Assembly (NCBI GenBank): GCA_000403215.2
Contig: KE159533.1
Coordinates: 115,984-169,919, forward strand
From: Lachnospiraceae bacterium A4
Lineage (GTDB): Bacteria > Bacillota > Clostridia > Lachnospirales > Lachnospiraceae
DNA: 53,936 bases
Reading direction: 5' to 3'
The stretch's first letter is position 1. Each line of letters opens with the position of its first letter. A program made the position numbers and the translations under genes. Below, in pieces: positions 1-53,936 of this stretch. The notes under the pieces are model-generated. The model did no database searches. It was not told the DNA's origin and saw only the letters and a program-made list of their open reading frames with translations.

Positions 1-114
1 CTGTAAGTAACATGAACACATCCTCCAACGTTTTTCTTTATTGTACTTGAAATGTGGAGGAATTGCAAAATCTTTTCCGGTTTATCCGGGTTAGGGAGGA
101 AAGGCTGAAAAAGT

Positions 115-210
115 ATGAAGATATTAACTGATACAAATATTGTTCTGGATGTGATCCTAAAACGGGAGCCGTTTTATGCGATGTTAATGGATGTCCTGCG
201 GCTTGCGTAG
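115..210 (+). pseudogene. PIN-domain (VapC-like) toxin remnant
   Basis: A reading frame of 31 codons opens as a typical PIN ribonuclease does, with MKILTDTNIVLDV containing the first catalytic Asp (residue 6). It continues to REPFY and then stops at TAG. Full VapC-like proteins have about 130 residues with three further acidic residues, all missing here. A GGAGGA ribosome binding site lies at about 96-101. In the +1 frame after the stop a few PIN-like codons can still be read, so a frameshift plus a truncation is likely. The sequence then runs directly into the first leader of the mobile-element genes, so this may be the chromosomal gene broken by the element. No antitoxin gene is visible in the first 114 bases. 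Confidence 0.6.
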
Positions 211-225
211 CAGGAAAATATCCCC

Positions 226-368
226 TTGCCTTAAACAGCGTATTATGCTAATATTTTTCTGTAGCTTATTTAATTTATGTACACTTCCTGATGGGAAGAT
301 TCAGGCTGGCGTTGTCTTATATAGGGAAGAACTTTGCACGAATGCATTATTGCGTCCGTGCTTTTTTT
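226..368 (+). promoter_or_regulatory. Leader copy 1: extended -10 promoter, short hairpin, terminator
   Basis: The -35 TTGCCT (226-231) is 17 bases from the -10 TAATAT (249-254), which is preceded by TATGC as an extended -10. TTTATGT follows at 274-280, then the small hairpin CTTCC/GGAAG (284-298). An intrinsic terminator is formed by GCACG (336-340) and CGTGC (357-361) with seven T at 362-368. The same order recurs before other operons in this window. Transcription from this promoter must read through the terminator to reach the helicase gene, which suggests attenuation or antitermination. Confidence 0.65.
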
Positions 369-375
369 ATGCACA

Positions 376-455
376 CGGGCACCCAGAGGAAGATTGTCAG
401 CATACGCTGACGGGTGCCCGGCGCGCGAGTAGGTGAGAAGGGCATTCCCTACTCG
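376..455 (+). repeat. Post-terminator double hairpin module, copy 1
   Basis: Two stems follow the leader terminator. CGGGCACCC (376-384) pairs with GGGTGCCCG (412-420) around an inner hairpin GTCAGC/GCTGAC (396-411). CGAGTAGG (426-433) pairs with CCTACTCG (448-455). Related modules follow leaders 2 and 7. It lies between the terminator and the ribosome binding site of the helicase gene. Confidence 0.6.
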
Positions 456-537
456 ATTGCAAAACAGGCATTCCCCCTGTCAGACAGCCATGCCGCAGGG
501 AAAAGGAGGAAAAATTACGCAAAAGGAAATAATTGAA

Positions 538-3234
538 ATGAAAGCGCTTGTACAGCTTACAGGGTGTGAAAAATACTACAGGCTGTCACAACTGAACCTG
601 CTCGATGCAGGTTCAAAAAGAACGAAACTCTTTAACAGGGCGGTGAAATACCTGGTAACAGACCTGATCCATGAGGGACAGTTTATTCAGAAAGAAACCG
701 TCCTGCCCAGACTGGAAACGTATTTTGAGCAGGAATATGCGCCCGAAGACTTTGCGTGTGCAAAGGAATGTGAGGTGGAAAGACAGGCGGATTACAGGAA
801 GCTTGAACGGTTCGTGGCATTCCTCGCGCAGAACAGGCAAAAGCTCGTTCAGAAAAACATACTACAGGATGTCCGGTATCCTGTCAGTGTAAACAGTCAC
901 AGCTTTGGGGCGGTCAGGTGCAGGATTGACCTTGTGTTCGAGGACGAAAACGGCAGTAAGGAAGCCGTCATCATAAGCCCCGGCAGGCCCGTCTACAACA
1001 GCCGCGCAAGGCTTGCGGAAAGGAAACCGGAAAACAGCCCGGAGCTTCTTGCAGTACAGTGCGCCTTAAAATGCAGCGGAATTGACTGTGACAGATCTTC
1101 CATTTACTACATGGGTGGAAGAAATGACACAAACGGGGCATATCCTGAATTTACACGCCTTGACAATACCATCTCCATCAGCAACGACATCCTGTCCCGG
1201 ACAGATACAAATTCCCTTATGGGAATAATGGATAAACTCATGTCCGGCATGCAGAAAAAAGACTGTGAAAAATGCAAGTTCGTGGGAATATGCCGTTTTG
1301 AAACAAACAACAGCAGCACAGACTGTGATGACAGTTTAAACAGAACCGATGACAAATCCGTGCCCTCCGATGTCAGACTTACGGAGAAACAGGAAATTAT
1401 CCGGAATTTCAGGGATGGGGTAATGCGCGTTATTGCCATTCCCGGTTCGGGAAAGACGTTTTCCCTTGTACAGAGATTGATAAGGCTCATACAGCAGGGC
1501 GTCCCCCCGGAGAAGATCCTGTTCGTGACATTTGCGAACAAGGCAGCAAGGGAGATACAGAAACGGGTGTCCATGCAGGTCTGCACAGTGAAAAAACCGA
1601 ATATAACAACCTTCAATGCCCTTGGAATGAAAATACTGAGGGAAAATGAGGATACCGCCGGGAAAGTGACGCTGGCCACAAAAATCAGGGTAACGGAGCT
1701 CATACTTGAACTTCTGTCAGATGAAAGGACAGGGGAGATTGCAGACTGTTCCTACGAGAACGTGCTTGGCGAGTACGGTATTGTTGAAAAGCTGCGTTCC
1801 GCAATTGCGGATATTCATAAAAACGGCAAGGATTTATATCTCGCAAGGCAGCGCCGGAAAGATGGCAGCATGGATTATTCAGGCATTCTCCGTTTCTATG
1901 ACATATACACGGAGGAGACGGGGAAACGAAATCTGATCACTTATGATGAACAGATTTCAAAAGCACTGGAGCTGCTGAAATGTAATCCCGAAATACTTAA
2001 ATACTACGGCGCAAAATGGGATTACATCATGGCGGACGAGTACCAGGACGTTTCAAAAACGGATGCGGAGCTTTTGTATTTGCTGACAGATGCAGGAAAG
2101 GGAAACCTGATGTGCGTCGGCGACACGGACCAGGCAATATATGCATTCCGTGAGAAGGACTGCGGGAAAATGCTGTACAGCCTGCCGGTAAGATACCCCG
2201 GATGCAGGACCGTGTTCATGAACGACAATTTCAGGAGCGCGGAAAAAATCCTGAAGGCGAGCAGCCTGCTGATTGCAAACAACCCGGGCAGGATGGAGTG
2301 CGGGATAAACGCCCACAGGCCGGAAGGCAGCCGTCCCGTATTTAAGGGAAGGTACAGAATGGAGCAGCTTCCGGGAATCATACGGCAGCTTATTTTAAAA
2401 GGCTACTGCCCGGGCGACATCGGAATCCTTGCAAGGTATAACAGGACGCTGTTCCATGCATCAGACATACTGAATGCGCAGGGAATGCTGTCACAGTCGC
2501 CAAAGACATACCTCAGGGAGAACCCGGTATTCATGATGGTTTACGACCTGCTCAACCTGTATTATAAAGGTTTTTCCGACGGCAGGACAGACAGCTCCCT
2601 TTACAGGCTGTACCTGTCATGCCACGCGGAGGGACTTTTACATAAGAAGGAACACATGAAGAACCAGACACTGTATGACAGCCTTCTGGCATCGGGGGAC
2701 ATTTTTCCGATAAATTTTGACAGCATAGCGGCTTGCCTGCCGTACCAGTGCGACAACCCGGACAGCAGCGGCCATATGGCGGTCATGGGAAAGATCTTCC
2801 ATGCCATGTATGAGGTCAAGTACGGCGGACACGCGCCAGACAGGGCGGTAGAGAGGATAGCGGGAATATTGTCCGGCAGACGGATACCGCACGCTGCCGA
2901 CGACATTGTGAAAATCATATATGAAGGCGGAATAAAGAATTTCCATGAGCTGTTTACCTGCATGGGACAGATGATCATGTATTCCGATGACAGAAAAGCA
3001 GATTGGTTTACAAGGCCAGACAGGCTGAACCTTCTCACAGCACATGAGAGCAAGGGGCTGGAATTTCCCGTGGTCATCATACTAAACTGTGAGGAATTTG
3101 TCAGGGATACTGACGAAAGGAAACTGTTTTATGTCGCCATGACTAGGGCGCAGAAGGAGCTTATCATGGTGGAGACGGATTTAAAACAGTTTGAAATGAA
3201 AAACGAGCTTGCAGGATGCATAACCGCATGCTGA
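538..3234 (+). CDS. UvrD/Rep-family helicase with N-terminal nuclease-like region
   Basis: An 898-residue superfamily 1A DNA helicase. Seen in sequence: Walker A PGSGKT (about 302-307), Walker B DEYQD (500-504), VGDTDQAIYAF (motif III), NFRSAEKI (motif IV), HESKGLEFPVV (motif V) and FYVAMTRAQKEL (motif VI). The first 250 residues hold a D-then-E/K pattern (GAVRCRIDLVF) and C243-x2-C246-x5-C252, suggesting a PD-(D/E)XK, Cas4-like part; this is inference. The start is uncertain. ATG 538 has AAGGAA nine bases upstream, whereas a strong AGGAGG at 504-509 sits just before ATT 514 in the same frame. It is the first gene after leader 1 and is followed after 35 bases by a Rad52-like gene, fitting a recombination or replication role for the element. 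Confidence 0.85.
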   Translation: MKALVQLTGCEKYYRLSQLNLLDAGSKRTKLFNRAVKYLVTDLIHEGQFIQKETVLPRLETYFEQEYAPEDFACAKECEVERQADYRKLERFVAFLAQNRQKLVQKNILQDVRYPVSVNSHSFGAVRCRIDLVFEDENGSKEAVIISPGRPVYNSRARLAERKPENSPELLAVQCALKCSGIDCDRSSIYYMGGRNDTNGAYPEFTRLDNTISISNDILSRTDTNSLMGIMDKLMSGMQKKDCEKCKFVGICRFETNNSSTDCDDSLNRTDDKSVPSDVRLTEKQEIIRNFRDGVMRVIAIPGSGKTFSLVQRLIRLIQQGVPPEKILFVTFANKAAREIQKRVSMQVCTVKKPNITTFNALGMKILRENEDTAGKVTLATKIRVTELILELLSDERTGEIADCSYENVLGEYGIVEKLRSAIADIHKNGKDLYLARQRRKDGSMDYSGILRFYDIYTEETGKRNLITYDEQISKALELLKCNPEILKYYGAKWDYIMADEYQDVSKTDAELLYLLTDAGKGNLMCVGDTDQAIYAFREKDCGKMLYSLPVRYPGCRTVFMNDNFRSAEKILKASSLLIANNPGRMECGINAHRPEGSRPVFKGRYRMEQLPGIIRQLILKGYCPGDIGILARYNRTLFHASDILNAQGMLSQSPKTYLRENPVFMMVYDLLNLYYKGFSDGRTDSSLYRLYLSCHAEGLLHKKEHMKNQTLYDSLLASGDIFPINFDSIAACLPYQCDNPDSSGHMAVMGKIFHAMYEVKYGGHAPDRAVERIAGILSGRRIPHAADDIVKIIYEGGIKNFHELFTCMGQMIMYSDDRKADWFTRPDRLNLLTAHESKGLEFPVVIILNCEEFVRDTDERKLFYVAMTRAQKELIMVETDLKQFEMKNELAGCITAC

Positions 3235-3269
3235 GCAGCCGCATGGCATATAAAAAGGAGCGATAAAAA

Positions 3270-4001
3270 ATGACAGACAGGACGATGAACGGGATACCGT
3301 TAAATGAAATATGGGAACAGCTTGGTGCGGAGTTCCCGCAGGAGGACATCAGGAAACATCCGACAACCAAAATGGATTATGTTTCCGTGGAAAAAGTCGA
3401 AGAAAGGCTCAATAACGTGGTCGGTATGGGAAACTGGAATTTTTTCACAGACCCGCCGCAGATATGTCGTTTCGGAATAGAAAACCATGAAAGCTGCGTG
3501 GTGAGCGGGAGGCTTGTCCTGTATGATGACAACAGAATTCCAATCGTGCGCAGTACCTGCGGCGCGGCGGACATCATATACCCCAGGGATTCGGACAGGC
3601 CGACATCAGTTGCCAATGCCCTAGACTCCGCGGTGCAGGATGTTTTTAAGCGCTGCGCAAAGCGATTTGGCATCGCCAGGAAAGAAAAAAACGCCATGCA
3701 CGCAGATAAAGGCAATGGGCAGAACAGGACTGAAAAACTGATGAAGGTTACTTTCCTCGAGGCTTTCCGGGCACTCCCGAAAGGGGGTGCAAAGTCGAAA
3801 GTCACATATGGGGAGAAAACACTTGAGATGGTCATCTGGTCAAAAGAATGGGAAGCCCTGCAGAAAAAGTACGGCGACAGCTTCCGTGTAGGAGGCAGGC
3901 TCAATGAAATTACTTTTTATGGCGTGGAAAAAGAGTACCGGGGGACGGTTCAGCTTGAATTTGTAAGGCTGCCGGACAACGGCGGGAAAGGAGCGGCATA
4001 A
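3270..4001 (+). CDS. Rad52/Rad22-family single-strand annealing protein
   Basis: A 243-residue protein resembling the phage and plasmid Rad52/Rad22 annealing family, which anneals complementary single strands during recombination. The core runs from about residue 25 to 130: a KMDYVSVEKVEERLN helix-forming start, then the CGAADIIYPRD strand and the SVANALDSAVQDVFKRCAKRF helix that is typical of the family. The C-terminal third is less conserved and may contact partner proteins. AAAGGAGCG before ATG 3270 supports the start. It lies 35 bases after the helicase gene and probably shares its transcript; leader 2 follows and begins a new unit. The family call is fairly firm; partner and specificity cannot be read from the sequence. 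Confidence 0.75.
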   Translation: MTDRTMNGIPLNEIWEQLGAEFPQEDIRKHPTTKMDYVSVEKVEERLNNVVGMGNWNFFTDPPQICRFGIENHESCVVSGRLVLYDDNRIPIVRSTCGAADIIYPRDSDRPTSVANALDSAVQDVFKRCAKRFGIARKEKNAMHADKGNGQNRTEKLMKVTFLEAFRALPKGGAKSKVTYGEKTLEMVIWSKEWEALQKKYGDSFRVGGRLNEITFYGVEKEYRGTVQLEFVRLPDNGGKGAA

Positions 4002-4010
4002 AAATTATTG

Positions 4011-4149
4011 TTGATTAAATACATTTATTATGGTATGCTTTCAGCGTAATTTTAATTAATTTATGTAGTCCTGTTTTCAGGACAGCAGCCAGAAGGCAGT
4101 AACATGGGTGATTTAGGCACTGATGCATTTTTGCATTGGTGCCTTTTTT
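4011..4149 (+). promoter_or_regulatory. Leader copy 2
   Basis: TTGATT (4011-4016), 17 bases, TATGCT (4034-4039), with TATGG just before the -10. TTTATGT lies at 4060-4066, followed by hairpin GTCCTGttttCAGGAC (4068-4083). The terminator is GGCAC plus ATGCA (4116-4127) pairing with TGCAT plus GTGCC, then six T at 4144-4149. It precedes the DUF5688-like gene. Confidence 0.7.
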
Positions 4150-4154
4150 GCACA

Positions 4155-4266
4155 CGGGCACCAATGTGAAAAACCATATATGGAAGTTTTTTACATATGG
4201 AATATGTCAGCTAAGGCTGACGGGTGCCCGGCGCGGCGAGCAGTGGAGAAGGACATTCCCCTACTC
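4155..4266 (+). repeat. Post-terminator hairpin module, copy 2
   Basis: CGGGCACC (4155-4162) pairs with GGTGCCCG (4223-4230) around GTCAGC/GCTGAC, as in copy 1. The loop is longer because of an extra A/T-rich hairpin (CCATATATGG region, about 4173-4199). The distal GAGCAG...CTACTC pairing (about 4238-4266) is weaker than in copies 1 and 7. A small open frame across this leader (4123-4329) is read-through of the structured RNA, not a convincing gene. Apart from the leader and this module, I see nothing else between 4002 and 4348. Confidence 0.5.
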
Positions 4267-4348
4267 AATTACCCAAATTTAAAAAGGAGGAGAAATTCGC
4301 CAAAAGGCAGCAAAAAAGAGGAAAAATAAAAAAGGAGAAGATTAAATT

Positions 4349-5233
4349 ATGGAATTTACAACTTTTATGGAACTGGTAAGGAACGAGGCTGAAAAAAGGG
4401 TATGCGGCGACTGCAGTGTGCAGCTTGTCACAACAATAAAAAATAACGGTATTGTATTAAATGGAATCACGATCTTACAGGATGGATGTAATATCTCCGC
4501 AATCATTTACCTTAATGACCATTATGAAGCATACCGGAACGGTACAGCCACTATTGGCATAATAACCGACACTGTCATGGACACATATGAAAAGAATAAG
4601 ATCGACAGAAGCATTGACATGGGTGATTTCTTGAATTATGCATCCGCAAAGGAGCGTATTGTGTATAAGCTGGTAAACACGGAAAAGAACAGGGAGTTAC
4701 TGGAACACATACCCCATGTACCGTTCCACGACTTGTCCATCGTATTTGAATACCTCATATCGCAGGAGGACACGGACAGTATACTGATCCGCAATAAATA
4801 CATGAATATATGGAATGTTGACACGGAAGAACTGTACAGGACAGCGTTCATTAATACACCGCTCCTGCGAAAATACGAATTAAAAAGCATGAGTGAAGTA
4901 TTGGGTGAACTGGCAGATATAATGGATTTCGGAGATCCGTGCGATGCTGTCTCCATGTATGTATTACGAAATGAGTCAAAAGTTCTTGGTGCCGCATGTA
5001 TACTATATCCGGGCCTGCTCAGGGATTTTGTGGCAGCATGCAGAAGTGATCTGTACGTCATCCCGTCGTCCATCCATGAAATGCTGATTCTGCCGCATGC
5101 CAATCTCATAGAAAGCGGGCAGATAAAGGAAATAATATGGGATATTAACAGGGTGGAAGTAGCTGCAGAAGAAGTACTTTCAGACAATTTATACATCTAT
5201 GAACAAAGTACGGACCTACTGCGGATGGTATGA
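4349..5233 (+). CDS. DUF5688-type protein of unknown function
   Basis: A 294-residue cytoplasmic protein without signal peptide or membrane segments. It matches from memory the DUF5688 family common in Lachnospiraceae accessory genomes: a short N-terminal helix with MELVRNEAEKRV, a conserved NNGIVLNGI strand, then a long alpha/beta body. Near the C-terminus it has AACILYPGLL, followed by a segment like DLYVIPSSIHEMLILP, which in this family I recall as the best conserved part. No catalytic motif is evident and no biochemical role is known to me. AAAAAGGAG precedes ATG 4349. The gene is the first after leader 2, is followed 31 bases later by a 42-codon gene and then a PP-loop gene, and probably forms an operon with them. 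Confidence 0.65.
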   Translation: MEFTTFMELVRNEAEKRVCGDCSVQLVTTIKNNGIVLNGITILQDGCNISAIIYLNDHYEAYRNGTATIGIITDTVMDTYEKNKIDRSIDMGDFLNYASAKERIVYKLVNTEKNRELLEHIPHVPFHDLSIVFEYLISQEDTDSILIRNKYMNIWNVDTEELYRTAFINTPLLRKYELKSMSEVLGELADIMDFGDPCDAVSMYVLRNESKVLGAACILYPGLLRDFVAACRSDLYVIPSSIHEMLILPHANLIESGQIKEIIWDINRVEVAAEEVLSDNLYIYEQSTDLLRMV

Positions 5234-5264
5234 CAGCAGAATATTTTTTAAGAAGGAGATTAAA

Positions 5265-5393
5265 ATGAGCGAAATAAGCACAATATACAATTACCTTACA
5301 AAATCAGCAGGCATGTCCGTGGGAGACGCATGGGAGATCGTGAATACCATTGATACTGCCACTGGACAAGATGATGAGGAGGAACATGTATAA
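5265..5393 (+). CDS. Small acidic protein, 42 residues
   Basis: ATG 5265 is preceded by AGAAGGAG at 5251-5258 with good spacing. The frame gives a 42-residue protein ending in an acidic tail (QDDEEEHV). I do not recognise it. A helix-turn-helix-sized segment (SAGMSVGDAWEIVNTI) is visible but too short for assignment. It sits between the DUF5688-like gene and the PP-loop gene on the same strand, with gaps of 31 and 35 bases. A good ribosome binding site and this position in the operon support a real gene. Confidence 0.55.
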   Translation: MSEISTIYNYLTKSAGMSVGDAWEIVNTIDTATGQDDEEEHV

Positions 5394-5428
5394 ACAGATG
5401 TTTTGCACGTCAAAACGGAGGAGAACAA

Positions 5429-6379
5429 ATGGAGGAAAAGTATGCCATAAGCCCAGAACTCCTGAGATACCGACAGGCGCTGCCGCTGTATGTCAAGGAA
5501 GGTATGACCAGGGACCGTATACGAAATTTCGTGGACAGATACGGAACAGATGGCGTATACCTGAGCCTGAGCGGGGGCAAGGATTCTTACGTACTATTTA
5601 ATATAGTACGAAGTATGTACCCCAGCATTGAAGCAGTATACGTTGATACATGGATGGAATTTCCCCAGATCAGGAGCTTCATAAAGCAGTTTGATAATGT
5701 CCGCACTCTGAAACCCAAAAAAGGCCTGAAACAGATCATTGAAGAATGCGGATGGTGTTTTCCGGGAAAAGAAGTTGCAAATACAGTGGAAGCAGCCCGC
5801 CGGGGAGTCCCATGGGCAGTAAGGAAAATGAACGGCACAGATAAAAACGGGATGCCGGACAAATACCGTAAACGGTTTAACAACTGGAGCTTCCTGATGG
5901 ATGCACCTTTCCTGATCTCAGACCAGTGCTGCCTTGAGATGAAGGAAAATCCCCTCATACAGTATGAAAACGAGAGCGGAAAAAAGCCTATTGTTGCGCT
6001 GCTTGCTGAAGAATCGGAAAGAAGAAAGACGGCTTACCTGAAAACAGGCTGTAACAGTTTTGCCAGCCGGCGCGTCATGAGCAAACCCATGGCATTCTGG
6101 ACCGAGCAGGACATATTGTGGTACATAGTCAGGCATAACATCGGAATTGCACCGCCATACGGAAACATCATCAAAGGCAGGGACGGAAAACTCCAGTGCA
6201 CGGGGGAGCAGCGGACAGGATGCATGTTCTGCCCTGTCGGCTGCCACCTGAACGGTTTTGCAAAGTACAGGAGGCTAAGAGAATATAACCGGCAGCTCTA
6301 CGATTACTGCATGTATGAGCTGGGACTCGATTTTGTCCTGAAATGGATAAAGGAGAATGTCAGGTGCAGAATGGACTAA
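5429..6379 (+). CDS. PP-loop ATPase, PAPS reductase-like family
   Basis: A 316-residue member of the adenine nucleotide alpha-hydrolase (PAPS reductase / ATP pyrophosphatase) superfamily. The PP-loop is intact as SGGKDS at residues 48-53 and binds the nucleotide phosphates. An EAVYVDTWMEFP strand follows. The C-terminal part contains a TGCMFCPVGCHL cysteine cluster that could bind a metal or an iron-sulfur cluster. Such proteins occur in phages and plasmids, and relatives include DndC of DNA phosphorothioation, but no DndBDE partners are seen here, so the substrate is open. GGAGG lies before ATG 5429. The gene ends its transcription unit: a terminator is found at 6447-6477. A divergent paralogue lies at 8437-9366. 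Confidence 0.75.
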   Translation: MEEKYAISPELLRYRQALPLYVKEGMTRDRIRNFVDRYGTDGVYLSLSGGKDSYVLFNIVRSMYPSIEAVYVDTWMEFPQIRSFIKQFDNVRTLKPKKGLKQIIEECGWCFPGKEVANTVEAARRGVPWAVRKMNGTDKNGMPDKYRKRFNNWSFLMDAPFLISDQCCLEMKENPLIQYENESGKKPIVALLAEESERRKTAYLKTGCNSFASRRVMSKPMAFWTEQDILWYIVRHNIGIAPPYGNIIKGRDGKLQCTGEQRTGCMFCPVGCHLNGFAKYRRLREYNRQLYDYCMYELGLDFVLKWIKENVRCRMD

Positions 6380-6446
6380 AGTGAGGAAACATTAAAAACA
6401 ATCTCGCAGTAAAGGGGTTGTGATTTAAGAAAAATAGAATCAAAAG

Positions 6447-6477
6447 ACGGTTTAACCTAACGGTTATGCCGTTTTTT
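6447..6477 (+). terminator. Intrinsic terminator after PP-loop gene
   Basis: ACGG and TAACC (6447-6458) pair with GGTTA and CCGT (about 6462-6471), followed by a run of T. It closes the 4349-6379 unit. Confidence 0.65.
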
Positions 6478-6502
6478 GTTAACCTGTCACCAGTACCGCA
6501 AA

Positions 6503-6535
6503 AAAAATTTTAACATTTTTATATCCCGCATTGAC
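6503..6535 (+). promoter_or_regulatory. 33-base upstream element, copy A (promoter-like)
   Basis: This stretch ends with TATATCCCGCATTGAC and matches 22661-22693 at 30 of 33 positions. Both copies lie about 55-65 bases upstream of a gene for a protein with membrane segments. The final TTGACA (6531-6536) fits a -35; the matching -10 is weak (about 6554-6562). It may be a promoter with an upstream A/T-rich element or a protein-binding site. Confidence 0.45.
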
Positions 6536-6595
6536 AAAATACCTCTTTTTATATCAGTATTTCAGGGAAGAAAAATAGAAATGGGGGTACAGATA

Positions 6596-7282
6596 ATGAC
6601 AAATATTAAAAAAAACTGCGGGAACAATAAAGTTTTGAAAGAAAGGAACCCGGAAAAAAACTTCGACGAAACACGGTTTATGGCAGACATCGTGCTTTTC
6701 TTTTGTGAAAGGTCGCTTGACGAGATACGGACTGCCAAAAGGAATGAAGAAATGACGGCTGTCTGCAACCTTTATTCCATGATAAATCTCATGGAGCTGC
6801 GGGAGATTGCCGGTTTTAACTGTGATTTTGGCCTGATTGACAGGTACAGGGAAATCATCCTGAAAAAAACTAGGGACAGTCTCCGTATGATGGGCGTACA
6901 GACATCAGAAACCTATCCGAAAAACCCATATATGGTATGCACCTTTACGGCGGCGTGCGTTGATATGGACACATCCGAGCTGGACAGGATCGGGAATGGT
7001 TTTACAACAAAAAGTGAATTTAAAAAGACATATATCTGCGTGCTTTCAATGATCCTTGTAAATGTAATTTATCAGCTTGTTTATATGGTGCTCAGGACAA
7101 AGGCGGTTAAGCTGCCGACATTTATATTTTCAGGCTGGCCGCAGCTTATCCTTGCAGCCATCACGTTATCAGGGATTATGGCAGCAATGGCATATTATTT
7201 CAGGAGATGCATCGTTTCATTTGTCACAGAATGGAAAATCAGGAGACGCCTTCTGCGCAGCATAAAGGAAAAACAGCCATAA
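6596..7282 (+). CDS. Membrane protein with two C-terminal helices, unknown
   Basis: A protein of 228 residues from ATG 6596, chosen because GGGGGT lies seven bases upstream; ATG 6581 is an alternative. The first 140 residues look soluble and helical (RFMADIVLFFCERSLDEIR, YSMINLMELREIAGF). Two hydrophobic segments follow: one around TYICVLSMILVNVIYQLVYM and one around WPQLILAAITLSGIMAAMA, then a basic tail. This suggests a membrane-anchored protein with a cytoplasmic N-terminal part. I do not recognise the family. The gene has the 33-base upstream element that is also found before the NlpC/P60 gene at 22746, which hints at shared control and perhaps a shared role at the cell envelope. Confidence 0.65.
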   Translation: MTNIKKNCGNNKVLKERNPEKNFDETRFMADIVLFFCERSLDEIRTAKRNEEMTAVCNLYSMINLMELREIAGFNCDFGLIDRYREIILKKTRDSLRMMGVQTSETYPKNPYMVCTFTAACVDMDTSELDRIGNGFTTKSEFKKTYICVLSMILVNVIYQLVYMVLRTKAVKLPTFIFSGWPQLILAAITLSGIMAAMAYYFRRCIVSFVTEWKIRRRLLRSIKEKQP

Positions 7283-7319
7283 AGAATTCCCTGTTATAAA
7301 CATCTCAAAAAAATAAACA

Positions 7320-7459
7320 TTGAAGCAAATATCTTTTTATGGTATCATTTCGAGGTAACCATTTTACTTTTATGTATGCCATAGCTTATGGCGGTCAAAA
7401 ACCTAATATCACAGGCATTGATGCAGTTTCTGCGCTTTTGCGCGGGGGACTGCTTTTTT
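7320..7459 (+). promoter_or_regulatory. Leader copy 3
   Basis: TTGAAG (7320-7325), 17 bases, TATCAT (7343-7348) preceded by TATGG. TTTATGT follows, then hairpin TGCCAT/ATGGCG (about 7377-7393). The terminator pairs GCAGT (7423-7427) with ACTGC (7449-7453) through an inner CTGCGC/GCGCGG stem and ends in six T (7454-7459). GGCATT before and AATGCC after the T run can pair around the terminator. It precedes the delta-subunit-like gene. Confidence 0.65.
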
Positions 7460-7480
7460 AATGCCGGAAAAGGAGGAAAA

Positions 7481-8440
7481 ATGATATTACTTGTTTACGG
7501 GGACAGATACCTTTATGACATGCACATCAAAAAGGAGGCTGCAGGACTGGAAACCCCGGAAGTCAATGCAGTGTATGCGGAAGAATGGGACGACAGCCTG
7601 TACATGCAGTGCATATCCGCGCCATTCCTGGAGGAGAAAAAGATTGTCGTGGTACAATTACAGAATGCCGGGGCTGGCACAAAGCAAAAATCGTTGACAG
7701 ACTATATCCAGAGTCCGTCGGAACACACCGACCTGTATCTTTGTACACGGCACCCGGACAAACGAAGCGAGGTTTATAAAACCCTGTCCCAAAAAGGCTG
7801 CGTCATGGAATTTCCAAAGGCATCCGAGGGCGATGTCTACAGGAGCGTAAAAAAACGCCTCGTGCGGAAATACGCGTTTTCTCCCGAAGAAGTGGACAGG
7901 CACAGGGATATCCTTATGCAGAGGCTGCGGGGATACCAGTACGAGGAGGATTATGATCTTTATCGTGTCATGAAGTATACGGACATGATCGGAAATGCCG
8001 GACAGATTGACCAGGAGACGGTTGAATATTTCATTTCGGAAACATTTACGCAGAAAGCGTATGAGCTGTCAAAACTGATGCTTTGCGGAAAGAAAACTGA
8101 AATGATGCAGCTAGCGTCCAGACTTATAAGGGAAAACGATGAAAACAGGATCGGTCTTTTAAGTCTTGTGCTCAGCCAGATCAGGATATGCTACAAGGCA
8201 GACCTTTTTCCTGAAATGCCGCGCAGAGAGATATTAGGAACTTTAGGAATAAATTCATACCAGTTAAATGATTCCTATTCTATGTACAGCTCTGCACAGT
8301 ATGCAAAGGCATATGCCTGTCTGCAGAGAGGCGTAAACAGCCTCAAAAGCGGGAGCGATGTGGATTCTGCATTCATGATGGCATTAATCAATGCAGCTGC
8401 AGTGCTGCATCCGCATGGGGAAAAGAGGAGAAGGAAATGA
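7481..8440 (+). CDS. DNA polymerase III delta subunit-like protein (HolA-like)
   Basis: A 319-residue protein resembling the clamp-loader delta subunit, which opens the sliding clamp. It begins MILLVYGDRYLYD, as HolA proteins do, lacks a working Walker A motif (expected for delta), and has the usual three-part layout: a Rossmann-like domain to about residue 140, a helical lid with SEGDVYRSVKKRLVRKYAF, and a C-terminal helical collar. AAAGGAGGAAAA before ATG 7481 fixes the start; an in-frame extension upstream lies in leader 3 and is rejected. The stop overlaps the next ATG (ATGA), so translation of the PP-loop paralogue is coupled. With the delta-prime-like and DnaX genes downstream, it suggests an element-encoded clamp loader. 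Confidence 0.7.
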   Translation: MILLVYGDRYLYDMHIKKEAAGLETPEVNAVYAEEWDDSLYMQCISAPFLEEKKIVVVQLQNAGAGTKQKSLTDYIQSPSEHTDLYLCTRHPDKRSEVYKTLSQKGCVMEFPKASEGDVYRSVKKRLVRKYAFSPEEVDRHRDILMQRLRGYQYEEDYDLYRVMKYTDMIGNAGQIDQETVEYFISETFTQKAYELSKLMLCGKKTEMMQLASRLIRENDENRIGLLSLVLSQIRICYKADLFPEMPRREILGTLGINSYQLNDSYSMYSSAQYAKAYACLQRGVNSLKSGSDVDSAFMMALINAAAVLHPHGEKRRRK

Positions 8441-9366
8441 AATACTTCCCATACGCTGACGAAAACCAGAAGAAATTTATCGCAATGACCGCCCGGAATG
8501 CCGCAAACAGACTTTCCGACCGGTTCAGGTTCAAAATCTATGATGCCGGTCCTGAGAATTTCTACCTTTCTTTTTCGGGAGGGTTTGAGAGCTACCTGCT
8601 GTACTGGTTCATACGGCTCAGCGGCATGTTTGATGACGGTTATAAGATCCGTATTGTCTCCGTCGTAAACTCCATGTTTTACCCGCAGGTCATGCAGCGC
8701 ATCATGGAGTGCGCGGACACCGTGCTGTACCCGTCCATGACACTGCAGGATGTAAAGGACATTTACGGCATACCGTGCTTCAACAAACGGACTGATGGCA
8801 TGATACACCGATACCAGTCCGGGAGCAGGCGGCGTTACCTGATGAACAACATTTATGGCACGGACACAAAATATTTCAGGCTGAACAACACGGCGGGCAG
8901 TCTCCTGATGAATGGGAAGCTGCACAAGGTATCACCGTACTGCTGTGTCAAGACCAAGGAGGAACCGCTTAACCAATATGGTTTGGAACAGGGAAAACGC
9001 CCCATCATCGGGGTACGGAAGTCAAACAGCATGCTGCGGAACATAAGCTACCGGCAGTGCATGCAGAAATCGGGTGAATTCTGTCCGCTGTATGATTTCA
9101 CGGACCTGGAGTGCCTGTGTATGTATGACTGCTTTAATATCGAAAAGATATATCCATACACACGGGACTATTACCACCTTGAGCAGGTCGCTGACAGCGG
9201 GAAGTGCAGCCACCTGACAGGTACAGGCTGTCTCGGATGTCCTTATGCCGGGGAACATCTCTATAAGGAATTTCCCGACATGATGCCCGCGCAGAGACAG
9301 TATGCGATTAAATACTTCCATGAAAGCTATGATACCATAGGGTTTGACTATGCAAGGTATCTTTAA
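8437..9366 (+). CDS. PP-loop superfamily paralogue with altered PP-loop
   Basis: A 309-residue relative of the PP-loop protein at 5429. The phosphate loop reads SGGFES (47-52) instead of SGGKDS, so the usual Lys-Asp pair is replaced. The two proteins share a CCxxxKEEPLxQY-like segment (YCCVKTKEEPLNQY here, CCLEMKENPLIQY in the other) and a cysteine-rich C-terminus, here TGCLGCP. The fold is probably kept and the C-terminal cysteines may bind a metal, but pyrophosphatase-type chemistry may be lost or changed. It overlaps the HolA-like gene by four bases, so its expression is coupled to replication functions. It could act together with the intact paralogue as a heteromer; this is inference. Confidence 0.65.
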   Translation: MKYFPYADENQKKFIAMTARNAANRLSDRFRFKIYDAGPENFYLSFSGGFESYLLYWFIRLSGMFDDGYKIRIVSVVNSMFYPQVMQRIMECADTVLYPSMTLQDVKDIYGIPCFNKRTDGMIHRYQSGSRRRYLMNNIYGTDTKYFRLNNTAGSLLMNGKLHKVSPYCCVKTKEEPLNQYGLEQGKRPIIGVRKSNSMLRNISYRQCMQKSGEFCPLYDFTDLECLCMYDCFNIEKIYPYTRDYYHLEQVADSGKCSHLTGTGCLGCPYAGEHLYKEFPDMMPAQRQYAIKYFHESYDTIGFDYARYL

Positions 9367-9380
9367 CCGGAGGAAACATT

Positions 9381-9408
9381 TTGACATTATGGGACTGCGT
9401 GTTATAAT
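9381..9408 (+). promoter_or_regulatory. Consensus sigma-A promoter
   Basis: TTGACA (9381-9386), 16 bases, TATAAT (9403-9408): both boxes match the consensus. It gives the Rpn-like gene its own strong promoter and shows that the longer reading frame beginning at 9344 cannot be the start used from it. Confidence 0.8.
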
Positions 9409-9472
9409 GAAAGGGAAAGAAAACTTCCTTTCACCAGCCGCAGTTCGGAATACAGGGAGAGAACATTATTAC

Positions 9473-10570
9473 ATGGATAAACAAAGGAAACAGGCTGTTT
9501 CAGACATTGTGGAACTGCTGATAAAAGAACAGGACAATGAACGTATAAATGAATACGAGAACCAGCTTCTGGGAATGCTTGAAGAGCAGGACCGAAATGA
9601 GATTGCAGATGTACTGGCGGGCAGGAAGCTGCCGTCCCTGCTTTCAGATACCATAGCCAAGCGGATTTTCAGCGCGGATTCGCACAGGGAGCGTCTTGCA
9701 TACCTGCTAAAGAATGTATTGCAGGATGCCTCCATTGAAATTGAGGGCAGTTATGCGAATGAGGGATTCATGCAGTCAAAGGATTCCAAGAAGATTATTT
9801 TCGACGAGCCTGCCAAATTAAAGGACGGCAGGCATTCTGATACGGAATTCCAGATATCCCTGCAGGATTTTATCTTCAAAAGGGCAGAGCTGTATGCGTC
9901 TGACATGCTGATGCTTTCATACAGCGTGGAAGAGGGGCAGAGAAAATCTGGAATTTCATATTCAAATACGCCAGGCGTCCTGCTCGTAGTGCTGATGAAG
10001 AACAGTCCCAGGGAATTTAAGAAGTTCAACGAGACAAGTGAAAGGTACATACACAGGTTTACGAAAAGGACTGCTGATTCGGGCCTGTCGTTTGACTCCA
10101 TGATGACGATCGTGTTCGTGCAGCTTGACGAATGCCTGAAACAGTTCAGGGAAAACAGGAACGGTGAACATGACAATAACGGCAACAATCTTGATGAGCT
10201 GCAGGTTTTATTAAGCCTTATAGCTGACATTAATGATGAAAAGGTACTTGAATCCGCAAAGGATAAAAATTTCATGAAAGCCATCATTGCGGAGGTAAAA
10301 GAATTGTCTGAAAATAAGGAGGTAAGAGCCATGTTATTAGCAGAAAAATATGCGCAGGCCGACATGAATGCTGTGAGGAGCTATGAACGGAATGAAGGCA
10401 GGGAAGAAGGTATTGTAAAAGGCAGGGAAGAAGGCATAAAAGGAATGATCGAAACCTGTCAGGAGCTGGGCCTAAGCAGGAACCTGACCAGTGCCAAAGT
10501 CAGCAAGAAATACTTCCTCGACGGAATATATACAGAGGATTTAATGCAGAAATACTGGAAAGAAGCATAG
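9473..10570 (+). CDS. Rpn-family PD-(D/E)XK nuclease / transposase-like protein
   Basis: A 365-residue protein of the Rpn (recombination-promoting nuclease, formerly PD-(D/E)XK family transposase) type. Seen: a DTEFQIS acidic-x-Gln motif followed by FKRAELYASDML, which matches the family's E-x-Q ... RA-x-x-Y core at about residues 123-143. The C-terminus has the usual charged repeat (GREEGIVKGREEGIKG) and a small helical tail. The family cleaves DNA and promotes RecA-independent recombination in E. coli, as known from RpnA. ATG 9473 lies about 65 bases after a consensus promoter; GGGAG at 9454 is a weak, distant ribosome site. It is the only gene of the left part with its own consensus promoter and is probably an independent cargo gene. 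Leader 4 follows. Confidence 0.7.
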   Translation: MDKQRKQAVSDIVELLIKEQDNERINEYENQLLGMLEEQDRNEIADVLAGRKLPSLLSDTIAKRIFSADSHRERLAYLLKNVLQDASIEIEGSYANEGFMQSKDSKKIIFDEPAKLKDGRHSDTEFQISLQDFIFKRAELYASDMLMLSYSVEEGQRKSGISYSNTPGVLLVVLMKNSPREFKKFNETSERYIHRFTKRTADSGLSFDSMMTIVFVQLDECLKQFRENRNGEHDNNGNNLDELQVLLSLIADINDEKVLESAKDKNFMKAIIAEVKELSENKEVRAMLLAEKYAQADMNAVRSYERNEGREEGIVKGREEGIKGMIETCQELGLSRNLTSAKVSKKYFLDGIYTEDLMQKYWKEA

Positions 10571-10601
10571 GGGGATTATTTATACTTATTTTATAATCTC
10601 C

Positions 10602-10736
10602 TTGCATTAATGCACTTATTATGCTAATATGGCAAAGTTATCATTTTATGTCGGGATCTGAATCAGGCCGGGAAGCACATTTTAAGCAGTAAAATACTCA
10701 AGCAGTTTTTACAGTAAATGTAAAAGCTGCTTTTTT
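10602..10736 (+). promoter_or_regulatory. Leader copy 4
   Basis: TTGCAT (10602-10607), 17 bases, TAATAT (10625-10630) preceded by TATGC. TTTATGT lies at 10645-10651; the short hairpin is less clear here than in other copies. The terminator pairs AAGCAGTTTTTACA (10700-10713) with TGTAAAAGCTGCTT (10719-10732) and ends in T. It precedes the 65-residue gene at 10851; nothing else is seen in 10571-10850. Confidence 0.65.
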
Positions 10737-10850
10737 AAGCCAGAAATATTAAATGCAGCGGATAAAAATACCAGACGCATATAAATTAATATCACCATAT
10801 TCCGATAAATACATAACAGAATCATTCTGACATGAAAAGGGGGATAGGAT

Positions 10851-11048
10851 ATGCTGATCGCAGAACTATATGAACAGTCAGCCCACAGCCGGTACGAGGG
10901 ACATAATCATACTGACGGCCGGCACGAGGGACTTGCACTGGCGGCAGAGATCATAAAGAAGCATAGGGAAGGACTGACATCCTTACAGATAGCAATGGAC
11001 TGCAGCTGCAACATTAGCGATGTACAGACTATCGTCGAAAATTTATGA
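10851..11048 (+). CDS. Small helix-turn-helix-like protein, 65 residues
   Basis: A 65-residue protein with GGGGGATAGG upstream of its ATG. The first half is rich in His, Gly and Arg and contains GRHEGLALAAEIIKK, and the second half (REGLTSLQIAMDCSCNISDVQTIVENL region) reads like the helix-turn-helix tail at the end of Rpn-family proteins. It may be a free-standing regulator or the remnant of such a protein; its regular ribosome site and its own leader (copy 4) favour a working gene. It is bracketed by leaders 4 and 5 and so forms a one-gene unit. Confidence 0.5.
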   Translation: MLIAELYEQSAHSRYEGHNHTDGRHEGLALAAEIIKKHREGLTSLQIAMDCSCNISDVQTIVENL

Positions 11049-11098
11049 TTACAATACACAATTAATACAGAATTTTGATAGACAAGTCAATTATACGC

Positions 11099-11238
11099 TT
11101 GATTAAGTCTCCTGTTTATGCTACTTTAGTAACGTATCTTTTTAATCATATGTTTCTTTCCCTTTGGGAAAACGCAGGCCTTACAGGCCACGTAACCAGT
11201 GTTGATGCACGCATAGGTTTTTCTATGCGTGCTTTTTT
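11099..11238 (+). promoter_or_regulatory. Leader copy 5
   Basis: TTGATT (11099-11104), 17 bases, TACTTT (11122-11127) preceded by TATGC. CATATGT precedes hairpin TTTCCCtttGGGAAA (11157-11171). The terminator is a perfect ten-base stem GCACGCATAG (11207-11216)/CTATGCGTGC (11223-11232) with six T. It leads the OB/HD, delta-prime and DnaX operon. Confidence 0.7.
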
Positions 11239-11319
11239 GTTGCAGAAACAGCACAGCTAACCACATGACAAAGGAGGGAACAGATTCCAATGAATTTCAT
11301 GAAAAAGGAGGACACCAGA

Positions 11320-12303
11320 ATGCAGCTATTAGAATGCGGCAGGTACAAAAAGACCACATTTGCAAGGGATATCATCGGTGGAAAATACCATGATGACAAG
11401 TTTGCCGAAATTTTCTACCTTGAAAGCGTCACCTACAACTCAAACGACAGCGGCACGAAATGGCAGGACATTGTTCTGCGGGATGTGACAGGATGGATCA
11501 GGGGCAGAGTGTGGGCAGAAAACATCATCCCCGAATATGAAAGGTATACGGGCACCGTCGTCCTGGTACAGGGGCGGTATACTGTATATGCGGGAAAGCC
11601 TGACCTTACGATTGACAGGATGGAGGAGGCGGAATACTACGAAGTTTCTGATTATATCGAGACGATCAGCGGCGATTCCAAAAAACGGGCATTTGAATGG
11701 ATCTGTAAAATCATGTCGTATATTGAGGAGCCATACAGAAACCTGGCAGACGAACTCCTGCCGGCCGGGAGGATGGAGGAGATCGCCATGCTGCCTCTGA
11801 GCGTAAAGGGCGCTTTTTCATATATAGGCGGACTGCTTACGTACACTTCCGAAGCCGCGGCAAGAACATACTATGAACTGCGGGTAGCAAGCCTTGTGAA
11901 ATGCAACATTTCCATCGCGCTCACGGCAGCTCTGCTCAGCGGGCTTGCGTCAGCCAAAATGCTGGTAAGGCGTGGGATATTTTTTACAACAGATATCTGC
12001 CAGGGAATGGCAGGTGAGGATTTTTACACCCATAAGATGCTCCTTGACACACAGGCCTTCCACAAGATCAGCGGAAAGGGCAGGGCGGAACTTCTGCACA
12101 TATTCAGTGCCATTGCGTGCAGGGTACCGCCCGGAACCGTGGAGGCACAGCTTGTAAAATCGGCAGTAGAAAATACGCTTTTTATTGGCTCGTATAAAAA
12201 TGATTTTGCCGAATATGACAAAAAATATCCATACAGTATGAGCCAGGACATTTATTCAGCGTCACTTGACAGACGCATTTATAGGGTAAAAGAAAAAATT
12301 TGA
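11320..12303 (+). CDS. OB-fold plus degenerate HD protein, YhaM-like
   Basis: A 327-residue protein with the layout of the YhaM 3'-5' exonuclease family. Residues about 40-110 read as an OB-fold nucleic-acid domain (VLRDVTGWIRGRVW, then LVQGRYTVYAGKPDLTI). The second half follows the HD-domain pattern, but the expected metal ligands are missing: the usual H-x-G-G-L-L-x-H segment is SYIGGLLTYTSEA, and the HD pair position reads SGLASAKM. It is therefore likely to bind nucleic acid without hydrolysing it. ATG 11320 was chosen because AAAGGAGG sits eight bases upstream; ATG 11290 is possible. It is first in an operon with delta-prime- and DnaX-like genes (four-base overlap or short gap), so a role as a replication accessory, perhaps single-strand binding, is inferred. 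Confidence 0.6.
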   Translation: MQLLECGRYKKTTFARDIIGGKYHDDKFAEIFYLESVTYNSNDSGTKWQDIVLRDVTGWIRGRVWAENIIPEYERYTGTVVLVQGRYTVYAGKPDLTIDRMEEAEYYEVSDYIETISGDSKKRAFEWICKIMSYIEEPYRNLADELLPAGRMEEIAMLPLSVKGAFSYIGGLLTYTSEAAARTYYELRVASLVKCNISIALTAALLSGLASAKMLVRRGIFFTTDICQGMAGEDFYTHKMLLDTQAFHKISGKGRAELLHIFSAIACRVPPGTVEAQLVKSAVENTLFIGSYKNDFAEYDKKYPYSMSQDIYSASLDRRIYRVKEKI

Positions 12304-12320
12304 ACAGAAAGAGGTTAAAA

Positions 12321-13274
12321 ATGGAACTACTGATGAATAGAGTAACTGATTTACAGGTACGTGCAAGATGCAGTAACAAAGGTGTCAGCATGGTGCTTTT
12401 AGGGGAAAAAGGAATGGGAAAAAGGCAGATTTCCGAAAGGATTGCCGCTTCTGACCTGGGGATAGAACCCGTCAAACTTTCGTCCTGCCCCCTGTATACC
12501 CTGCTGGAGCCGGAATCCGGGATAATTACCGGCGACATGCTGGAGGATGCATTTGACAAAACCATATATAAATCAGACAGGCCGCACGTCGTTGTCATAG
12601 ACGACGCGGACAAAATGAGTGAGGCTGCACAGGACAGGCTGCTGAAGACACTGGAGGACGGTTCGGCACATTCAACCGTACTGCTGGTGTGCCATGAGAA
12701 ACCGGCAGACACAATTCTGAGCAGGTGCGGAATCCTGCGTTTCCCGGAAATTGACACGGATTCCATCAGGAATTTTTTTGGCGGGAACGTAAACGAGACC
12801 GCACTGATGGGATGCAAGGGAGCCCCGGGAAGGTATGTCAGACTTTCACAGGATGAAAAATATCTGAAAGAGACAGGAAACATCATAAAAGTGCTTTTAA
12901 CTGCGGAGGGAAAGAACGGGCTCCGTCATATCCTTGAAGCAGGGCACTGCCTGAAGGAAAAAGACAGTGACAGCATTGTCGAGACTTTTGACAGTTTTCA
13001 GACGGAATCGTTCTTTTTTGCATTGGCGGAGCTGTTCAAGGGCACGCTGATACAGAATGCCGGCGCAAATTCCAGATACCGCCTCGATTTTGGGGGCATA
13101 TCCAGGCTGTACATGGAGGAGGAGCTTCTGTTTCTGCTCCGAAAGAGCGCATCGCTTTCCGGGGCGTGCACTATAAAAGGGAGATACAATAAAAATGATT
13201 ATTTCGAATTTCTCATGGGATTAATCAATCCAGAGGCATTCATGGAAATGGAGGATTATTATGCTGTATGCTGA
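12321..13274 (+). CDS. DNA polymerase III delta-prime-like clamp-loader subunit (HolB-like)
   Basis: A 317-residue AAA+ protein. The Walker A region reads GEKGMGKR (28-35), keeping the Lys but with Arg where Ser/Thr is expected, as suits a delta-prime subunit that does not hydrolyse ATP. VVIDDADKMSEAAQDRLLKTLE (Walker B and its helix, about 91-112) is typical of the family, and the arginine-finger motif SRC is at 134-136. In known clamp loaders this subunit supplies the arginine finger to the neighbouring DnaX ATP site. ATG 12321 with AGAGG is preferred over ATG 12300. Its last 14 bases overlap the start of the DnaX-like gene, so the two are translationally coupled. Confidence 0.8.
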   Translation: MELLMNRVTDLQVRARCSNKGVSMVLLGEKGMGKRQISERIAASDLGIEPVKLSSCPLYTLLEPESGIITGDMLEDAFDKTIYKSDRPHVVVIDDADKMSEAAQDRLLKTLEDGSAHSTVLLVCHEKPADTILSRCGILRFPEIDTDSIRNFFGGNVNETALMGCKGAPGRYVRLSQDEKYLKETGNIIKVLLTAEGKNGLRHILEAGHCLKEKDSDSIVETFDSFQTESFFFALAELFKGTLIQNAGANSRYRLDFGGISRLYMEEELLFLLRKSASLSGACTIKGRYNKNDYFEFLMGLINPEAFMEMEDYYAVC

Positions 13275-15036
13275 TGAAAGACCACAGACATTTGATGACG
13301 TAAAGGAACAGGAATTTGTCATAAAAAATCTACAGTCGCAGGCAAAAAGGGGTGTATTCTTTAACAGCATCATACTCTGCGGCAAATACGGGACAGGCAA
13401 GACAACCGTCGCGCGGATCATTGCACGCGCGGCAAACTGCGAAAACAGGGATGAAAACGGGAACCCCTGCCTGAAATGTGCAAGCTGTAAGAGCATACTC
13501 GACAGGTCAGGGACGGATGTCATCGAGATAGATGGCGCAAGCAATAATGGTGTGGATGCAGCAAGGAAGCTGATGAAGGAGATCAACTACATACCCATGT
13601 CGAGATACAGGGTGATCATCATCGACGAATGCCACAGGATTTCACCCTCCGCATGGGACGCACTGCTAAAGACGCTTGAAGAACCGCCAGAGCATGTCAT
13701 GTTTATCCTATGTACGACAGATGAGACGGCACTTCCTGAAACAATACGCTCAAGAGCGCCGATATACCGTTTTGAGTCTATTTCCGCGGGCATGCTGGCA
13801 AGGCATGCCGGGGAGACAGCAAAAAAGCACGGAATAAAAATATCGGACAACGCGCTGAACCTCCTGGCGGCCTATGCCGACGGAAGCATGCGCAACGTCC
13901 TGTCCTTACTAGAGCAGATGTCGATGCAGAGCAAAAACATCACGGAAAGCGATGTGGAAATGCTGCTTGGCATCAACCATTATACATTTACCGTGGAATT
14001 TATTTCAGCCATGCTTTCGGGAGATTTAAGCCTGTGCATGGAACAGTTAAACAGCTTTGTTTCCGAAGGTAGGTCAATGCGTCTTTTCGCGAAAGACCTC
14101 ATGAGGACAGCCGTTGACATGGTACTGCTGAAAACGGGGATAACGCCCGACAACAGCAACATGGAATACATCCGTCTTTTAAAGGAGGAAACTACGGGAT
14201 ACGGCATGTCGCAGCTCAACAGCCTGGCAGAAGCGACAGCCGGGCTTGAAAAAGGAATGCGAAAAGAGTCGGACACCTATGCCATGTACGGGGGAATTAT
14301 AAGTATTGTGAGGAAACTTCATAAAGATTCCCCCTGTATGGACACGAAAAAGACCAGGGAAGTCATTCAGCCGGTAAAATCAGCTCAGACAGCGCAGAAA
14401 GAAACACCTGTCAGGGCAGTACAGGATACAACTCCCATTTCGGAGCCGGAACCAGACAGCATTGTTTTAAAACAGGCGGAAAACACGACTGACAGTCCTG
14501 TAGTAGAAAACAGGATAGACAGGAATATATATGTTCTGCCGGATCTCGAACAGGCACTCATGGATTTCCTGCCGGATTTAAAACGTGAACCGCAGGGAAG
14601 GTTTGATACAGAAAGTCTGGAAAATAATTGTCTTTCAGGAGACTGCAATTTACCTGATGACGCGGACCGTATGAAAACCAACGTCGGACTGACTGATGAA
14701 TCCATACAGTATGAGGATTACGGACGACAGTCGTTAAAGAACAGCCCTATGTCCGCTGACACTATGGAAAATACAATAGTTTCCGACATGATGGACAATG
14801 CATATGAAGACGATACAGGATTTACGGCAGATAATGTGGAAGACTCTGCTGGGCAGTCTGATGATCAGGATGATTTTGACAGGAGATGGGAAGCAGCAAG
14901 GCAGAACGGTGCCAAAAACTGCATTTCCCCATTGTCCCAGCCTGAAAATACGGTATCCGAGAAGAAATTTAATATCTTCGGACTCCCGTTTGGGTTAGGA
15001 GTCCCGGACATGGGCAGAAAACAGTCTTTTACGTAA
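13261..15036 (+). CDS. dnaX: DNA polymerase III gamma/tau-like subunit (DnaX)
   Basis: A 591-residue DnaX homologue, the ATP-driven motor of the clamp loader. Walker A is GKYGTGKT (41-48). The zinc site has the exact DnaX spacing C60-x9-C70-x2-C73-x2-C76. Walker B with DECH is at 122-125, and sensor 1 (FILCTTD) and SRA (164-166) follow. Domain III ends near residue 370, after which a long acidic, low-complexity tail of some 200 residues bears little resemblance to the polymerase-binding end of tau. ATG 13261 overlaps the HolB-like gene and has GGAGG at about 13250. The tail ends where another reading frame in -1 register stays open from 14973 to 15530, so a shifted, longer product is conceivable but unproven. 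Because it is carried with delta- and delta-prime-like genes, it is probably a second copy alongside the host's. Confidence 0.85.
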   Translation: MLYADERPQTFDDVKEQEFVIKNLQSQAKRGVFFNSIILCGKYGTGKTTVARIIARAANCENRDENGNPCLKCASCKSILDRSGTDVIEIDGASNNGVDAARKLMKEINYIPMSRYRVIIIDECHRISPSAWDALLKTLEEPPEHVMFILCTTDETALPETIRSRAPIYRFESISAGMLARHAGETAKKHGIKISDNALNLLAAYADGSMRNVLSLLEQMSMQSKNITESDVEMLLGINHYTFTVEFISAMLSGDLSLCMEQLNSFVSEGRSMRLFAKDLMRTAVDMVLLKTGITPDNSNMEYIRLLKEETTGYGMSQLNSLAEATAGLEKGMRKESDTYAMYGGIISIVRKLHKDSPCMDTKKTREVIQPVKSAQTAQKETPVRAVQDTTPISEPEPDSIVLKQAENTTDSPVVENRIDRNIYVLPDLEQALMDFLPDLKREPQGRFDTESLENNCLSGDCNLPDDADRMKTNVGLTDESIQYEDYGRQSLKNSPMSADTMENTIVSDMMDNAYEDDTGFTADNVEDSAGQSDDQDDFDRRWEAARQNGAKNCISPLSQPENTVSEKKFNIFGLPFGLGVPDMGRKQSFT

Positions 15037-15041
15037 GTCCT

Positions 15042-15530
15042 GTGCAGACGGGAGGGGAGGATCATGGAAATATTCCAGATGATGATACTGACAAACCTGA
15101 AACGGAACACAGGACGGAGAAACGAACTGCCAGTGCAATACACAGGGCGCTTGAGAAAATCATTAAAAATGTCAGCAGCTACCTGAAACATAATAAGGTA
15201 AATACTGACAATTCTGGAAGTGATTCTGATTATGATGAAGATGAACCAGAAGAAACAGGGGAACCTGTAGAATACATTGAAGAAGAGGAGGAATATGCAA
15301 AAGCAAAATGCTATGAGCTGACAAGGGAAGAACGCTGCCATTTAAAAGCCCAGAGGGAGATGGAACAGCTTGGCAGGAAGAGCGAGGCATTTTCGCAGTG
15401 TCTTTTATCCTGCGTTCAGACGCCAGTCCGCGACGGGATTGCCATATGCTGTCCAAACGTGCCTATATACAGGTTTGTAAAATCCTACACGGAGGATGCG
15501 CAGTACCTTTTCCCGGTCTATGAACCATAG
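15042..15530 (+). CDS. Acidic hypothetical protein downstream of dnaX
   Basis: A frame of 162 residues from GTG 15042 that I do not recognise. It contains an acidic low-complexity stretch (EEEEEY and neighbours), followed by a more ordered C-terminal third with several cysteines (CLLSCV, ICCPN). There is no ribosome binding site before GTG 15042; a strong GGAGGGGAGG at 15051-15060 instead serves ATG 15064 in another frame, which yields only 36 codons. The frame is also open upstream to 14973, overlapping the end of dnaX in the -1 register. It could be the natural C-terminus of the DnaX product reached by frameshift, a decayed dnaX end, or a separate gene with an unusual start. Confidence 0.4.
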   Translation: MQTGGEDHGNIPDDDTDKPETEHRTEKRTASAIHRALEKIIKNVSSYLKHNKVNTDNSGSDSDYDEDEPEETGEPVEYIEEEEEYAKAKCYELTREERCHLKAQREMEQLGRKSEAFSQCLLSCVQTPVRDGIAICCPNVPIYRFVKSYTEDAQYLFPVYEP

Positions 15531-15556
15531 CAGCGTATTTTAAGAGGAAAACAACA

Positions 15557-15608
15557 ACTTTACATACTGCCAGGGAAAATAAAATACAGTTCCCGGCAGC
15601 ATGTAAGG
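15557..15608 (+). other. Long imperfect hairpin in an intergenic region
   Basis: ACTTTACAT-CTGCC-GGGAA on the left pairs with TTCCC-GGCAG-ATGTAAGGT on the right around a loop of about 13 bases. There is no T run after it. It stands alone between the acidic gene and the Rpn-like gene; it may be an mRNA end protector, a weak terminator or a remnant of a small element. Besides this, 15531-15720 holds only the promoter-like sequence before 15721. Confidence 0.45.
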
Positions 15609-15720
15609 TGACACAGTATCAGTAGGCACTTCTATCTGTGAAAAGTTTTTATTTTTTTCACAGACGGATTGTGGTAAAATAAAAAGAGAGTTTCATTCAA
15701 AGGATAAGAAAGGTGAAAAA

Positions 15721-16614
15721 ATGTGTGAAATAGCATATCAGAACAAAGACATTACATCAAAGCTGTTTGCTGAGCGGTTTCAGGGTAAGTCACTGAAAGT
15801 ATATGGTCTGAACCTGCCACCGGTCAGACAGGCGTTACCGACGAATATCCCGCAGATTATGGCAAACGAACTGAAGATTGACAACGTGTTTCTTCTGGAA
15901 GACAATACAATTGCAGTCATTGATTATGAGAGTGATTATAAAAAAAGAAACAAGCACAAATATGTAAGATATGTCAATCATGTATCAGAACATTACGGCA
16001 GACAGTGGAAAAAAGACGTGATTGTCCGTATGATTGTAATATATACGGCGGATGTGGAGCGGTCAGAGACTTCCGACCTGCTGGATGCAGGCTGCCTGAA
16101 ACTGGAAACACAGTCTGTTTTTCTTTCAGAAATGAATTCGGAAGAAATTTCCAGGCGGCTTTACCAGAAAGTTGCAGACAGGATTCCGCTCAGCGAAGAG
16201 GAGCTTATGGAGTTTATCATTTTACCGCTGACATACAGGGGGAAGGATGAGAAGAACAAATCGATCGGACAGTCCGTGCACATGGCAAACCAGATGGAGG
16301 ACGAGGAACAGCGGGTTTTTGTCCTGTCCGGGATTGCGGTATTTGCAGATAAGGTGATCGAAGAAGAAAACATGGACATGATAAGGAGGTATCTGGGTAT
16401 GACAAAAGTAGGACAGTTATTTGAGGATGAAAAAATCCGCGCCGTAAAGGAGGCAACTGTAAAGGTAACGGAAAAAGTTACTAAAGAAGTTACAGAAAAA
16501 GCTGCAGAAAAGGCATTGAAACAGGGTTTTTCTGTTGAGGACATTGCGGAAATACTGAGCATGACAGAGGAAGAGGTTTTGGAAATTCAGGAAAAACTCT
16601 CCATGCCAGTCTGA
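15721..16614 (+). CDS. Rpn/PD-(D/E)XK-like protein with coiled and HTH-like tail
   Basis: A 297-residue protein common in Lachnospiraceae. Residues about 50-70 (DNVFLLEDNTIAVIDYESDY) give a D...E-x-S/Q-type nuclease core. A charged heptad-like stretch follows near the C-terminus (KEATVKVTEKVTKEVTEKA) and a short helix-turn-helix-like end with SVEDIAEILSMTEEEV. This is the layout of Rpn-family proteins, more remote than the gene at 9473. The upstream region has an extended -10 TGGTAAAAT at about 15673-15681 and an A/T-rich inverted repeat (about 15637-15664), so it is probably transcribed alone. A perfect terminator lies 50 bases after its stop. Whether it still cuts DNA cannot be told from the sequence. 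Confidence 0.6.
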   Translation: MCEIAYQNKDITSKLFAERFQGKSLKVYGLNLPPVRQALPTNIPQIMANELKIDNVFLLEDNTIAVIDYESDYKKRNKHKYVRYVNHVSEHYGRQWKKDVIVRMIVIYTADVERSETSDLLDAGCLKLETQSVFLSEMNSEEISRRLYQKVADRIPLSEEELMEFIILPLTYRGKDEKNKSIGQSVHMANQMEDEEQRVFVLSGIAVFADKVIEEENMDMIRRYLGMTKVGQLFEDEKIRAVKEATVKVTEKVTKEVTEKAAEKALKQGFSVEDIAEILSMTEEEVLEIQEKLSMPV

Positions 16615-16664
16615 TCGGCATAATGATGAAAATTTAATAAAAGAGGATCACTGACTGACAAAAT

Positions 16665-16700
16665 AGTGCAATAAAGCCCATAAACTTTATTGCACTGTTT
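16665..16700 (+). terminator. Intrinsic terminator after Rpn-like gene
   Basis: A perfect twelve-base stem AGTGCAATAAAG (16665-16676)/CTTTATTGCACT (16685-16696), followed by GTTTCTGTCT. Confidence 0.75.
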
Positions 16701-16739
16701 CTGTCTAAAGATATCCTTCCCATCCGGTTAAAATTCCTG

Positions 16740-16882
16740 TTGATTAATCAGCACCTTTATGCTACAATCCACCTGTATCTGTTATTTTTTATGTTTTTCC
16801 CTGATATGGGAAGACCAGCCGCAAGGCATCAATAAAGGCACATTTATGGCATCAATGCGTATACCGCACGGATGCTTTTTTT
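16740..16882 (+). promoter_or_regulatory. Leader copy 6
   Basis: TTGATT (16740-16745), 17 bases, TACAAT (16763-16768) preceded by TATGC. TTTATGT (16788-16794) is followed by hairpin TTCCC/GGGAA (16797-16812). The terminator pairs GCATC (16849-16853) with GATGC (16871-16875) through an inner stem and ends in seven T. AGGCACA before and TGTGCCT after can form an outer stem around it. It leads the PRTRC-type operon; nothing else is seen in 16701-16908. Confidence 0.7.
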
Positions 16883-16908
16883 GTGCCTGTAATAAAAAGG
16901 AGGGCTGT

Positions 16909-17199
16909 ATGGAAACAGCAAATGAAGAATTTTTAAAAAAGTTCCTGGAAGGCTTAAAGGAAGCCGGAAATCTGCCGAACAGCGCGGACAGGGACGAGGA
17001 TATTTTTTTCCAGATCCTGAATGCCAGGACTGTCGGTGAGCTGTACGGGATGGACATTTCAATTGAGGACATCGAAAGGCTCATTCCAAAAACGGAGCTG
17101 CTGTTAAGAAAAGCAGAGGGCAGTTTCCGGTTCTGCAGGTTCATGACAGACAGTATCCACAGGATACAGGGACAGAAAAAGAAAAAATTTATTTTTTAA
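16909..17199 (+). CDS. Small protein at the head of the PRTRC-type operon
   Basis: A 96-residue soluble helical protein, with AAAAAGGAGGG before ATG 16909. It begins METANEEFLKKFLEGLKEAG, has a central RTVGELYGMDISIEDIERL segment, and a strongly basic tail (QGQKKKKFIF). I do not recognise it. Its place directly before the protein-B-like gene is where PRTRC clusters usually carry their small ubiquitin-like protein C, but I see no ubiquitin-like signature or C-terminal Gly-Gly here, so I do not assign that. The next start codon lies 13 bases downstream; the two are certainly co-transcribed. Confidence 0.6.
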   Translation: METANEEFLKKFLEGLKEAGNLPNSADRDEDIFFQILNARTVGELYGMDISIEDIERLIPKTELLLRKAEGSFRFCRFMTDSIHRIQGQKKKKFIF

Positions 17200-17212
17200 G
17201 GGAGGAGCCACA

Positions 17213-17932
17213 GTGCACACAATATTTACAATCGATTCTGGCGAGGCAGGCATGGTAACCTGCGAGGTCTCGGACAATGACGGAAAAGTATCAAGAAAGA
17301 AGATTAAACTGGAGGATTTTTATGGTATCATTCTGAAAAGCAATAATGCTTTGTCCAGATCGGAATGGACATATTATTTCAACCCGCCCGGAATGTTTAC
17401 CGGACCCGGGCAGACCAGAGGGCTTGTGATCGGGGCAGGAAATGGAAGCTCCATGAGGGCCTTATTCTTCATCCCCGCCGGCAGACAGGTGCTGAATTAT
17501 GTGGGACACATCTATATCGTGCCATTCCCGTCACTTCTGTTTTATTTTGAATCGGAAAACGGGCGCCTGTCCGTAACACGGGTGTTTGCGACTAGGATCA
17601 GGGACTGCTCCGAACTGGGGACAGACACGCAGCTGTACGCGTTCCCGTTTGGCAACGTGGATTCATATGGAGGAAGTGTATGCTGGGGCGAAACAAAACA
17701 CCCGCCCGTACAGGAAATATCCGATTTCCAGGGTATTATTTCCAGCTTTTTCGGCTCAGAAATTAATGACGATTACTATATGGCCGGAAAACACGTTATC
17801 CAGAAGGAAGAGTTTTGTATGCAGAGGGGGCTGCTGATCCATCTTGCAGCACTGGACGGAGGGTTTCCCGGAGAATACCTTGTGAAGAGTCAGACCACAG
17901 TGAAACAGATTGAGGAGAAATTTCATTTTTAA
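17213..17932 (+). CDS. PRTRC system protein B-like (prokaryotic E2 family D)
   Basis: A 239-residue protein starting at GTG 17213 with GGGAGGAG eight bases before. The segment YAFPFGNVDSYGGSVCWGETKHP at about residues 142-164 matches the hallmark of PRTRC protein B / Prok-E2_D: a proline-rich strand, FGNV, then Gly and a Cys two residues later. This Cys (in VCWG) is the candidate E2-type active-site residue. The family belongs to clusters that also hold a JAMM peptidase and a ThiF-like protein, exactly the next two genes, which makes the call firm. The biochemical role is not known; by analogy with ubiquitin-like conjugation it could carry a small protein or substrate. It lies 12 bases before the JAMM gene. 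Confidence 0.75.
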   Translation: MHTIFTIDSGEAGMVTCEVSDNDGKVSRKKIKLEDFYGIILKSNNALSRSEWTYYFNPPGMFTGPGQTRGLVIGAGNGSSMRALFFIPAGRQVLNYVGHIYIVPFPSLLFYFESENGRLSVTRVFATRIRDCSELGTDTQLYAFPFGNVDSYGGSVCWGETKHPPVQEISDFQGIISSFFGSEINDDYYMAGKHVIQKEEFCMQRGLLIHLAALDGGFPGEYLVKSQTTVKQIEEKFHF

Positions 17933-17944
17933 AGGAGGACCATC

Positions 17945-19639
17945 ATGGATTTAACTTCATTTTTCCAGAGCACATTAATACCAGACATGAAGAAGGAGGA
18001 AGCAAAAAAGCCTGAAAAAAAGCAGGGCACAAAAAAAGAAAGCAAAAAAGGCACAAAACCTGTCAGGTACAGGCTGCCGGTAACCTTGTACAGCAACTAT
18101 ACAGAACCCGTTATCATAGGCGGGGACGAATTTCCAGAAGAGCTGACAGAAAGCGAAATCCTGAAGGAAGCCAGGGAGAGACACGGCTGTTTTAAGAACT
18201 TCACAACTGAGGTTCTTGACGAGAAAACAATGCTGCTCATACCGCAGGCATACAACTGTGTCAAAAAAGGAAGCCTGAAAATCACGGAAGACCTCGAGGT
18301 GCGGTTTGGCGACGAGATTATGGATATCTCACCCGTAACAGAAGGACTCCCAGAGATTGCATACGAGAAACTGATCCGGTATGCATCCGAACAGTCAGGA
18401 ACGGGTATCGACCTGCTCCATGAGGGCAGCACGATCACGCTCCTCTATTCAATGGATGGGTCGAGCAGTATTGGAAACCTGACGTTTCCGGTCACGGCAG
18501 TTCTTGGAGCCGGTACCAGTATTGCAATCAGTGAGGATGAGCTCAGGGAATTTGTAAACGGCATGGGCACCAAAAAGAAAAGTGCCCCGGAAGATGCCAC
18601 AGATGACCATATGCCCGGTGATGAAGAGGAACCCGGAAATGAGGAAACACCGTCTGGGGAAACGCAGCCGAAGGCAAGACAATCCATACAGAGTCTTCTG
18701 ACGACGAACAATTTTCTCCGTTTTGTCGAGTCAAAAGAACCGACGTACAAAGGCGGACACGGACAGCTTTACGTCAATGAAAAACTGAATTTTGTCAGGG
18801 TGCTGTACAAGAAAAAGTTCGCGGCAATCAACAAGACCGAAAAAAAAGAGACACTGTACCCGTCTGATGCAATGCTTTCACTTATCTACGAGAAAATACA
18901 GCTCACGCCGGAAATGTTCGGCGGCAAAAAGGAGGTCACGGAGAGGGAAATCCAGAAGTACCTTGAAAAGGACAGACCGGAATATTCCAGAGAGCGGACA
19001 AAAATCGAGTATGATGAAAAAACAAATATGATTATAGCGACCATAGTGGGCGGAAAACGCGGAAGCGTGAAATATTTCGATGAAGGCGGTATCCATTACA
19101 GAATAAGCAATACGCCATTCATGCAGATTCGGGCAGCGACAGACGGTTCAGGACAGGGAGAAATGACATGGAAAATGTCCAAAATCCCATACCGCATGCT
19201 GCGTTCCATGTGCAGTTTCTTTCAGAAAGTCTACTGCACATACGGGACGGAAAGCCTTGTAAACATCCTGTGGAACCCGGATAAAGAAGCTTATTTTCTG
19301 TACGTGCCACAGCAGGAGGTGACGCCTTCCAGTGTAGACTACTGGAATGACAATGACATACAGAAACATATGTGGACAGTCGGAACGTTTCATTCACACG
19401 GAATGTACAACCCGTATTTTTCTGTCACTGATGACGAGAACGAGAAAGCGGATGGCATTTACGGCGTAACAGGAAATTTTGATTTTCCAGTGCCCCGCAT
19501 GAAAATGCGTGCAGGGACAGGGGGACATTACATAACCATCCATACCTTTGATGTCTTTGACAAAAACACTGGGGAAAGGGCAGAAGATCTCTGGACTGCC
19601 AAAAATCTCTCCGCGATACATCCATATATGCACAGGTAA
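17945..19639 (+). CDS. JAMM (Mov34/MPN) metalloprotease, PRTRC protein A-like, extended
   Basis: A 564-residue protein. The C-terminal domain carries a complete JAMM zinc motif: H483-S-H485, seven residues, Ser493, two residues, Asp496. Such domains remove ubiquitin-like proteins from partners. Unlike the short protein A of typical PRTRC systems, it has about 400 extra N-terminal residues: a Lys-rich start (AKKPEKKQGTKKESKKG), a domain from about 40 to 195, an acidic linker (GDEEEPGNEETPSGE), and another domain before the JAMM part. The first domain might be an E2- or ubiquitin-like fold; this is not provable by eye. AAAGGAGGACC lies before ATG 17945. It is followed by a hairpin terminator (19674-19699) and the ThiF-like gene. 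Confidence 0.75.
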   Translation: MDLTSFFQSTLIPDMKKEEAKKPEKKQGTKKESKKGTKPVRYRLPVTLYSNYTEPVIIGGDEFPEELTESEILKEARERHGCFKNFTTEVLDEKTMLLIPQAYNCVKKGSLKITEDLEVRFGDEIMDISPVTEGLPEIAYEKLIRYASEQSGTGIDLLHEGSTITLLYSMDGSSSIGNLTFPVTAVLGAGTSIAISEDELREFVNGMGTKKKSAPEDATDDHMPGDEEEPGNEETPSGETQPKARQSIQSLLTTNNFLRFVESKEPTYKGGHGQLYVNEKLNFVRVLYKKKFAAINKTEKKETLYPSDAMLSLIYEKIQLTPEMFGGKKEVTEREIQKYLEKDRPEYSRERTKIEYDEKTNMIIATIVGGKRGSVKYFDEGGIHYRISNTPFMQIRAATDGSGQGEMTWKMSKIPYRMLRSMCSFFQKVYCTYGTESLVNILWNPDKEAYFLYVPQQEVTPSSVDYWNDNDIQKHMWTVGTFHSHGMYNPYFSVTDDENEKADGIYGVTGNFDFPVPRMKMRAGTGGHYITIHTFDVFDKNTGERAEDLWTAKNLSAIHPYMHR

Positions 19640-19673
19640 ATAAAAGGAGCAGTTTTTATAAACACTATTGAAT

Positions 19674-19699
19674 AAGGGGCATTTTCAATGCCCCTTTTA
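19674..19699 (+). terminator. Intra-operon attenuator
   Basis: AAGGGGCATT (19674-19683) pairs with AATGCCCCTT (19687-19696) and ends in T. It lies between the JAMM and ThiF-like genes and may lower expression of the latter; a second small hairpin (GCGC...GCGC, about 19701-19714) follows. Confidence 0.65.
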
Positions 19700-19734
19700 T
19701 GCGCTAAACCGCGCATTTATTAAAGGAGGAAAAC

Positions 19735-20532
19735 ATGGCATTTTTTATGAAAGTGAACATCTGCATTATCGGATGCGGGGGAACCGGCGGCAACCTGATT
19801 GCAAGGCTTGCAAGGTTTCTCTCAGGAGACACGGGAAATTTAGTCATAAATGTGGCAATTGCCGATGGCGACACCGTTGAATACAAAAATATGGACAGGC
19901 AGCCTTTTGACGGCGAAGACCTGGGTGAAAACAAGGCAGTCATTCTGGCGGAAAATATCGAATCGTGCCTTCATGTAAAGCTTGACAGTTATCCGCACTA
20001 TATTCTTACAACAGCGGACCTTGACCGGATCTTTGAGTCCCTGAACAGGGAAGGGGACTACATTTCAGGCAGTTCCAGCGACATTAACATCCTGGTAAGC
20101 TGTGTTGATAACCATGCCGCAAGGAAAATATGCCATAACTGGTTTGAAAAGGTTTCATTCCTGGGAACGACATTTTTTATAGATCCCGCTAACGAGGACG
20201 TAAGCGGCGAGGTAGTCATTGCCAAAAGGCATGCATACACCATCACTTCACCAGACAGGTTCTGGTATTACCCGGACATCATAAACGACCTGGGAAAACC
20301 GGTAAACGAGATGAGCTGTGAGGAACTTAACAATGCAGCGCCGCAGCATTTTGCGACAAACTGTTACGCGGCGGACATATGCTTTGCGTTCATTGCGGGC
20401 ATAATCATGTGCCGGGAGAACGCGCACCAGGTACCCGGAGGCATTACATACTTCCATGCATTCAAGATGTTCCAGCGTTTTTATGTGTGCGAATATGATG
20501 AGGAGGAACAGGGATATGTCAGGGAATCTTGA
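19735..20532 (+). CDS. ThiF/E1-like protein, PRTRC system
   Basis: A 265-residue ThiF-superfamily protein, related to the adenylating E1 enzymes that activate ubiquitin-like proteins. The nucleotide-binding glycine loop GCGGTGG is at 13-19, followed by the DGDTVEYKNMDRQPF segment, which corresponds to the D-x-D and N-x-x-R-Q of the family (ATP and Arg contacts), and later LVSCVDN. A catalytic cysteine is not obvious, as in other PRTRC ThiF proteins. AAAGGAGGAAAAC precedes ATG 19735. Together with the protein-B-like and JAMM genes it gives an E1/E2/peptidase-like trio. Its 3' end overlaps the next gene by 17 bases. Confidence 0.8.
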   Translation: MAFFMKVNICIIGCGGTGGNLIARLARFLSGDTGNLVINVAIADGDTVEYKNMDRQPFDGEDLGENKAVILAENIESCLHVKLDSYPHYILTTADLDRIFESLNREGDYISGSSSDINILVSCVDNHAARKICHNWFEKVSFLGTTFFIDPANEDVSGEVVIAKRHAYTITSPDRFWYYPDIINDLGKPVNEMSCEELNNAAPQHFATNCYAADICFAFIAGIIMCRENAHQVPGGITYFHAFKMFQRFYVCEYDEEEQGYVRES

Positions 20533-21535
20533 CCTTTATTTTGCAGAGATGGACAGGCTCCTTGCGCTTGACAGCAGATACAAACGTCCGGGTTTTACAA
20601 TGGATGTGAACGACTGCGTATACCTTTATACCCTTGCAGTATACAGTCTCCTAAAGCTGAGAGAGCTGGGGGTGCGGGTAGATACAGACCTGGAACTCCC
20701 ATCTCTGATGACTAAAAAGCTGCCGCGTTATCTCTACGACATGGTGTACCAGGAAGATGAGGAAGAAGAGGATTATGCAGGCTGCAATTATTATGCAATG
20801 CAGTGGGTAGAGATGTACGAACCGTATACGGGATGCCTCAGCAGGAAAAATGCATTTTCTGAGCTGTCTGAATTTATGTACAGTTTTTTTCAGGACGTGA
20901 GAAAGAAAAATAACCTCGGGCTGTGGACGGTTTTCTCTGAAAAGGAATGCATGGAACTGTGTTCCACGGAATTGTGTTTCACAGGATTGTATTCCCCAGA
21001 ACTTTATTCGGCTACAGATAAACCAGGGGAAAATCCCATCATTCAGGCAGCCGTTTTTTTCATGGAATCGCGTGACAATACCAGGCAGCTGCATTCAATG
21101 GGCGTTGAAATATCCAGTGAAACAAGAAATGAAATGAAATATTCCCTTAATAATACACTGTTCATTGAAGGGATATTTGTACTGACGAGCCCCATTTCAG
21201 AGAAGATTGCAGAAGCGCTGGAAAACAGCGGCATAAATGACAGGAATGCTCGGAGTTTCCCTGAAAAATGCAGGGAGCTCAGCAGATTATTGTGGCGGCC
21301 CAAGGCAACCATACTGGCTGACTATACGAACAACTATGAATCTGCCGCAACAAGGTCGCAGATTATCGGCTCGGACAGTGATTTTGAGGTTTCGTTTGAT
21401 TATGCCGATATTTCACCGCTGCTCCCGGTATACCTGTATTACCTTGAAAAAGCGGCAGAAGAACTGGACAGAATTTATTTTTACGGAAAAGTCTTAAAGG
21501 AGGATACAGATGGAAAGCAAGAATGGAAGGATTAA
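20516..21535 (+). CDS. Hypothetical protein of the PRTRC-type operon, 339 residues
   Basis: A soluble protein I do not recognise, from ATG 20516 with GAGGAGGAA eight bases upstream. This start lies within the end of the ThiF-like gene. A short acidic stretch (EDEEEEDY) is followed, at about residues 147-166, by a run of four similar five-residue units (ELCST, ELCFT, GLYSP, ELYSA) encoded by a 15-base tandem repeat (see the repeat entry). The rest is helical without clear motifs. It overlaps the next gene by 26 bases. Position and coupling suggest a partner of the PRTRC proteins, perhaps taking the place of the family's E or F proteins; that is inference. Confidence 0.6.
   Translation: MSGNLDLYFAEMDRLLALDSRYKRPGFTMDVNDCVYLYTLAVYSLLKLRELGVRVDTDLELPSLMTKKLPRYLYDMVYQEDEEEEDYAGCNYYAMQWVEMYEPYTGCLSRKNAFSELSEFMYSFFQDVRKKNNLGLWTVFSEKECMELCSTELCFTGLYSPELYSATDKPGENPIIQAAVFFMESRDNTRQLHSMGVEISSETRNEMKYSLNNTLFIEGIFVLTSPISEKIAEALENSGINDRNARSFPEKCRELSRLLWRPKATILADYTNNYESAATRSQIIGSDSDFEVSFDYADISPLLPVYLYYLEKAAEELDRIYFYGKVLKEDTDGKQEWKD
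20954..21013 (+). repeat. Degenerate 15-base tandem repeat inside a gene
   Basis: Four units of 15 bases beginning GAACTGTGTTCC, GAATTGTGTTTC, GGATTGTATTCC and GAACTTTATTCG. The unit length keeps the reading frame, so copy number could change without breaking the protein. Confidence 0.55.
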
Positions 21536-22406
21536 AAAAATATTCCCGGGAATACTGGGCATGGCCGACGAACTGTATCCTGTCTATATGCCTGTGGACG
21601 ATTACGGCTGCAGCAGTCTGGACAATACCACACTATTCGGATACAGAATGGAGTGTTTTACATTTTCGGCGGCAAGGCTGTGTTATATCGCCGTACTCAG
21701 GAAACTTTTCCTGACTGTTTTTCTTATACTTGTCAGGGAGGGGCTGATCGACGTGGACCTGTCAGATATCATAGACATGGAGGTGGATACGTTCGGAAAC
21801 ATCCTATGCCTTGACAGGATTAACGACCAGTCCGGGCTTATGGACCTGCTTATTAAAAAAGTGTTTGATGCGTACGGATACCATCATGAGACAACAGCCT
21901 ACCGCATGGATGAACTGACAGAAGGCATTTATGATATTGCATCCATTGACGACGCAATAGCGGAAATGGAGGAAAACTGCCGCCTGGTCATGAAAGAAAA
22001 TGACTACACGCATACAAATGTCCTCAACTTGTTCAACCAGTCATATGACACGGAATGGTACATGCAGGAGGACGTAAAGATTCACCGATTTTCCAACAGG
22101 TGGCTTTCGGAAATCATGAGGAGAAATTACGACATGGTATCCGGCAGCATGCGAATGATACTGGATAACATCTTCCGGCTGGACTATCTCCTGTTTTCTG
22201 ACGTTGTATCATACGAAATCCATGAATATAACAAGATAACAGGAAAATACGAGTTTGCCGCAATAGAATCGGCCTATGTGTCCACAGACTGGCGCGGATA
22301 TAATGAATACTGGTGCAGGCTTGATTCTGCGTTCCTAAACTTCGGGGCGCTTCTGACAATTCCTTATATCGACGCCCTCATGGACGATGCTGACTTATGC
22401 GGATAA
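21510..22406 (+). CDS. Hypothetical protein of the PRTRC-type operon, 298 residues
   Basis: I do not recognise this protein. AAAGGAGGATACAG precedes ATG 21510, inside the end of the previous gene, so it is translated by coupling. Visible features: one hydrophobic stretch (LRKLFLTVFLILV, about 64-76) that is short and flanked by charged residues, thus more likely a buried helix than a membrane anchor, and many acidic residues (DVDLSDIIDMEVD). No cofactor or catalytic motif is seen. It ends the operon that begins at 16909; a terminator (22441-22474) follows within 70 bases. Confidence 0.6.
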   Translation: MESKNGRIKKIFPGILGMADELYPVYMPVDDYGCSSLDNTTLFGYRMECFTFSAARLCYIAVLRKLFLTVFLILVREGLIDVDLSDIIDMEVDTFGNILCLDRINDQSGLMDLLIKKVFDAYGYHHETTAYRMDELTEGIYDIASIDDAIAEMEENCRLVMKENDYTHTNVLNLFNQSYDTEWYMQEDVKIHRFSNRWLSEIMRRNYDMVSGSMRMILDNIFRLDYLLFSDVVSYEIHEYNKITGKYEFAAIESAYVSTDWRGYNEYWCRLDSAFLNFGALLTIPYIDALMDDADLCG

Positions 22407-22440
22407 AATTACTTAATGGAGGAATCATACTTATTTACGC

Positions 22441-22474
22441 CTGTGCAGACTTTTATGGTCTGCGCAGTTTTTTT
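22441..22474 (+). terminator. Terminator, leader copy 7 (promoter part not visible)
   Basis: CTGTGCAGAC (22441-22450) pairs with GTCTGCGCAG (22458-22467, one G-U), followed by seven T. It has the terminator and downstream hairpins of the leader family but no TTGATT/TATGC promoter in front, so it may serve to end the PRTRC operon. Confidence 0.7.
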
Positions 22475-22480
22475 ATGCAC

Positions 22481-22607
22481 ACGAGCACCCAGAAGAAATT
22501 TGTCAGCAGAAGCTGACTGGTGCCCGGCGCGCGAGTAGGAGAAGAAGGCTCTTTTCTACTCGATTGCACCCAGCGCTGCGAGTAGAGGAGAAGGTCATGC
22601 CTCTACT
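22481..22607 (+). repeat. Post-terminator hairpin module, copy 7
   Basis: It starts like copies 1 and 2 (ATGCACACG-GCACCC just before and at its left end). The inner hairpin GTCAGC/GCTGAC is at 22502-22517 and GGTGCCCGGCGCGCGAGTAG follows. CGAGTAG (22532-22538) pairs with CTACTCG (22556-22562). A second unit, GAGTAGAGG (22580-22588)/CCTCTACT (22600-22607), makes a tandem stem. The outer GCACC stem has one mismatch relative to copy 1. Confidence 0.55.
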
Positions 22608-22660
22608 TGGTTTGTATAATAAGTATTACTTTTAATATATTTTTTAGATACTTCTCTGCT

Positions 22661-22718
22661 AAAAATTTTATCCTTTTTATATCCCGTATTGACTATATCC
22701 TGTCTTTTCTGCTTAAAT
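22661..22718 (+). promoter_or_regulatory. 33-base upstream element, copy B, with promoter
   Basis: 22661-22693 matches 6503-6535 at 30 of 33 positions. Its end supplies TTGACT (22689-22694) as -35, 18 bases before TTAAAT (22713-22718). It lies 28 bases before the ATG of the NlpC/P60 gene. Confidence 0.5.
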
Positions 22719-22745
22719 TCCACTGTTAAACGGAAGGAGATTCAG

Positions 22746-24668
22746 ATGGAGGAAGCACTAAAAGCGAAAATAAAAAAGAAAATACGGGCGTGGGTCCTCG
22801 GGCTGCTGGCCGGCATTTCACCCTGGCTGATATTAGTCCTGATGGCGGCAACAGGCATACTCGGCATCATGTCCCTTGACGACGGCATTGATGACAGGAT
22901 TGAGAAAGACATCATCAATACGAACTATGATAACGTAACGATTGACGACATGATCAGGATATGCAGCCATGACGAGTCTTTTGAGCATTATTTTGAAAAC
23001 TGCGCACTGACGCAGCGGCAGATGCTTAGGATGCTGCAGCGGATCAAAAAGTTGAACGCGAGGAATCTTACCGGTTCTGGCACTTCAAGAAAGCGCACCA
23101 TCAAAGTACAGGCGTTACATGAGTACGAGGAATACATACTGGTTGAGGAAGATGCAGTCATAGGAACCGAGATCATAGACGGCGAAGAGGTAGAAATAAA
23201 GGACGACATATACGAATGGCAGGAAAAGAGTGATTATGACACATGGTGTACTTATTCGTACGACACATCGGACATTGAAAAACTCTGTCAGATTGACTGG
23301 CAGATCATATACACGCTCCTGACGCTTCAGGCTGCGAGCGGCGACAGGAACTGGAACTATGAGAGCAGTATGGATTGGGATTCCGAATATGTGAAGGCAT
23401 TCTGCGGTTACTGCGGAAAAGCACTGGATGGCAGGGAAAAGTGTCCTGTATGCGATTACCAGCAGGAAATTGAAAATGACGACCGCGTATTAAACGAATA
23501 CGGATACTGTACGCAGTGTGGCGAGGCATACGACAGCACCCATATCTGCAAAGTCTGTACAGAAAAAGTTCCCTCCGAAGCCGGAAAGATCACAAATGCA
23601 GACATAGACGCCCTGCTGGAATTTTTTGTTGTGGACTACGAATACTCCTATGATGTTGCAAGCATGCTCAAGGACAGCTACTATTATGAACAGTCGCAGT
23701 CCATACCATTCAAGTACCATTGTGAGGAAGAAACAATCCCGGAAGCTGATGCCAATAAAAAAAGAAACGGGAAATACATCTGGTTTGAACCCGCCACACT
23801 GGTTATGAACACCTGCAACGGATTCCTGTATGCATGGTATGACGTGGAAAAGGATATAAACGGCAGCCCTGTTGTCACGCCGCAGAACCTTTATAACGGA
23901 AGGGAAAGCTCCCTGGAAGCATACAAGGTCGGATACATGCACACGACGCTTGACCTCAACACGCTCTATTCCGGACTGTCAGAATGTTTCGACAACCCAG
24001 AAAAATTTGACTATGACTGGATCATGGAAATGGTGAGGCAGCTTCCCGGCGGGGAGAGCGTGGCTGCAAAATACGAGGGGTATGAGACAAGCGCGATGGC
24101 TGACGGGAGGATACTTTCCGCCACGGAACACGGCGCGGAAATCTTTGTCCCCGACCTTGACTTTTTCAACAAAGTACAGAGCCAGCTCGAGGCAGCTGAC
24201 AATGCGGACATTGACATCGGCGGCATGGAATACGATGAAACGACAGGGGGCATGATTGCCCAGTATGCGATGTCAAAGGTGGGATGCCGTTATGTATGGG
24301 GAACTTCCGGTCCCAATACATTTGACTGTTCGGGATTGGTAAACTGGTGCGCGAAAATGTGCGGGCTGACCGTACCCTGGGCAAAGGTTCCCGGCGTGAG
24401 TGCAACAAATACCCGCCGAAGCGCGGCAAACGCACAGGGATACATCAACGCAGGAAAAGCGATACCGGAAAGCGAAATGAAACAGGGAGATATTATATTT
24501 TTCGCAAGCGAAGGGACTTCCAATACAGTAAAAAACATCACACATGTGGGAATCTATGTGGGGAACGGAAAATTCGTGGATGCACGCAACAAGAAAAAAG
24601 GCGTCCTCCTGTCTGAATACAGCGCTTACTGGAAGAAACGCACAACAGTCATCGCAAGGCCATATTAA
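22746..24668 (+). CDS. Membrane-anchored NlpC/P60 peptidoglycan hydrolase with zinc-ribbon-like insert
   Basis: A 640-residue protein, probably cutting peptide links in peptidoglycan. Residues about 15-38 form one membrane segment (WVLGLLAGISPWLILVLMAA). The C-terminal NlpC/P60 domain has the catalytic Cys528 in FDCSGLV and His600 in THVGIYVG. Between them and the membrane lies a region of unknown fold holding two pairs of CxxC motifs (CGYCGK...CPVC and CTQCGE...CKVC, about residues 219-278), as in double zinc ribbons, which is unusual for an exported part. GGAAGGAG precedes ATG 22746. Hydrolases of this type accompany conjugation machinery in Gram-positive elements (such as Orf14 of Tn916), which suggests a conjugative element. 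The next gene follows after 22 bases. Confidence 0.8.
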   Translation: MEEALKAKIKKKIRAWVLGLLAGISPWLILVLMAATGILGIMSLDDGIDDRIEKDIINTNYDNVTIDDMIRICSHDESFEHYFENCALTQRQMLRMLQRIKKLNARNLTGSGTSRKRTIKVQALHEYEEYILVEEDAVIGTEIIDGEEVEIKDDIYEWQEKSDYDTWCTYSYDTSDIEKLCQIDWQIIYTLLTLQAASGDRNWNYESSMDWDSEYVKAFCGYCGKALDGREKCPVCDYQQEIENDDRVLNEYGYCTQCGEAYDSTHICKVCTEKVPSEAGKITNADIDALLEFFVVDYEYSYDVASMLKDSYYYEQSQSIPFKYHCEEETIPEADANKKRNGKYIWFEPATLVMNTCNGFLYAWYDVEKDINGSPVVTPQNLYNGRESSLEAYKVGYMHTTLDLNTLYSGLSECFDNPEKFDYDWIMEMVRQLPGGESVAAKYEGYETSAMADGRILSATEHGAEIFVPDLDFFNKVQSQLEAADNADIDIGGMEYDETTGGMIAQYAMSKVGCRYVWGTSGPNTFDCSGLVNWCAKMCGLTVPWAKVPGVSATNTRRSAANAQGYINAGKAIPESEMKQGDIIFFASEGTSNTVKNITHVGIYVGNGKFVDARNKKKGVLLSEYSAYWKKRTTVIARPY

Positions 24669-24690
24669 ATTACATAAAGGGAGAAAAAAG

Positions 24691-26073
24691 ATGAACAAAA
24701 AGTGGTTTTATGTACTGTCCAGCATGCTTGCAGCGGCGCTGGCAGTAGTCATTATCCTGGCGGCAACTTTCCACAACACGAGGCAGGATATACAAAACGG
24801 TGCCGTAATGATAGAACAATTCAGGGAATACAGTGAAGATGTCCCTTCCGGGACAGACATTTCTTATGGCAGCACACTTGAAGAACACCAGGCTGCATTT
24901 GAAAAGTGGGGAGATACCGAGATGGATGCCGACAGGAGAGCCCGGTATCCTGAAGGTTTTGTCCCCCTCACCCCACAAGAACAGTCCCTGCTGAATAAAA
25001 TGGACAGCATGACAGAGGATATGCTGCTGGGCGATGATGGGGATGAAGGTCCTCTGATTACAGGAACTATTGAAACAGACCGCAGGACAAACGAATCCTA
25101 TGCCATGCTGCTATGCCGCACGGCATTCAGATATAACAGGAAGCTTGCCTACATGGAAAACGGTGCGGACTGGGGCGGGGGCATTGTCCCGTCAGACAGA
25201 TGTCCCAAAGGCATGGCAGGACTGACCGGAATCGGAAACCCCGAATATATCCAAATGCTTTATATGTATACTTTTGGATATGTCCCTGACGGACTCATGG
25301 ACATGGATAGGATTTCCGAAACCTGTCATGAAATAAATCTAAAAGAGCTCAAAACAGGTGATATTGCTGTCATGGAACTTGAAGATGGCAGGAAGGACTT
25401 TGCAGTATGTATAGGAGCATATAAAGAATTTTTTCTATTTGCGCACTGTGTCAACACGGCAGACAGCAGCTTTCCGGGCGGATGTGCCAGAATATGCTTT
25501 ATGACTTCACAGACCGACAGCTATTACAGAGGCAGCGGACCAACAGATTTCACCACATTTTACCAGTCCCCCGTCGGATTCTGGGGAAACCCTGACAACA
25601 CTGACAGCACTGGTGAAAACCCGGATCAGCGGATATTGATAAATATCTCAGAAAATCCCCATGGAAATGACATCATATACAAATACGCGGACGCACTGGT
25701 ACACGAACTTGCATCAGGATACTATGACAATTTCCTGTCTGATTTAGCCTGTAAGGAATTCATCAACTATGGATATGAGTATACCGATGAAAATGCGTAC
25801 AGGCAGTATCTTCATAAAATATACGAAACAATACATGACAAGGACTATCTATATGTGGCTTTTGTAAATGACAGGGATGACCACTACAATGCCGCCATAT
25901 ACGGACTGGATTACACCCATTCCTCCAAAGACATTACCTATGACTACGGCAGCACTATCATCATATATTTTACCATATTTTATGACAAAGAAAATGGCTT
26001 TAAAATGCTCCCGTATAACGCCGGGACAATCGGGTACAATTACAGCCAGTACGGATTATCGCCCATTCCATGA
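24691..26073 (+). CDS. Exported or membrane-anchored protein with degenerate NlpC/P60-like core
   Basis: A 460-residue protein with an N-terminal hydrophobic segment (WFYVLSSMLAAALAVVIILAA) acting as signal anchor. The middle region resembles an NlpC/P60 fold: a helix near residue 130-150, then LKTGDIAVMELEDG and AVCIGAYKEFFLFAHC, which corresponds to the family's GD-I-v and h-v-g-i-y-i-G strands. The catalytic Cys and His positions are not kept, so it is probably inactive. A second domain from about 310 to 460 (DALVHELASGYYDNFLSDLA onwards) could be an NTF2-like, VirB8-type domain; this is a guess. GGGAGAAAAAAG precedes ATG 24691; a longer in-frame extension into the previous gene is rejected. 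It may pair with the active hydrolase at the cell envelope. Confidence 0.6.
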   Translation: MNKKWFYVLSSMLAAALAVVIILAATFHNTRQDIQNGAVMIEQFREYSEDVPSGTDISYGSTLEEHQAAFEKWGDTEMDADRRARYPEGFVPLTPQEQSLLNKMDSMTEDMLLGDDGDEGPLITGTIETDRRTNESYAMLLCRTAFRYNRKLAYMENGADWGGGIVPSDRCPKGMAGLTGIGNPEYIQMLYMYTFGYVPDGLMDMDRISETCHEINLKELKTGDIAVMELEDGRKDFAVCIGAYKEFFLFAHCVNTADSSFPGGCARICFMTSQTDSYYRGSGPTDFTTFYQSPVGFWGNPDNTDSTGENPDQRILINISENPHGNDIIYKYADALVHELASGYYDNFLSDLACKEFINYGYEYTDENAYRQYLHKIYETIHDKDYLYVAFVNDRDDHYNAAIYGLDYTHSSKDITYDYGSTIIIYFTIFYDKENGFKMLPYNAGTIGYNYSQYGLSPIP

Positions 26074-26120
26074 CGGAATATGAATATTCCAGAAAATTTA
26101 TTACTTATAGGAATTTGCCA

Positions 26121-26274
26121 TTGATTAAATAACCGTTTTATGCTACAGTAAGCGCGTAGTTTATTAATTGTTATGTTTAAGGAAGCCATGCTTCCCAGAC
26201 AGCCTTAACAGGCACTTATAAGGGGAAAATAATACACCTGTGATAATAATTCTTTATTATCATGGGTGTTTTTT
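26121..26274 (+). promoter_or_regulatory. Leader copy 8
   Basis: TTGATT (26121-26126), 17 bases, TACAGT (26144-26149) preceded by TATGC. GTTATGT is followed by hairpin GGAAGCcatGCTTCC (26181-26195). The terminator pairs ACACC and GATAATAA with TTATTATC and GGTGT (26234-26269), then T. Downstream, AGGGGGAAGGCTTTTCCCCT makes another stem (about 26281-26300). It leads three small genes; nothing else is seen in 26074-26331. Confidence 0.7.
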
Positions 26275-26331
26275 ATGCACAGGGGGAAGGCTTTTCCCCT
26301 GCTTGATTTCCCAAAGAAGGAGAGAACAAAA

Positions 26332-26577
26332 ATGAGTATTAAAACCAAAACGGAGAGTACCATGGCGTCCGGTCAATTGAACGCGGAAGAACTGAAAGTT
26401 ATCAGCATGGAATTTACAATGACAGAGCTGGAGACGCTCAGCAGCGGAATCCTGTCAATGATCGAGAAAACAATGCAGGCTAAAAGGCTTGTTTCTGACG
26501 GAAAAGTGCATACGTCCATTGACGAATACTGCACCAAACTGCATGCGCTCAACATCAGGATCTGCTATTGCAGGTAA
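26332..26577 (+). CDS. Small hypothetical protein, 81 residues
   Basis: ATG 26332 follows AGAAGGAGAG with good spacing. The protein is helical, with SIKTKTEST at the start, a long amphipathic stretch (TMTELETLSSGILSMIEKTMQ) and a C-terminus rich in Cys (RICYCR). No family is recognised. It opens a three-gene unit of small proteins after leader 8, of the kind that in phages and conjugative elements often carries anti-defence or regulatory proteins; no such role can be shown here. Confidence 0.55.
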   Translation: MSIKTKTESTMASGQLNAEELKVISMEFTMTELETLSSGILSMIEKTMQAKRLVSDGKVHTSIDEYCTKLHALNIRICYCR

Positions 26578-26604
26578 CAAATTTTTAAAAAGGAGGAGCA
26601 AAAT

Positions 26605-26874
26605 ATGGGTAATGATTTAATAAGCAGGAAGTCGCTTATCGACAAACTGGAAAACCAGTCCTGTAGCAATTGCCCCATATGCAATGGAAAATGTATGCGC
26701 GACGAGCTGCTTGCAGTGATTCAGCATCACCCGGCCGCATATGATGCAGACTGGGTTGAAGAACGGCTGACCAGTATGTTCAACCATCATACTTCAACCA
26801 AAACTGTCCAGAAACTTGTCCTGGAAACAGTCCAGGATGGATATGTCTGCCGCAGCAGACATGAACAGATATAA
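26605..26874 (+). CDS. Small protein with cysteine cluster, 89 residues
   Basis: AAAAAGGAGGAGC precedes ATG 26605. The protein starts MGNDLISRKSLIDKLE, a motif I know from many small Clostridia phage and plasmid proteins, and has a cysteine cluster C20-x2-C23-x2-C26-x3-C30 (SCSNCPICNGKC) that could bind zinc, then EELL-type helices and a His-rich middle (NHHTST). Function unknown. It lies 27 bases after the preceding small gene and 36 before the next. Confidence 0.6.
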   Translation: MGNDLISRKSLIDKLENQSCSNCPICNGKCMRDELLAVIQHHPAAYDADWVEERLTSMFNHHTSTKTVQKLVLETVQDGYVCRSRHEQI

Positions 26875-26910
26875 CGAAAGAAATTTTATAACACAAGGAG
26901 GAAACAATTT

Positions 26911-27507
26911 ATGAGACAGGCAGAAACAAAATTTTTAGAGCTGTTAGGAAACCTGCCCAAACAAAAGCTTTTATCAGCAGGCAGGTTCCCGGGCTATGAG
27001 GAAGAACATAAAGCCATGGAGAATTTCAGTAATACCACAACCTATATGGTAAATTCTTTCAGCTTTTCAAGAAAGGAAGTGCTCGATGCCATAATGAATG
27101 AAAAGAAACTTTCAGATTCGTTTGTGGTTTTATCACTTCATTACATTAAGCAGTGCAGTGACAAGTGGAAAAGTGATTACTGGGACGACAGGGACAGGGC
27201 ATCCGTAAAAATGTGTCGGGATATTGTCAGATGCCCCGAATTTTCTGATTTTTATGAAAGCAAATGCAAAAAAGAACCCGGAAAATGGGAACTGTGCGCC
27301 GAAGAAGGAGGCTGGCACAATGACATGCTCTTAGGCGTAAAGCTGATCCATAGCATATATTTCATGCACCCGACCAACAGGCAGACTTTATCCGGTCTTG
27401 TCCTATCGTTTTACGCAAACAGCCCTAAAATGGAAAAGCTGTCCAAGGCAGGACATAGGGCTAAGGGACTGCCATACCATGAAAATGTAAGGTTTGTAAT
27501 GATATAA
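26911..27507 (+). CDS. Hypothetical protein, 198 residues
   Basis: A soluble protein from ATG 26911 with AAGGAGGAAAC in front. It is mostly helical and basic towards the end (AGHRAKGLPYHENVRF). Trp-rich segments (KWKSDYWDD, KWELCAEEGGWHND) stand out. I do not recognise the family, and no catalytic motif is clear. It is the last gene of the left, leader-controlled part; a terminator begins 20 bases after its stop, and the sequence then changes to a decayed gene on the other strand. Confidence 0.55.
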   Translation: MRQAETKFLELLGNLPKQKLLSAGRFPGYEEEHKAMENFSNTTTYMVNSFSFSRKEVLDAIMNEKKLSDSFVVLSLHYIKQCSDKWKSDYWDDRDRASVKMCRDIVRCPEFSDFYESKCKKEPGKWELCAEEGGWHNDMLLGVKLIHSIYFMHPTNRQTLSGLVLSFYANSPKMEKLSKAGHRAKGLPYHENVRFVMI

Positions 27508-27527
27508 CAGGAGGTATTCATAATTAT

Positions 27528-27566
27528 GTTCAGGGATGCTTCAGACAGCATTCCTGAACTGCTTTT
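27528..27566 (+). terminator. Terminator closing the left gene block
   Basis: GTTCAGGGATGCT (27528-27540) pairs with AGCATTCCTGAAC (27547-27559, one mismatch), followed by TGCTTTTA. An AGGAGG and ATG just upstream open a 45-codon frame through it that is probably meaningless. Confidence 0.6.
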
Positions 27567-28094
27567 ATCCAGAAATTACTTTATAGCATGCGATTCCATA
27601 TTTGCGAATGCTTGTCATGCCGTCATCAATCAGTTTTTGTGTCTGTTTTATCCGTGCCAATAAGCGCCTCATACTGGCTGCGTTCTGTATCATCAATCCG
27701 GTTACTTTCCAGCAGGAACCGAAATCGCATCGCCTCTCTCCCCATGATTCTCCGAAGCATTACTTTTGCCTCTTCAAAGTTTTCACCTGTTGCCCCCTTT
27801 AATGTAATTGAAATCACAGGAAATTTTCCCATGTATTCTTTACACAGTTCTTTTTCCCCCTGAAATCTCAATCCCGTCAAAAATTGTTTTATCACTGCTT
27901 GCTTCAAAAAAATGTTTCAGCATGCTTATGTTTAGCGTCTTTCCGAAACGCCTCGGACGTGTGAACAGGTTCACATATGCCGGATTCTCCAGAAAGTCCC
28001 TGATAAGCCCTGTTTTATCAACATAATAAAATCCATCCCTTCGTATTCTCTCAAAATTCTCAATCCCCACAGGAAGCTTTGCTTTTCCTGTCAT
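27565..28094 (-). pseudogene. AAA-ATPase / DUF1703 (PD-(D/E)XK) gene, decayed
   Basis: Read on the - strand. The start at 28094 gives MTGKAKLPVGIENFERIR, then YYVDKT and the Walker A region TRPRRFGKT, which are the hallmark of the AAA-ATPase-like family with a C-terminal DUF1703 nuclease. After FDGIEISGG the frame is lost at a run of G and A (about 27853-27862). It continues in another frame with KELCKEYMGKFPVISITLKG to residue positions typical of the middle of the family, then stops. The last codons of a normal family member (DDGMTSIRKYGIACYK) can be read in a third frame to the stop at 27565-27567, so most of the C-terminal half has been deleted. Full genes have about 520 codons. A frameshift and an internal deletion make it a clear pseudogene. 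Confidence 0.75.
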
Positions 28095-28248
28095 TCCATA
28101 CTCCTTTCCCTGAAAATTTCTGTATTTTTTATAGTAGATCACACCTTATTCAGTAAATCACATTCTATTTTATTAAAAACAGTGGAAAGAAAAAGCCTTA
28201 AAATTTGGAAATAATTACATGTATACCTACAGATTATTACATTTACGG

Positions 28249-28275
28249 TTTTATTTCGACAAGATGTGCTATCAT
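28249..28275 (+). promoter_or_regulatory. Putative extended -10 promoter of agrDB
   Basis: TGC-TATCAT (28267-28275) has the TG of an extended -10. The -35 is poor (TTTTAT, 28249-28254, 15 bases away). It lies about 33 bases before the first ATG of agrD. No AgrA-type direct repeat pair was convincingly seen. Confidence 0.35.
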
Positions 28276-28307
28276 TTGCTGGTAAAAAAGAAAGTGAGGA
28301 TATTATT

Positions 28308-28457
28308 ATGATGATGAAAAATGCAAAGATGTATGGGTATCAGATTTTAGCAGGTGTATTGGCTTTAGTTGCAACAGCTGCAGCGAGCTTTTGCTGTTGT
28401 TATCTCCTTCATCAGCCAGAAGTACCTCAGAATCTGAAAAAGTTTTCTAAAAATTAA
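28308..28457 (+). CDS. agrD: AgrD-like cyclic peptide precursor
   Basis: A 49-residue precursor of an autoinducing peptide. Three consecutive ATG codons (28308, 28311, 28314) follow GTGAGGA; the first is given. Layout as in AgrD: an amphipathic, hydrophobic leader (YGYQILAGVLALVATAAAS), the core FCCCYLL, then the charged tail HQPEVPQNLKKF, which corresponds to DEPEIP...L-K of staphylococcal AgrD. By that alignment the thiolactone would be closed by the middle of three Cys (CCYLL), but the run of three makes the ring size uncertain. The next gene, agrB, follows after three bases. Peptides of this kind signal cell density once exported. Confidence 0.75.
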   Translation: MMMKNAKMYGYQILAGVLALVATAAASFCCCYLLHQPEVPQNLKKFSKN

Positions 28458-28460
28458 TCA

Positions 28461-29063
28461 ATGGAAAAAGTTTTCTACAGAATTGTAAACAAGTTGGAAG
28501 AAAATGGGAGCATTGAAGCTGAAGATAAAGAAGTATATATATATGCTTTAAATATGATTCAGGTTTATATTACAAATTTTGCGATAAGCGCAGCTATTGG
28601 AATAGCATTGGGTATGTTTTGGTACTGTATGGTCTTTTTGATAGCATTTATGATATTACGCCAGGAAGCAGGAGGCTATCATGCGAGAGGCTGGAAAGCC
28701 TGTTATTTTCTTTCAACGTTGATTCTGGTTGTAGCTCTTATATGGATAAAAATTCAGTTTACGTGGAAAATTTATATAACCGCAGCTTTATCTATCATAT
28801 CTGCAATCTATATTTTTATTTTTGCCCCGTTAGCGGATGAGAACAAGCCGCTTGATGAGAGAGACAGAAAAGCAATCAGAAAAAGGGCACATAAAATAGT
28901 GATTTTTGAAACATTAACAGGTATTTTGTTATTACCATTTCAGGATATGCTTGCTTGTGCTGTTTTGAGTTCTGTTATTTTATCTGGCGGTACATATATA
29001 GTGTGGTTTATTAGAGAGAAACGTAAAAATTTAAATATATTGGAAAAACACAAAAGACAATAG
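28461..29063 (+). CDS. agrB: AgrB-like peptide-processing membrane protease
   Basis: A 200-residue integral membrane protein that cuts and cyclises AgrD. The catalytic pair His74 and Cys81 sits in RQEAGGYHARGWKAC, the same spacing as in staphylococcal AgrB. At least four hydrophobic segments follow (around 34-58, 82-97, 104-123, 140-180). It starts three bases after agrD, an order (D before B) that occurs in Clostridia. No agrC or agrA gene is found on either strand of the window, so the sensor is elsewhere or the pair serves another purpose. The next gene, 16 bases on, is the VWA gene of the injection-system cluster; co-transcription is possible. Confidence 0.85.
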   Translation: MEKVFYRIVNKLEENGSIEAEDKEVYIYALNMIQVYITNFAISAAIGIALGMFWYCMVFLIAFMILRQEAGGYHARGWKACYFLSTLILVVALIWIKIQFTWKIYITAALSIISAIYIFIFAPLADENKPLDERDRKAIRKRAHKIVIFETLTGILLLPFQDMLACAVLSSVILSGGTYIVWFIREKRKNLNILEKHKRQ

Positions 29064-29078
29064 AAGGGAAAGCAGAGT

Positions 29079-31086
29079 ATGAAAGTATTACGGAAACTGT
29101 TATACTGCATCATTTTGGCACTGTTTTTTCCACTGACAGGATATGCCGAAGAGATTGTCCCGGAGAAGGAGCAGATTGAGATTATATTTGTGATTGACAG
29201 CAGCGGCTCGATGAAAACAAATGATCGTTCTGGAATTGGGATTGACATGGTTCAGGCGTTTATTGACACCATGCAGACGCAGGGAATCCGTATTGGATAT
29301 GTGGCATACAACAATGAAATACTTTCATATTCAGCGCCAGAGACAATAGAGACAACAGAAAAAAGAAAAAGGCTCAAAGACCAGATTTCTTCCATAACGT
29401 ATTCAGGAGATACGGATATTGGATTAGGCGTGTCGCACGCATGTGAGCTGTTCTCTGAGAAAGAAAATACCCGCAGAATTATGGTATTAATCTCTGACGG
29501 GGAAACAGACCTGTCGGCAGGAAGTCCGCGCACAGAAGCGCAGTCCAGTCAGGAACTGGATTATTGTATGAACTGGTGCAGGGACGAGAATATTCCTATT
29601 TATACGATCGCTTTTGGACAGTATGATGGCAGCATTGCAGTACTGAAAAAAATTGCAGAAGAAACAAAGGCTGAGAGCTATTCTGGAAAATGCCGTAGAG
29701 GACTTGATAGAAATCCTCTACGGCATTTTCCAGAATAACCTTTTTTATCGGATACAGCAGTTTTCCAATGGAACCTATGCAGGCGGCAGCCAGCAGATTA
29801 CGTGTGTTCTGGACAGCATTTATGTAGATGAAATCGATATACTTTTAATATCCTCTGGAGAAGTAGGGGAAACGGCGGTCCAGTATGGGGATGAAAAACT
29901 GCCGCTTACGAACCTGTCACACTATGCGGTGGGAAAAATAGAAAACGATCAAAATTCTATGGCGGAAAAGGAGATTACTATTCACACGGCAACAAATGAA
30001 GGGCAGGATCTTCAGGTTTATGTTATCAGCTACAGGGGATTGCTGCCTGTTATGAATACAATCACAAAGGCAGCAAGAAATCAAAACATTGAATATAACA
30101 TCTGTTTTCAAAACGCAGCCGGTGAGACTATCATGGATGCAGACTTTTACAGGATTTTGACATGGGACCTTTTCTGTACAGATTCTAATGCTGAGAAGGA
30201 CGTCATGATTACAAAAGAGGAAGTGCGCAATGGAATCCTGAGAGGAAGTATTCAGTTTGCACATTCTGGAAATTACACATTGAACGGAATATTGTCTGAT
30301 GGATATGGCAGTTATGTATATCCATTTCAAATAGATGTATCAAATACAATGCCGCAGGGAAATATTCCAGAGGAAAAGAAAACGCTGGTAAATCAGGCGG
30401 TTACATATCATTTAAATGAGTATTTTCATGATGCGGACGGGGATACACTGGTCTATTCTGTACCTGACAGTCAGGAGGATCTGCTGACGCAGATTGACGG
30501 GGATACGCTTACACTCACGCCGCAGCGCGCCGGAAACCACAGAGTGACAATACAGGTAAGTGATGGAGAGGACCTGCTTCAATACACATATTCTTTGAAG
30601 GCAGACACATGGTGGCAGGCTTATTGGTGGGCAATCGCAGCCGCATTGACAGCTTCTGTTGTTTTTATATGGAAGCTTACACATAAACCAAAGCCGGAGA
30701 TCGAACGGCTGACAGAGCAGAGAAGGCAGTATCATTTCAGCGGCAAGCTCAATGCATATTTCCTGCGGCAGCCGCAGGAGGAAGAAGAAATTCCGCCGCT
30801 TACATTTCAGATGAACCGGGTAAAGGACGGAAGGGTGTCGCTTGGGGATCTTTTTGGAGAGTATCCCGTACAGGCGGAGGCATTACAGTTAAACAGCATT
30901 TTCCTGATTGCAGACGAAAACCGCAGCATGGTCCTGTACCACACCTCGAAGTCGGATGTCATGGTTGGAAATGCCATTGCATGCAGGCAGCTGCAATACA
31001 GCATTCGTTTTGGCGATGTGATCTATATTACCTCACAGGACGGAGGCTATGATCTGGAAATACATTATATTGCGGTGTTTCAATAG
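29079..31086 (+). pseudogene. VWA-domain membrane protein, frameshifted
   Basis: A gene read in two frames. Frame one (29079-29738) gives a signal peptide (KLLYCIILALFFPLTGYA), a von Willebrand A domain with MIDAS D40-x-S42-x-S44, and the later ISDGETD. Frame two stays open to 31086: ENAVEDLIEILYGIF, which is the natural end of a VWA domain, then an exported cadherin-like or Ig-like part (YFHDADGDTLVYSVPDS), a membrane helix (WWAIAAALTASVVFIW) and a cytoplasmic domain of about 120 residues ending with a FHA-like RFGDVIYITSQDGG. Frame two has no start codon of its own before the far ATG 29959. The change of frame (+1) happens within a perfect 24-base inverted repeat. AAGGGAAAGCAGAG precedes ATG 29079. 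It may be a natural pseudogene, an assembly error, or a rare programmed shift. Its anchored VWA domain would suit an adhesive or assembly role for the adjacent machine. Confidence 0.7.
29679..29737 (+). repeat. Perfect 24-base inverted repeat inside the VWA gene
   Basis: TATTCTGGAAAATGCCGTAG with AGGA (29679-29702) is mirrored exactly by TCCTCTACGGCATTTTCCAG with AATA (29714-29737), separated by 11 bases. It lies precisely where the reading frame changes. There is no T run after it, and it is within coding sequence, so a terminator role is unlikely. Confidence 0.85.
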
Positions 31087-31134
31087 AGATCCGCCACCCA
31101 TAAAATACACAAAGATAAGAAAAGGAGAATGAGT

Positions 31135-33309
31135 ATGGATGTGATTACACAGACAAACAGGACGATCCTGTTTACTGAGATCAACCCTGAATGCCTGAAT
31201 TTACTGACCCTGATTGGCGATGTGCGGGGAAAGACAAGCCTGGATGACGACAAGATCAAGGAGATCAATAAGGAGCTGGCGGTGTCAAGCTTTCCTGAGT
31301 TTTTGGAAAAGTTCAGCCCGGTGGTATATTCCTGGTGTGATGCGTCTACTGGGAAAATCCAGTACAGCACCGTAAGGCCCGAGCATATTCCGCAAAACTG
31401 TATTACAGAGATTCCCTTAAATGAGATGAATGACCTGTTAAATATGCTGATAACGCTTCTGGATGCAAAGGATGCACAGGGCGTGGCAAATGTGGATTTT
31501 CAGTTTGGAAAGATTTTAGAGATGATCTCGCCCAAAAAGATTATGGAGGATATCCGGCAGGTCCGCAGGGAAATCCAGTATACCTATGGGAAATATATGG
31601 AGTTAGATGACGGCGATCCCAAGCGGCTTGATCTGGGGGATACCTTAAACTACCAGTTTGAGCAGGCAAGCCAGAACTATAACAACGTTCTTGCGATGCT
31701 GCCGTTAGCGATAGAGGATATCAAGACCCGTCTGCTTTTAGGAGACGGCGAGTCCAGACAGGGCGGACCCGATTTTAAGGCAGGGCTTTTGAGCATGGGG
31801 GAGGACGGGGAATTAAAAATCCTCGAAATGAAACAGGAAGAGAGCACGCAGCTTGCGGTGGTAGATGATGAGGTAAACCTGAGCCTTATGGATGCATTTC
31901 GGGAGGATTATGATGCATTAAACGAAAATCCCTCCGGCTATGTAAGGGATCTGGTTGTCAGAACCTTCTGTCCTTTAAGCTCTACCATGGAGAGCAATGT
32001 TAACCGTGAGCTGGAAGTGGGCAATTACAACACCTATCTTGAGTTTTACAAACAGAGCAAAAATGACTTTGTCAAGGTAGTAAAGCCGTTAATTGAGAAA
32101 ATTCTTGGCGTAAAAACCTTTTTTGACCAGTACAGGGTAAAAGAGAAGGGAATGCAGCCGAAACTACTGATTACAAATATTCCGCTTGAAATGATGGTGA
32201 AATCCAGCAATCTGCCAAGACTGATCACGTACCTGAATACGACGAATGATAAAAATGAATTTGACAACACCATCTGGTTTGGCATTGTGCCGGATGTGGA
32301 ATTAAACCAGACAGCCGGCGGAAAACTGCAACGGGTACGTTTTGCAGGAAACAAGCGTGAGGAGAAGCAGGGGACAAATTCTATGGAGAGCCTTGCGGCA
32401 CTGATGAACGCGATAGAACCGTATAAAATATCTACATTTTTCAGTTTCTGTACCAGTGAGGAGACAACGTTTAATTATATTTCAACAGAGGGGATTCAGA
32501 TCTTCAAGGATAAATGCACACCGCTCATGAAAAAGACTTACAGCGAGTTTGTCATCCCCTGTATCCCGAATGCCACGATTATTCCAAAGGATAAGTCCGG
32601 TCTTGTCCTTGATAAAAAAATGGTGATGGATGAGGAAGGAAATGTTGCCCTTTCTGCGGAAAAGGACGATGTGATGAAGATGTGGCTTGAGGGCATTTAT
32701 GTCAGTGCTGCCTATGAGGCTGCGGGAATCGTGGCGGCATGGCAGTGCCCTGAATATTTAAAACAGCGGTTTAAAGACACAAGCATGGAATATCCTGGTG
32801 TGCGGTTTGATATTGAGGCGGACGACAATGCGCTTCTTGCTACCACCAGCATGACAAAGGAGATTTCAGGATTCACAAACGCCATCAAGAATTCTATCAA
32901 CCATACAGGTTTTGGGTTTGTATTCTCTTCTGATAATGCGCAGTACAAAGGGCAGGAGATCAAGAATATAACAGTCTATAAGGCACGAAATTTATTGAGC
33001 AAAGGAAATGAATTTGAGCCGATTTATAAGACGCTTGTGGTGACATATATTGAAAGGATGCTGCGTTTTTACAGCGCTGATTTCAAACAGGACAAGATTG
33101 AAAAATTCTTCAGCAACAACCCCAACAGCCAGAAGAGCCGGTGGGATGCCAACAGACAGTATGTCAATTCCATTCTGCAGGATGGTGATGAGCTGGAGTG
33201 CAGCATCGATGAAAAATATGGTGTCTGTGATGTTCTGGTTACGTTTGCCAACACAACCAGAAACTTAAAAGTCCAGCTTGAGAGAAAAGCCAGAAATGAA
33301 TATGTTTAA
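31135..33309 (+). CDS. Contractile sheath-like protein (TssC/VipB or phage-sheath type)
   Basis: A 724-residue protein from ATG 31135, chosen because AAGGAG ends seven bases before; ATG 31129 is too close to it. It is soluble, with no signal peptide. The C-terminal part (DGDELECSIDEKYGVCDVLVTFANTTRNLKVQLE) has the alternating strand pattern with which sheath proteins end, and the gene directly precedes two tube genes, as sheath genes do in type VI, phage-tail and extracellular contractile clusters. Type VI sheaths are made of two proteins (about 170 and 490 residues) that sum to a similar size; no separate TssB is present here, so this may be a single-chain sheath. The assignment rests on size, order and end pattern, not on a decisive motif. 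Confidence 0.6.
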   Translation: MDVITQTNRTILFTEINPECLNLLTLIGDVRGKTSLDDDKIKEINKELAVSSFPEFLEKFSPVVYSWCDASTGKIQYSTVRPEHIPQNCITEIPLNEMNDLLNMLITLLDAKDAQGVANVDFQFGKILEMISPKKIMEDIRQVRREIQYTYGKYMELDDGDPKRLDLGDTLNYQFEQASQNYNNVLAMLPLAIEDIKTRLLLGDGESRQGGPDFKAGLLSMGEDGELKILEMKQEESTQLAVVDDEVNLSLMDAFREDYDALNENPSGYVRDLVVRTFCPLSSTMESNVNRELEVGNYNTYLEFYKQSKNDFVKVVKPLIEKILGVKTFFDQYRVKEKGMQPKLLITNIPLEMMVKSSNLPRLITYLNTTNDKNEFDNTIWFGIVPDVELNQTAGGKLQRVRFAGNKREEKQGTNSMESLAALMNAIEPYKISTFFSFCTSEETTFNYISTEGIQIFKDKCTPLMKKTYSEFVIPCIPNATIIPKDKSGLVLDKKMVMDEEGNVALSAEKDDVMKMWLEGIYVSAAYEAAGIVAAWQCPEYLKQRFKDTSMEYPGVRFDIEADDNALLATTSMTKEISGFTNAIKNSINHTGFGFVFSSDNAQYKGQEIKNITVYKARNLLSKGNEFEPIYKTLVVTYIERMLRFYSADFKQDKIEKFFSNNPNSQKSRWDANRQYVNSILQDGDELECSIDEKYGVCDVLVTFANTTRNLKVQLERKARNEYV

Positions 33310-33380
33310 ATACCTTAACAGGGTATGAAATAATAACAGCAGCCTGACCGGCTGCAGAGCAGATAACAAGGAGGAAAACT

Positions 33381-33809
33381 ATGGGATTACGATTAAAAAT
33401 TGAAGGCAGCGAATCAATTGATTTGAAAGAAACCAGCATCACAAATGTGAAATTCGGGGCAGATATCCCCCATGATTCCAACGCCAGATCAACAGATTTA
33501 GGTTCTACAATACTAATCGAAGGGAAAATTCTGGCTCCTGTGAACGGAGAACCGGCGGATGACACCTCAAAAATAGCAAAATGGGCGCTGGTTCCGGCAG
33601 AAAATTCAGACTGCTACAGGAATGTGGAGATCAAAGTCGTAAATGCTTCGCAGATTGTGCGCCAGATTAATGTTTCGAACGCTTTTGTAGTGGATTATGA
33701 GGAAGATTTTACGGATGATACGGGTGCAGGCGTGTTCAAACTTTTAATCAAACAGAAGAAAGATAAGATGGCAAATCTGAAATTTGAAGGCGGATTCAGC
33801 GGAGAGTAA
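33381..33809 (+). CDS. Hcp/tail-tube-like protein 1
   Basis: A 142-residue beta-rich protein with AAGGAGGAAAAC before the ATG. Features are SITNVKFGADIP near the start, the segment RSTDLGSTILIEGKI, then WALVPAENSDCYRNVEIK and NAFVVDYEEDF, and a KQKKDKM end. These repeat in the next gene at roughly 60 percent identity by eye. Length, strand pattern and place after the sheath gene fit the Hcp/phage-tube fold, which forms hexameric rings inside the sheath. Databases often call such Firmicutes proteins membrane-associated protease; I see no protease motif or membrane segment. Two small hairpins (33310-33326, 33339-33355) lie in its 5' leader. Confidence 0.65.
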   Translation: MGLRLKIEGSESIDLKETSITNVKFGADIPHDSNARSTDLGSTILIEGKILAPVNGEPADDTSKIAKWALVPAENSDCYRNVEIKVVNASQIVRQINVSNAFVVDYEEDFTDDTGAGVFKLLIKQKKDKMANLKFEGGFSGE

Positions 33810-33854
33810 TAAATATAAGAATAAAAATGCGTTGAGAGATGAAAGGAGTTTATT

Positions 33855-34280
33855 ATGGGATTTACATTAAAGGTGGAAGGAAATTCCACAATTGATTTGG
33901 GAAAAGACAGCATTACAGGCGTCAAAGTCCGCACAGACATTCCGCTGGACAGCAATGCACGATCTACAGATCTGGGAAGCACGATAACAATTACAGGAAA
34001 AATTCTGACGGCAGTGGACGGAGATCCGTTTGACAGCACCAAACAGCTTGGGCTGTGGGCACTGGTTCCGGCGGAAAATGCTGACTGCTATCGCAAAGTG
34101 GAAATCGAAGTGATTGCTTCTTCACAGATGGTCCGCAAATATACCTTCCCGAATGCCTTTGTAGTAGACTACAAAGAAGATTATGGTGATCTGGAAGGTG
34201 TCGGCACCTTTGTGCTGATCATGAAACAGAAAAAGGATAAGATGGCGCAGATATCAGTAGACGGCGGATACAGCATTTAG
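33855..34280 (+). CDS. Hcp/tail-tube-like protein 2
   Basis: A 141-residue paralogue of the preceding protein, with AAAGGAG before ATG 33855. The shared blocks (RSTDLGSTI, GKIL, WALVPAEN, DCYR, NAFVVDY, KQKKDKM) leave no doubt about a tandem duplication. Differences cluster near residues 60-70 and at the C-terminus (ISVDGGYSI). Either two tube species build one tube, or one serves as tail-tube initiator, or as effector carrier. A strong hairpin follows after six bases, separating the structural genes from the rest of the operon and perhaps keeping their level above that of the downstream genes. Confidence 0.65.
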   Translation: MGFTLKVEGNSTIDLGKDSITGVKVRTDIPLDSNARSTDLGSTITITGKILTAVDGDPFDSTKQLGLWALVPAENADCYRKVEIEVIASSQMVRKYTFPNAFVVDYKEDYGDLEGVGTFVLIMKQKKDKMAQISVDGGYSI

Positions 34281-34286
34281 TGATAC

Positions 34287-34315
34287 AAGGGCTGCCTGCT
34301 TAGCAGGCAGCCCTT
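34287..34315 (+). terminator. Hairpin after the tube genes (partial terminator)
   Basis: A perfect 13-base stem AAGGGCTGCCTGC/GCAGGCAGCCCTT with a three-base loop, followed only by TTTGC. The short T run suggests partial termination or 3'-end protection rather than a full stop. Confidence 0.65.
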
Positions 34316-34349
34316 TGCATACACAGACCCTGAAAGGGGATATTGGCAG

Positions 34350-34796
34350 ATGAAAGATTATTACAAAATCCTGGGTATAGAAAAACAGGCAACGGAGGAA
34401 CAGATCAAAAAGGCATACAGAAAGCTCGCAAAAAAGTATCATCCGGATGTGGTAAAGGACGATCCGGCAAAGCAGGAACGCATGTATGAAATACAGGAGG
34501 CGTATGAATGCCTGGGAAATGAACAGCGCCGCAGAAAGTATGATTCAGACTGCGCCGGCGTGCCACACAAAGGTGCAGGTGTCAGACCTGAAAGGGACAG
34601 GAAGGGAAATCCTGCGCCGTCTGGACCCAAAATGCCGGATTTAAGCCCGTTTGAGCGCTTCTTTGGTTTTACGCCGGGCAAAGGCATGGAAACGTACCGG
34701 GATCAAAGGGCAGAAAAACCGCAGGGACCGGTTCCTACAGACGATCTGTTTGCTGCCTTTTTTGGGAACATGGGGCAGGGAGGGAACAGGAAATAA
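34350..34796 (+). CDS. DnaJ-like co-chaperone with short linker
   Basis: A 148-residue protein with an N-terminal J domain: YYKILGI, helix two with KKAYRKLAKKYHPD, the HPD motif at 31-33, and YECLGNEQRRRKYD at the end of the domain. The rest is a Gly/Pro-rich linker (PAPSGPKMPDLSPF, TPGKGMETY) without the zinc-finger and peptide-binding parts of DnaJ. J-domains stimulate Hsp70 ATPases, and an Hsp70/actin-fold ATPase gene lies four kilobases downstream in the same operon, so they are probably partners. AAAGGGGA precedes ATG 34350. Confidence 0.85.
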   Translation: MKDYYKILGIEKQATEEQIKKAYRKLAKKYHPDVVKDDPAKQERMYEIQEAYECLGNEQRRRKYDSDCAGVPHKGAGVRPERDRKGNPAPSGPKMPDLSPFERFFGFTPGKGMETYRDQRAEKPQGPVPTDDLFAAFFGNMGQGGNRK

Positions 34797-34799
34797 GGC

Positions 34800-35360
34800 A
34801 TGGAACATGGAAAAAAGAAAAAAATGCGCACTGTTATTTTCGATATCTTAATCCTGCTGTGCGGTGCAGTCCTTGCAGTAGAAATATTCCTGTATACAGG
34901 CACACAGCACTGGATGCTGCTTCCTCTGGCTGCTGTAGTGCTCTGTATGGCGCTTACGCTGGCAGGACTGGTTTCTTCCTTTCGGTCAGGGGACATAGAA
35001 AAAACGGAATGTTTTGAGGGAGAGGGCCCCAGACAGCTGATTCTTTTGAATGAGCAGGGAAAACCCGTCAAAGCATGGAGCCTCGAAGGAAAAACTTCTC
35101 TGATTATAGGGAAATCAGGAAAGAATCAGGAGCTGGATGTGGACCTTCTGGATTGTGAGTACAGCAGTTTTGTTGATTTCCAGCATGCGGCGCTGAATTT
35201 CTGTATGGACCAGTGGTACATAGAAGATCTGGAATCCCATAACGGGGTAAAAATCAAAAAAGTGGAGGACGGAGAGTGCTACAGGGTGCTCCACCGCCCG
35301 TGCAGGGTTATGGCTGGCGATATCCTGTATATTGCAAACACAACGCTGCTTCTGACATAA
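34800..35360 (+). CDS. Membrane FHA-domain protein
   Basis: A 186-residue protein. A basic N-terminus (HGKKKKMR) is followed by two membrane segments (about 11-30 and 37-58: IFDILILLCGAVLAVEIF, WMLLPLAAVVLCMAL). The C-terminal 100 residues make a cytoplasmic FHA domain: IIGKSGKNQELDVDL, then SSFVDFQHAAL and ESHNGVKI, matching the G-x-x, S-x-x-H and S-x-N-G positions of the fold. FHA domains bind phosphothreonine; in Proteobacterial type VI systems an FHA protein (Fha1/TagH) is a post-translational switch. It begins three bases after dnaJ-like. Confidence 0.75.
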   Translation: MEHGKKKKMRTVIFDILILLCGAVLAVEIFLYTGTQHWMLLPLAAVVLCMALTLAGLVSSFRSGDIEKTECFEGEGPRQLILLNEQGKPVKAWSLEGKTSLIIGKSGKNQELDVDLLDCEYSSFVDFQHAALNFCMDQWYIEDLESHNGVKIKKVEDGECYRVLHRPCRVMAGDILYIANTTLLLT

Positions 35361-35383
35361 AAGGAGATAGGAGACAAAAGAAG

Positions 35384-35881
35384 ATGAGTTTAGCAAGATG
35401 CCCGAACGGACATGTATATAATTCCAGACGTTATGGCAAGGTCTGCCCTTACTGCAGCATGAAGCTTGAAGAAGAAGAGCCTGCCAGAAAAGCAGCTGGA
35501 TTTGAACCGCCCTTGGAAATTCTGGATGAAGCGGTGAGGCCCGTATGCGGCTGGATTGTCTGCATTGAGGGCGCGCGGGTAGGAGCGGACTACAAGGTCC
35601 ACGAAGGAAAAAACTTTGTGGGAAGAGGCGATGAGATGGACATACAGATCCTTGGCGACAATGAGATCAACCGGAAGAACCATGCCATTATCGTCTATGA
35701 CCAGAAGAAATTAAACACCATGATTCTTCCGGGAGATTCCGCAGGCATTGCATATCTGAATGAGGAGCCGGTTTATGTGCCCAGAGAACTAAAGCCTTAT
35801 GACATCATCAGCATGGGGCAGAGCCGCTTTCTGTTCGTGCCTCTGTGCGGGATGAATTTCTCGTGGGCGGATGTGACATGA
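35384..35881 (+). CDS. Zinc-ribbon plus FHA-domain protein
   Basis: A 165-residue cytoplasmic protein. Residues 6-25 (CPNGHVYNSRRYGKVCPYC) hold C6, H10, C21 and C24 and probably bind zinc. The FHA part follows with FVGRGDEMDIQIL, INRKNHAII (the S of the S-x-x-H motif is Asn) and ISMGQSRFLFVPL. AGGAGATAGGAG precedes ATG 35384, and its stop overlaps the next start (ATGA). With the loss of the phosphate-contact Ser, phosphothreonine binding could be weakened. It is the second FHA protein of the cluster and, unlike the first, has no membrane anchor. Confidence 0.75.
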   Translation: MSLARCPNGHVYNSRRYGKVCPYCSMKLEEEEPARKAAGFEPPLEILDEAVRPVCGWIVCIEGARVGADYKVHEGKNFVGRGDEMDIQILGDNEINRKNHAIIVYDQKKLNTMILPGDSAGIAYLNEEPVYVPRELKPYDIISMGQSRFLFVPLCGMNFSWADVT

Positions 35882-36720
35882 CGGGCGCGGTGCTGCTTGC
35901 GCTGGGCAGCGCAGTCTATGCCGTGCTGGTTCTGGGGCGCTGTTTTGGCAGAAGAGGGGACAGCAGGCAGGACGGACCATACAGGAGATTAAACGCCGGG
36001 AAAAGCCAGACGACAGGAACACGGGAGTTTCAGGCGGACCGCGCAGGCGTCATAGAAAGCAGGGCAGGGGCGCTTGCAGTCTTAGCAGATGGAATCGGCA
36101 GATCCAACACAGGGATGGTCTGCGCGCAGATTGCAGTGGACACGGTGCTTGACCAGTTTGAACCGTATCAGGGATTAAATGCTCCTGCTTATTTTTTTAA
36201 AACTGCCTTCTGCGAAGCAAACAGGCGCATCCAGCAGACCATCGGGGAGCGCAGGGGCGGCGCAGCTATGGGCGCTGTGTTTATGGATGCGGACCGGCTG
36301 CACTATGCGGTGGCGGGTGATATTAAGACTGCCCTTCTGCGCGGGGAGGAACTCATTCCGCTTAGCAGGGGCCAGACACTGGATGTACTGGCGCTTCAGG
36401 CTTATGAGGAGGGAAAAATCTCAAGGCAGGATGCAGTCCTTAGCATGGAGGAGAAACGGATCTGGAATTATCTGGGACAGGACGGTTTCCATGAGATTGA
36501 GCTGTGCGACCCGCCGGTGCAGTTAAAGCGCGGAGACAAGGTCCTTTTAATGAGCAGGGGGATTTTTGAGGTCCTTTCGTGGCGGGAGCTTGAGGACATC
36601 CTGATACAGCCTGCACCCATGCAGGAGCTTGCCGACAGGATCGTTATGGAGGCAGACCGCAGGGAAGGCACCGACAGGGAAAACGGAACTGTCATACTTT
36701 TACAGTGGATGGAGGCATAA
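35878..36720 (+). CDS. Membrane-anchored PP2C-like phosphatase, altered metal site
   Basis: A 280-residue protein starting at ATG 35878, coupled to the FHA gene by ATGA. One membrane segment (GAVLLALGSAVYAVLVLG) opens it. The PP2C fold is recognisable from VLADGIGRSNTG (D71-G72, metal ligand), HYAVAGDIKTALLR (the typical strand and turn), and MSRGIFEVLS near residue 225. At this last position the family has SDG, whose Asp binds metal; here it is Arg227. The terminal D-N of the family reads E-N (RENGTVILL). Thus part of the metal site is missing and activity is doubtful; a signalling or scaffold role remains possible. In other type VI systems a PP2C (PppA) opposes the kinase PpkA; no kinase gene is seen here. 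Confidence 0.7.
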   Translation: MTGAVLLALGSAVYAVLVLGRCFGRRGDSRQDGPYRRLNAGKSQTTGTREFQADRAGVIESRAGALAVLADGIGRSNTGMVCAQIAVDTVLDQFEPYQGLNAPAYFFKTAFCEANRRIQQTIGERRGGAAMGAVFMDADRLHYAVAGDIKTALLRGEELIPLSRGQTLDVLALQAYEEGKISRQDAVLSMEEKRIWNYLGQDGFHEIELCDPPVQLKRGDKVLLMSRGIFEVLSWRELEDILIQPAPMQELADRIVMEADRREGTDRENGTVILLQWMEA

Positions 36721-38514
36721 ATGAGAAGGAGCAATTCTGAATTTCAGACACTCCACATTTCTGAGGAAGGACAGAAGCTGTCCAACAGGGATTACTTTGG
36801 GTATGTGGAGATGGATGATTTTGCCTGTTACGTGCTGGCGGACAGTCTGGATGCAGAACCGTCTGTAAACAGCGCCAGACTGGCAGTAGAGAGTATTCTG
36901 CGCAGTTTTACGGAAGCCCCGGCAATGCGGAAAAGGACTCTCAGAAAGTATATCATCAGGGCGCACAAAGAACTTCTTTCAGAGCGGGGAGGAATGCATT
37001 TAAAAGCCAGCGTCGTCGTTGCCGTGACAGATTACAGGAAACTCTGCTGTTTTCATGCAGGAAACAGCCGTCTGTACTGGATTCGGAACGCGCGCATTCT
37101 GGAACGGACGCTGGACCACTCACTGACCCAGAACCTTCTTGAACAGGAGAAAATCCCGCTGGATCAGGCTGCGGCGCATGAGGAGCGCAACAACCTGTAT
37201 TCTTTTCTGGGCGGCCGGAAACGCCCGCAGATTACGGCCTCCCGTAAAAGAAAGCTTGAAAACGGCGACATGTTCGTTCTGATGACAAGGGGCGTCTGGG
37301 AACAGTGCCCGGAGCAGGAATTTCTACAGATTGCCAATGATGCAAAAGAACCAAAGGATATTCTGGAGCAGACAGAGGACTGTGTCTTAAAAAAACAGGA
37401 AGAGCACAGCATTGACAATTACTCGCTGGCAGTCACTTTTGTCAACAAAGTATACCAGTCTCCCAAAAAACCGGTATCTGTCAAAAAAGTTCTGATGACA
37501 GTGCTTCCAATCCTGCTTGCAGTGTCCGTCACCATAACAATGCTCTGCCTGCGGCACAGAAACAACCGCCAGAAAACGCAGGAGATGTTCCGGTATATGG
37601 ACAGCGGGGAAGCCTACATTGGATTAAACAATTACCAGAAAGCCGCAGAGGAATATAAGGAAGCGGGAACGCTGGCAAAAAAATTAAAACGCACGAAGCA
37701 GCAGGATGAGGCCGGCCAGTATGCGAAGCTCGCAGAGCAGGTCATTCTGGCAGACGAGGCGCTTTTAGCAGGGGAGTACCAGAAGGCACAGGAGCTTTAC
37801 TCAGCTGCGCGGGAGATGTCCATACAGACTGGCAATGCAGGACTTTCTTACATCGAGAGCCAGCTGGACCGCACCCTTGGCTATGTCCATGTTTTTGACC
37901 TGATAGCACAGGGGGAGCACAAGGAAGAATATGGCAACTTAGAAGGCGCCGTCGCACTGTACAAAGAGGCGAAAGACCAGTCGGCAGCCCTGTATTACAA
38001 AGAAGGGAAGGAAGAGGCGCTCAGGCTCCAGATGGCGGCGGAGGAAGCCATGGAACAGCAGAAAATGGAGGAGGAAGCGCGCCTTCAGGAACAGATCAAT
38101 GAGGAAGTGGCAAGCCTTGCCGTGGAGAACGAGCAGAAGGCCAGTGACCAGCAGAGTGCAGCAGATATGGAAAATCAGGGCAACGCCCTTTTGGCAGACA
38201 AGATGTATGAGGAAGCCATCACCTTTTACCAGACGGCGCAGTCGCTGTACAAGAGCCTTGGCATGGAGGACCTCGCAGAAAGAATCGGGCAGAAAATCAC
38301 TGCCGCACAGGCAGGCATGGAAGCGGACGAAGAGTATGCTGCAAGAAAAGAGTCCGAGGAAAAGGCCGAAAAGAGAGAGGCGGCAAGAGAAGCCATCCGC
38401 CAGAAAGAGGAGATGGAGGAGGCCGTCATGCAGGCGGCCAAAGAAGCTGCCAAAGAGGCGGTAGAGGAAGCGATGGAGACAGAAACACAGACGGAAACAC
38501 AGACACAGCAGTAA
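36721..38514 (+). CDS. Divergent PP2C-like domain, membrane helix, TPR and coiled coil
   Basis: A 597-residue protein that starts directly at the stop of the preceding gene. Residues 1-245 read as a PP2C-like domain with NRDYFGY, LADSLDAE (DG replaced by D41-S42) and MTRGVWEQ (SDG replaced, Arg190), ending in DNYSLAVTF. So it is probably inactive or atypical. A membrane helix follows (VLMTVLPILLAVSVTITMLCL, about 256-276). The exported or periplasm-side-equivalent remainder holds TPR-like repeats (IGLNNYQKAAEEYKEAG, LLAGEYQKAQELYSAA, LLADKMYEEAITFYQTA) and then a long, Glu- and Lys-rich coiled coil ending in TETQTETQTQQ. It may tether the machine to the membrane by its TPR region. Confidence 0.7.
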   Translation: MRRSNSEFQTLHISEEGQKLSNRDYFGYVEMDDFACYVLADSLDAEPSVNSARLAVESILRSFTEAPAMRKRTLRKYIIRAHKELLSERGGMHLKASVVVAVTDYRKLCCFHAGNSRLYWIRNARILERTLDHSLTQNLLEQEKIPLDQAAAHEERNNLYSFLGGRKRPQITASRKRKLENGDMFVLMTRGVWEQCPEQEFLQIANDAKEPKDILEQTEDCVLKKQEEHSIDNYSLAVTFVNKVYQSPKKPVSVKKVLMTVLPILLAVSVTITMLCLRHRNNRQKTQEMFRYMDSGEAYIGLNNYQKAAEEYKEAGTLAKKLKRTKQQDEAGQYAKLAEQVILADEALLAGEYQKAQELYSAAREMSIQTGNAGLSYIESQLDRTLGYVHVFDLIAQGEHKEEYGNLEGAVALYKEAKDQSAALYYKEGKEEALRLQMAAEEAMEQQKMEEEARLQEQINEEVASLAVENEQKASDQQSAADMENQGNALLADKMYEEAITFYQTAQSLYKSLGMEDLAERIGQKITAAQAGMEADEEYAARKESEEKAEKREAAREAIRQKEEMEEAVMQAAKEAAKEAVEEAMETETQTETQTQQ

Positions 38515-38541
38515 GAAATTTCCAAAAAGATGAGGGCAGAC

Positions 38542-41013
38542 ATGAGCCAGTATACATACCACTTAAATCCGAACAGAAGAACAGAAGAACATCATACGTA
38601 TAAGCCAAGTGACTTAAAGAAAATGACCGTGTTCCGCCTGCAGGAGATCTGCCGTAAGGAGCGTCTGGTTATTCCGCCTGCCCAGCGCACAGACCGGGAC
38701 GGGCTGATCCGCCTGATCATGCGGTTTCGGGGGCAGAAAGAGTATCGCCATATTAAGGATGCCTGCGAGGGCGGGCTTGAGCGGATTCAGGACGCTCTGG
38801 ACCAGTGCGGCATACAGGCTGTGGAAGACCCAAAAGTAAACATTCCGGGGACGATCACTTTTTACAGGGACACAGAGATGAATGAACTGGACGGATACCG
38901 CGCGGAATCTGAGGGAGAGCTCATACCCGGCAATCTTCTGCTGACAGACGAAAAAATGAAGGTGTATACCTGCTTTTACCTCGATGCACCGGACGGGGAG
39001 GCATTTCTCTTCAAAGGGAAAGATGTCCCTGTGCACCCGCTGGAAAAGCACCGCTTTTCAATCCTGTATTTCCCGGATGCAAAAATATCTGAATTTCTCT
39101 ATGACTGCTATTACGGGAAAAGCACCTCCCTGCCCGGATACATGGAATGCGTCAAAATTCCCCTTTTAGACATTCAGGAGCGGCAGATCGAGCCTGCGGA
39201 CCTTCCGCTGGTGATTGATTTTGGAAGCTGCAACACCACCATGGGAATCTGTCTGCCTGACGGGAGCATCAAAAGGGCGTATGCAGGGGGCAGCGCCATC
39301 ATCCCGAGCATTATCGGGGTGCAGAAAAAGGCGGGCGGCAGCGCAGAGCTTCTTTTAGGGCATCACGCGCAGGCGGCGGACAGCCAGGATTTTCAGGACG
39401 ATATCGCAGTGTTCCATGACATCAAGCGATGGATTAGCAACGCAGACCGCGTGGAGACGGTCATCTTAAAAAACGGGTATAAGTACCAGTTTTCGAGAAA
39501 GGAGATGTTAAGGGCGTATTTTGACTACCTGATGGAGCTTGCAAGACAGCAGTTTAAATGTAGTTTTTTAAGCATCCAGCTGCTTGCTCCGATCCGGCAG
39601 AAAAAAAAGTTCCAGAAATTATTTATGGAGCTGCTTCCCGAGCACAGCGTCAGCTGCCAGATTGATGAGGGCATGGCAGTCCTGTTCCACAGCATCTGCG
39701 GACTGATCCGCGACCGGGGCTATGAGGAGCGCAGGTGGTACCACGCGTTGATCATCGACTGCGGAGGAGGCACGACGGATTTAACCTCCGGGCGCTTCTC
39801 AATTGAAAACAACCGGGTGTCCTACATCATTGACCTCGAGACGCAGTACGAAAACGGGGACACGAACTTTGGCGGAAACAACTTAACCTACAGGATTTTA
39901 CAGCTTCTGAAGCTGCGCACTGCACAGGAGCTGGGACTGATGGACAAAGAACCGCTTGTGATCGGGGAGCCCGGGGAGGGAAAAGCGGCCTATGAGGCAT
40001 TCAAAGAACGCTATAAAATGGCGGAAAAATGGATTCCGACCCGGTTTAAGGAATACGAGGAGAAGGGCAGGGAGCAGTATTTTCTGGTAAAGAATAATTA
40101 TTACTGCCTCTTCTTTCTGGCAGAACAGGTCAAGAAACAGTTCTTCCAAAAAGAATTCTGTTATCAGATCAGGGTTTCTACCAAAAAAGAGGAGGGCATC
40201 TTTCTCGACCGGTGGAAGCTGTCTGTTTTCAGGGAGGGACAGCTGTTAAGCCTTGATAAGCAGGTGGGTTTCTGCGTGTATTTAAATGAGATAGAGGAGC
40301 TTTTGCGGCCGGACGTCTACAGGATTATGGAGAATTTTCTGGACCAGAAGTTTGAAAAGGGGGAGCTTTATGAATATGAGATGATCAAACTCACAGGACA
40401 GTCCTGCAAATCCCGCCTGTTTTTAGAAGCGCTCAAACAGTACGTTCCGGGAAAGCGGATCCAGGGGACAAGGCAGGATGCGGAAGGGACAGAACTTAAA
40501 ATGTGCTGTCTTGAGGGGGCGCTGTCCTACTTCATGAACTGCAAGCTGGGGTATATGAAGGTGAATGAGAAATACCGTGTAGGAAGCCTTCCTTATGAGA
40601 TTATGGCCTATACGCATGAAGACCGGGAAAAAATCCTGATAAAGAGTCTGGATCCCAAAGACCACATCGGGCATATTTCGCGCTTCCACATCGGGAACCA
40701 GCTCGACCTGTATCTGAACAACGCACAGGGAAAACGGTTAAAGACGTATTACTTTACCTATGACACCTCGAAATTCAAAGAGACCACGCAGGAGGAGATC
40801 GACGCGCAGTATGCGGGGACGGTGATCCAGGAGGAGACAGACATCATCCTTGAGGGCGAAATGAAATTCTTTGTGTGGATCTCAAGGGAGCGCTGGGGCT
40901 TTGTGGTGCTGCCGGTGTTAAGGGACAAAGAACAGCTCTACAAAGGAGAGGAGACCTTCTTTGACTTTGAGGACGACACATGGGAATTAAATTACTTTGA
41001 CGGCAGAAAGTAG
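38542..41013 (+). CDS. Hsp70/actin-fold ATPase with N-terminal SAP-like domain
   Basis: An 823-residue protein; ATG 38542 has GAGGG upstream and is preferred to ATG 38530. Residues 21-60 resemble a SAP domain (SDLKKMTVFRLQEICRKERL), though without proof of DNA binding. After a beta-rich part of about 150 residues, the ATPase core starts with phosphate-1 VIDFGSCNTTMG (224-235) and phosphate-2 IIDCGGGTTDLT (404-415), the signature of the Hsp70/actin superfamily. A long C-terminal region follows instead of an ordinary Hsp70 peptide-binding domain. With the J-protein of the same operon, it might power assembly or disassembly of the sheath in place of ClpV; this is a hypothesis. Confidence 0.75.
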   Translation: MSQYTYHLNPNRRTEEHHTYKPSDLKKMTVFRLQEICRKERLVIPPAQRTDRDGLIRLIMRFRGQKEYRHIKDACEGGLERIQDALDQCGIQAVEDPKVNIPGTITFYRDTEMNELDGYRAESEGELIPGNLLLTDEKMKVYTCFYLDAPDGEAFLFKGKDVPVHPLEKHRFSILYFPDAKISEFLYDCYYGKSTSLPGYMECVKIPLLDIQERQIEPADLPLVIDFGSCNTTMGICLPDGSIKRAYAGGSAIIPSIIGVQKKAGGSAELLLGHHAQAADSQDFQDDIAVFHDIKRWISNADRVETVILKNGYKYQFSRKEMLRAYFDYLMELARQQFKCSFLSIQLLAPIRQKKKFQKLFMELLPEHSVSCQIDEGMAVLFHSICGLIRDRGYEERRWYHALIIDCGGGTTDLTSGRFSIENNRVSYIIDLETQYENGDTNFGGNNLTYRILQLLKLRTAQELGLMDKEPLVIGEPGEGKAAYEAFKERYKMAEKWIPTRFKEYEEKGREQYFLVKNNYYCLFFLAEQVKKQFFQKEFCYQIRVSTKKEEGIFLDRWKLSVFREGQLLSLDKQVGFCVYLNEIEELLRPDVYRIMENFLDQKFEKGELYEYEMIKLTGQSCKSRLFLEALKQYVPGKRIQGTRQDAEGTELKMCCLEGALSYFMNCKLGYMKVNEKYRVGSLPYEIMAYTHEDREKILIKSLDPKDHIGHISRFHIGNQLDLYLNNAQGKRLKTYYFTYDTSKFKETTQEEIDAQYAGTVIQEETDIILEGEMKFFVWISRERWGFVVLPVLRDKEQLYKGEETFFDFEDDTWELNYFDGRK

Positions 41014-41021
41014 GGAGAAGA

Positions 41022-42323
41022 ATGACACATAAAGACCGCATGGAAGCAGCAAAGGAAATGATCCAGAATGAGATACAGTCCATAGACGCCCTGACGGAGC
41101 GGACTGTATTTAAAGAACTGATGGAGGGCGTGTTTTTAAACCTGTATGAGACAAACCTCCAGATGTATGAGGCGCTGGAAAAGCGCGTGCAGGATGAGCT
41201 TGGCTACGACCAGAGCCGCTACAGGGTAAAGACGGGCGTCATTGAGAGAGCGTATTACGATAAATCCCACCATTTTCTCTCCCCCATCGAAGAGACGGAT
41301 TTAGAAGAAAAGCATTATGACATGGGAGAGCTTATACAGACCGTGAAAGACGGCGGGACCTATCCGCTTATGAAGGTCCTGCTCTGCTGTGACTATCTTG
41401 AGCTGCAAAAGCTCTGGGAGAAGAACCCGGTCCTTCAGGGAGTGCTGCGCACGGAGGGCGGGGAATGGGCGGCCGAGGTGCAGTTTCAAAGAAATACTGC
41501 ATACCTGAAAAAAATTGAGGAGCTGTACCATCTGTTTATCAAGAACGGGGTTCCATGGCAGACTGTCAATGCACCCTACCTGTACAAGATGGCGGACGTG
41601 GCGGTCACAAAGATTCTGGGGGAGCCGGACAGGACAGAGAAGCTTCAGGAGGTGTCCATACAGTTTGGGGAGTACAGCCGGATCGTCCAGAAGGAGCTGG
41701 TCCCTGTATGGAACATCCAGAAGCTGGTGCTGGACGGAATCGGCTTCCCGACGCCCTGTGAGGACCATGTCAGCTATGAACATAACATCCCGCTTCATGA
41801 GTATGGTTCGGAACACTCCTATCTGGCAGAGGACAGCCAGAATATCCAGAGCGTCATCCAGACAAAAGACAGGCTGCGCATCATCAGTGCGGCGGGGGAG
41901 GCAAAGAAATGGGACATCTATATGCTCCGCTCGTTAAAGGAGCACAGGATCGACCGCTTTACCTATCCGCTGATGCCAAACGGCCGCGCAGAGAGCTTTG
42001 CTGAAAAGTACCAGAGGAAATGGAACCAGAACATCCGCACAAGGACAGAGCTTGCACACTTTATCCGGGGCTTTGGGCTTGAGGAGTATGTGTGCTATCA
42101 GGACTGTGAGATCAGAGAGTGCTTTCCCGGCGTCCGGGAAACCTATTCCATGAACCTGTTTATTGAGGATGAGGTCCGCGTGTCCAGCGCCCAGATGAAG
42201 CTTGTGCTGTATTTTAGGAAGGGAGTAAAGGAACCATGGCTTCAAAGGGATATTTTAAGCTTCCTTACAAGCGAGGTGCAGCGGATTTATCCAGAGTATG
42301 AATGCGGAGGTGTGCTGTCATGA
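41022..42323 (+). CDS. Unassigned cluster protein, possible baseplate part (433 residues)
   Basis: A soluble protein with GGGAGAAG before ATG 41022. The first 90 residues are helical (EAAKEMIQNEIQSIDALTER), the rest is mixed. No signature is recognised; databases sometimes call relatives normocyte-binding protein, which says nothing of function. The stop overlaps the next start (ATGA), so the two products are made in a fixed ratio. Position between the ATPase and spike genes is where contractile systems carry baseplate wedge genes (TssF, TssG, TssK in type VI), and the size would fit, but I see no conserved motif to confirm it. Confidence 0.55.
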   Translation: MTHKDRMEAAKEMIQNEIQSIDALTERTVFKELMEGVFLNLYETNLQMYEALEKRVQDELGYDQSRYRVKTGVIERAYYDKSHHFLSPIEETDLEEKHYDMGELIQTVKDGGTYPLMKVLLCCDYLELQKLWEKNPVLQGVLRTEGGEWAAEVQFQRNTAYLKKIEELYHLFIKNGVPWQTVNAPYLYKMADVAVTKILGEPDRTEKLQEVSIQFGEYSRIVQKELVPVWNIQKLVLDGIGFPTPCEDHVSYEHNIPLHEYGSEHSYLAEDSQNIQSVIQTKDRLRIISAAGEAKKWDIYMLRSLKEHRIDRFTYPLMPNGRAESFAEKYQRKWNQNIRTRTELAHFIRGFGLEEYVCYQDCEIRECFPGVRETYSMNLFIEDEVRVSSAQMKLVLYFRKGVKEPWLQRDILSFLTSEVQRIYPEYECGGVLS

Positions 42324-43009
42324 TGTTTTTATGGGAAGCGCTGCTGTGCGCACGCACGGCGCAGATTCCAGAACAGGAGATCCGATTTGTCCATGCGCGG
42401 CATGGAAGCCCCTGTATGGAGCTTTCGCTGCCGTGCCTGAACCAGACATCGCTGGAAAAGGAAGTGGAGGTCAATACCTATTACCGCTTTTATGCCATAT
42501 TTAAAGACATGTTCCCGCCGGAACCGCCGGAATTTCCTGCTCTTTTGGACAGCCTGACGGATGCGGCGCTCCATATGCTTGCGCAGAATGACATCATGAG
42601 GGGGATGACAAGGGAGGACTACCACAAGAAGCTGCTTGCGGACGAGGTGATGCGCGGGGGTTTTGGAGAGGCTGCGGTCAAAGTGTTCTGCGGCATGGAC
42701 AAAAGGGAACAGGAGAAGCTTCTGAGCGGCTGGCTCAACCTCTTCCGGGTCGGAAGCGCCCTGCCGGTATTTCTTGATATGGTACACGGGCTGATAGAGG
42801 ACAGCATCGTCTACCTGAGCCGTGAAAACCCGGACGAGATCCTGCTCTACACCGTATTTAAGAAGGAACCGAAACTGGAGCAGCGCATCGCGTTTCTGGC
42901 GGACACGTTTCTGGACATCCGGTACCATGTTGAGGTTTTCTATGAATACCACTTTGGGATCATGGACATAGACGAAACAATGCAGACAGACAGAATCGCT
43001 GTCTGTTAA
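42320..43009 (+). CDS. Unassigned cluster protein, possible baseplate part (229 residues)
   Basis: ATG 42320 is coupled to the stop of the previous gene by ATGA and preceded by GGAGG. The protein is helical and soluble with LPVFLDMVHGLIEDSIVYLS and RIAFLADTFLDIRYHVEVFYEYHFG near its end. No family is recognised. The close coupling to the 433-residue protein suggests that they form a complex. A 23-base gap separates it from the next gene. Confidence 0.55.
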   Translation: MMFLWEALLCARTAQIPEQEIRFVHARHGSPCMELSLPCLNQTSLEKEVEVNTYYRFYAIFKDMFPPEPPEFPALLDSLTDAALHMLAQNDIMRGMTREDYHKKLLADEVMRGGFGEAAVKVFCGMDKREQEKLLSGWLNLFRVGSALPVFLDMVHGLIEDSIVYLSRENPDEILLYTVFKKEPKLEQRIAFLADTFLDIRYHVEVFYEYHFGIMDIDETMQTDRIAVC

Positions 43010-43032
43010 TCGGAAGCGGGAGGCAGAAAGAA

Positions 43033-43800
43033 ATGTTTCAAAACATCTATCCAATTTTTGAGAGAAAACATGTGCTGAAAAAAGAAATGCTGGAAAATCT
43101 CCGTGATTATCCAAGGACACTGTTTCAATTACAGTACCAGGATTACAGTGACGGGATTCTCTATGGCTGCAGTCTGGAAGCGGCAGGCACAGAGCTGGCC
43201 GTCAAGCCGGGGATCCTGCTCTATCACCAGACCCCCTATTTCATGGAAACACCCTGTGTGGTATCCTGTGAAGCCCAGGGGAGGCTCTCTTATCTGAAAG
43301 TCTGTTTTTCCGACAGGGAGGCAGGAACCGGGCATGTAAAATACTGCGGGCATATCTATCTGGATGAGAAAGAGCCGGACCCGGAGCTGGAACTGGAGTT
43401 TGGGCGGTTCAAGCTCCAGCCGGGCGCGAGGCTGCGCACAGAATATGTGGATTTTGCAGACTACGTGACTGAATTTGATACCGTGGACCGCATTCATGTG
43501 CCCTACGCTGCGCCGGCGCATCCCACAGTCTGGCCGCAGCTTCTAAAGCGCTTTGCCGCAGAGCTGCTGGGCACGGGCACACAAAACGCACTGGACTGCG
43601 CATTCTGCATGAGCTGCATGCAGACGAAGGACAACATGCCGTATGATGCGGTAAAGACCTATCTGAATGTGAAACTGAAAGAGGAGCGGGACTACACCAG
43701 TGAACAGACGTACCATGCATTAAAGCGCATCCTTGAGGAAGCAAAAGGGAGCAGAAAGAATTATACAGCGGAAAAGGGCAGTAAGCTTTTGATGATCTGA
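43033..43800 (+). CDS. Unassigned cluster protein, tail-fibre or TssK-like N-terminus (255 residues)
   Basis: ATG 43033 has GGGAGG upstream. The start region (LENLRDYPRTLFQLQYQDYSDGILYGCSL, about 20-48, followed by VKPGILLYHQTPYFME) has the pattern seen in TssK-like and phage tail-fibre-attachment proteins: a short helix, then beta strands with Y-x-D-G-I-L-x-G, then k-P-G-i. A Cys-rich stretch (DCAFCMSCM) lies at about 195-203. The resemblance is weak. The place before the spike genes fits a connector between baseplate and other parts. I rate the TssK-like guess as low and the gene as certain. Confidence 0.55.
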   Translation: MFQNIYPIFERKHVLKKEMLENLRDYPRTLFQLQYQDYSDGILYGCSLEAAGTELAVKPGILLYHQTPYFMETPCVVSCEAQGRLSYLKVCFSDREAGTGHVKYCGHIYLDEKEPDPELELEFGRFKLQPGARLRTEYVDFADYVTEFDTVDRIHVPYAAPAHPTVWPQLLKRFAAELLGTGTQNALDCAFCMSCMQTKDNMPYDAVKTYLNVKLKEERDYTSEQTYHALKRILEEAKGSRKNYTAEKGSKLLMI

Positions 43801-43854
43801 GCATGTAAAGGAAGCTATTCATGAACAGTTTCTACAAGAAAGGAGACGTCATTT

Positions 43855-44481
43855 ATGGAGATAGACCGTTCCATTGCATTGTTCCAGCAGGAACAGTGGG
43901 CGAGGGAAGAGGAAGAAAAAAACAGAAGCTTCTTAGAGCAGTATGACCCGAAAAACCATATCAAATACACGCTCGAAGAGCTGATTGAGGGCATACATAA
44001 AAAGAAGCAGTATCTGTATACATTAAAGCTTGAGTTTGAGGAGAGGAAGCTGTTAAGCGGGCGTCTTGCCATACCATTTATCAGGGATTTTTTTGATGTG
44101 GTTGACGATGAGCCTGATACGGCGCTTCTTGCAAGCAACAGCCGCCATGTCACCATGACCTTTTCAGACACGCCGGGCCGGAAGGCGGTGCACAGCACAG
44201 AGGAATGGATCGAGGGGATGAAGGGCAGCATGAAAGCTATGAATCTGCATATGAGCGTGGAGCAGACAAAGGTCCTTGGGAACATGGAATACCTGTGCTG
44301 CACAATGCCCACCGCAAAGGGAAAGATCTACAACGTCGTATTCTACATGCAGAAGGATGACAGGCTGTATGCAGGCACGCTCAACTGCCCGGAAAAGGAC
44401 AAGGAGGGCATGGGGCTTATGCTGGAGGCCTGCGCCCACGTGATTGAGGAGATGAACCGCCAGGGAGGAGATGTTTCATGA
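43855..44481 (+). CDS. DcrB/DUF1795-like protein (Eag-type chaperone candidate)
   Basis: A 208-residue protein with AAAGGAG before ATG 43855. The first 70 residues form a charged helix (QWAREEEEKNRSFLE, HKKKQYLYTL). The rest resembles the DcrB/DUF1795 fold: IPFIRDFF start, NSRHVTMTF, EEWIEGMKGSMKAM helix, EYLCCTM and IYNVVFYMQKDD strands, and the last helix with EACAHVIEEM. In type VI systems Eag proteins of this fold shield the hydrophobic segments of Rhs and prePAAR effectors before loading. The VgrG-Rhs protein downstream has just such a hydrophobic region, which supports the idea. Its stop overlaps the first VgrG start by ATGA. Confidence 0.5.
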   Translation: MEIDRSIALFQQEQWAREEEEKNRSFLEQYDPKNHIKYTLEELIEGIHKKKQYLYTLKLEFEERKLLSGRLAIPFIRDFFDVVDDEPDTALLASNSRHVTMTFSDTPGRKAVHSTEEWIEGMKGSMKAMNLHMSVEQTKVLGNMEYLCCTMPTAKGKIYNVVFYMQKDDRLYAGTLNCPEKDKEGMGLMLEACAHVIEEMNRQGGDVS

Positions 44482-45887
44482 AAGATGCAGTAACTTATGA
44501 AAATCTTCATTTAAAACTGGGAGAGACTCTGCTGTCCGTATATCAGCTCTCCATTGTGGAGGAGCCGGGAAAGCATGGCCGCATGTATGCCGACGCCCAG
44601 GCGCAGGAGGGCGAAAAGGAGTACCTTCTGTATGAAGAGTGCGGCGATGTGGCGTTATATGCAGACCGCGGGGAGCGTATGGAATCGATCTTCCAGGGGA
44701 TTGTGGTTAAAATGGATGCGGCAGCCAAGGGGGGCCGGTGTGAGGTCCACCTTGAGGCAGTGACAAGAAGCTATATGATGGATTTATCCGTACTGGATTT
44801 TACGTTTCAGGATACGGCGATGTCCTCGCACCAGCTGTTTCAGAGTGTGATGCAGTTCTATCCAGACAGCCAGGCGCTGATTTTTGTGCCGGATGCGCCG
44901 CTTGGACAGATCGCCGTGCAGTATCAGGAGACAGACTGGGCATTTTTAAACCGGATGCTTTCCCATTACGGCGCCGGCATTTATCCAGACAGCACCATGC
45001 CGGGAATCTGTACGCGCATGGGGCTTACGGATGACTGCGAGGAGACAGGCTGGGATGCGTTCTTTTATACCGTGATGCGTGATGCGGCGCCGCAGCGTGC
45101 TAAAAAGGAGCAGAAAGGGCAGATGTGCTATACCGTCGAGGCGGATGACATCCTGCCGCTGGGCGTTAAGACAGTATTCCACGGGCAGGAGCTGTATATT
45201 GGAAAGATTTACAGGCATTTGAGAAAAGGGATTCTGGTCAGCGAATACACGCTGTATTTCAGGGAAGGAATGGAGATTCCGCGGTACAATAACCCGCTTC
45301 TGTGCGGCGTGTCACAGTATGGCACAGTCACAGAAGTCAAGAGGAACCGGATCCGCGCAGCGCTGGAAAACGACGCCCTCATCTTCTGCGACGACCAGTA
45401 TTTTTATCCGTACTCCACGGTGGCAGCCTCACCGGACGGAAGCGGCTGGTACTGTATGCCAAAGGCGGGAGATCCGGTCAGAATCTTCTTCCCGACGGAT
45501 GATGAGCGCGGGGGGTATGCCGTTTCAAACATTGAAGGAGAGTCCGCACCTGGACAGGACAGCCCCATCAGCAACCCGGATTTAAAGGACATCCTCATGC
45601 CGGACGGCAAGGGCGTAAAGTTTATTGAGGGCGGAATTGAGGTGTGCGTCGGGGATTTTCTGGGCGATATCACGCTGACAGACGACGGAAAGATACAGAT
45701 GAACGTCAAGGAAGAAAAGGACCTTGGGATTTATTCGGAGGGCATGGTGTACTTTATGACAGAAGAGGGCGGAACGATCGAGGCATCGGCAGGCACCCAG
45801 ATACAGATCAAAAACGACGCGGGCGGCGAAATCTGCATGACAGACGACACCATCAGAATGAAGGCGTCCTCCATTGAGAATAATTAG
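44478..45887 (+). CDS. VgrG-like spike protein 1
   Basis: A 469-residue spike of the VgrG / phage gp27-gp5 type. The gp27-like part ends with the family hallmark YQETDWAFLNRML (about 154-166). An OB-fold (gp5-like) follows, with SPDGSGWYCMPKAGDPVRIFFP (about 315-336), which is typical of the entry to the VgrG needle, and then a beta-helix made of short strand repeats (GDITLTDDGKIQMNV, IEASAGTQIQIKN). There is no extra C-terminal effector domain. Trimeric spikes of this kind sit at the tip of the tube and pierce the target. ATG 44478 overlaps the preceding stop; the second VgrG-like gene follows 14 bases after its stop. Confidence 0.8.
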   Translation: MKDAVTYENLHLKLGETLLSVYQLSIVEEPGKHGRMYADAQAQEGEKEYLLYEECGDVALYADRGERMESIFQGIVVKMDAAAKGGRCEVHLEAVTRSYMMDLSVLDFTFQDTAMSSHQLFQSVMQFYPDSQALIFVPDAPLGQIAVQYQETDWAFLNRMLSHYGAGIYPDSTMPGICTRMGLTDDCEETGWDAFFYTVMRDAAPQRAKKEQKGQMCYTVEADDILPLGVKTVFHGQELYIGKIYRHLRKGILVSEYTLYFREGMEIPRYNNPLLCGVSQYGTVTEVKRNRIRAALENDALIFCDDQYFYPYSTVAASPDGSGWYCMPKAGDPVRIFFPTDDERGGYAVSNIEGESAPGQDSPISNPDLKDILMPDGKGVKFIEGGIEVCVGDFLGDITLTDDGKIQMNVKEEKDLGIYSEGMVYFMTEEGGTIEASAGTQIQIKNDAGGEICMTDDTIRMKASSIENN

Positions 45888-45901
45888 CGGAGGTGTGTGG
45901 A

Positions 45902-47302
45902 ATGTACAGCTTACATGACGTGAAAATCACAGGAGTTGCTCTTGACAGGATCCTTTTCTGTGAGATTGAATCCCATACCGGGGAGCACAGCACACTGATG
46001 CTTGGCGGCTATGTTGACAATGCGGAGGAATTTTTGTTCTGCGTGCCAGACTGCCAGGACATCGAAGTTTCCATACAGGATAAGGAGGGCACGAAAATCC
46101 TATTTTCCGGCATTGTGTCCAACATCCGGATCACAGATACCGGACAGATGAAAACCGTGTGGATAGAAGGAAAAAGCAGAAGCTGGCTGATGGACCGTAC
46201 GAAGCGTTCCCGGTCGTTTCAGGACGCACAGACCACATATCAGGCGCTTGTAGAGGAAATCTTAAAGGATTACGAAGGAAGCAGCCTGATCTATGCGGGG
46301 GAGAGCCTGCAGACAGGAGCGCTCATCATCCAGTATGAGGAGACGGACTGGGCGTTCTTAAAAAGAGTTCTTTCCAAAACAGGGCTTGTGCTGACACCGG
46401 ACAGCCGCGCACCCGGCATCAGCCTCTATGCAGGCGTGCCGGCGTTTCCAGAATCCACGCTTATCTACAGCGTACTGGAAATGAACAAGGACATGCGCTC
46501 CTATTACCGTCTGAAAGCCAATCAGCGGATGGTGCATCCGGCGGATTTCACCCAGTATGTGATTGCTTCCGAGCAGCTTATGGGGATTTTTGAGACGGCG
46601 CTCGTACAGGGACAGCCCCTTGCAGCATATGCATACAGGTATTCCTTTGATGCCCAGGAACTGACAGGCACCTACTGGATGCAGAGCCAAAAAGGGCTGT
46701 CCGTGCAGGCGTCCTATCCTATGCACCTGATCGGTGCGGCACTGATGGCAAAGGTGGTGGAGGTAAAAAAGAACCTGATACGGGCGGCGATGGAGATTGA
46801 CGGGACGCATACCGAACGGGCGGTCCACTGGTTCCCGTACTCCACTCTGTCAGCGTCACCTGACGGGAGCGGATGGTACTGCATGCCGGAAATCGGGGAT
46901 GATGTACGCATCTATTTTCCCTCCAAAGTGGAGGAGGAGGCGGTTGCGCTCAGTGCGGTGAGCGGCTATGAAGCGCCGCAGGGAGGAAGCGACCGGATGC
47001 AGGATCCAGACAGCAGGTATTTAAGGACAAGGTTTGGACAGGAGCTTGCGCTCAATCCCAATGAAGCCAGCCTCTCCTGCGGCGGAATGTCCGGCATCCG
47101 CATCCTGTCAGACGGGAGCTTAAACATTTATGCAAAGGAGACGGTCTGTGTGCAGGCATCGGAGAAAATAACCCTCCATGCGGAGGAAAATCTGACCATT
47201 CATGTAAAAGAGCAGTTCCAGATGCAGAGCATGCAGGGCGGACAGCTTACAGCCATGGAAGGGAAGATCTTTATCAGGGGTACCGAGGTCAAGCTGGATT
47301 AG
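45902..47302 (+). CDS. VgrG-like spike protein 2
   Basis: A 466-residue paralogue. ATG 45902 has GGAGG eight bases upstream and is preferred to an in-frame GTG at 45893. It shows the same order: YEETDWAFLKRVL in the gp27-like part, SPDGSGWYCMPEIGDDVRIYFP in the OB-fold, and a C-terminal beta-helix (LNIYAKETVCVQASEKITL, NLTIHVKEQFQM). No effector domain. Compared with protein 1, the N-terminal third is quite different, so the two may form separate trimers or a mixed spike. A pentapeptide-repeat gene follows 16 bases later. Confidence 0.8.
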   Translation: MYSLHDVKITGVALDRILFCEIESHTGEHSTLMLGGYVDNAEEFLFCVPDCQDIEVSIQDKEGTKILFSGIVSNIRITDTGQMKTVWIEGKSRSWLMDRTKRSRSFQDAQTTYQALVEEILKDYEGSSLIYAGESLQTGALIIQYEETDWAFLKRVLSKTGLVLTPDSRAPGISLYAGVPAFPESTLIYSVLEMNKDMRSYYRLKANQRMVHPADFTQYVIASEQLMGIFETALVQGQPLAAYAYRYSFDAQELTGTYWMQSQKGLSVQASYPMHLIGAALMAKVVEVKKNLIRAAMEIDGTHTERAVHWFPYSTLSASPDGSGWYCMPEIGDDVRIYFPSKVEEEAVALSAVSGYEAPQGGSDRMQDPDSRYLRTRFGQELALNPNEASLSCGGMSGIRILSDGSLNIYAKETVCVQASEKITLHAEENLTIHVKEQFQMQSMQGGQLTAMEGKIFIRGTEVKLD

Positions 47303-47318
47303 GGGGGAGGAAAAACAA

Positions 47319-48290
47319 ATGGACAGAGAAACAGCCCTGCAGGATTTTCAAAAAAAGGCTGCCATAAAAATAGCGGAATTTCGAAATGGCATCACAGCAT
47401 ATGTCCTAGAGCGGGCAGAGGCGCTTGAAGAGCTGGTAAGGACAGCGGCGGAGCGCCTTGGGGAACAGATGGAAAAACAGGGAAAAGAGTCGGTAAGCTT
47501 TCTGTACTTCTCTATTTTAAAGACCGATTTCATCGGCGGCAGGCACCGTATCATGCTCCACGCGCTGGACATGCAGTGGTATCTCGATGAGGCACCGGCG
47601 GAAGTCTATGTGGATGCAGGTGATCTGTTTGCGCCCCTCATGGAATTATGGGACGCACTTACAGAGGCCGGCGGGGGATACGGGGGCGCCGTAAACCGCT
47701 ATGATATAACGCATCTGATCTTTGACCAGCTTCCGGTTTATGACACTGCTGTCAGTTATGTCCTGCGCTGGCGCCTTCGGGACTGGGAGAAGAAGAGCAT
47801 TTTTGAAAGCGTCCCCCGCACGCCGTACTGGCTTGTAAAGTGGGGACAGTACCGCGACCAGACAGAGACGCTCCTCCAGACGGACAGAACAAAGAAAGAA
47901 GCGTCTGAATGGACCGAGGCGCTTGCAAAGGCAAGGCATAAGCCGGACAGGATGGTGTTCAGTTACTGGTATCAGGGAACATTTGAGGGCGGAAGCCCTA
48001 AGGAAATGGACATGCGTTTTATCACCTTTGAGGAATGTGAGATAAAAAACATGGATTTTAAAGACTGCAACCTGGAAGGGAGCCGTTTTGTAAAGTGCAC
48101 ATTTTCAGACTGTACGTTTCCCGGCTGTAACCTGTGGGGTGCAGATTTCAGGGGATGCCGCTTTGAGCGCACCTCCTTTGAAGGGGCGGAGCTTTCGGCG
48201 GCGGTATTTCCAGCTGAGAGTGTTCCGTTTCTAAATATCAGTGCAGAACAGCTTCAGGTGATCGGTTTAGACAGGGAGGAAGAAGCATGA
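47319..48290 (+). CDS. Pentapeptide-repeat protein of the spike region
   Basis: A 323-residue protein with GGGGGGAGG before ATG 47319. The first 70 residues are helical, the middle domain (about 75-220) is of unknown fold with many Trp and Tyr, and residues about 228-298 are pentapeptide repeats of the A/C-(D/N)-(L/F) type: MDFKDCNLEGSRF, CTFPGCNLWGADF, RGCRFERTSF. Repeats of this kind form a right-handed beta-helix. Related proteins accompany Rhs and VgrG genes (DUF2169 plus pentapeptide, as adaptors for effector loading); whether the middle domain is DUF2169-like I cannot tell. Overlaps the next gene by four bases. Confidence 0.65.
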   Translation: MDRETALQDFQKKAAIKIAEFRNGITAYVLERAEALEELVRTAAERLGEQMEKQGKESVSFLYFSILKTDFIGGRHRIMLHALDMQWYLDEAPAEVYVDAGDLFAPLMELWDALTEAGGGYGGAVNRYDITHLIFDQLPVYDTAVSYVLRWRLRDWEKKSIFESVPRTPYWLVKWGQYRDQTETLLQTDRTKKEASEWTEALAKARHKPDRMVFSYWYQGTFEGGSPKEMDMRFITFEECEIKNMDFKDCNLEGSRFVKCTFSDCTFPGCNLWGADFRGCRFERTSFEGAELSAAVFPAESVPFLNISAEQLQVIGLDREEEA

Positions 48291-48823
48291 GGTATTTTTT
48301 CATTACGCAGGATGTAAGCCTGCCCTGCGCCATCTCGTACAGGGATTTTGACATCACAGGCGGAAGCCACCTGTTTACCAAGGAGGATGCGGGAAGGCTC
48401 AACGATACGGTCTCGCTATACCTTTCAGGGAGCGGGAAGGAAGCGGCGTGGGATTTTTTACAGCGCCCCGTCACCATGTTTTCACAGCGGTTTGAGGACA
48501 TCCTGGAGGCGTATGAACCAGGGGTTCTCTTTAAGGACGTCGTTTTGATCCATAAGGAGAATGCGCTGCAGTACCGGTATGTGCATCCTTTGATGGACCA
48601 GCTTGATGCCGCCGCAGACCAGACGGAGTACTATGCAAACGGGATGGTAAAACGCCTTGTTTTATCACAGAAAAAGATTGGAAGGCACCATCTGTTTGTA
48701 CTGGCGGGAAAGCACAGAAAAGATCCTGTGGTAAGCCTTGCACTGGCGGAGAGCCTTCTTCGGAGGAAGCCTGCGGGCATGTGTTTTGAGGAAGTGGAGG
48801 TGGAAGAGCCATGGGAGAAATGA
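48287..48823 (+). CDS. Small cluster protein, unknown (178 residues)
   Basis: Starts in ATGA overlap with the pentapeptide gene. It is a soluble alpha/beta protein with LFKDVVLIHKENALQYRYVH and then LVLSQKKIGRHHLFVLAGK and SLALAESLLRRK. It vaguely recalls the immunity-type proteins found near polymorphic toxins (such as DUF1629), but immunity genes usually follow the toxin's 3' end, which lies outside this window. Its place between the spike adaptor and the PAAR-like gene rather suggests a structural or loading role. Overlaps the next gene by 13 bases. Confidence 0.55.
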   Translation: MRYFFITQDVSLPCAISYRDFDITGGSHLFTKEDAGRLNDTVSLYLSGSGKEAAWDFLQRPVTMFSQRFEDILEAYEPGVLFKDVVLIHKENALQYRYVHPLMDQLDAAADQTEYYANGMVKRLVLSQKKIGRHHLFVLAGKHRKDPVVSLALAESLLRRKPAGMCFEEVEVEEPWEK

Positions 48824-49641
48824 GTCTGTCGGGATTAGAGAAGATGCAGGGAGAGGCGAACAAAAAATTTATAGAATCCTATGATGCCGCACAGAAAGCC
48901 AGTGAGAAAGCTGCCGCAGCAGAGGAGGCTTTTTATAAGGCGGCGCAGGACTATACTTTCGGGGACATGAGCGACGAGAGCTTTCAGAAAAAGGAAGCGG
49001 CACAGAAAGCGATGGAAGAGGCAAAAGCAGAAGCGGAAAGAGCGCAGGAGGCCATGGAGAAAGCCATGAAGGATGCATCTGACGCAGAGAAAGCCGTGAA
49101 CGATAAGAAGGACGAGCTGCGACGAGAGCGTGACAACGACACGACCTATGTGGTGCACTGTGCGCGGATTGAGTGCACCAAGGGCATGCGGGAGAGCTAT
49201 CTTGTGCTGGGCCCTACGCACGGGGTAAAGACGCGGCAGATTCCGCAGATGACGATAAAGGACATTCTGCCAGAAGTGAACGTCATTAATTTCGGCGGCT
49301 GCTTCAGCATGGAAAACCCGTCGGTGAAAGCCGCCGCGGAAGCCGCTGTAATGGCAGCGCAGAAAACCATTGAGGACAAGCACAATCAAAAGGGCTGCAT
49401 CGGTCGCTTTTTTGACAACGTGGTGGACTGGTTTGTCGGAGACCATGAGATGAATGTGGATGAGAGCCTGATGCAGAAATGCGTCGGAGAATGCCTTGCA
49501 AATTTCGCAGGGAACCCCAAATGGGAGAAAGGCCATGAGAAAGTAACCATCAACGGAGATCCCGTGCTTCTGCGCAGGTGCAGCCTTACATGCAATTACG
49601 GCGGATGCATTACGATTCTGGTATCGGGACAGCCAGAGTAG
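48811..49641 (+). CDS. DUF4280 (PAAR-like) tip protein with coiled-coil start
   Basis: A 276-residue protein. Residues about 10-110 are a charged coiled coil, rich in Ala, Glu and Lys (EKAAAAEEAFYKAAQ, EEAKAEAERAQEAMEKAMKD). From about 112 the DUF4280 pattern begins: HCARIECTKG, LGPTHGVK, NVINFGGCFSMENP, and at the end VTINGDPVLLRRCSLTCNYGGCITIL. This family is a PAAR-like cone that caps VgrG spikes and is the usual form in Firmicutes and Bacteroidetes. Several Cys and one His could bind the tip metal. GGAGGTGGAAGAGCC precedes ATG 48811. The VgrG-Rhs gene follows 63 bases later. Confidence 0.75.
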   Translation: MGEMSLSGLEKMQGEANKKFIESYDAAQKASEKAAAAEEAFYKAAQDYTFGDMSDESFQKKEAAQKAMEEAKAEAERAQEAMEKAMKDASDAEKAVNDKKDELRRERDNDTTYVVHCARIECTKGMRESYLVLGPTHGVKTRQIPQMTIKDILPEVNVINFGGCFSMENPSVKAAAEAAVMAAQKTIEDKHNQKGCIGRFFDNVVDWFVGDHEMNVDESLMQKCVGECLANFAGNPKWEKGHEKVTINGDPVLLRRCSLTCNYGGCITILVSGQPE

Positions 49642-49704
49642 CGGCAGCAAAGCATCATGGCAGCAAAGCAGCCTTAAGAGATAAAAACCAGGAGGTGGCA
49701 TGAG

Positions 49705-52700
49705 ATGGAGATAACCTATCAGGGGCTTAGAATACAGCTCCCTTTTGAGGGCGTCATCGGGATTGAGTCGTTCTCAATGGATGCGTCCTTTAATGAACAT
49801 GTGTCCGTGGAGCTTAGGCTTCTTGTGGAGGAGGAGACGATTGAGCCTGCCATACACGGCATTTCTGACGGGGACGGCATCGAGGTGTATGAGGACGGCA
49901 GGGACGGCATCCTCTTTGCCGGAAAGATCACGGATACATGGATGAAAAAGGAACGCGGTCTGTGCTCTATGAGCCTGAAAGCGCTCTCCTACACGATGGA
50001 ATGGAGCCTTGCGCCGGTAAGCCAGAGCTTTCAGGACCTGGATCTGACTTATGAGCAGGTCTTAAAAAAAGTTCTTTCAGATCAGCCGGGCGCAGAGATC
50101 ATAGACAGCGTGACAAAAGGCGCTGTCATACCGGATTTTCTGATCCAGTATGAGGAGAGCGACTGGACCTTTCTTGCCCGTCTGGCAAGCCACTTTGGCA
50201 CTTTTCTCATACCGGACTGCTGTGCTGCGCACGGGCGTGCCTACTTCGGACTGCCGGACCTTGGCGGGGAGACCGTGCTTTATGGTGAGGAGTACCATGA
50301 GATCAAAGACATGGACCAGCAGTACCGCATCGGGGACGCCATCGGGCTGCTTCCACAGGAGAATATCCGCTGGGAGCTGACGACAGGTAAAAGCCTTATG
50401 CTTGCGCAGGGCGTGCGCTTTCAGGGCATCAGCGCCGTTGTCACCCGGATAAAGTACAGGACCGTGCGGGGAGAGCTGGTGCGCTCTTATGAGCTTTCCC
50501 GCAGAAAGGGCGTATTGTGCCCCCTAAAGAGAAATCCGCACATCTTCGGCATGAGCATTCCCGCGACTGTAAAGGAACGTGCAGGAAACTGTGTGCGTGT
50601 GCATTTCCACATCGACCCGGTGTATGAAAACGCCCCGAATAACAAGTATTTTCCTTATGCCATAGAGAGCAGCTTTATCTACTGCATGCCGGAAGTGGGA
50701 AGCCAGGTGCATATCTATTTTCCCGGCGCAGACGAAAGCGGCGCGGTGGCAGTCCACGCCATCCGCATGACAACAGAGCAGAGCGGCGGCAGTGACAGAG
50801 GCTATGCTCAGATACCGGACAATAAATCCTTTTCCAATGTTAACGGTGCAGAGCTTTTATGTACGCCGGGCGGCATTGACCTCTATTCCGACACGGACAG
50901 GGCGTCCTGCATCATGATGGATACGCAGGGGAATGCCGCTGTCACCGGGCGGGACATTGAATTTCATACCCAGGGGAATCTGTCTATAGGAGAGCCTGAC
51001 AGCGAGGGCGGAGAACCCACAGGACAGGCGGCTTTTGTGTCCGGCTCCATCACCTTCCGAATCGGGGAGGACGGCGCTGAGATCAACCTGACAGAGGAGG
51101 CGCACATCTGCGCGGTCTTTGTCAAGCTGGAAGCGTCAGACCGGACGCCGGCTTCCAACCCTTCCGCAAAAGAGGTGTCTGACCAGGTGACAGCCGGGGA
51201 CAAGGCTGCAAGAGACGAGATCAACAACAATGCATCCGCACAGCTGGTGGAGAAGTATGAAACAGGGCGCAGCCAGATTCTGCACGGGTTTGCCAAGGTC
51301 GCAGCCACTGTCGGCGCAGTGGCGGTTTATTGTACAATTACCGTGGTAACGGGCGGTGTCGGTGCACTTGCCGCGCCAGCGGTGCTTGGTGCAATCGGAG
51401 TCGGTGCGGGCGTGACAGTAGTTGCTGCATCGGACATCGGCGAAGGATTTGACAACGTGAAAAAATCACAGACGGGTGATCTGAACAGAGGGTATAACCT
51501 CATTCGGGAGAAAGTATTTAGAGGAAACCAACTGGCATATGATATTTTCAAGACGACGCTCGACGTTGTATTCGGCATGGTATCCGGGCGTGCACTGAAC
51601 GGACTGCAGGGACTCAAAGGCGTGATAAAGACCGGCATGCAGATGGGCGGCAACGTGGCAACAGGCATTGTGAACAGCCTGATTGACACCGGTTCGATTG
51701 ACCCGCTTGGGATGGCTTTTGACATCGGACTCGGCATGCTTCAGGGCTCGGTCGGAAGCGGTGTGACAAACAGCGTCTTAAAAAAGCTTGGGCTGACACA
51801 GTGCGGCATGCCCAAAAAGATCGTGGAGACCCTTGTGGGCACCAGCGTGGATACCGGGATGGATGCACTTGTGAGTAAGCTGTTCGGGCGGGACTTTGAC
51901 TTCTGGGACAGCCTTGGACGCAACGCGTTTTCAAATGCGCTTGCCGCCTTTATCAGCGACCCTGTCGATGCTGTCACCGGCACATACACCATCAACACAA
52001 CAGACTTTATCCTTGCAAGCCTTCCGGATCCGCTGAAGATAGAGCGCACCTACAGCTCCACCAGCAGAGAGGAATCCTGCCTTGGAAAGGGCTGGGGATT
52101 CAACTACGGCAGCCGCATCTACCGCGACACAAAGGATACAGAACACACCAGAATTCATCTTGAGACCATTACAGGCCATTCCTTATGTTTTGAGAGACAG
52201 GAAGATGCATGGGTAAACCAGACCAGAGGAACCGCACGGTTTCTAATGGAGGTGAAAGAGACTGCGGGCCTGTCAGAAGACGAAACCTTCCTGCTGTCGG
52301 ATGCCATGGACCACACGCTGTGCGTCTATGACAGACAGGGACGGCTGCGGTCTGTGAACTATCCAAACGGGCAGCATCTGTCTTTTGCATACAATGAAAA
52401 CGGACTTGAAAAGATCACAACGCCGCTTGGAAATGTGCTGGAAGTGCAGTGCAAAGACGAACGCATTTTACAGATTACTGACGAGATCGGACGCAGGACA
52501 CAGTACCGCTATGAGGGCGATTATCTGGTAGACGTGGTGCACACCGATGAGGGCATCACCCATTATGAATATGACGAAAACGGCCACATCACGGCAGTCA
52601 CCGACCAGAACGGCAGCCGCTACCTGGAAAATGAATATGACCCGAAAGGCAGAATCACAAAGCAGCGTTTCCCGGAAGGCATCTGCCAGACCTTTACATA

Positions 52701-53936
52701 TGACGATGCGCACAGAAGAAACAGCGTCTATTACAGTGAAACCGGAAAGACGGAGGTTTATGAGTACAGTAAAGAGCTGCTTACAGAGCGCACGATCTTT
52801 GAGGATGGAACAGAAATTTCCTATGAATACTCCGACCAGAATCTCAGGACAAGAGAGACCAGCCGTACCGGGGCAGAAAAGCAGTGGGAATATGACACTT
52901 ACGGGCGTCTGATACGCGAGATAGCGCCGGACGGCTTCACCCTGTGCCATGAATATGACGAAAACCACGACCTGATACGCACATGGGACAGTGAGGGGCG
53001 CGAGGTGCAGAACCACTATGACGCACAACACAACCTTCTCTTTACAAAGACAAAGCTTGAGGAGGGAAGATGGCAGGAGACTTCTTATGAATACGATACC
53101 AGAGGAAGATGCACCACACAGACAGACGCACTTGGCAATACCACCAGATGGGAGTATAATAAAACCAGCGCGCACCCTGTCCGGTTTATCACGCCAAAGG
53201 GAGAGGCGACAGACTACACCTACGACCGCGTAGGACGCAGAATGTCCATTGAAAACACTTACGGCATGGTGGAGCTTAGTTATAACTCCCGCAACTTTGT
53301 CACCAGCCGCACCGACGGGGAGGGCTACACCAGCCACACCATCTATGACCGCATGGGGAACATGAAGGCATACTATCCGCCGATTCAGTGGGAGACACAG
53401 GGAAAAGGATACGAATACAAATATGACTATCTGGAACGCGTCATAGATACCATCACCCCGCTGCGGTCACACGAAAGGGTATTCCGTAACTTTGACGGTG
53501 ACATCACCCGTGAGATCCACCCGGTAAGCTATGCAGAGCAGGGCGAAAACGGAGACGGCACCCGGTATGAGTATGATAAGGATGGAAACTGCATCCGCAT
53601 CCGCTACACAGATGGCGGCACAGAGCGCAGATTCTATGATGCCGACGGAAATCTGACAAAACAGGTGCTGCCGGAAGCGTATGATGCAGGTATTGACGAC
53701 GGTGCAGGATACTGCTATGCTTATGATAGCGTCGGCCGCCTGACACAGATACAGGATCCCGATGGAAACATACTGCATACCTATACCTACAACGGAGCTG
53801 GGCAGACCATCCGGGAGACGGACGGAGAAGGGCAGGAGACGCTGTATGCCTACAATGGAGTGGGACAGCTTACAAAAGCGCAGACCAGCATCCGCAGGGA
53901 AGGAGATACGACATACTACCGTGTTGTCAACTATAC
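49705..53936 (+). CDS. VgrG-Rhs fusion effector (3' end beyond the window)
   Basis: At least 1410 residues, open at the right edge. ATG 49705 follows GGAGGTGG; ATG 49700 stops at once. Layout: gp27-like part with YEESDWTFLARLA (from residue 148), OB-fold with YCMPEVGSQVHIYFPG (about 330-345), beta-helix to about 460, a hydrophobic region around 529-590 (VAATVGAVAVYCTITVV, GALAAPAVLGAIGVGAG), the Rhs entry DPVDAVTGTYTINTTDF from residue 752, then YD-repeats such as YEYDENGHITAVTDQNG and YEYDTYGRLIREIAPDG. In Rhs proteins a shell of such repeats encloses a variable C-terminal toxin, which here is past the edge. The hydrophobic region may help translocation and be bound by the Eag-like protein. 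Spike and effector joined in one chain would be carried at the tip under the PAAR-like cap. Confidence 0.85.
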   Translation, partial: MEITYQGLRIQLPFEGVIGIESFSMDASFNEHVSVELRLLVEEETIEPAIHGISDGDGIEVYEDGRDGILFAGKITDTWMKKERGLCSMSLKALSYTMEWSLAPVSQSFQDLDLTYEQVLKKVLSDQPGAEIIDSVTKGAVIPDFLIQYEESDWTFLARLASHFGTFLIPDCCAAHGRAYFGLPDLGGETVLYGEEYHEIKDMDQQYRIGDAIGLLPQENIRWELTTGKSLMLAQGVRFQGISAVVTRIKYRTVRGELVRSYELSRRKGVLCPLKRNPHIFGMSIPATVKERAGNCVRVHFHIDPVYENAPNNKYFPYAIESSFIYCMPEVGSQVHIYFPGADESGAVAVHAIRMTTEQSGGSDRGYAQIPDNKSFSNVNGAELLCTPGGIDLYSDTDRASCIMMDTQGNAAVTGRDIEFHTQGNLSIGEPDSEGGEPTGQAAFVSGSITFRIGEDGAEINLTEEAHICAVFVKLEASDRTPASNPSAKEVSDQVTAGDKAARDEINNNASAQLVEKYETGRSQILHGFAKVAATVGAVAVYCTITVVTGGVGALAAPAVLGAIGVGAGVTVVAASDIGEGFDNVKKSQTGDLNRGYNLIREKVFRGNQLAYDIFKTTLDVVFGMVSGRALNGLQGLKGVIKTGMQMGGNVATGIVNSLIDTGSIDPLGMAFDIGLGMLQGSVGSGVTNSVLKKLGLTQCGMPKKIVETLVGTSVDTGMDALVSKLFGRDFDFWDSLGRNAFSNALAAFISDPVDAVTGTYTINTTDFILASLPDPLKIERTYSSTSREESCLGKGWGFNYGSRIYRDTKDTEHTRIHLETITGHSLCFERQEDAWVNQTRGTARFLMEVKETAGLSEDETFLLSDAMDHTLCVYDRQGRLRSVNYPNGQHLSFAYNENGLEKITTPLGNVLEVQCKDERILQITDEIGRRTQYRYEGDYLVDVVHTDEGITHYEYDENGHITAVTDQNGSRYLENEYDPKGRITKQRFPEGICQTFTYDDAHRRNSVYYSETGKTEVYEYSKELLTERTIFEDGTEISYEYSDQNLRTRETSRTGAEKQWEYDTYGRLIREIAPDGFTLCHEYDENHDLIRTWDSEGREVQNHYDAQHNLLFTKTKLEEGRWQETSYEYDTRGRCTTQTDALGNTTRWEYNKTSAHPVRFITPKGEATDYTYDRVGRRMSIENTYGMVELSYNSRNFVTSRTDGEGYTSHTIYDRMGNMKAYYPPIQWETQGKGYEYKYDYLERVIDTITPLRSHERVFRNFDGDITREIHPVSYAEQGENGDGTRYEYDKDGNCIRIRYTDGGTERRFYDADGNLTKQVLPEAYDAGIDDGAGYCYAYDSVGRLTQIQDPDGNILHTYTYNGAGQTIRETDGEGQETLYAYNGVGQLTKAQTSIRREGDTTYYRVVNY

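Follow-up and report, generated by a model that had tools for sequence, protein, structure and literature searches.

Which machine do the densely packed VgrG-like, DUF4280 and Rhs genes of Lachnospiraceae bacterium A4 belong to? An earlier note on this DNA proposed a type VI-like contractile injection system with a different energy and anchoring module. We analyzed a stretch of 53,936 nt (assembly GCA_000403215.2, contig KE159533.1, positions 115,984-169,919 of the forward strand), which we will call the window; all feature positions are within it. The genome holds a second copy of the system, and the dN/dS values below are between the two copies (12 genes compared).

The operon and its spike, tip and toxin genes

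Positions 29079-53936 form a dense operon on the plus strand (Table 1). Gaps between successive ORF calls are at most 71 bases, and overlaps range from 4 to 86 bases, and the dense operon of the earlier note stands. The operon begins at the vWA gene, upstream of where that note started, and the Rhs gene crosses the end of the window. For the 16 kb past the window, we read a list of ORFs of at least 100 aa and scanned one ORF: the Rhs frame runs on and is followed by a SUKH-type immunity gene. Before the operon, a 63-aa ORF lies directly upstream of the AgrB-like gene. An AgrB-like cluster is found in 15 of 80 related loci (the best 80 of 401). It is a possible quorum-sensing input, although we are unsure if it belongs to the system.

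Table 1. Predicted genes of the operon and of the AgrB-like cluster before it, with their family matches (E values).
Feature	Position	Strand	Matches and remarks
63-aa peptide precursor, presumably AgrD-like	28266..28457	+	assigned by eye
AgrB-like protein	28461..29063	+	Pfam AgrB, 8.7e-35
vWA membrane protein	29079..31086	+	Pfam VWA, 1.8e-16
Sheath candidate, 726 aa	31129..33309	+	perhaps TssB and TssC in one chain
Hcp-like tube protein 1	33381..33809	+	Pfam TssD (PF17642), 1.9e-4, below curated cut-off
Hcp-like tube protein 2	33855..34280	+	TssD, 0.095 alone
J-domain (DnaJ) protein	34350..34796	+	Pfam, 2.4e-24
FHA protein 1	34800..35360	+	Pfam FHA, 6.2e-6, over cut-off; two N-terminal TM-like segments
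FHA protein 2	35276..35881	+	Pfam FHA, 9.6e-5, over cut-off; Cys-rich N-terminus
PP2C-like phosphatase 1	35845..36720	+	NCBIfam Stp1/IreP, 1.9e-20, below cut-off; N-terminal TM-like segment
PP2C-like protein 2	36721..38514	+	Pfam TPR, 4.2e-4, PP2C, 0.019, below cut-off; PP2C-like domain, TM, TPR-like C-terminus
Putative Hsp70/actin-fold ATPase, 827 aa	38530..41013	+	NCBIfam DnaK, 0.003; Pfam Actin, 0.012
Baseplate wedge candidate, 433 aa	41022..42323	+	
235-aa partner, possible second baseplate protein	42302..43009	+	no Pfam match
255-aa protein	43033..43800	+	dN/dS 0.198, highest of the 12 genes compared
208-aa protein before VgrG	43855..44481	+	no Pfam match
VgrG-like spike 1	44478..45887	+	Pfam Phage_GPD, 9.9e-8
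VgrG-like spike 2	45893..47302	+	Pfam Phage_GPD, 6.4e-14
Pentapeptide-repeat protein	47319..48290	+	Pfam, 7e-17
Imm11 immunity protein	48287..48823	+	Pfam, 5.9e-8
DUF4280 PAAR-like tip	48811..49641	+	Pfam, 1.6e-21
VgrG-headed Rhs protein	49705..53936, continues past window	+	Pfam RHS, 2.5e-50; DUF6531, 1.1e-12; GPD, 3.4e-5 (below cut-off)

Matches to Phage_GPD, Phage_base_V and DUF4280 (Pfam) show that a spike of the VgrG/gp27-gp5 kind and a PAAR-type tip are present. Three VgrG-like proteins had been noted, and Phage_GPD is indeed found in three; the third is the N-terminus of the Rhs protein, with a match below the cut-off. The two Hcp-like, DUF4280, Rhs, FHA, DnaJ and PP2C-like parts (the last below cut-off) were likewise recovered, but the protein described as sheath-like has no family match. 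The DUF4280 protein has a coiled coil that a tape-measure PHROG matches at E = 0.044, which we took as chance.

Tube, baseplate and sheath candidates

The two Hcp-like proteins are 60% identical. Across their family, TssD matches 13 of 27 members at E ≤ 0.01 (best E = 9.9e-5), and no other family was reported. These sequence matches weakly support an inner tube protein of the Hcp/gp19 family; comparing the family's profile with three T6SS Hcp proteins gave no match. Both genes are under purifying selection (dN/dS 0.028 and 0.055).

For the 433-aa protein, AlphaFold2 gave a model with a pLDDT of 82.8 and a pTM of 0.75. When this model was compared to 350,542 PDB chains with Foldseek, only two chains matched at E ≤ 0.001, and both are baseplates of contractile injection systems: that of the S. 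coelicolor CIS (9gtp; E = 8.2e-5) and the TssK-TssF-TssG subcomplex of the T6SS (E = 5.3e-4). The TM-scores of these two matches are low (0.14 and 0.31) and their rmsd is large (21.6 and 13.0). As modeled, the protein appears to be baseplate-like, and we consider it a candidate for the baseplate wedge. Its profile did not match those of TssF, TssG or TssK. The neighboring 235-aa protein might be a second baseplate protein, as judged by position: the two genes also adjoin each other in both of the distant loci discussed below. One distant locus encodes a relative of the 255-aa protein (E = 8.8e-25). In locus L126, a weak 217-aa relative of the 208-aa protein (E = 2.2e-4) also precedes VgrG; by analogy, we guess that the 208-aa protein is possibly an effector-loading adaptor. 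No gp25/TssE-, TssG- or TssK-like protein and no counterpart of a tape-measure protein or of TssA was recognized in the operon with Pfam, and profile comparisons for gp25-like TssE and TssK were negative.

We propose the 726-aa protein as a candidate for the sheath. (The same ORF has 724 residues from the start used previously.) Its relatives are 56-86% identical in alignments of 13 and 25 rows, and its dN/dS is 0.015. It had no hit in Pfam, NCBIfam, PHROG or PADLOC, either above the cut-off or below E = 0.05, and AlphaFold2 modeled it poorly (mean pLDDT 52, pTM 0.46), so neither family models nor structure prediction bear out the "sheath-like" label. A TssB-like signal at the N-terminus is weak: its z is 2.5-3.1, it was equalled in 2/150, 4/300 and 2/300 shuffles, and an unrelated control reached z = 2.8. 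The candidate's profile does not match that of TssC, TssC (PF05943) has no match anywhere in the genome (97.65% complete), and neither TssB nor TssC has a Pfam match as a separate gene in the operon. Short PDB sequence matches to parvovirus NS1 were taken as chance.

Predicted membrane, regulatory and ATPase proteins

The vWA protein appears here as two overlapping ORFs in different frames (29079-29738 and 29653-31086). In the second copy of the system it is a single ORF of 668 aa. The predicted layout is an extracellular vWA and Ig-like region, a TM segment and a cytoplasmic tail of ~130 aa; of the 56 relatives in which a single ORF of 600-760 aa encodes the protein, 54 have two TM-like segments. 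TM-like segments are also conserved in FHA protein 1 (two in 53/56 relatives), PP2C-like protein 1 (one in 70/73) and PP2C-like protein 2 (one in all 70). The true start of FHA protein 2 is probably later than the call. All PP2C-like matches of both phosphatase-like proteins are below cut-off. PP2C-like protein 2 matches PADLOC PDC-M21C (1.7e-15), a family that PP2C-like protein 1 matches weakly, and its phosphatase motif is degenerate in the window. Beside the core, a Ser/Thr kinase is found in locus L124 (Pfam) and, by eye, in 13 of 80 loci (cluster 16; best 80 of 401).

The 827-aa protein had been read as having an Hsp70 fold. Family models support this weakly (Pfam Actin reaches E ≤ 0.01 in 1 of 18 relatives), and the phosphate motif D[C/L]GGGTTD, present in 70 of 72 relatives, supports it better. 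Its neighborhood and motifs suggest a role in the system. As had been noted, TssJLM and ClpV are not recognizable: Pfam gave no TssJLM or LysM match for the operon proteins that we scanned, nor any match to ClpV or another AAA ATPase in the operon.

Distribution and the kind of system

Relatives of the 726-aa protein were found in 401 stretches, and the best 80, which we kept, are all from Bacillota by record title: Lachnospiraceae, Clostridium, Paenibacillaceae and Negativicutes, including gut isolates and gut metagenomes. Not every host is monoderm: titles among these 80 include Pelosinus and Propionispira. Both are diderm Negativicutes, so the design is not confined to single-membrane cells.

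That note had also suggested a survey of the gene neighborhood. Across the 74 long loci (those reaching 9.5 kb or more beyond the sheath candidate), gene order is nearly constant: all 74 encode Hcp, FHA1, FHA2, PP2C1, PP2C2 and Hsp70, and most encode DnaJ (71/74), the 433-aa protein (69/74) and the 235-aa protein (66/74). The core is kept even in two distant loci, from two genomes, whose 726-aa-like proteins are just 26-28% identical to ours. Their order is sheath candidate, Hcp, VgrG, 433-aa-like and 235-aa-like, followed by one or more Hsp70-like proteins, after a DUF4280-like protein, and in both the Hcp-like gene comes right after the 726-aa-like gene. Also, the sheath candidate co-occurs with DUF4280: among 398 Bacillota genomes, 12 have both and 378 have neither (Fisher p = 2.3e-17). 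One has the sheath candidate alone and seven have DUF4280 alone, that is, the candidate is absent from 7 of 19 DUF4280 genomes.

Given the baseplate-like model, the conserved synteny, the co-occurrence with DUF4280 and the distant loci that keep the core, we favor a type VI-like contractile injection system (probability about 0.7). It would probably fire from within the cell and across its membrane, in hosts that are mostly monoderm; machines of this type are known chiefly from diderm bacteria. Of the parts that the earlier note named, the sheath is still a candidate. Like T6SS (types i-iii), the operon has a Hcp-like tube, a VgrG spike, a DUF4280 PAAR-like tip, a Rhs effector and immunity genes, and the 433-aa model resembles, at a low TM-score, a T6SS baseplate; FHA, PP2C and Ser/Thr kinase genes are shared with the T6SS locus of L129. 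It differs in its single sheath candidate (where T6SS has TssB plus TssC), in its Hsp70, DnaJ and vWA membrane proteins, in its mostly monoderm Bacillota hosts, and in that no TssJLM, TssA, TssE, TssK or ClpV was recognized in the operon.

Alternatively, these genes might encode a cytoplasmic or extracellular CIS (of the Streptomyces or the eCIS type) that lacks a membrane anchor and is freed by lysis, with the kinase, phosphatase and vWA genes only regulating expression or lysis. The best Foldseek match of the 433-aa model is to the baseplate of the S. coelicolor CIS, a monoderm system, and the best 80 of 401 loci are all Bacillota by title. But no AAA ATPase (Afp15-like) or LysM protein was recognized in the operon, the tape-measure match was insignificant, four core families (vWA, FHA1, PP2C1 and PP2C2) have TM-like segments in what look like regulatory and receptor proteins, and the FHA and PP2C genes beside the core recall the T6SS locus of L129. 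We consider this explanation unlikely. Quite unlikely, too, is a non-contractile apparatus that carries VgrG, DUF4280 and Rhs proteins, with the 726-aa protein as a scaffold and the Hcp-like proteins as adaptors. In its favor are the poor 726-aa model, the lack of similarity to TssC and the lack of profile matches between the Hcp and 433-aa families and their T6SS counterparts; against it are the baseplate-like model, the TssD match and the Hcp-like gene, which is in every long locus and directly behind the 726-aa-like gene in both distant loci. As for a remnant prophage or tailocin, VgrG-like and phage tail proteins do share families. Yet searches of 50,697 phage records and 72,556 plasmid records, and the 50 pattern stretches of a viral-contig scan, gave no relative of the 726-aa protein, and viral contigs gave none of the Hcp-like family; head or lysis PHROGs appeared only at E ≥ 0.03 (10 operon proteins scanned), and purifying selection is strong. 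This origin is very improbable.

In the type VI-like system that we favor, the tube would be built of Hcp-like rings and the contracting sheath of the 726-aa protein. The 433-aa protein (TssF/gp6-like), perhaps with the 235-aa protein, would form the baseplate wedges, and the VgrG and DUF4280 proteins the spike. The payload delivered to the target would be toxins of the VgrG-headed Rhs, pentapeptide and DUF4280-linked kinds, and Imm11 and SUKH proteins would give immunity. Anchoring may fall to the vWA receptor together with those FHA and PP2C proteins that have TM segments: they would dock the baseplate and trigger it via threonine phosphorylation, by a kinase whose gene lies next to some of the loci. 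Instead of ClpV, the Hsp70-like ATPase with its J-protein might build up the sheath or recycle it. We lean slightly against the stronger proposal that this is a separate T6SS-like class, mostly of single-membrane bacteria, in which Hsp70 and the J-protein replace the AAA+ disaggregase in recycling the sheath, a one-piece sheath replaces TssB/TssC, and a vWA receptor, along with FHA, PP2C and kinase proteins, takes over anchoring and triggering from TssJLM.

In the literature that we searched, we found no description of this system. In Firmicutes without known T6SS or eCIS genes, DUF4280 adjoins Phage_GPD, an arrangement that the present operon could account for, and an unknown phage-like translocation system of Gram-positive bacteria was surmised from DUF4280 genes (PMC5349215, PMC8651086). 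Those two papers, in their passages on these genes, name no machine, and the present operon is a concrete, testable candidate for it. The separate class, if real, would be what delivers the DUF4280 toxins of Firmicutes. If the system fires, then monoderm gut bacteria would also be capable of contact-dependent injection, and a contractile machine would have a new source of energy in Hsp70.

Contents of the operon

Pfam matches in the first half of the operon were to vWA, TssD/Hcp-like proteins, DnaJ, FHA (twice), and PP2C-like proteins (twice, below the cut-off). In the second half, Phage_GPD matched three proteins, and there were matches to pentapeptide repeats, Imm11, DUF4280, and RHS. The three VgrG-like proteins and the FHA, PP2C-like, DnaJ, DUF4280, and Rhs parts listed in the earlier note all have such matches. 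For its Hcp-like parts, the TssD/Hcp-like match is below the cut-off, and no T6SS family gave more than the 1.8% HHalign probability described below. Family-profile searches of the operon's ORFs assigned no family to the 726-, 433-, 235-, 255-, or 208-amino-acid proteins. The Rhs reading frame is still open at the end of the window; its remainder and a SUKH-type immunity gene are on the next contig piece (L001), where the gap and repeat are an unclosed assembly overlap.

Features of the window and of two other pieces (positions are in the window unless a locus is named)
Position	Feature	Observation
433-26073	Region upstream of the operon	UvrD-like helicase, PAPS-reductase-like, DNA polymerase III subunit-like, and NlpC/P60 genes; perhaps an integrated element
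28266-29063	AgrD-like peptide ORF and AgrB	Directly 5' of the operon
29043-48219	Extent of the second copy	DNA 88-89% identical, then contig end
29079 to window end	Dense gene run	+ strand
29079-31086	vWA gene	Two overlapping ORFs in different frames
31129-33309	Sheath candidate	726 amino acids
36721-38514	Second PP2C-like protein (PP2C2)	ADG motif degenerate
L001:1-10	Start of the next piece of the contig	10 N, then a repeat of the window's last ~1.45 kb
L120:13-12919	Distant locus	By eye, a run of several Hsp70-like ORFs next to the core

The second copy of the operon in this genome encodes vWA as a single 668-amino-acid ORF, while another locus (L049) has a split that resembles the window's. 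The split in the window may be a sequencing error or an inactivation. The vWA gene is present in 58 of the 74 loci that have at least 2.5 kb upstream.

The candidate sheath and a baseplate-like protein

The predicted structure of the 726-amino-acid sheath candidate was poor (pLDDT 52, pTM 0.46). Using HHalign, we ran 14 queries (including 6 reversed controls) against 13 T6SS families, without a VgrG control. Among these 182 pairs, the highest probability was just 1.8%, for the N-terminal part of the sheath candidate with TssB. In a shuffle test, this pair reached z=2.5-3.1. VgrG, the positive control, reached z=5.4, with 0 of 12 shuffles as good. Because the Hcp control failed (z=-0.7), and because an unrelated control pair run with loose gaps, T6SS Hcp against the N-terminus of the sheath candidate, scored z=2.8 while none of 100 shuffles did as well, we consider the TssB-like signal to be only a hint. 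The sheath-candidate query SHEATH_C gave z=-0.8 against TssC, and the 433-amino-acid family gave z=-0.1 for TssF, 0.6 for TssG, and -1.7 for TssK. The E. coli BL21 stretches that we viewed for T6SS yardsticks had no annotated T6SS genes.

Several other matches were taken as chance: the sheath candidate with parvovirus NS1 (E 0.001-0.016, at most 40 residues) and with two seed proteins (E 0.37), and the 235-amino-acid family with the pentatricopeptide repeat protein 5i9g (E 3.2e-8, with no single stretch passing).

Structure prediction and Foldseek searches had been proposed in the earlier note. The predicted structure of the 433-amino-acid protein was good (pLDDT 82.8, pTM 0.75); no earlier family match had indicated a baseplate. 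Against 350,542 PDB chains, its model had 323 matches at E<=10. The two at E<=0.001 were both to contractile-injection baseplates: 9gtp_2G, from the Streptomyces coelicolor contractile injection system (8.2e-5, probability 0.51), and 6n38_H, from the T6SS TssK-TssF-TssG subcomplex (5.3e-4, probability 0.96). From its length of 532 residues, we infer that chain H of 6n38 is TssF. Because the TM-scores were low (0.14 and 0.31), the rmsds were large (21.6 and 13.0), and the family profile did not match TssF, TssG, or TssK, we describe the predicted structure as baseplate-like and do not name a subunit.

Conservation and a probable inner core

At the level of the class, 5 of 196 genomes encode a relative of the 726-amino-acid protein; for one family the count is 11 of 146, and for the phylum it is 13 of 398 (the class and phylum counts include this genome). 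A two-pattern scan of genome contigs from 84,980 species identified 401 stretches that encode relatives. By title, the best 80 are from Bacillota, including Lachnospiraceae, Clostridium, Paenibacillus, Brevibacillus, Aneurinibacillus, Pelosinus, and Propionispira. The closest relatives of the window's protein are from Lachnospiraceae. A tree of 39 proteins (31 from the 80 loci, three copies from this genome, and five others) mostly tracks taxonomy, with this genome's copy on contig C31 separate from the window's. We rejected a prophage origin because we found no relatives among phage, plasmid, or viral-contig records.

Among the best 80 loci, 74 have at least 9.5 kb after the sheath-candidate gene. 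All 74 contain genes for Hcp, FHA1, FHA2, PP2C1, PP2C2, and Hsp70; DnaJ is present in 71, the 433-amino-acid protein in 69, and the 235-amino-acid protein in 66. A neighborhood survey in Lachnospiraceae had been proposed in the earlier note. Across these 74 Bacillota loci, the core order is nearly alike: the order seen in the window recurs in 34, and in 29 Hsp70 lies 3' of the 235-amino-acid gene; the Hcp genes number one or two.

More distant relatives of the sheath candidate (26-28% identity) are found in two genomes, G701 and G575. Both loci share the order DUF4280-like, next gene, sheath candidate, Hcp-like, VgrG-like, 433-like, 235-like, and Hsp70-like. In G575, the DUF4280-like gene was tested with Pfam and the gene after it is Imm11-like. 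Family profiles matched the two loci for the sheath candidate (E 2e-78 and 1e-69), Hcp (4e-15 and 9e-13), VgrG (2.5e-9 and 1.7e-5), the 235-amino-acid protein (7e-26 and 1e-34), and Hsp70 (2e-143 and 1e-120). G701 has several Hsp70-like frames (by eye) and G575 has one long frame. The 433 profile matched G701 only (8.6e-9); the G575 counterpart was placed by position and alignment. The 433-like proteins of the distant loci show 15-16% identity. Profiles for FHA, PP2C, and DnaJ had no match in either locus. Thus, the tube, the spike, the 433- and 235-amino-acid proteins, and the Hsp70-like ATPase look like an inner core, and the phosphorylation set looks like an addition. A piece of the Hsp70-like protein from the distant locus other than L120 matches Pfam's SrfB (2.2e-7).

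Taking the 398 genomes of both searches as the same set, since their number and identifiers coincide, 13 have the 726-amino-acid protein, 19 have DUF4280, 12 have both, and 378 have neither (Fisher p=2.3e-17, uncorrected for relatedness). Seven genomes have DUF4280 without the 726-amino-acid protein. Only G701 has the reverse, and by eye one of its proteins starts like the DUF4280 protein of G575. Spike-toxin modules may move apart from the machine. A Paenibacillus polymyxa plasmid (L098) carries a payload cassette with pentapeptide, VgrG-like, DUF4280, nuclease-annotated, and small proteins; none of the plasmid records searched matched the sheath candidate.

Proposed function and copies in one genome

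We propose that the 726-amino-acid protein would be the sheath, whose contraction would push Hcp, VgrG, DUF4280, and the toxin out across the membrane. The vWA, FHA, and PP2C proteins would form the anchor and gate. Hydropathy windows, applied to length-filtered members, gave two TM-like segments in 54/56 vWA and 53/56 FHA1 proteins, and one in 70/73 PP2C1 and 70/70 PP2C2 proteins. By these segments, the vWA domain would lie outside the cell, with ~130 residues inside. An [LIV][AST]DG motif is present in 43 of 72 relatives of PP2C2. PP2C2 may be a pseudophosphatase whose TPR part lies across the membrane.

In T6SSs, genes for a kinase, FHA, and PP2C trigger assembly through threonine phosphorylation. 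A standard T6SS locus (L129) has all three. A Ser/Thr kinase adjoins the core in locus L124 (Pfam, 2.4e-36) and in cluster 16 (13/80 loci, by eye on two members); the same profile found none in the window. Beside the core, related loci also have AgrB (15/80), response-regulator-like genes (22/80), or a kinase-like cluster (16/80).

The boldest step is that Hsp70 and DnaJ would assemble or recycle the sheath. This is suggested by the Hsp70 gene's presence in all 74 neighborhoods, the J-protein in 71 of them, an intact phosphate motif in 70/72, and the lack of any AAA ATPase recognized by Pfam in the operon. T6SSs have separate TssB/C, TssJLM, and ClpV. We sought these within the operon and found none, which agrees with the earlier note's claim for TssJLM and ClpV, and we therefore file the operon as a variant within contractile injection systems rather than as a T6SS. 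We found no description of it in our searches of the open PMC literature.

The second copy of the operon is on another contig and is too diverged in its DNA to be an assembly duplicate. Between these copies, the sheath candidate has a dN/dS of 0.015 and the Hcp proteins have values of 0.028 and 0.055; Hsp70 is at 0.058 and the 433-amino-acid protein at 0.066. The maximum among 12 genes was 0.198, for the 255-amino-acid protein. The third copy is partial (57% identical) and lies on a 3.6-kb contig. With two diverged copies and one partial copy, on contigs C7, C38, and C31, and with nine DUF4280 matches, this 6.96-Mb genome holds a large arsenal.
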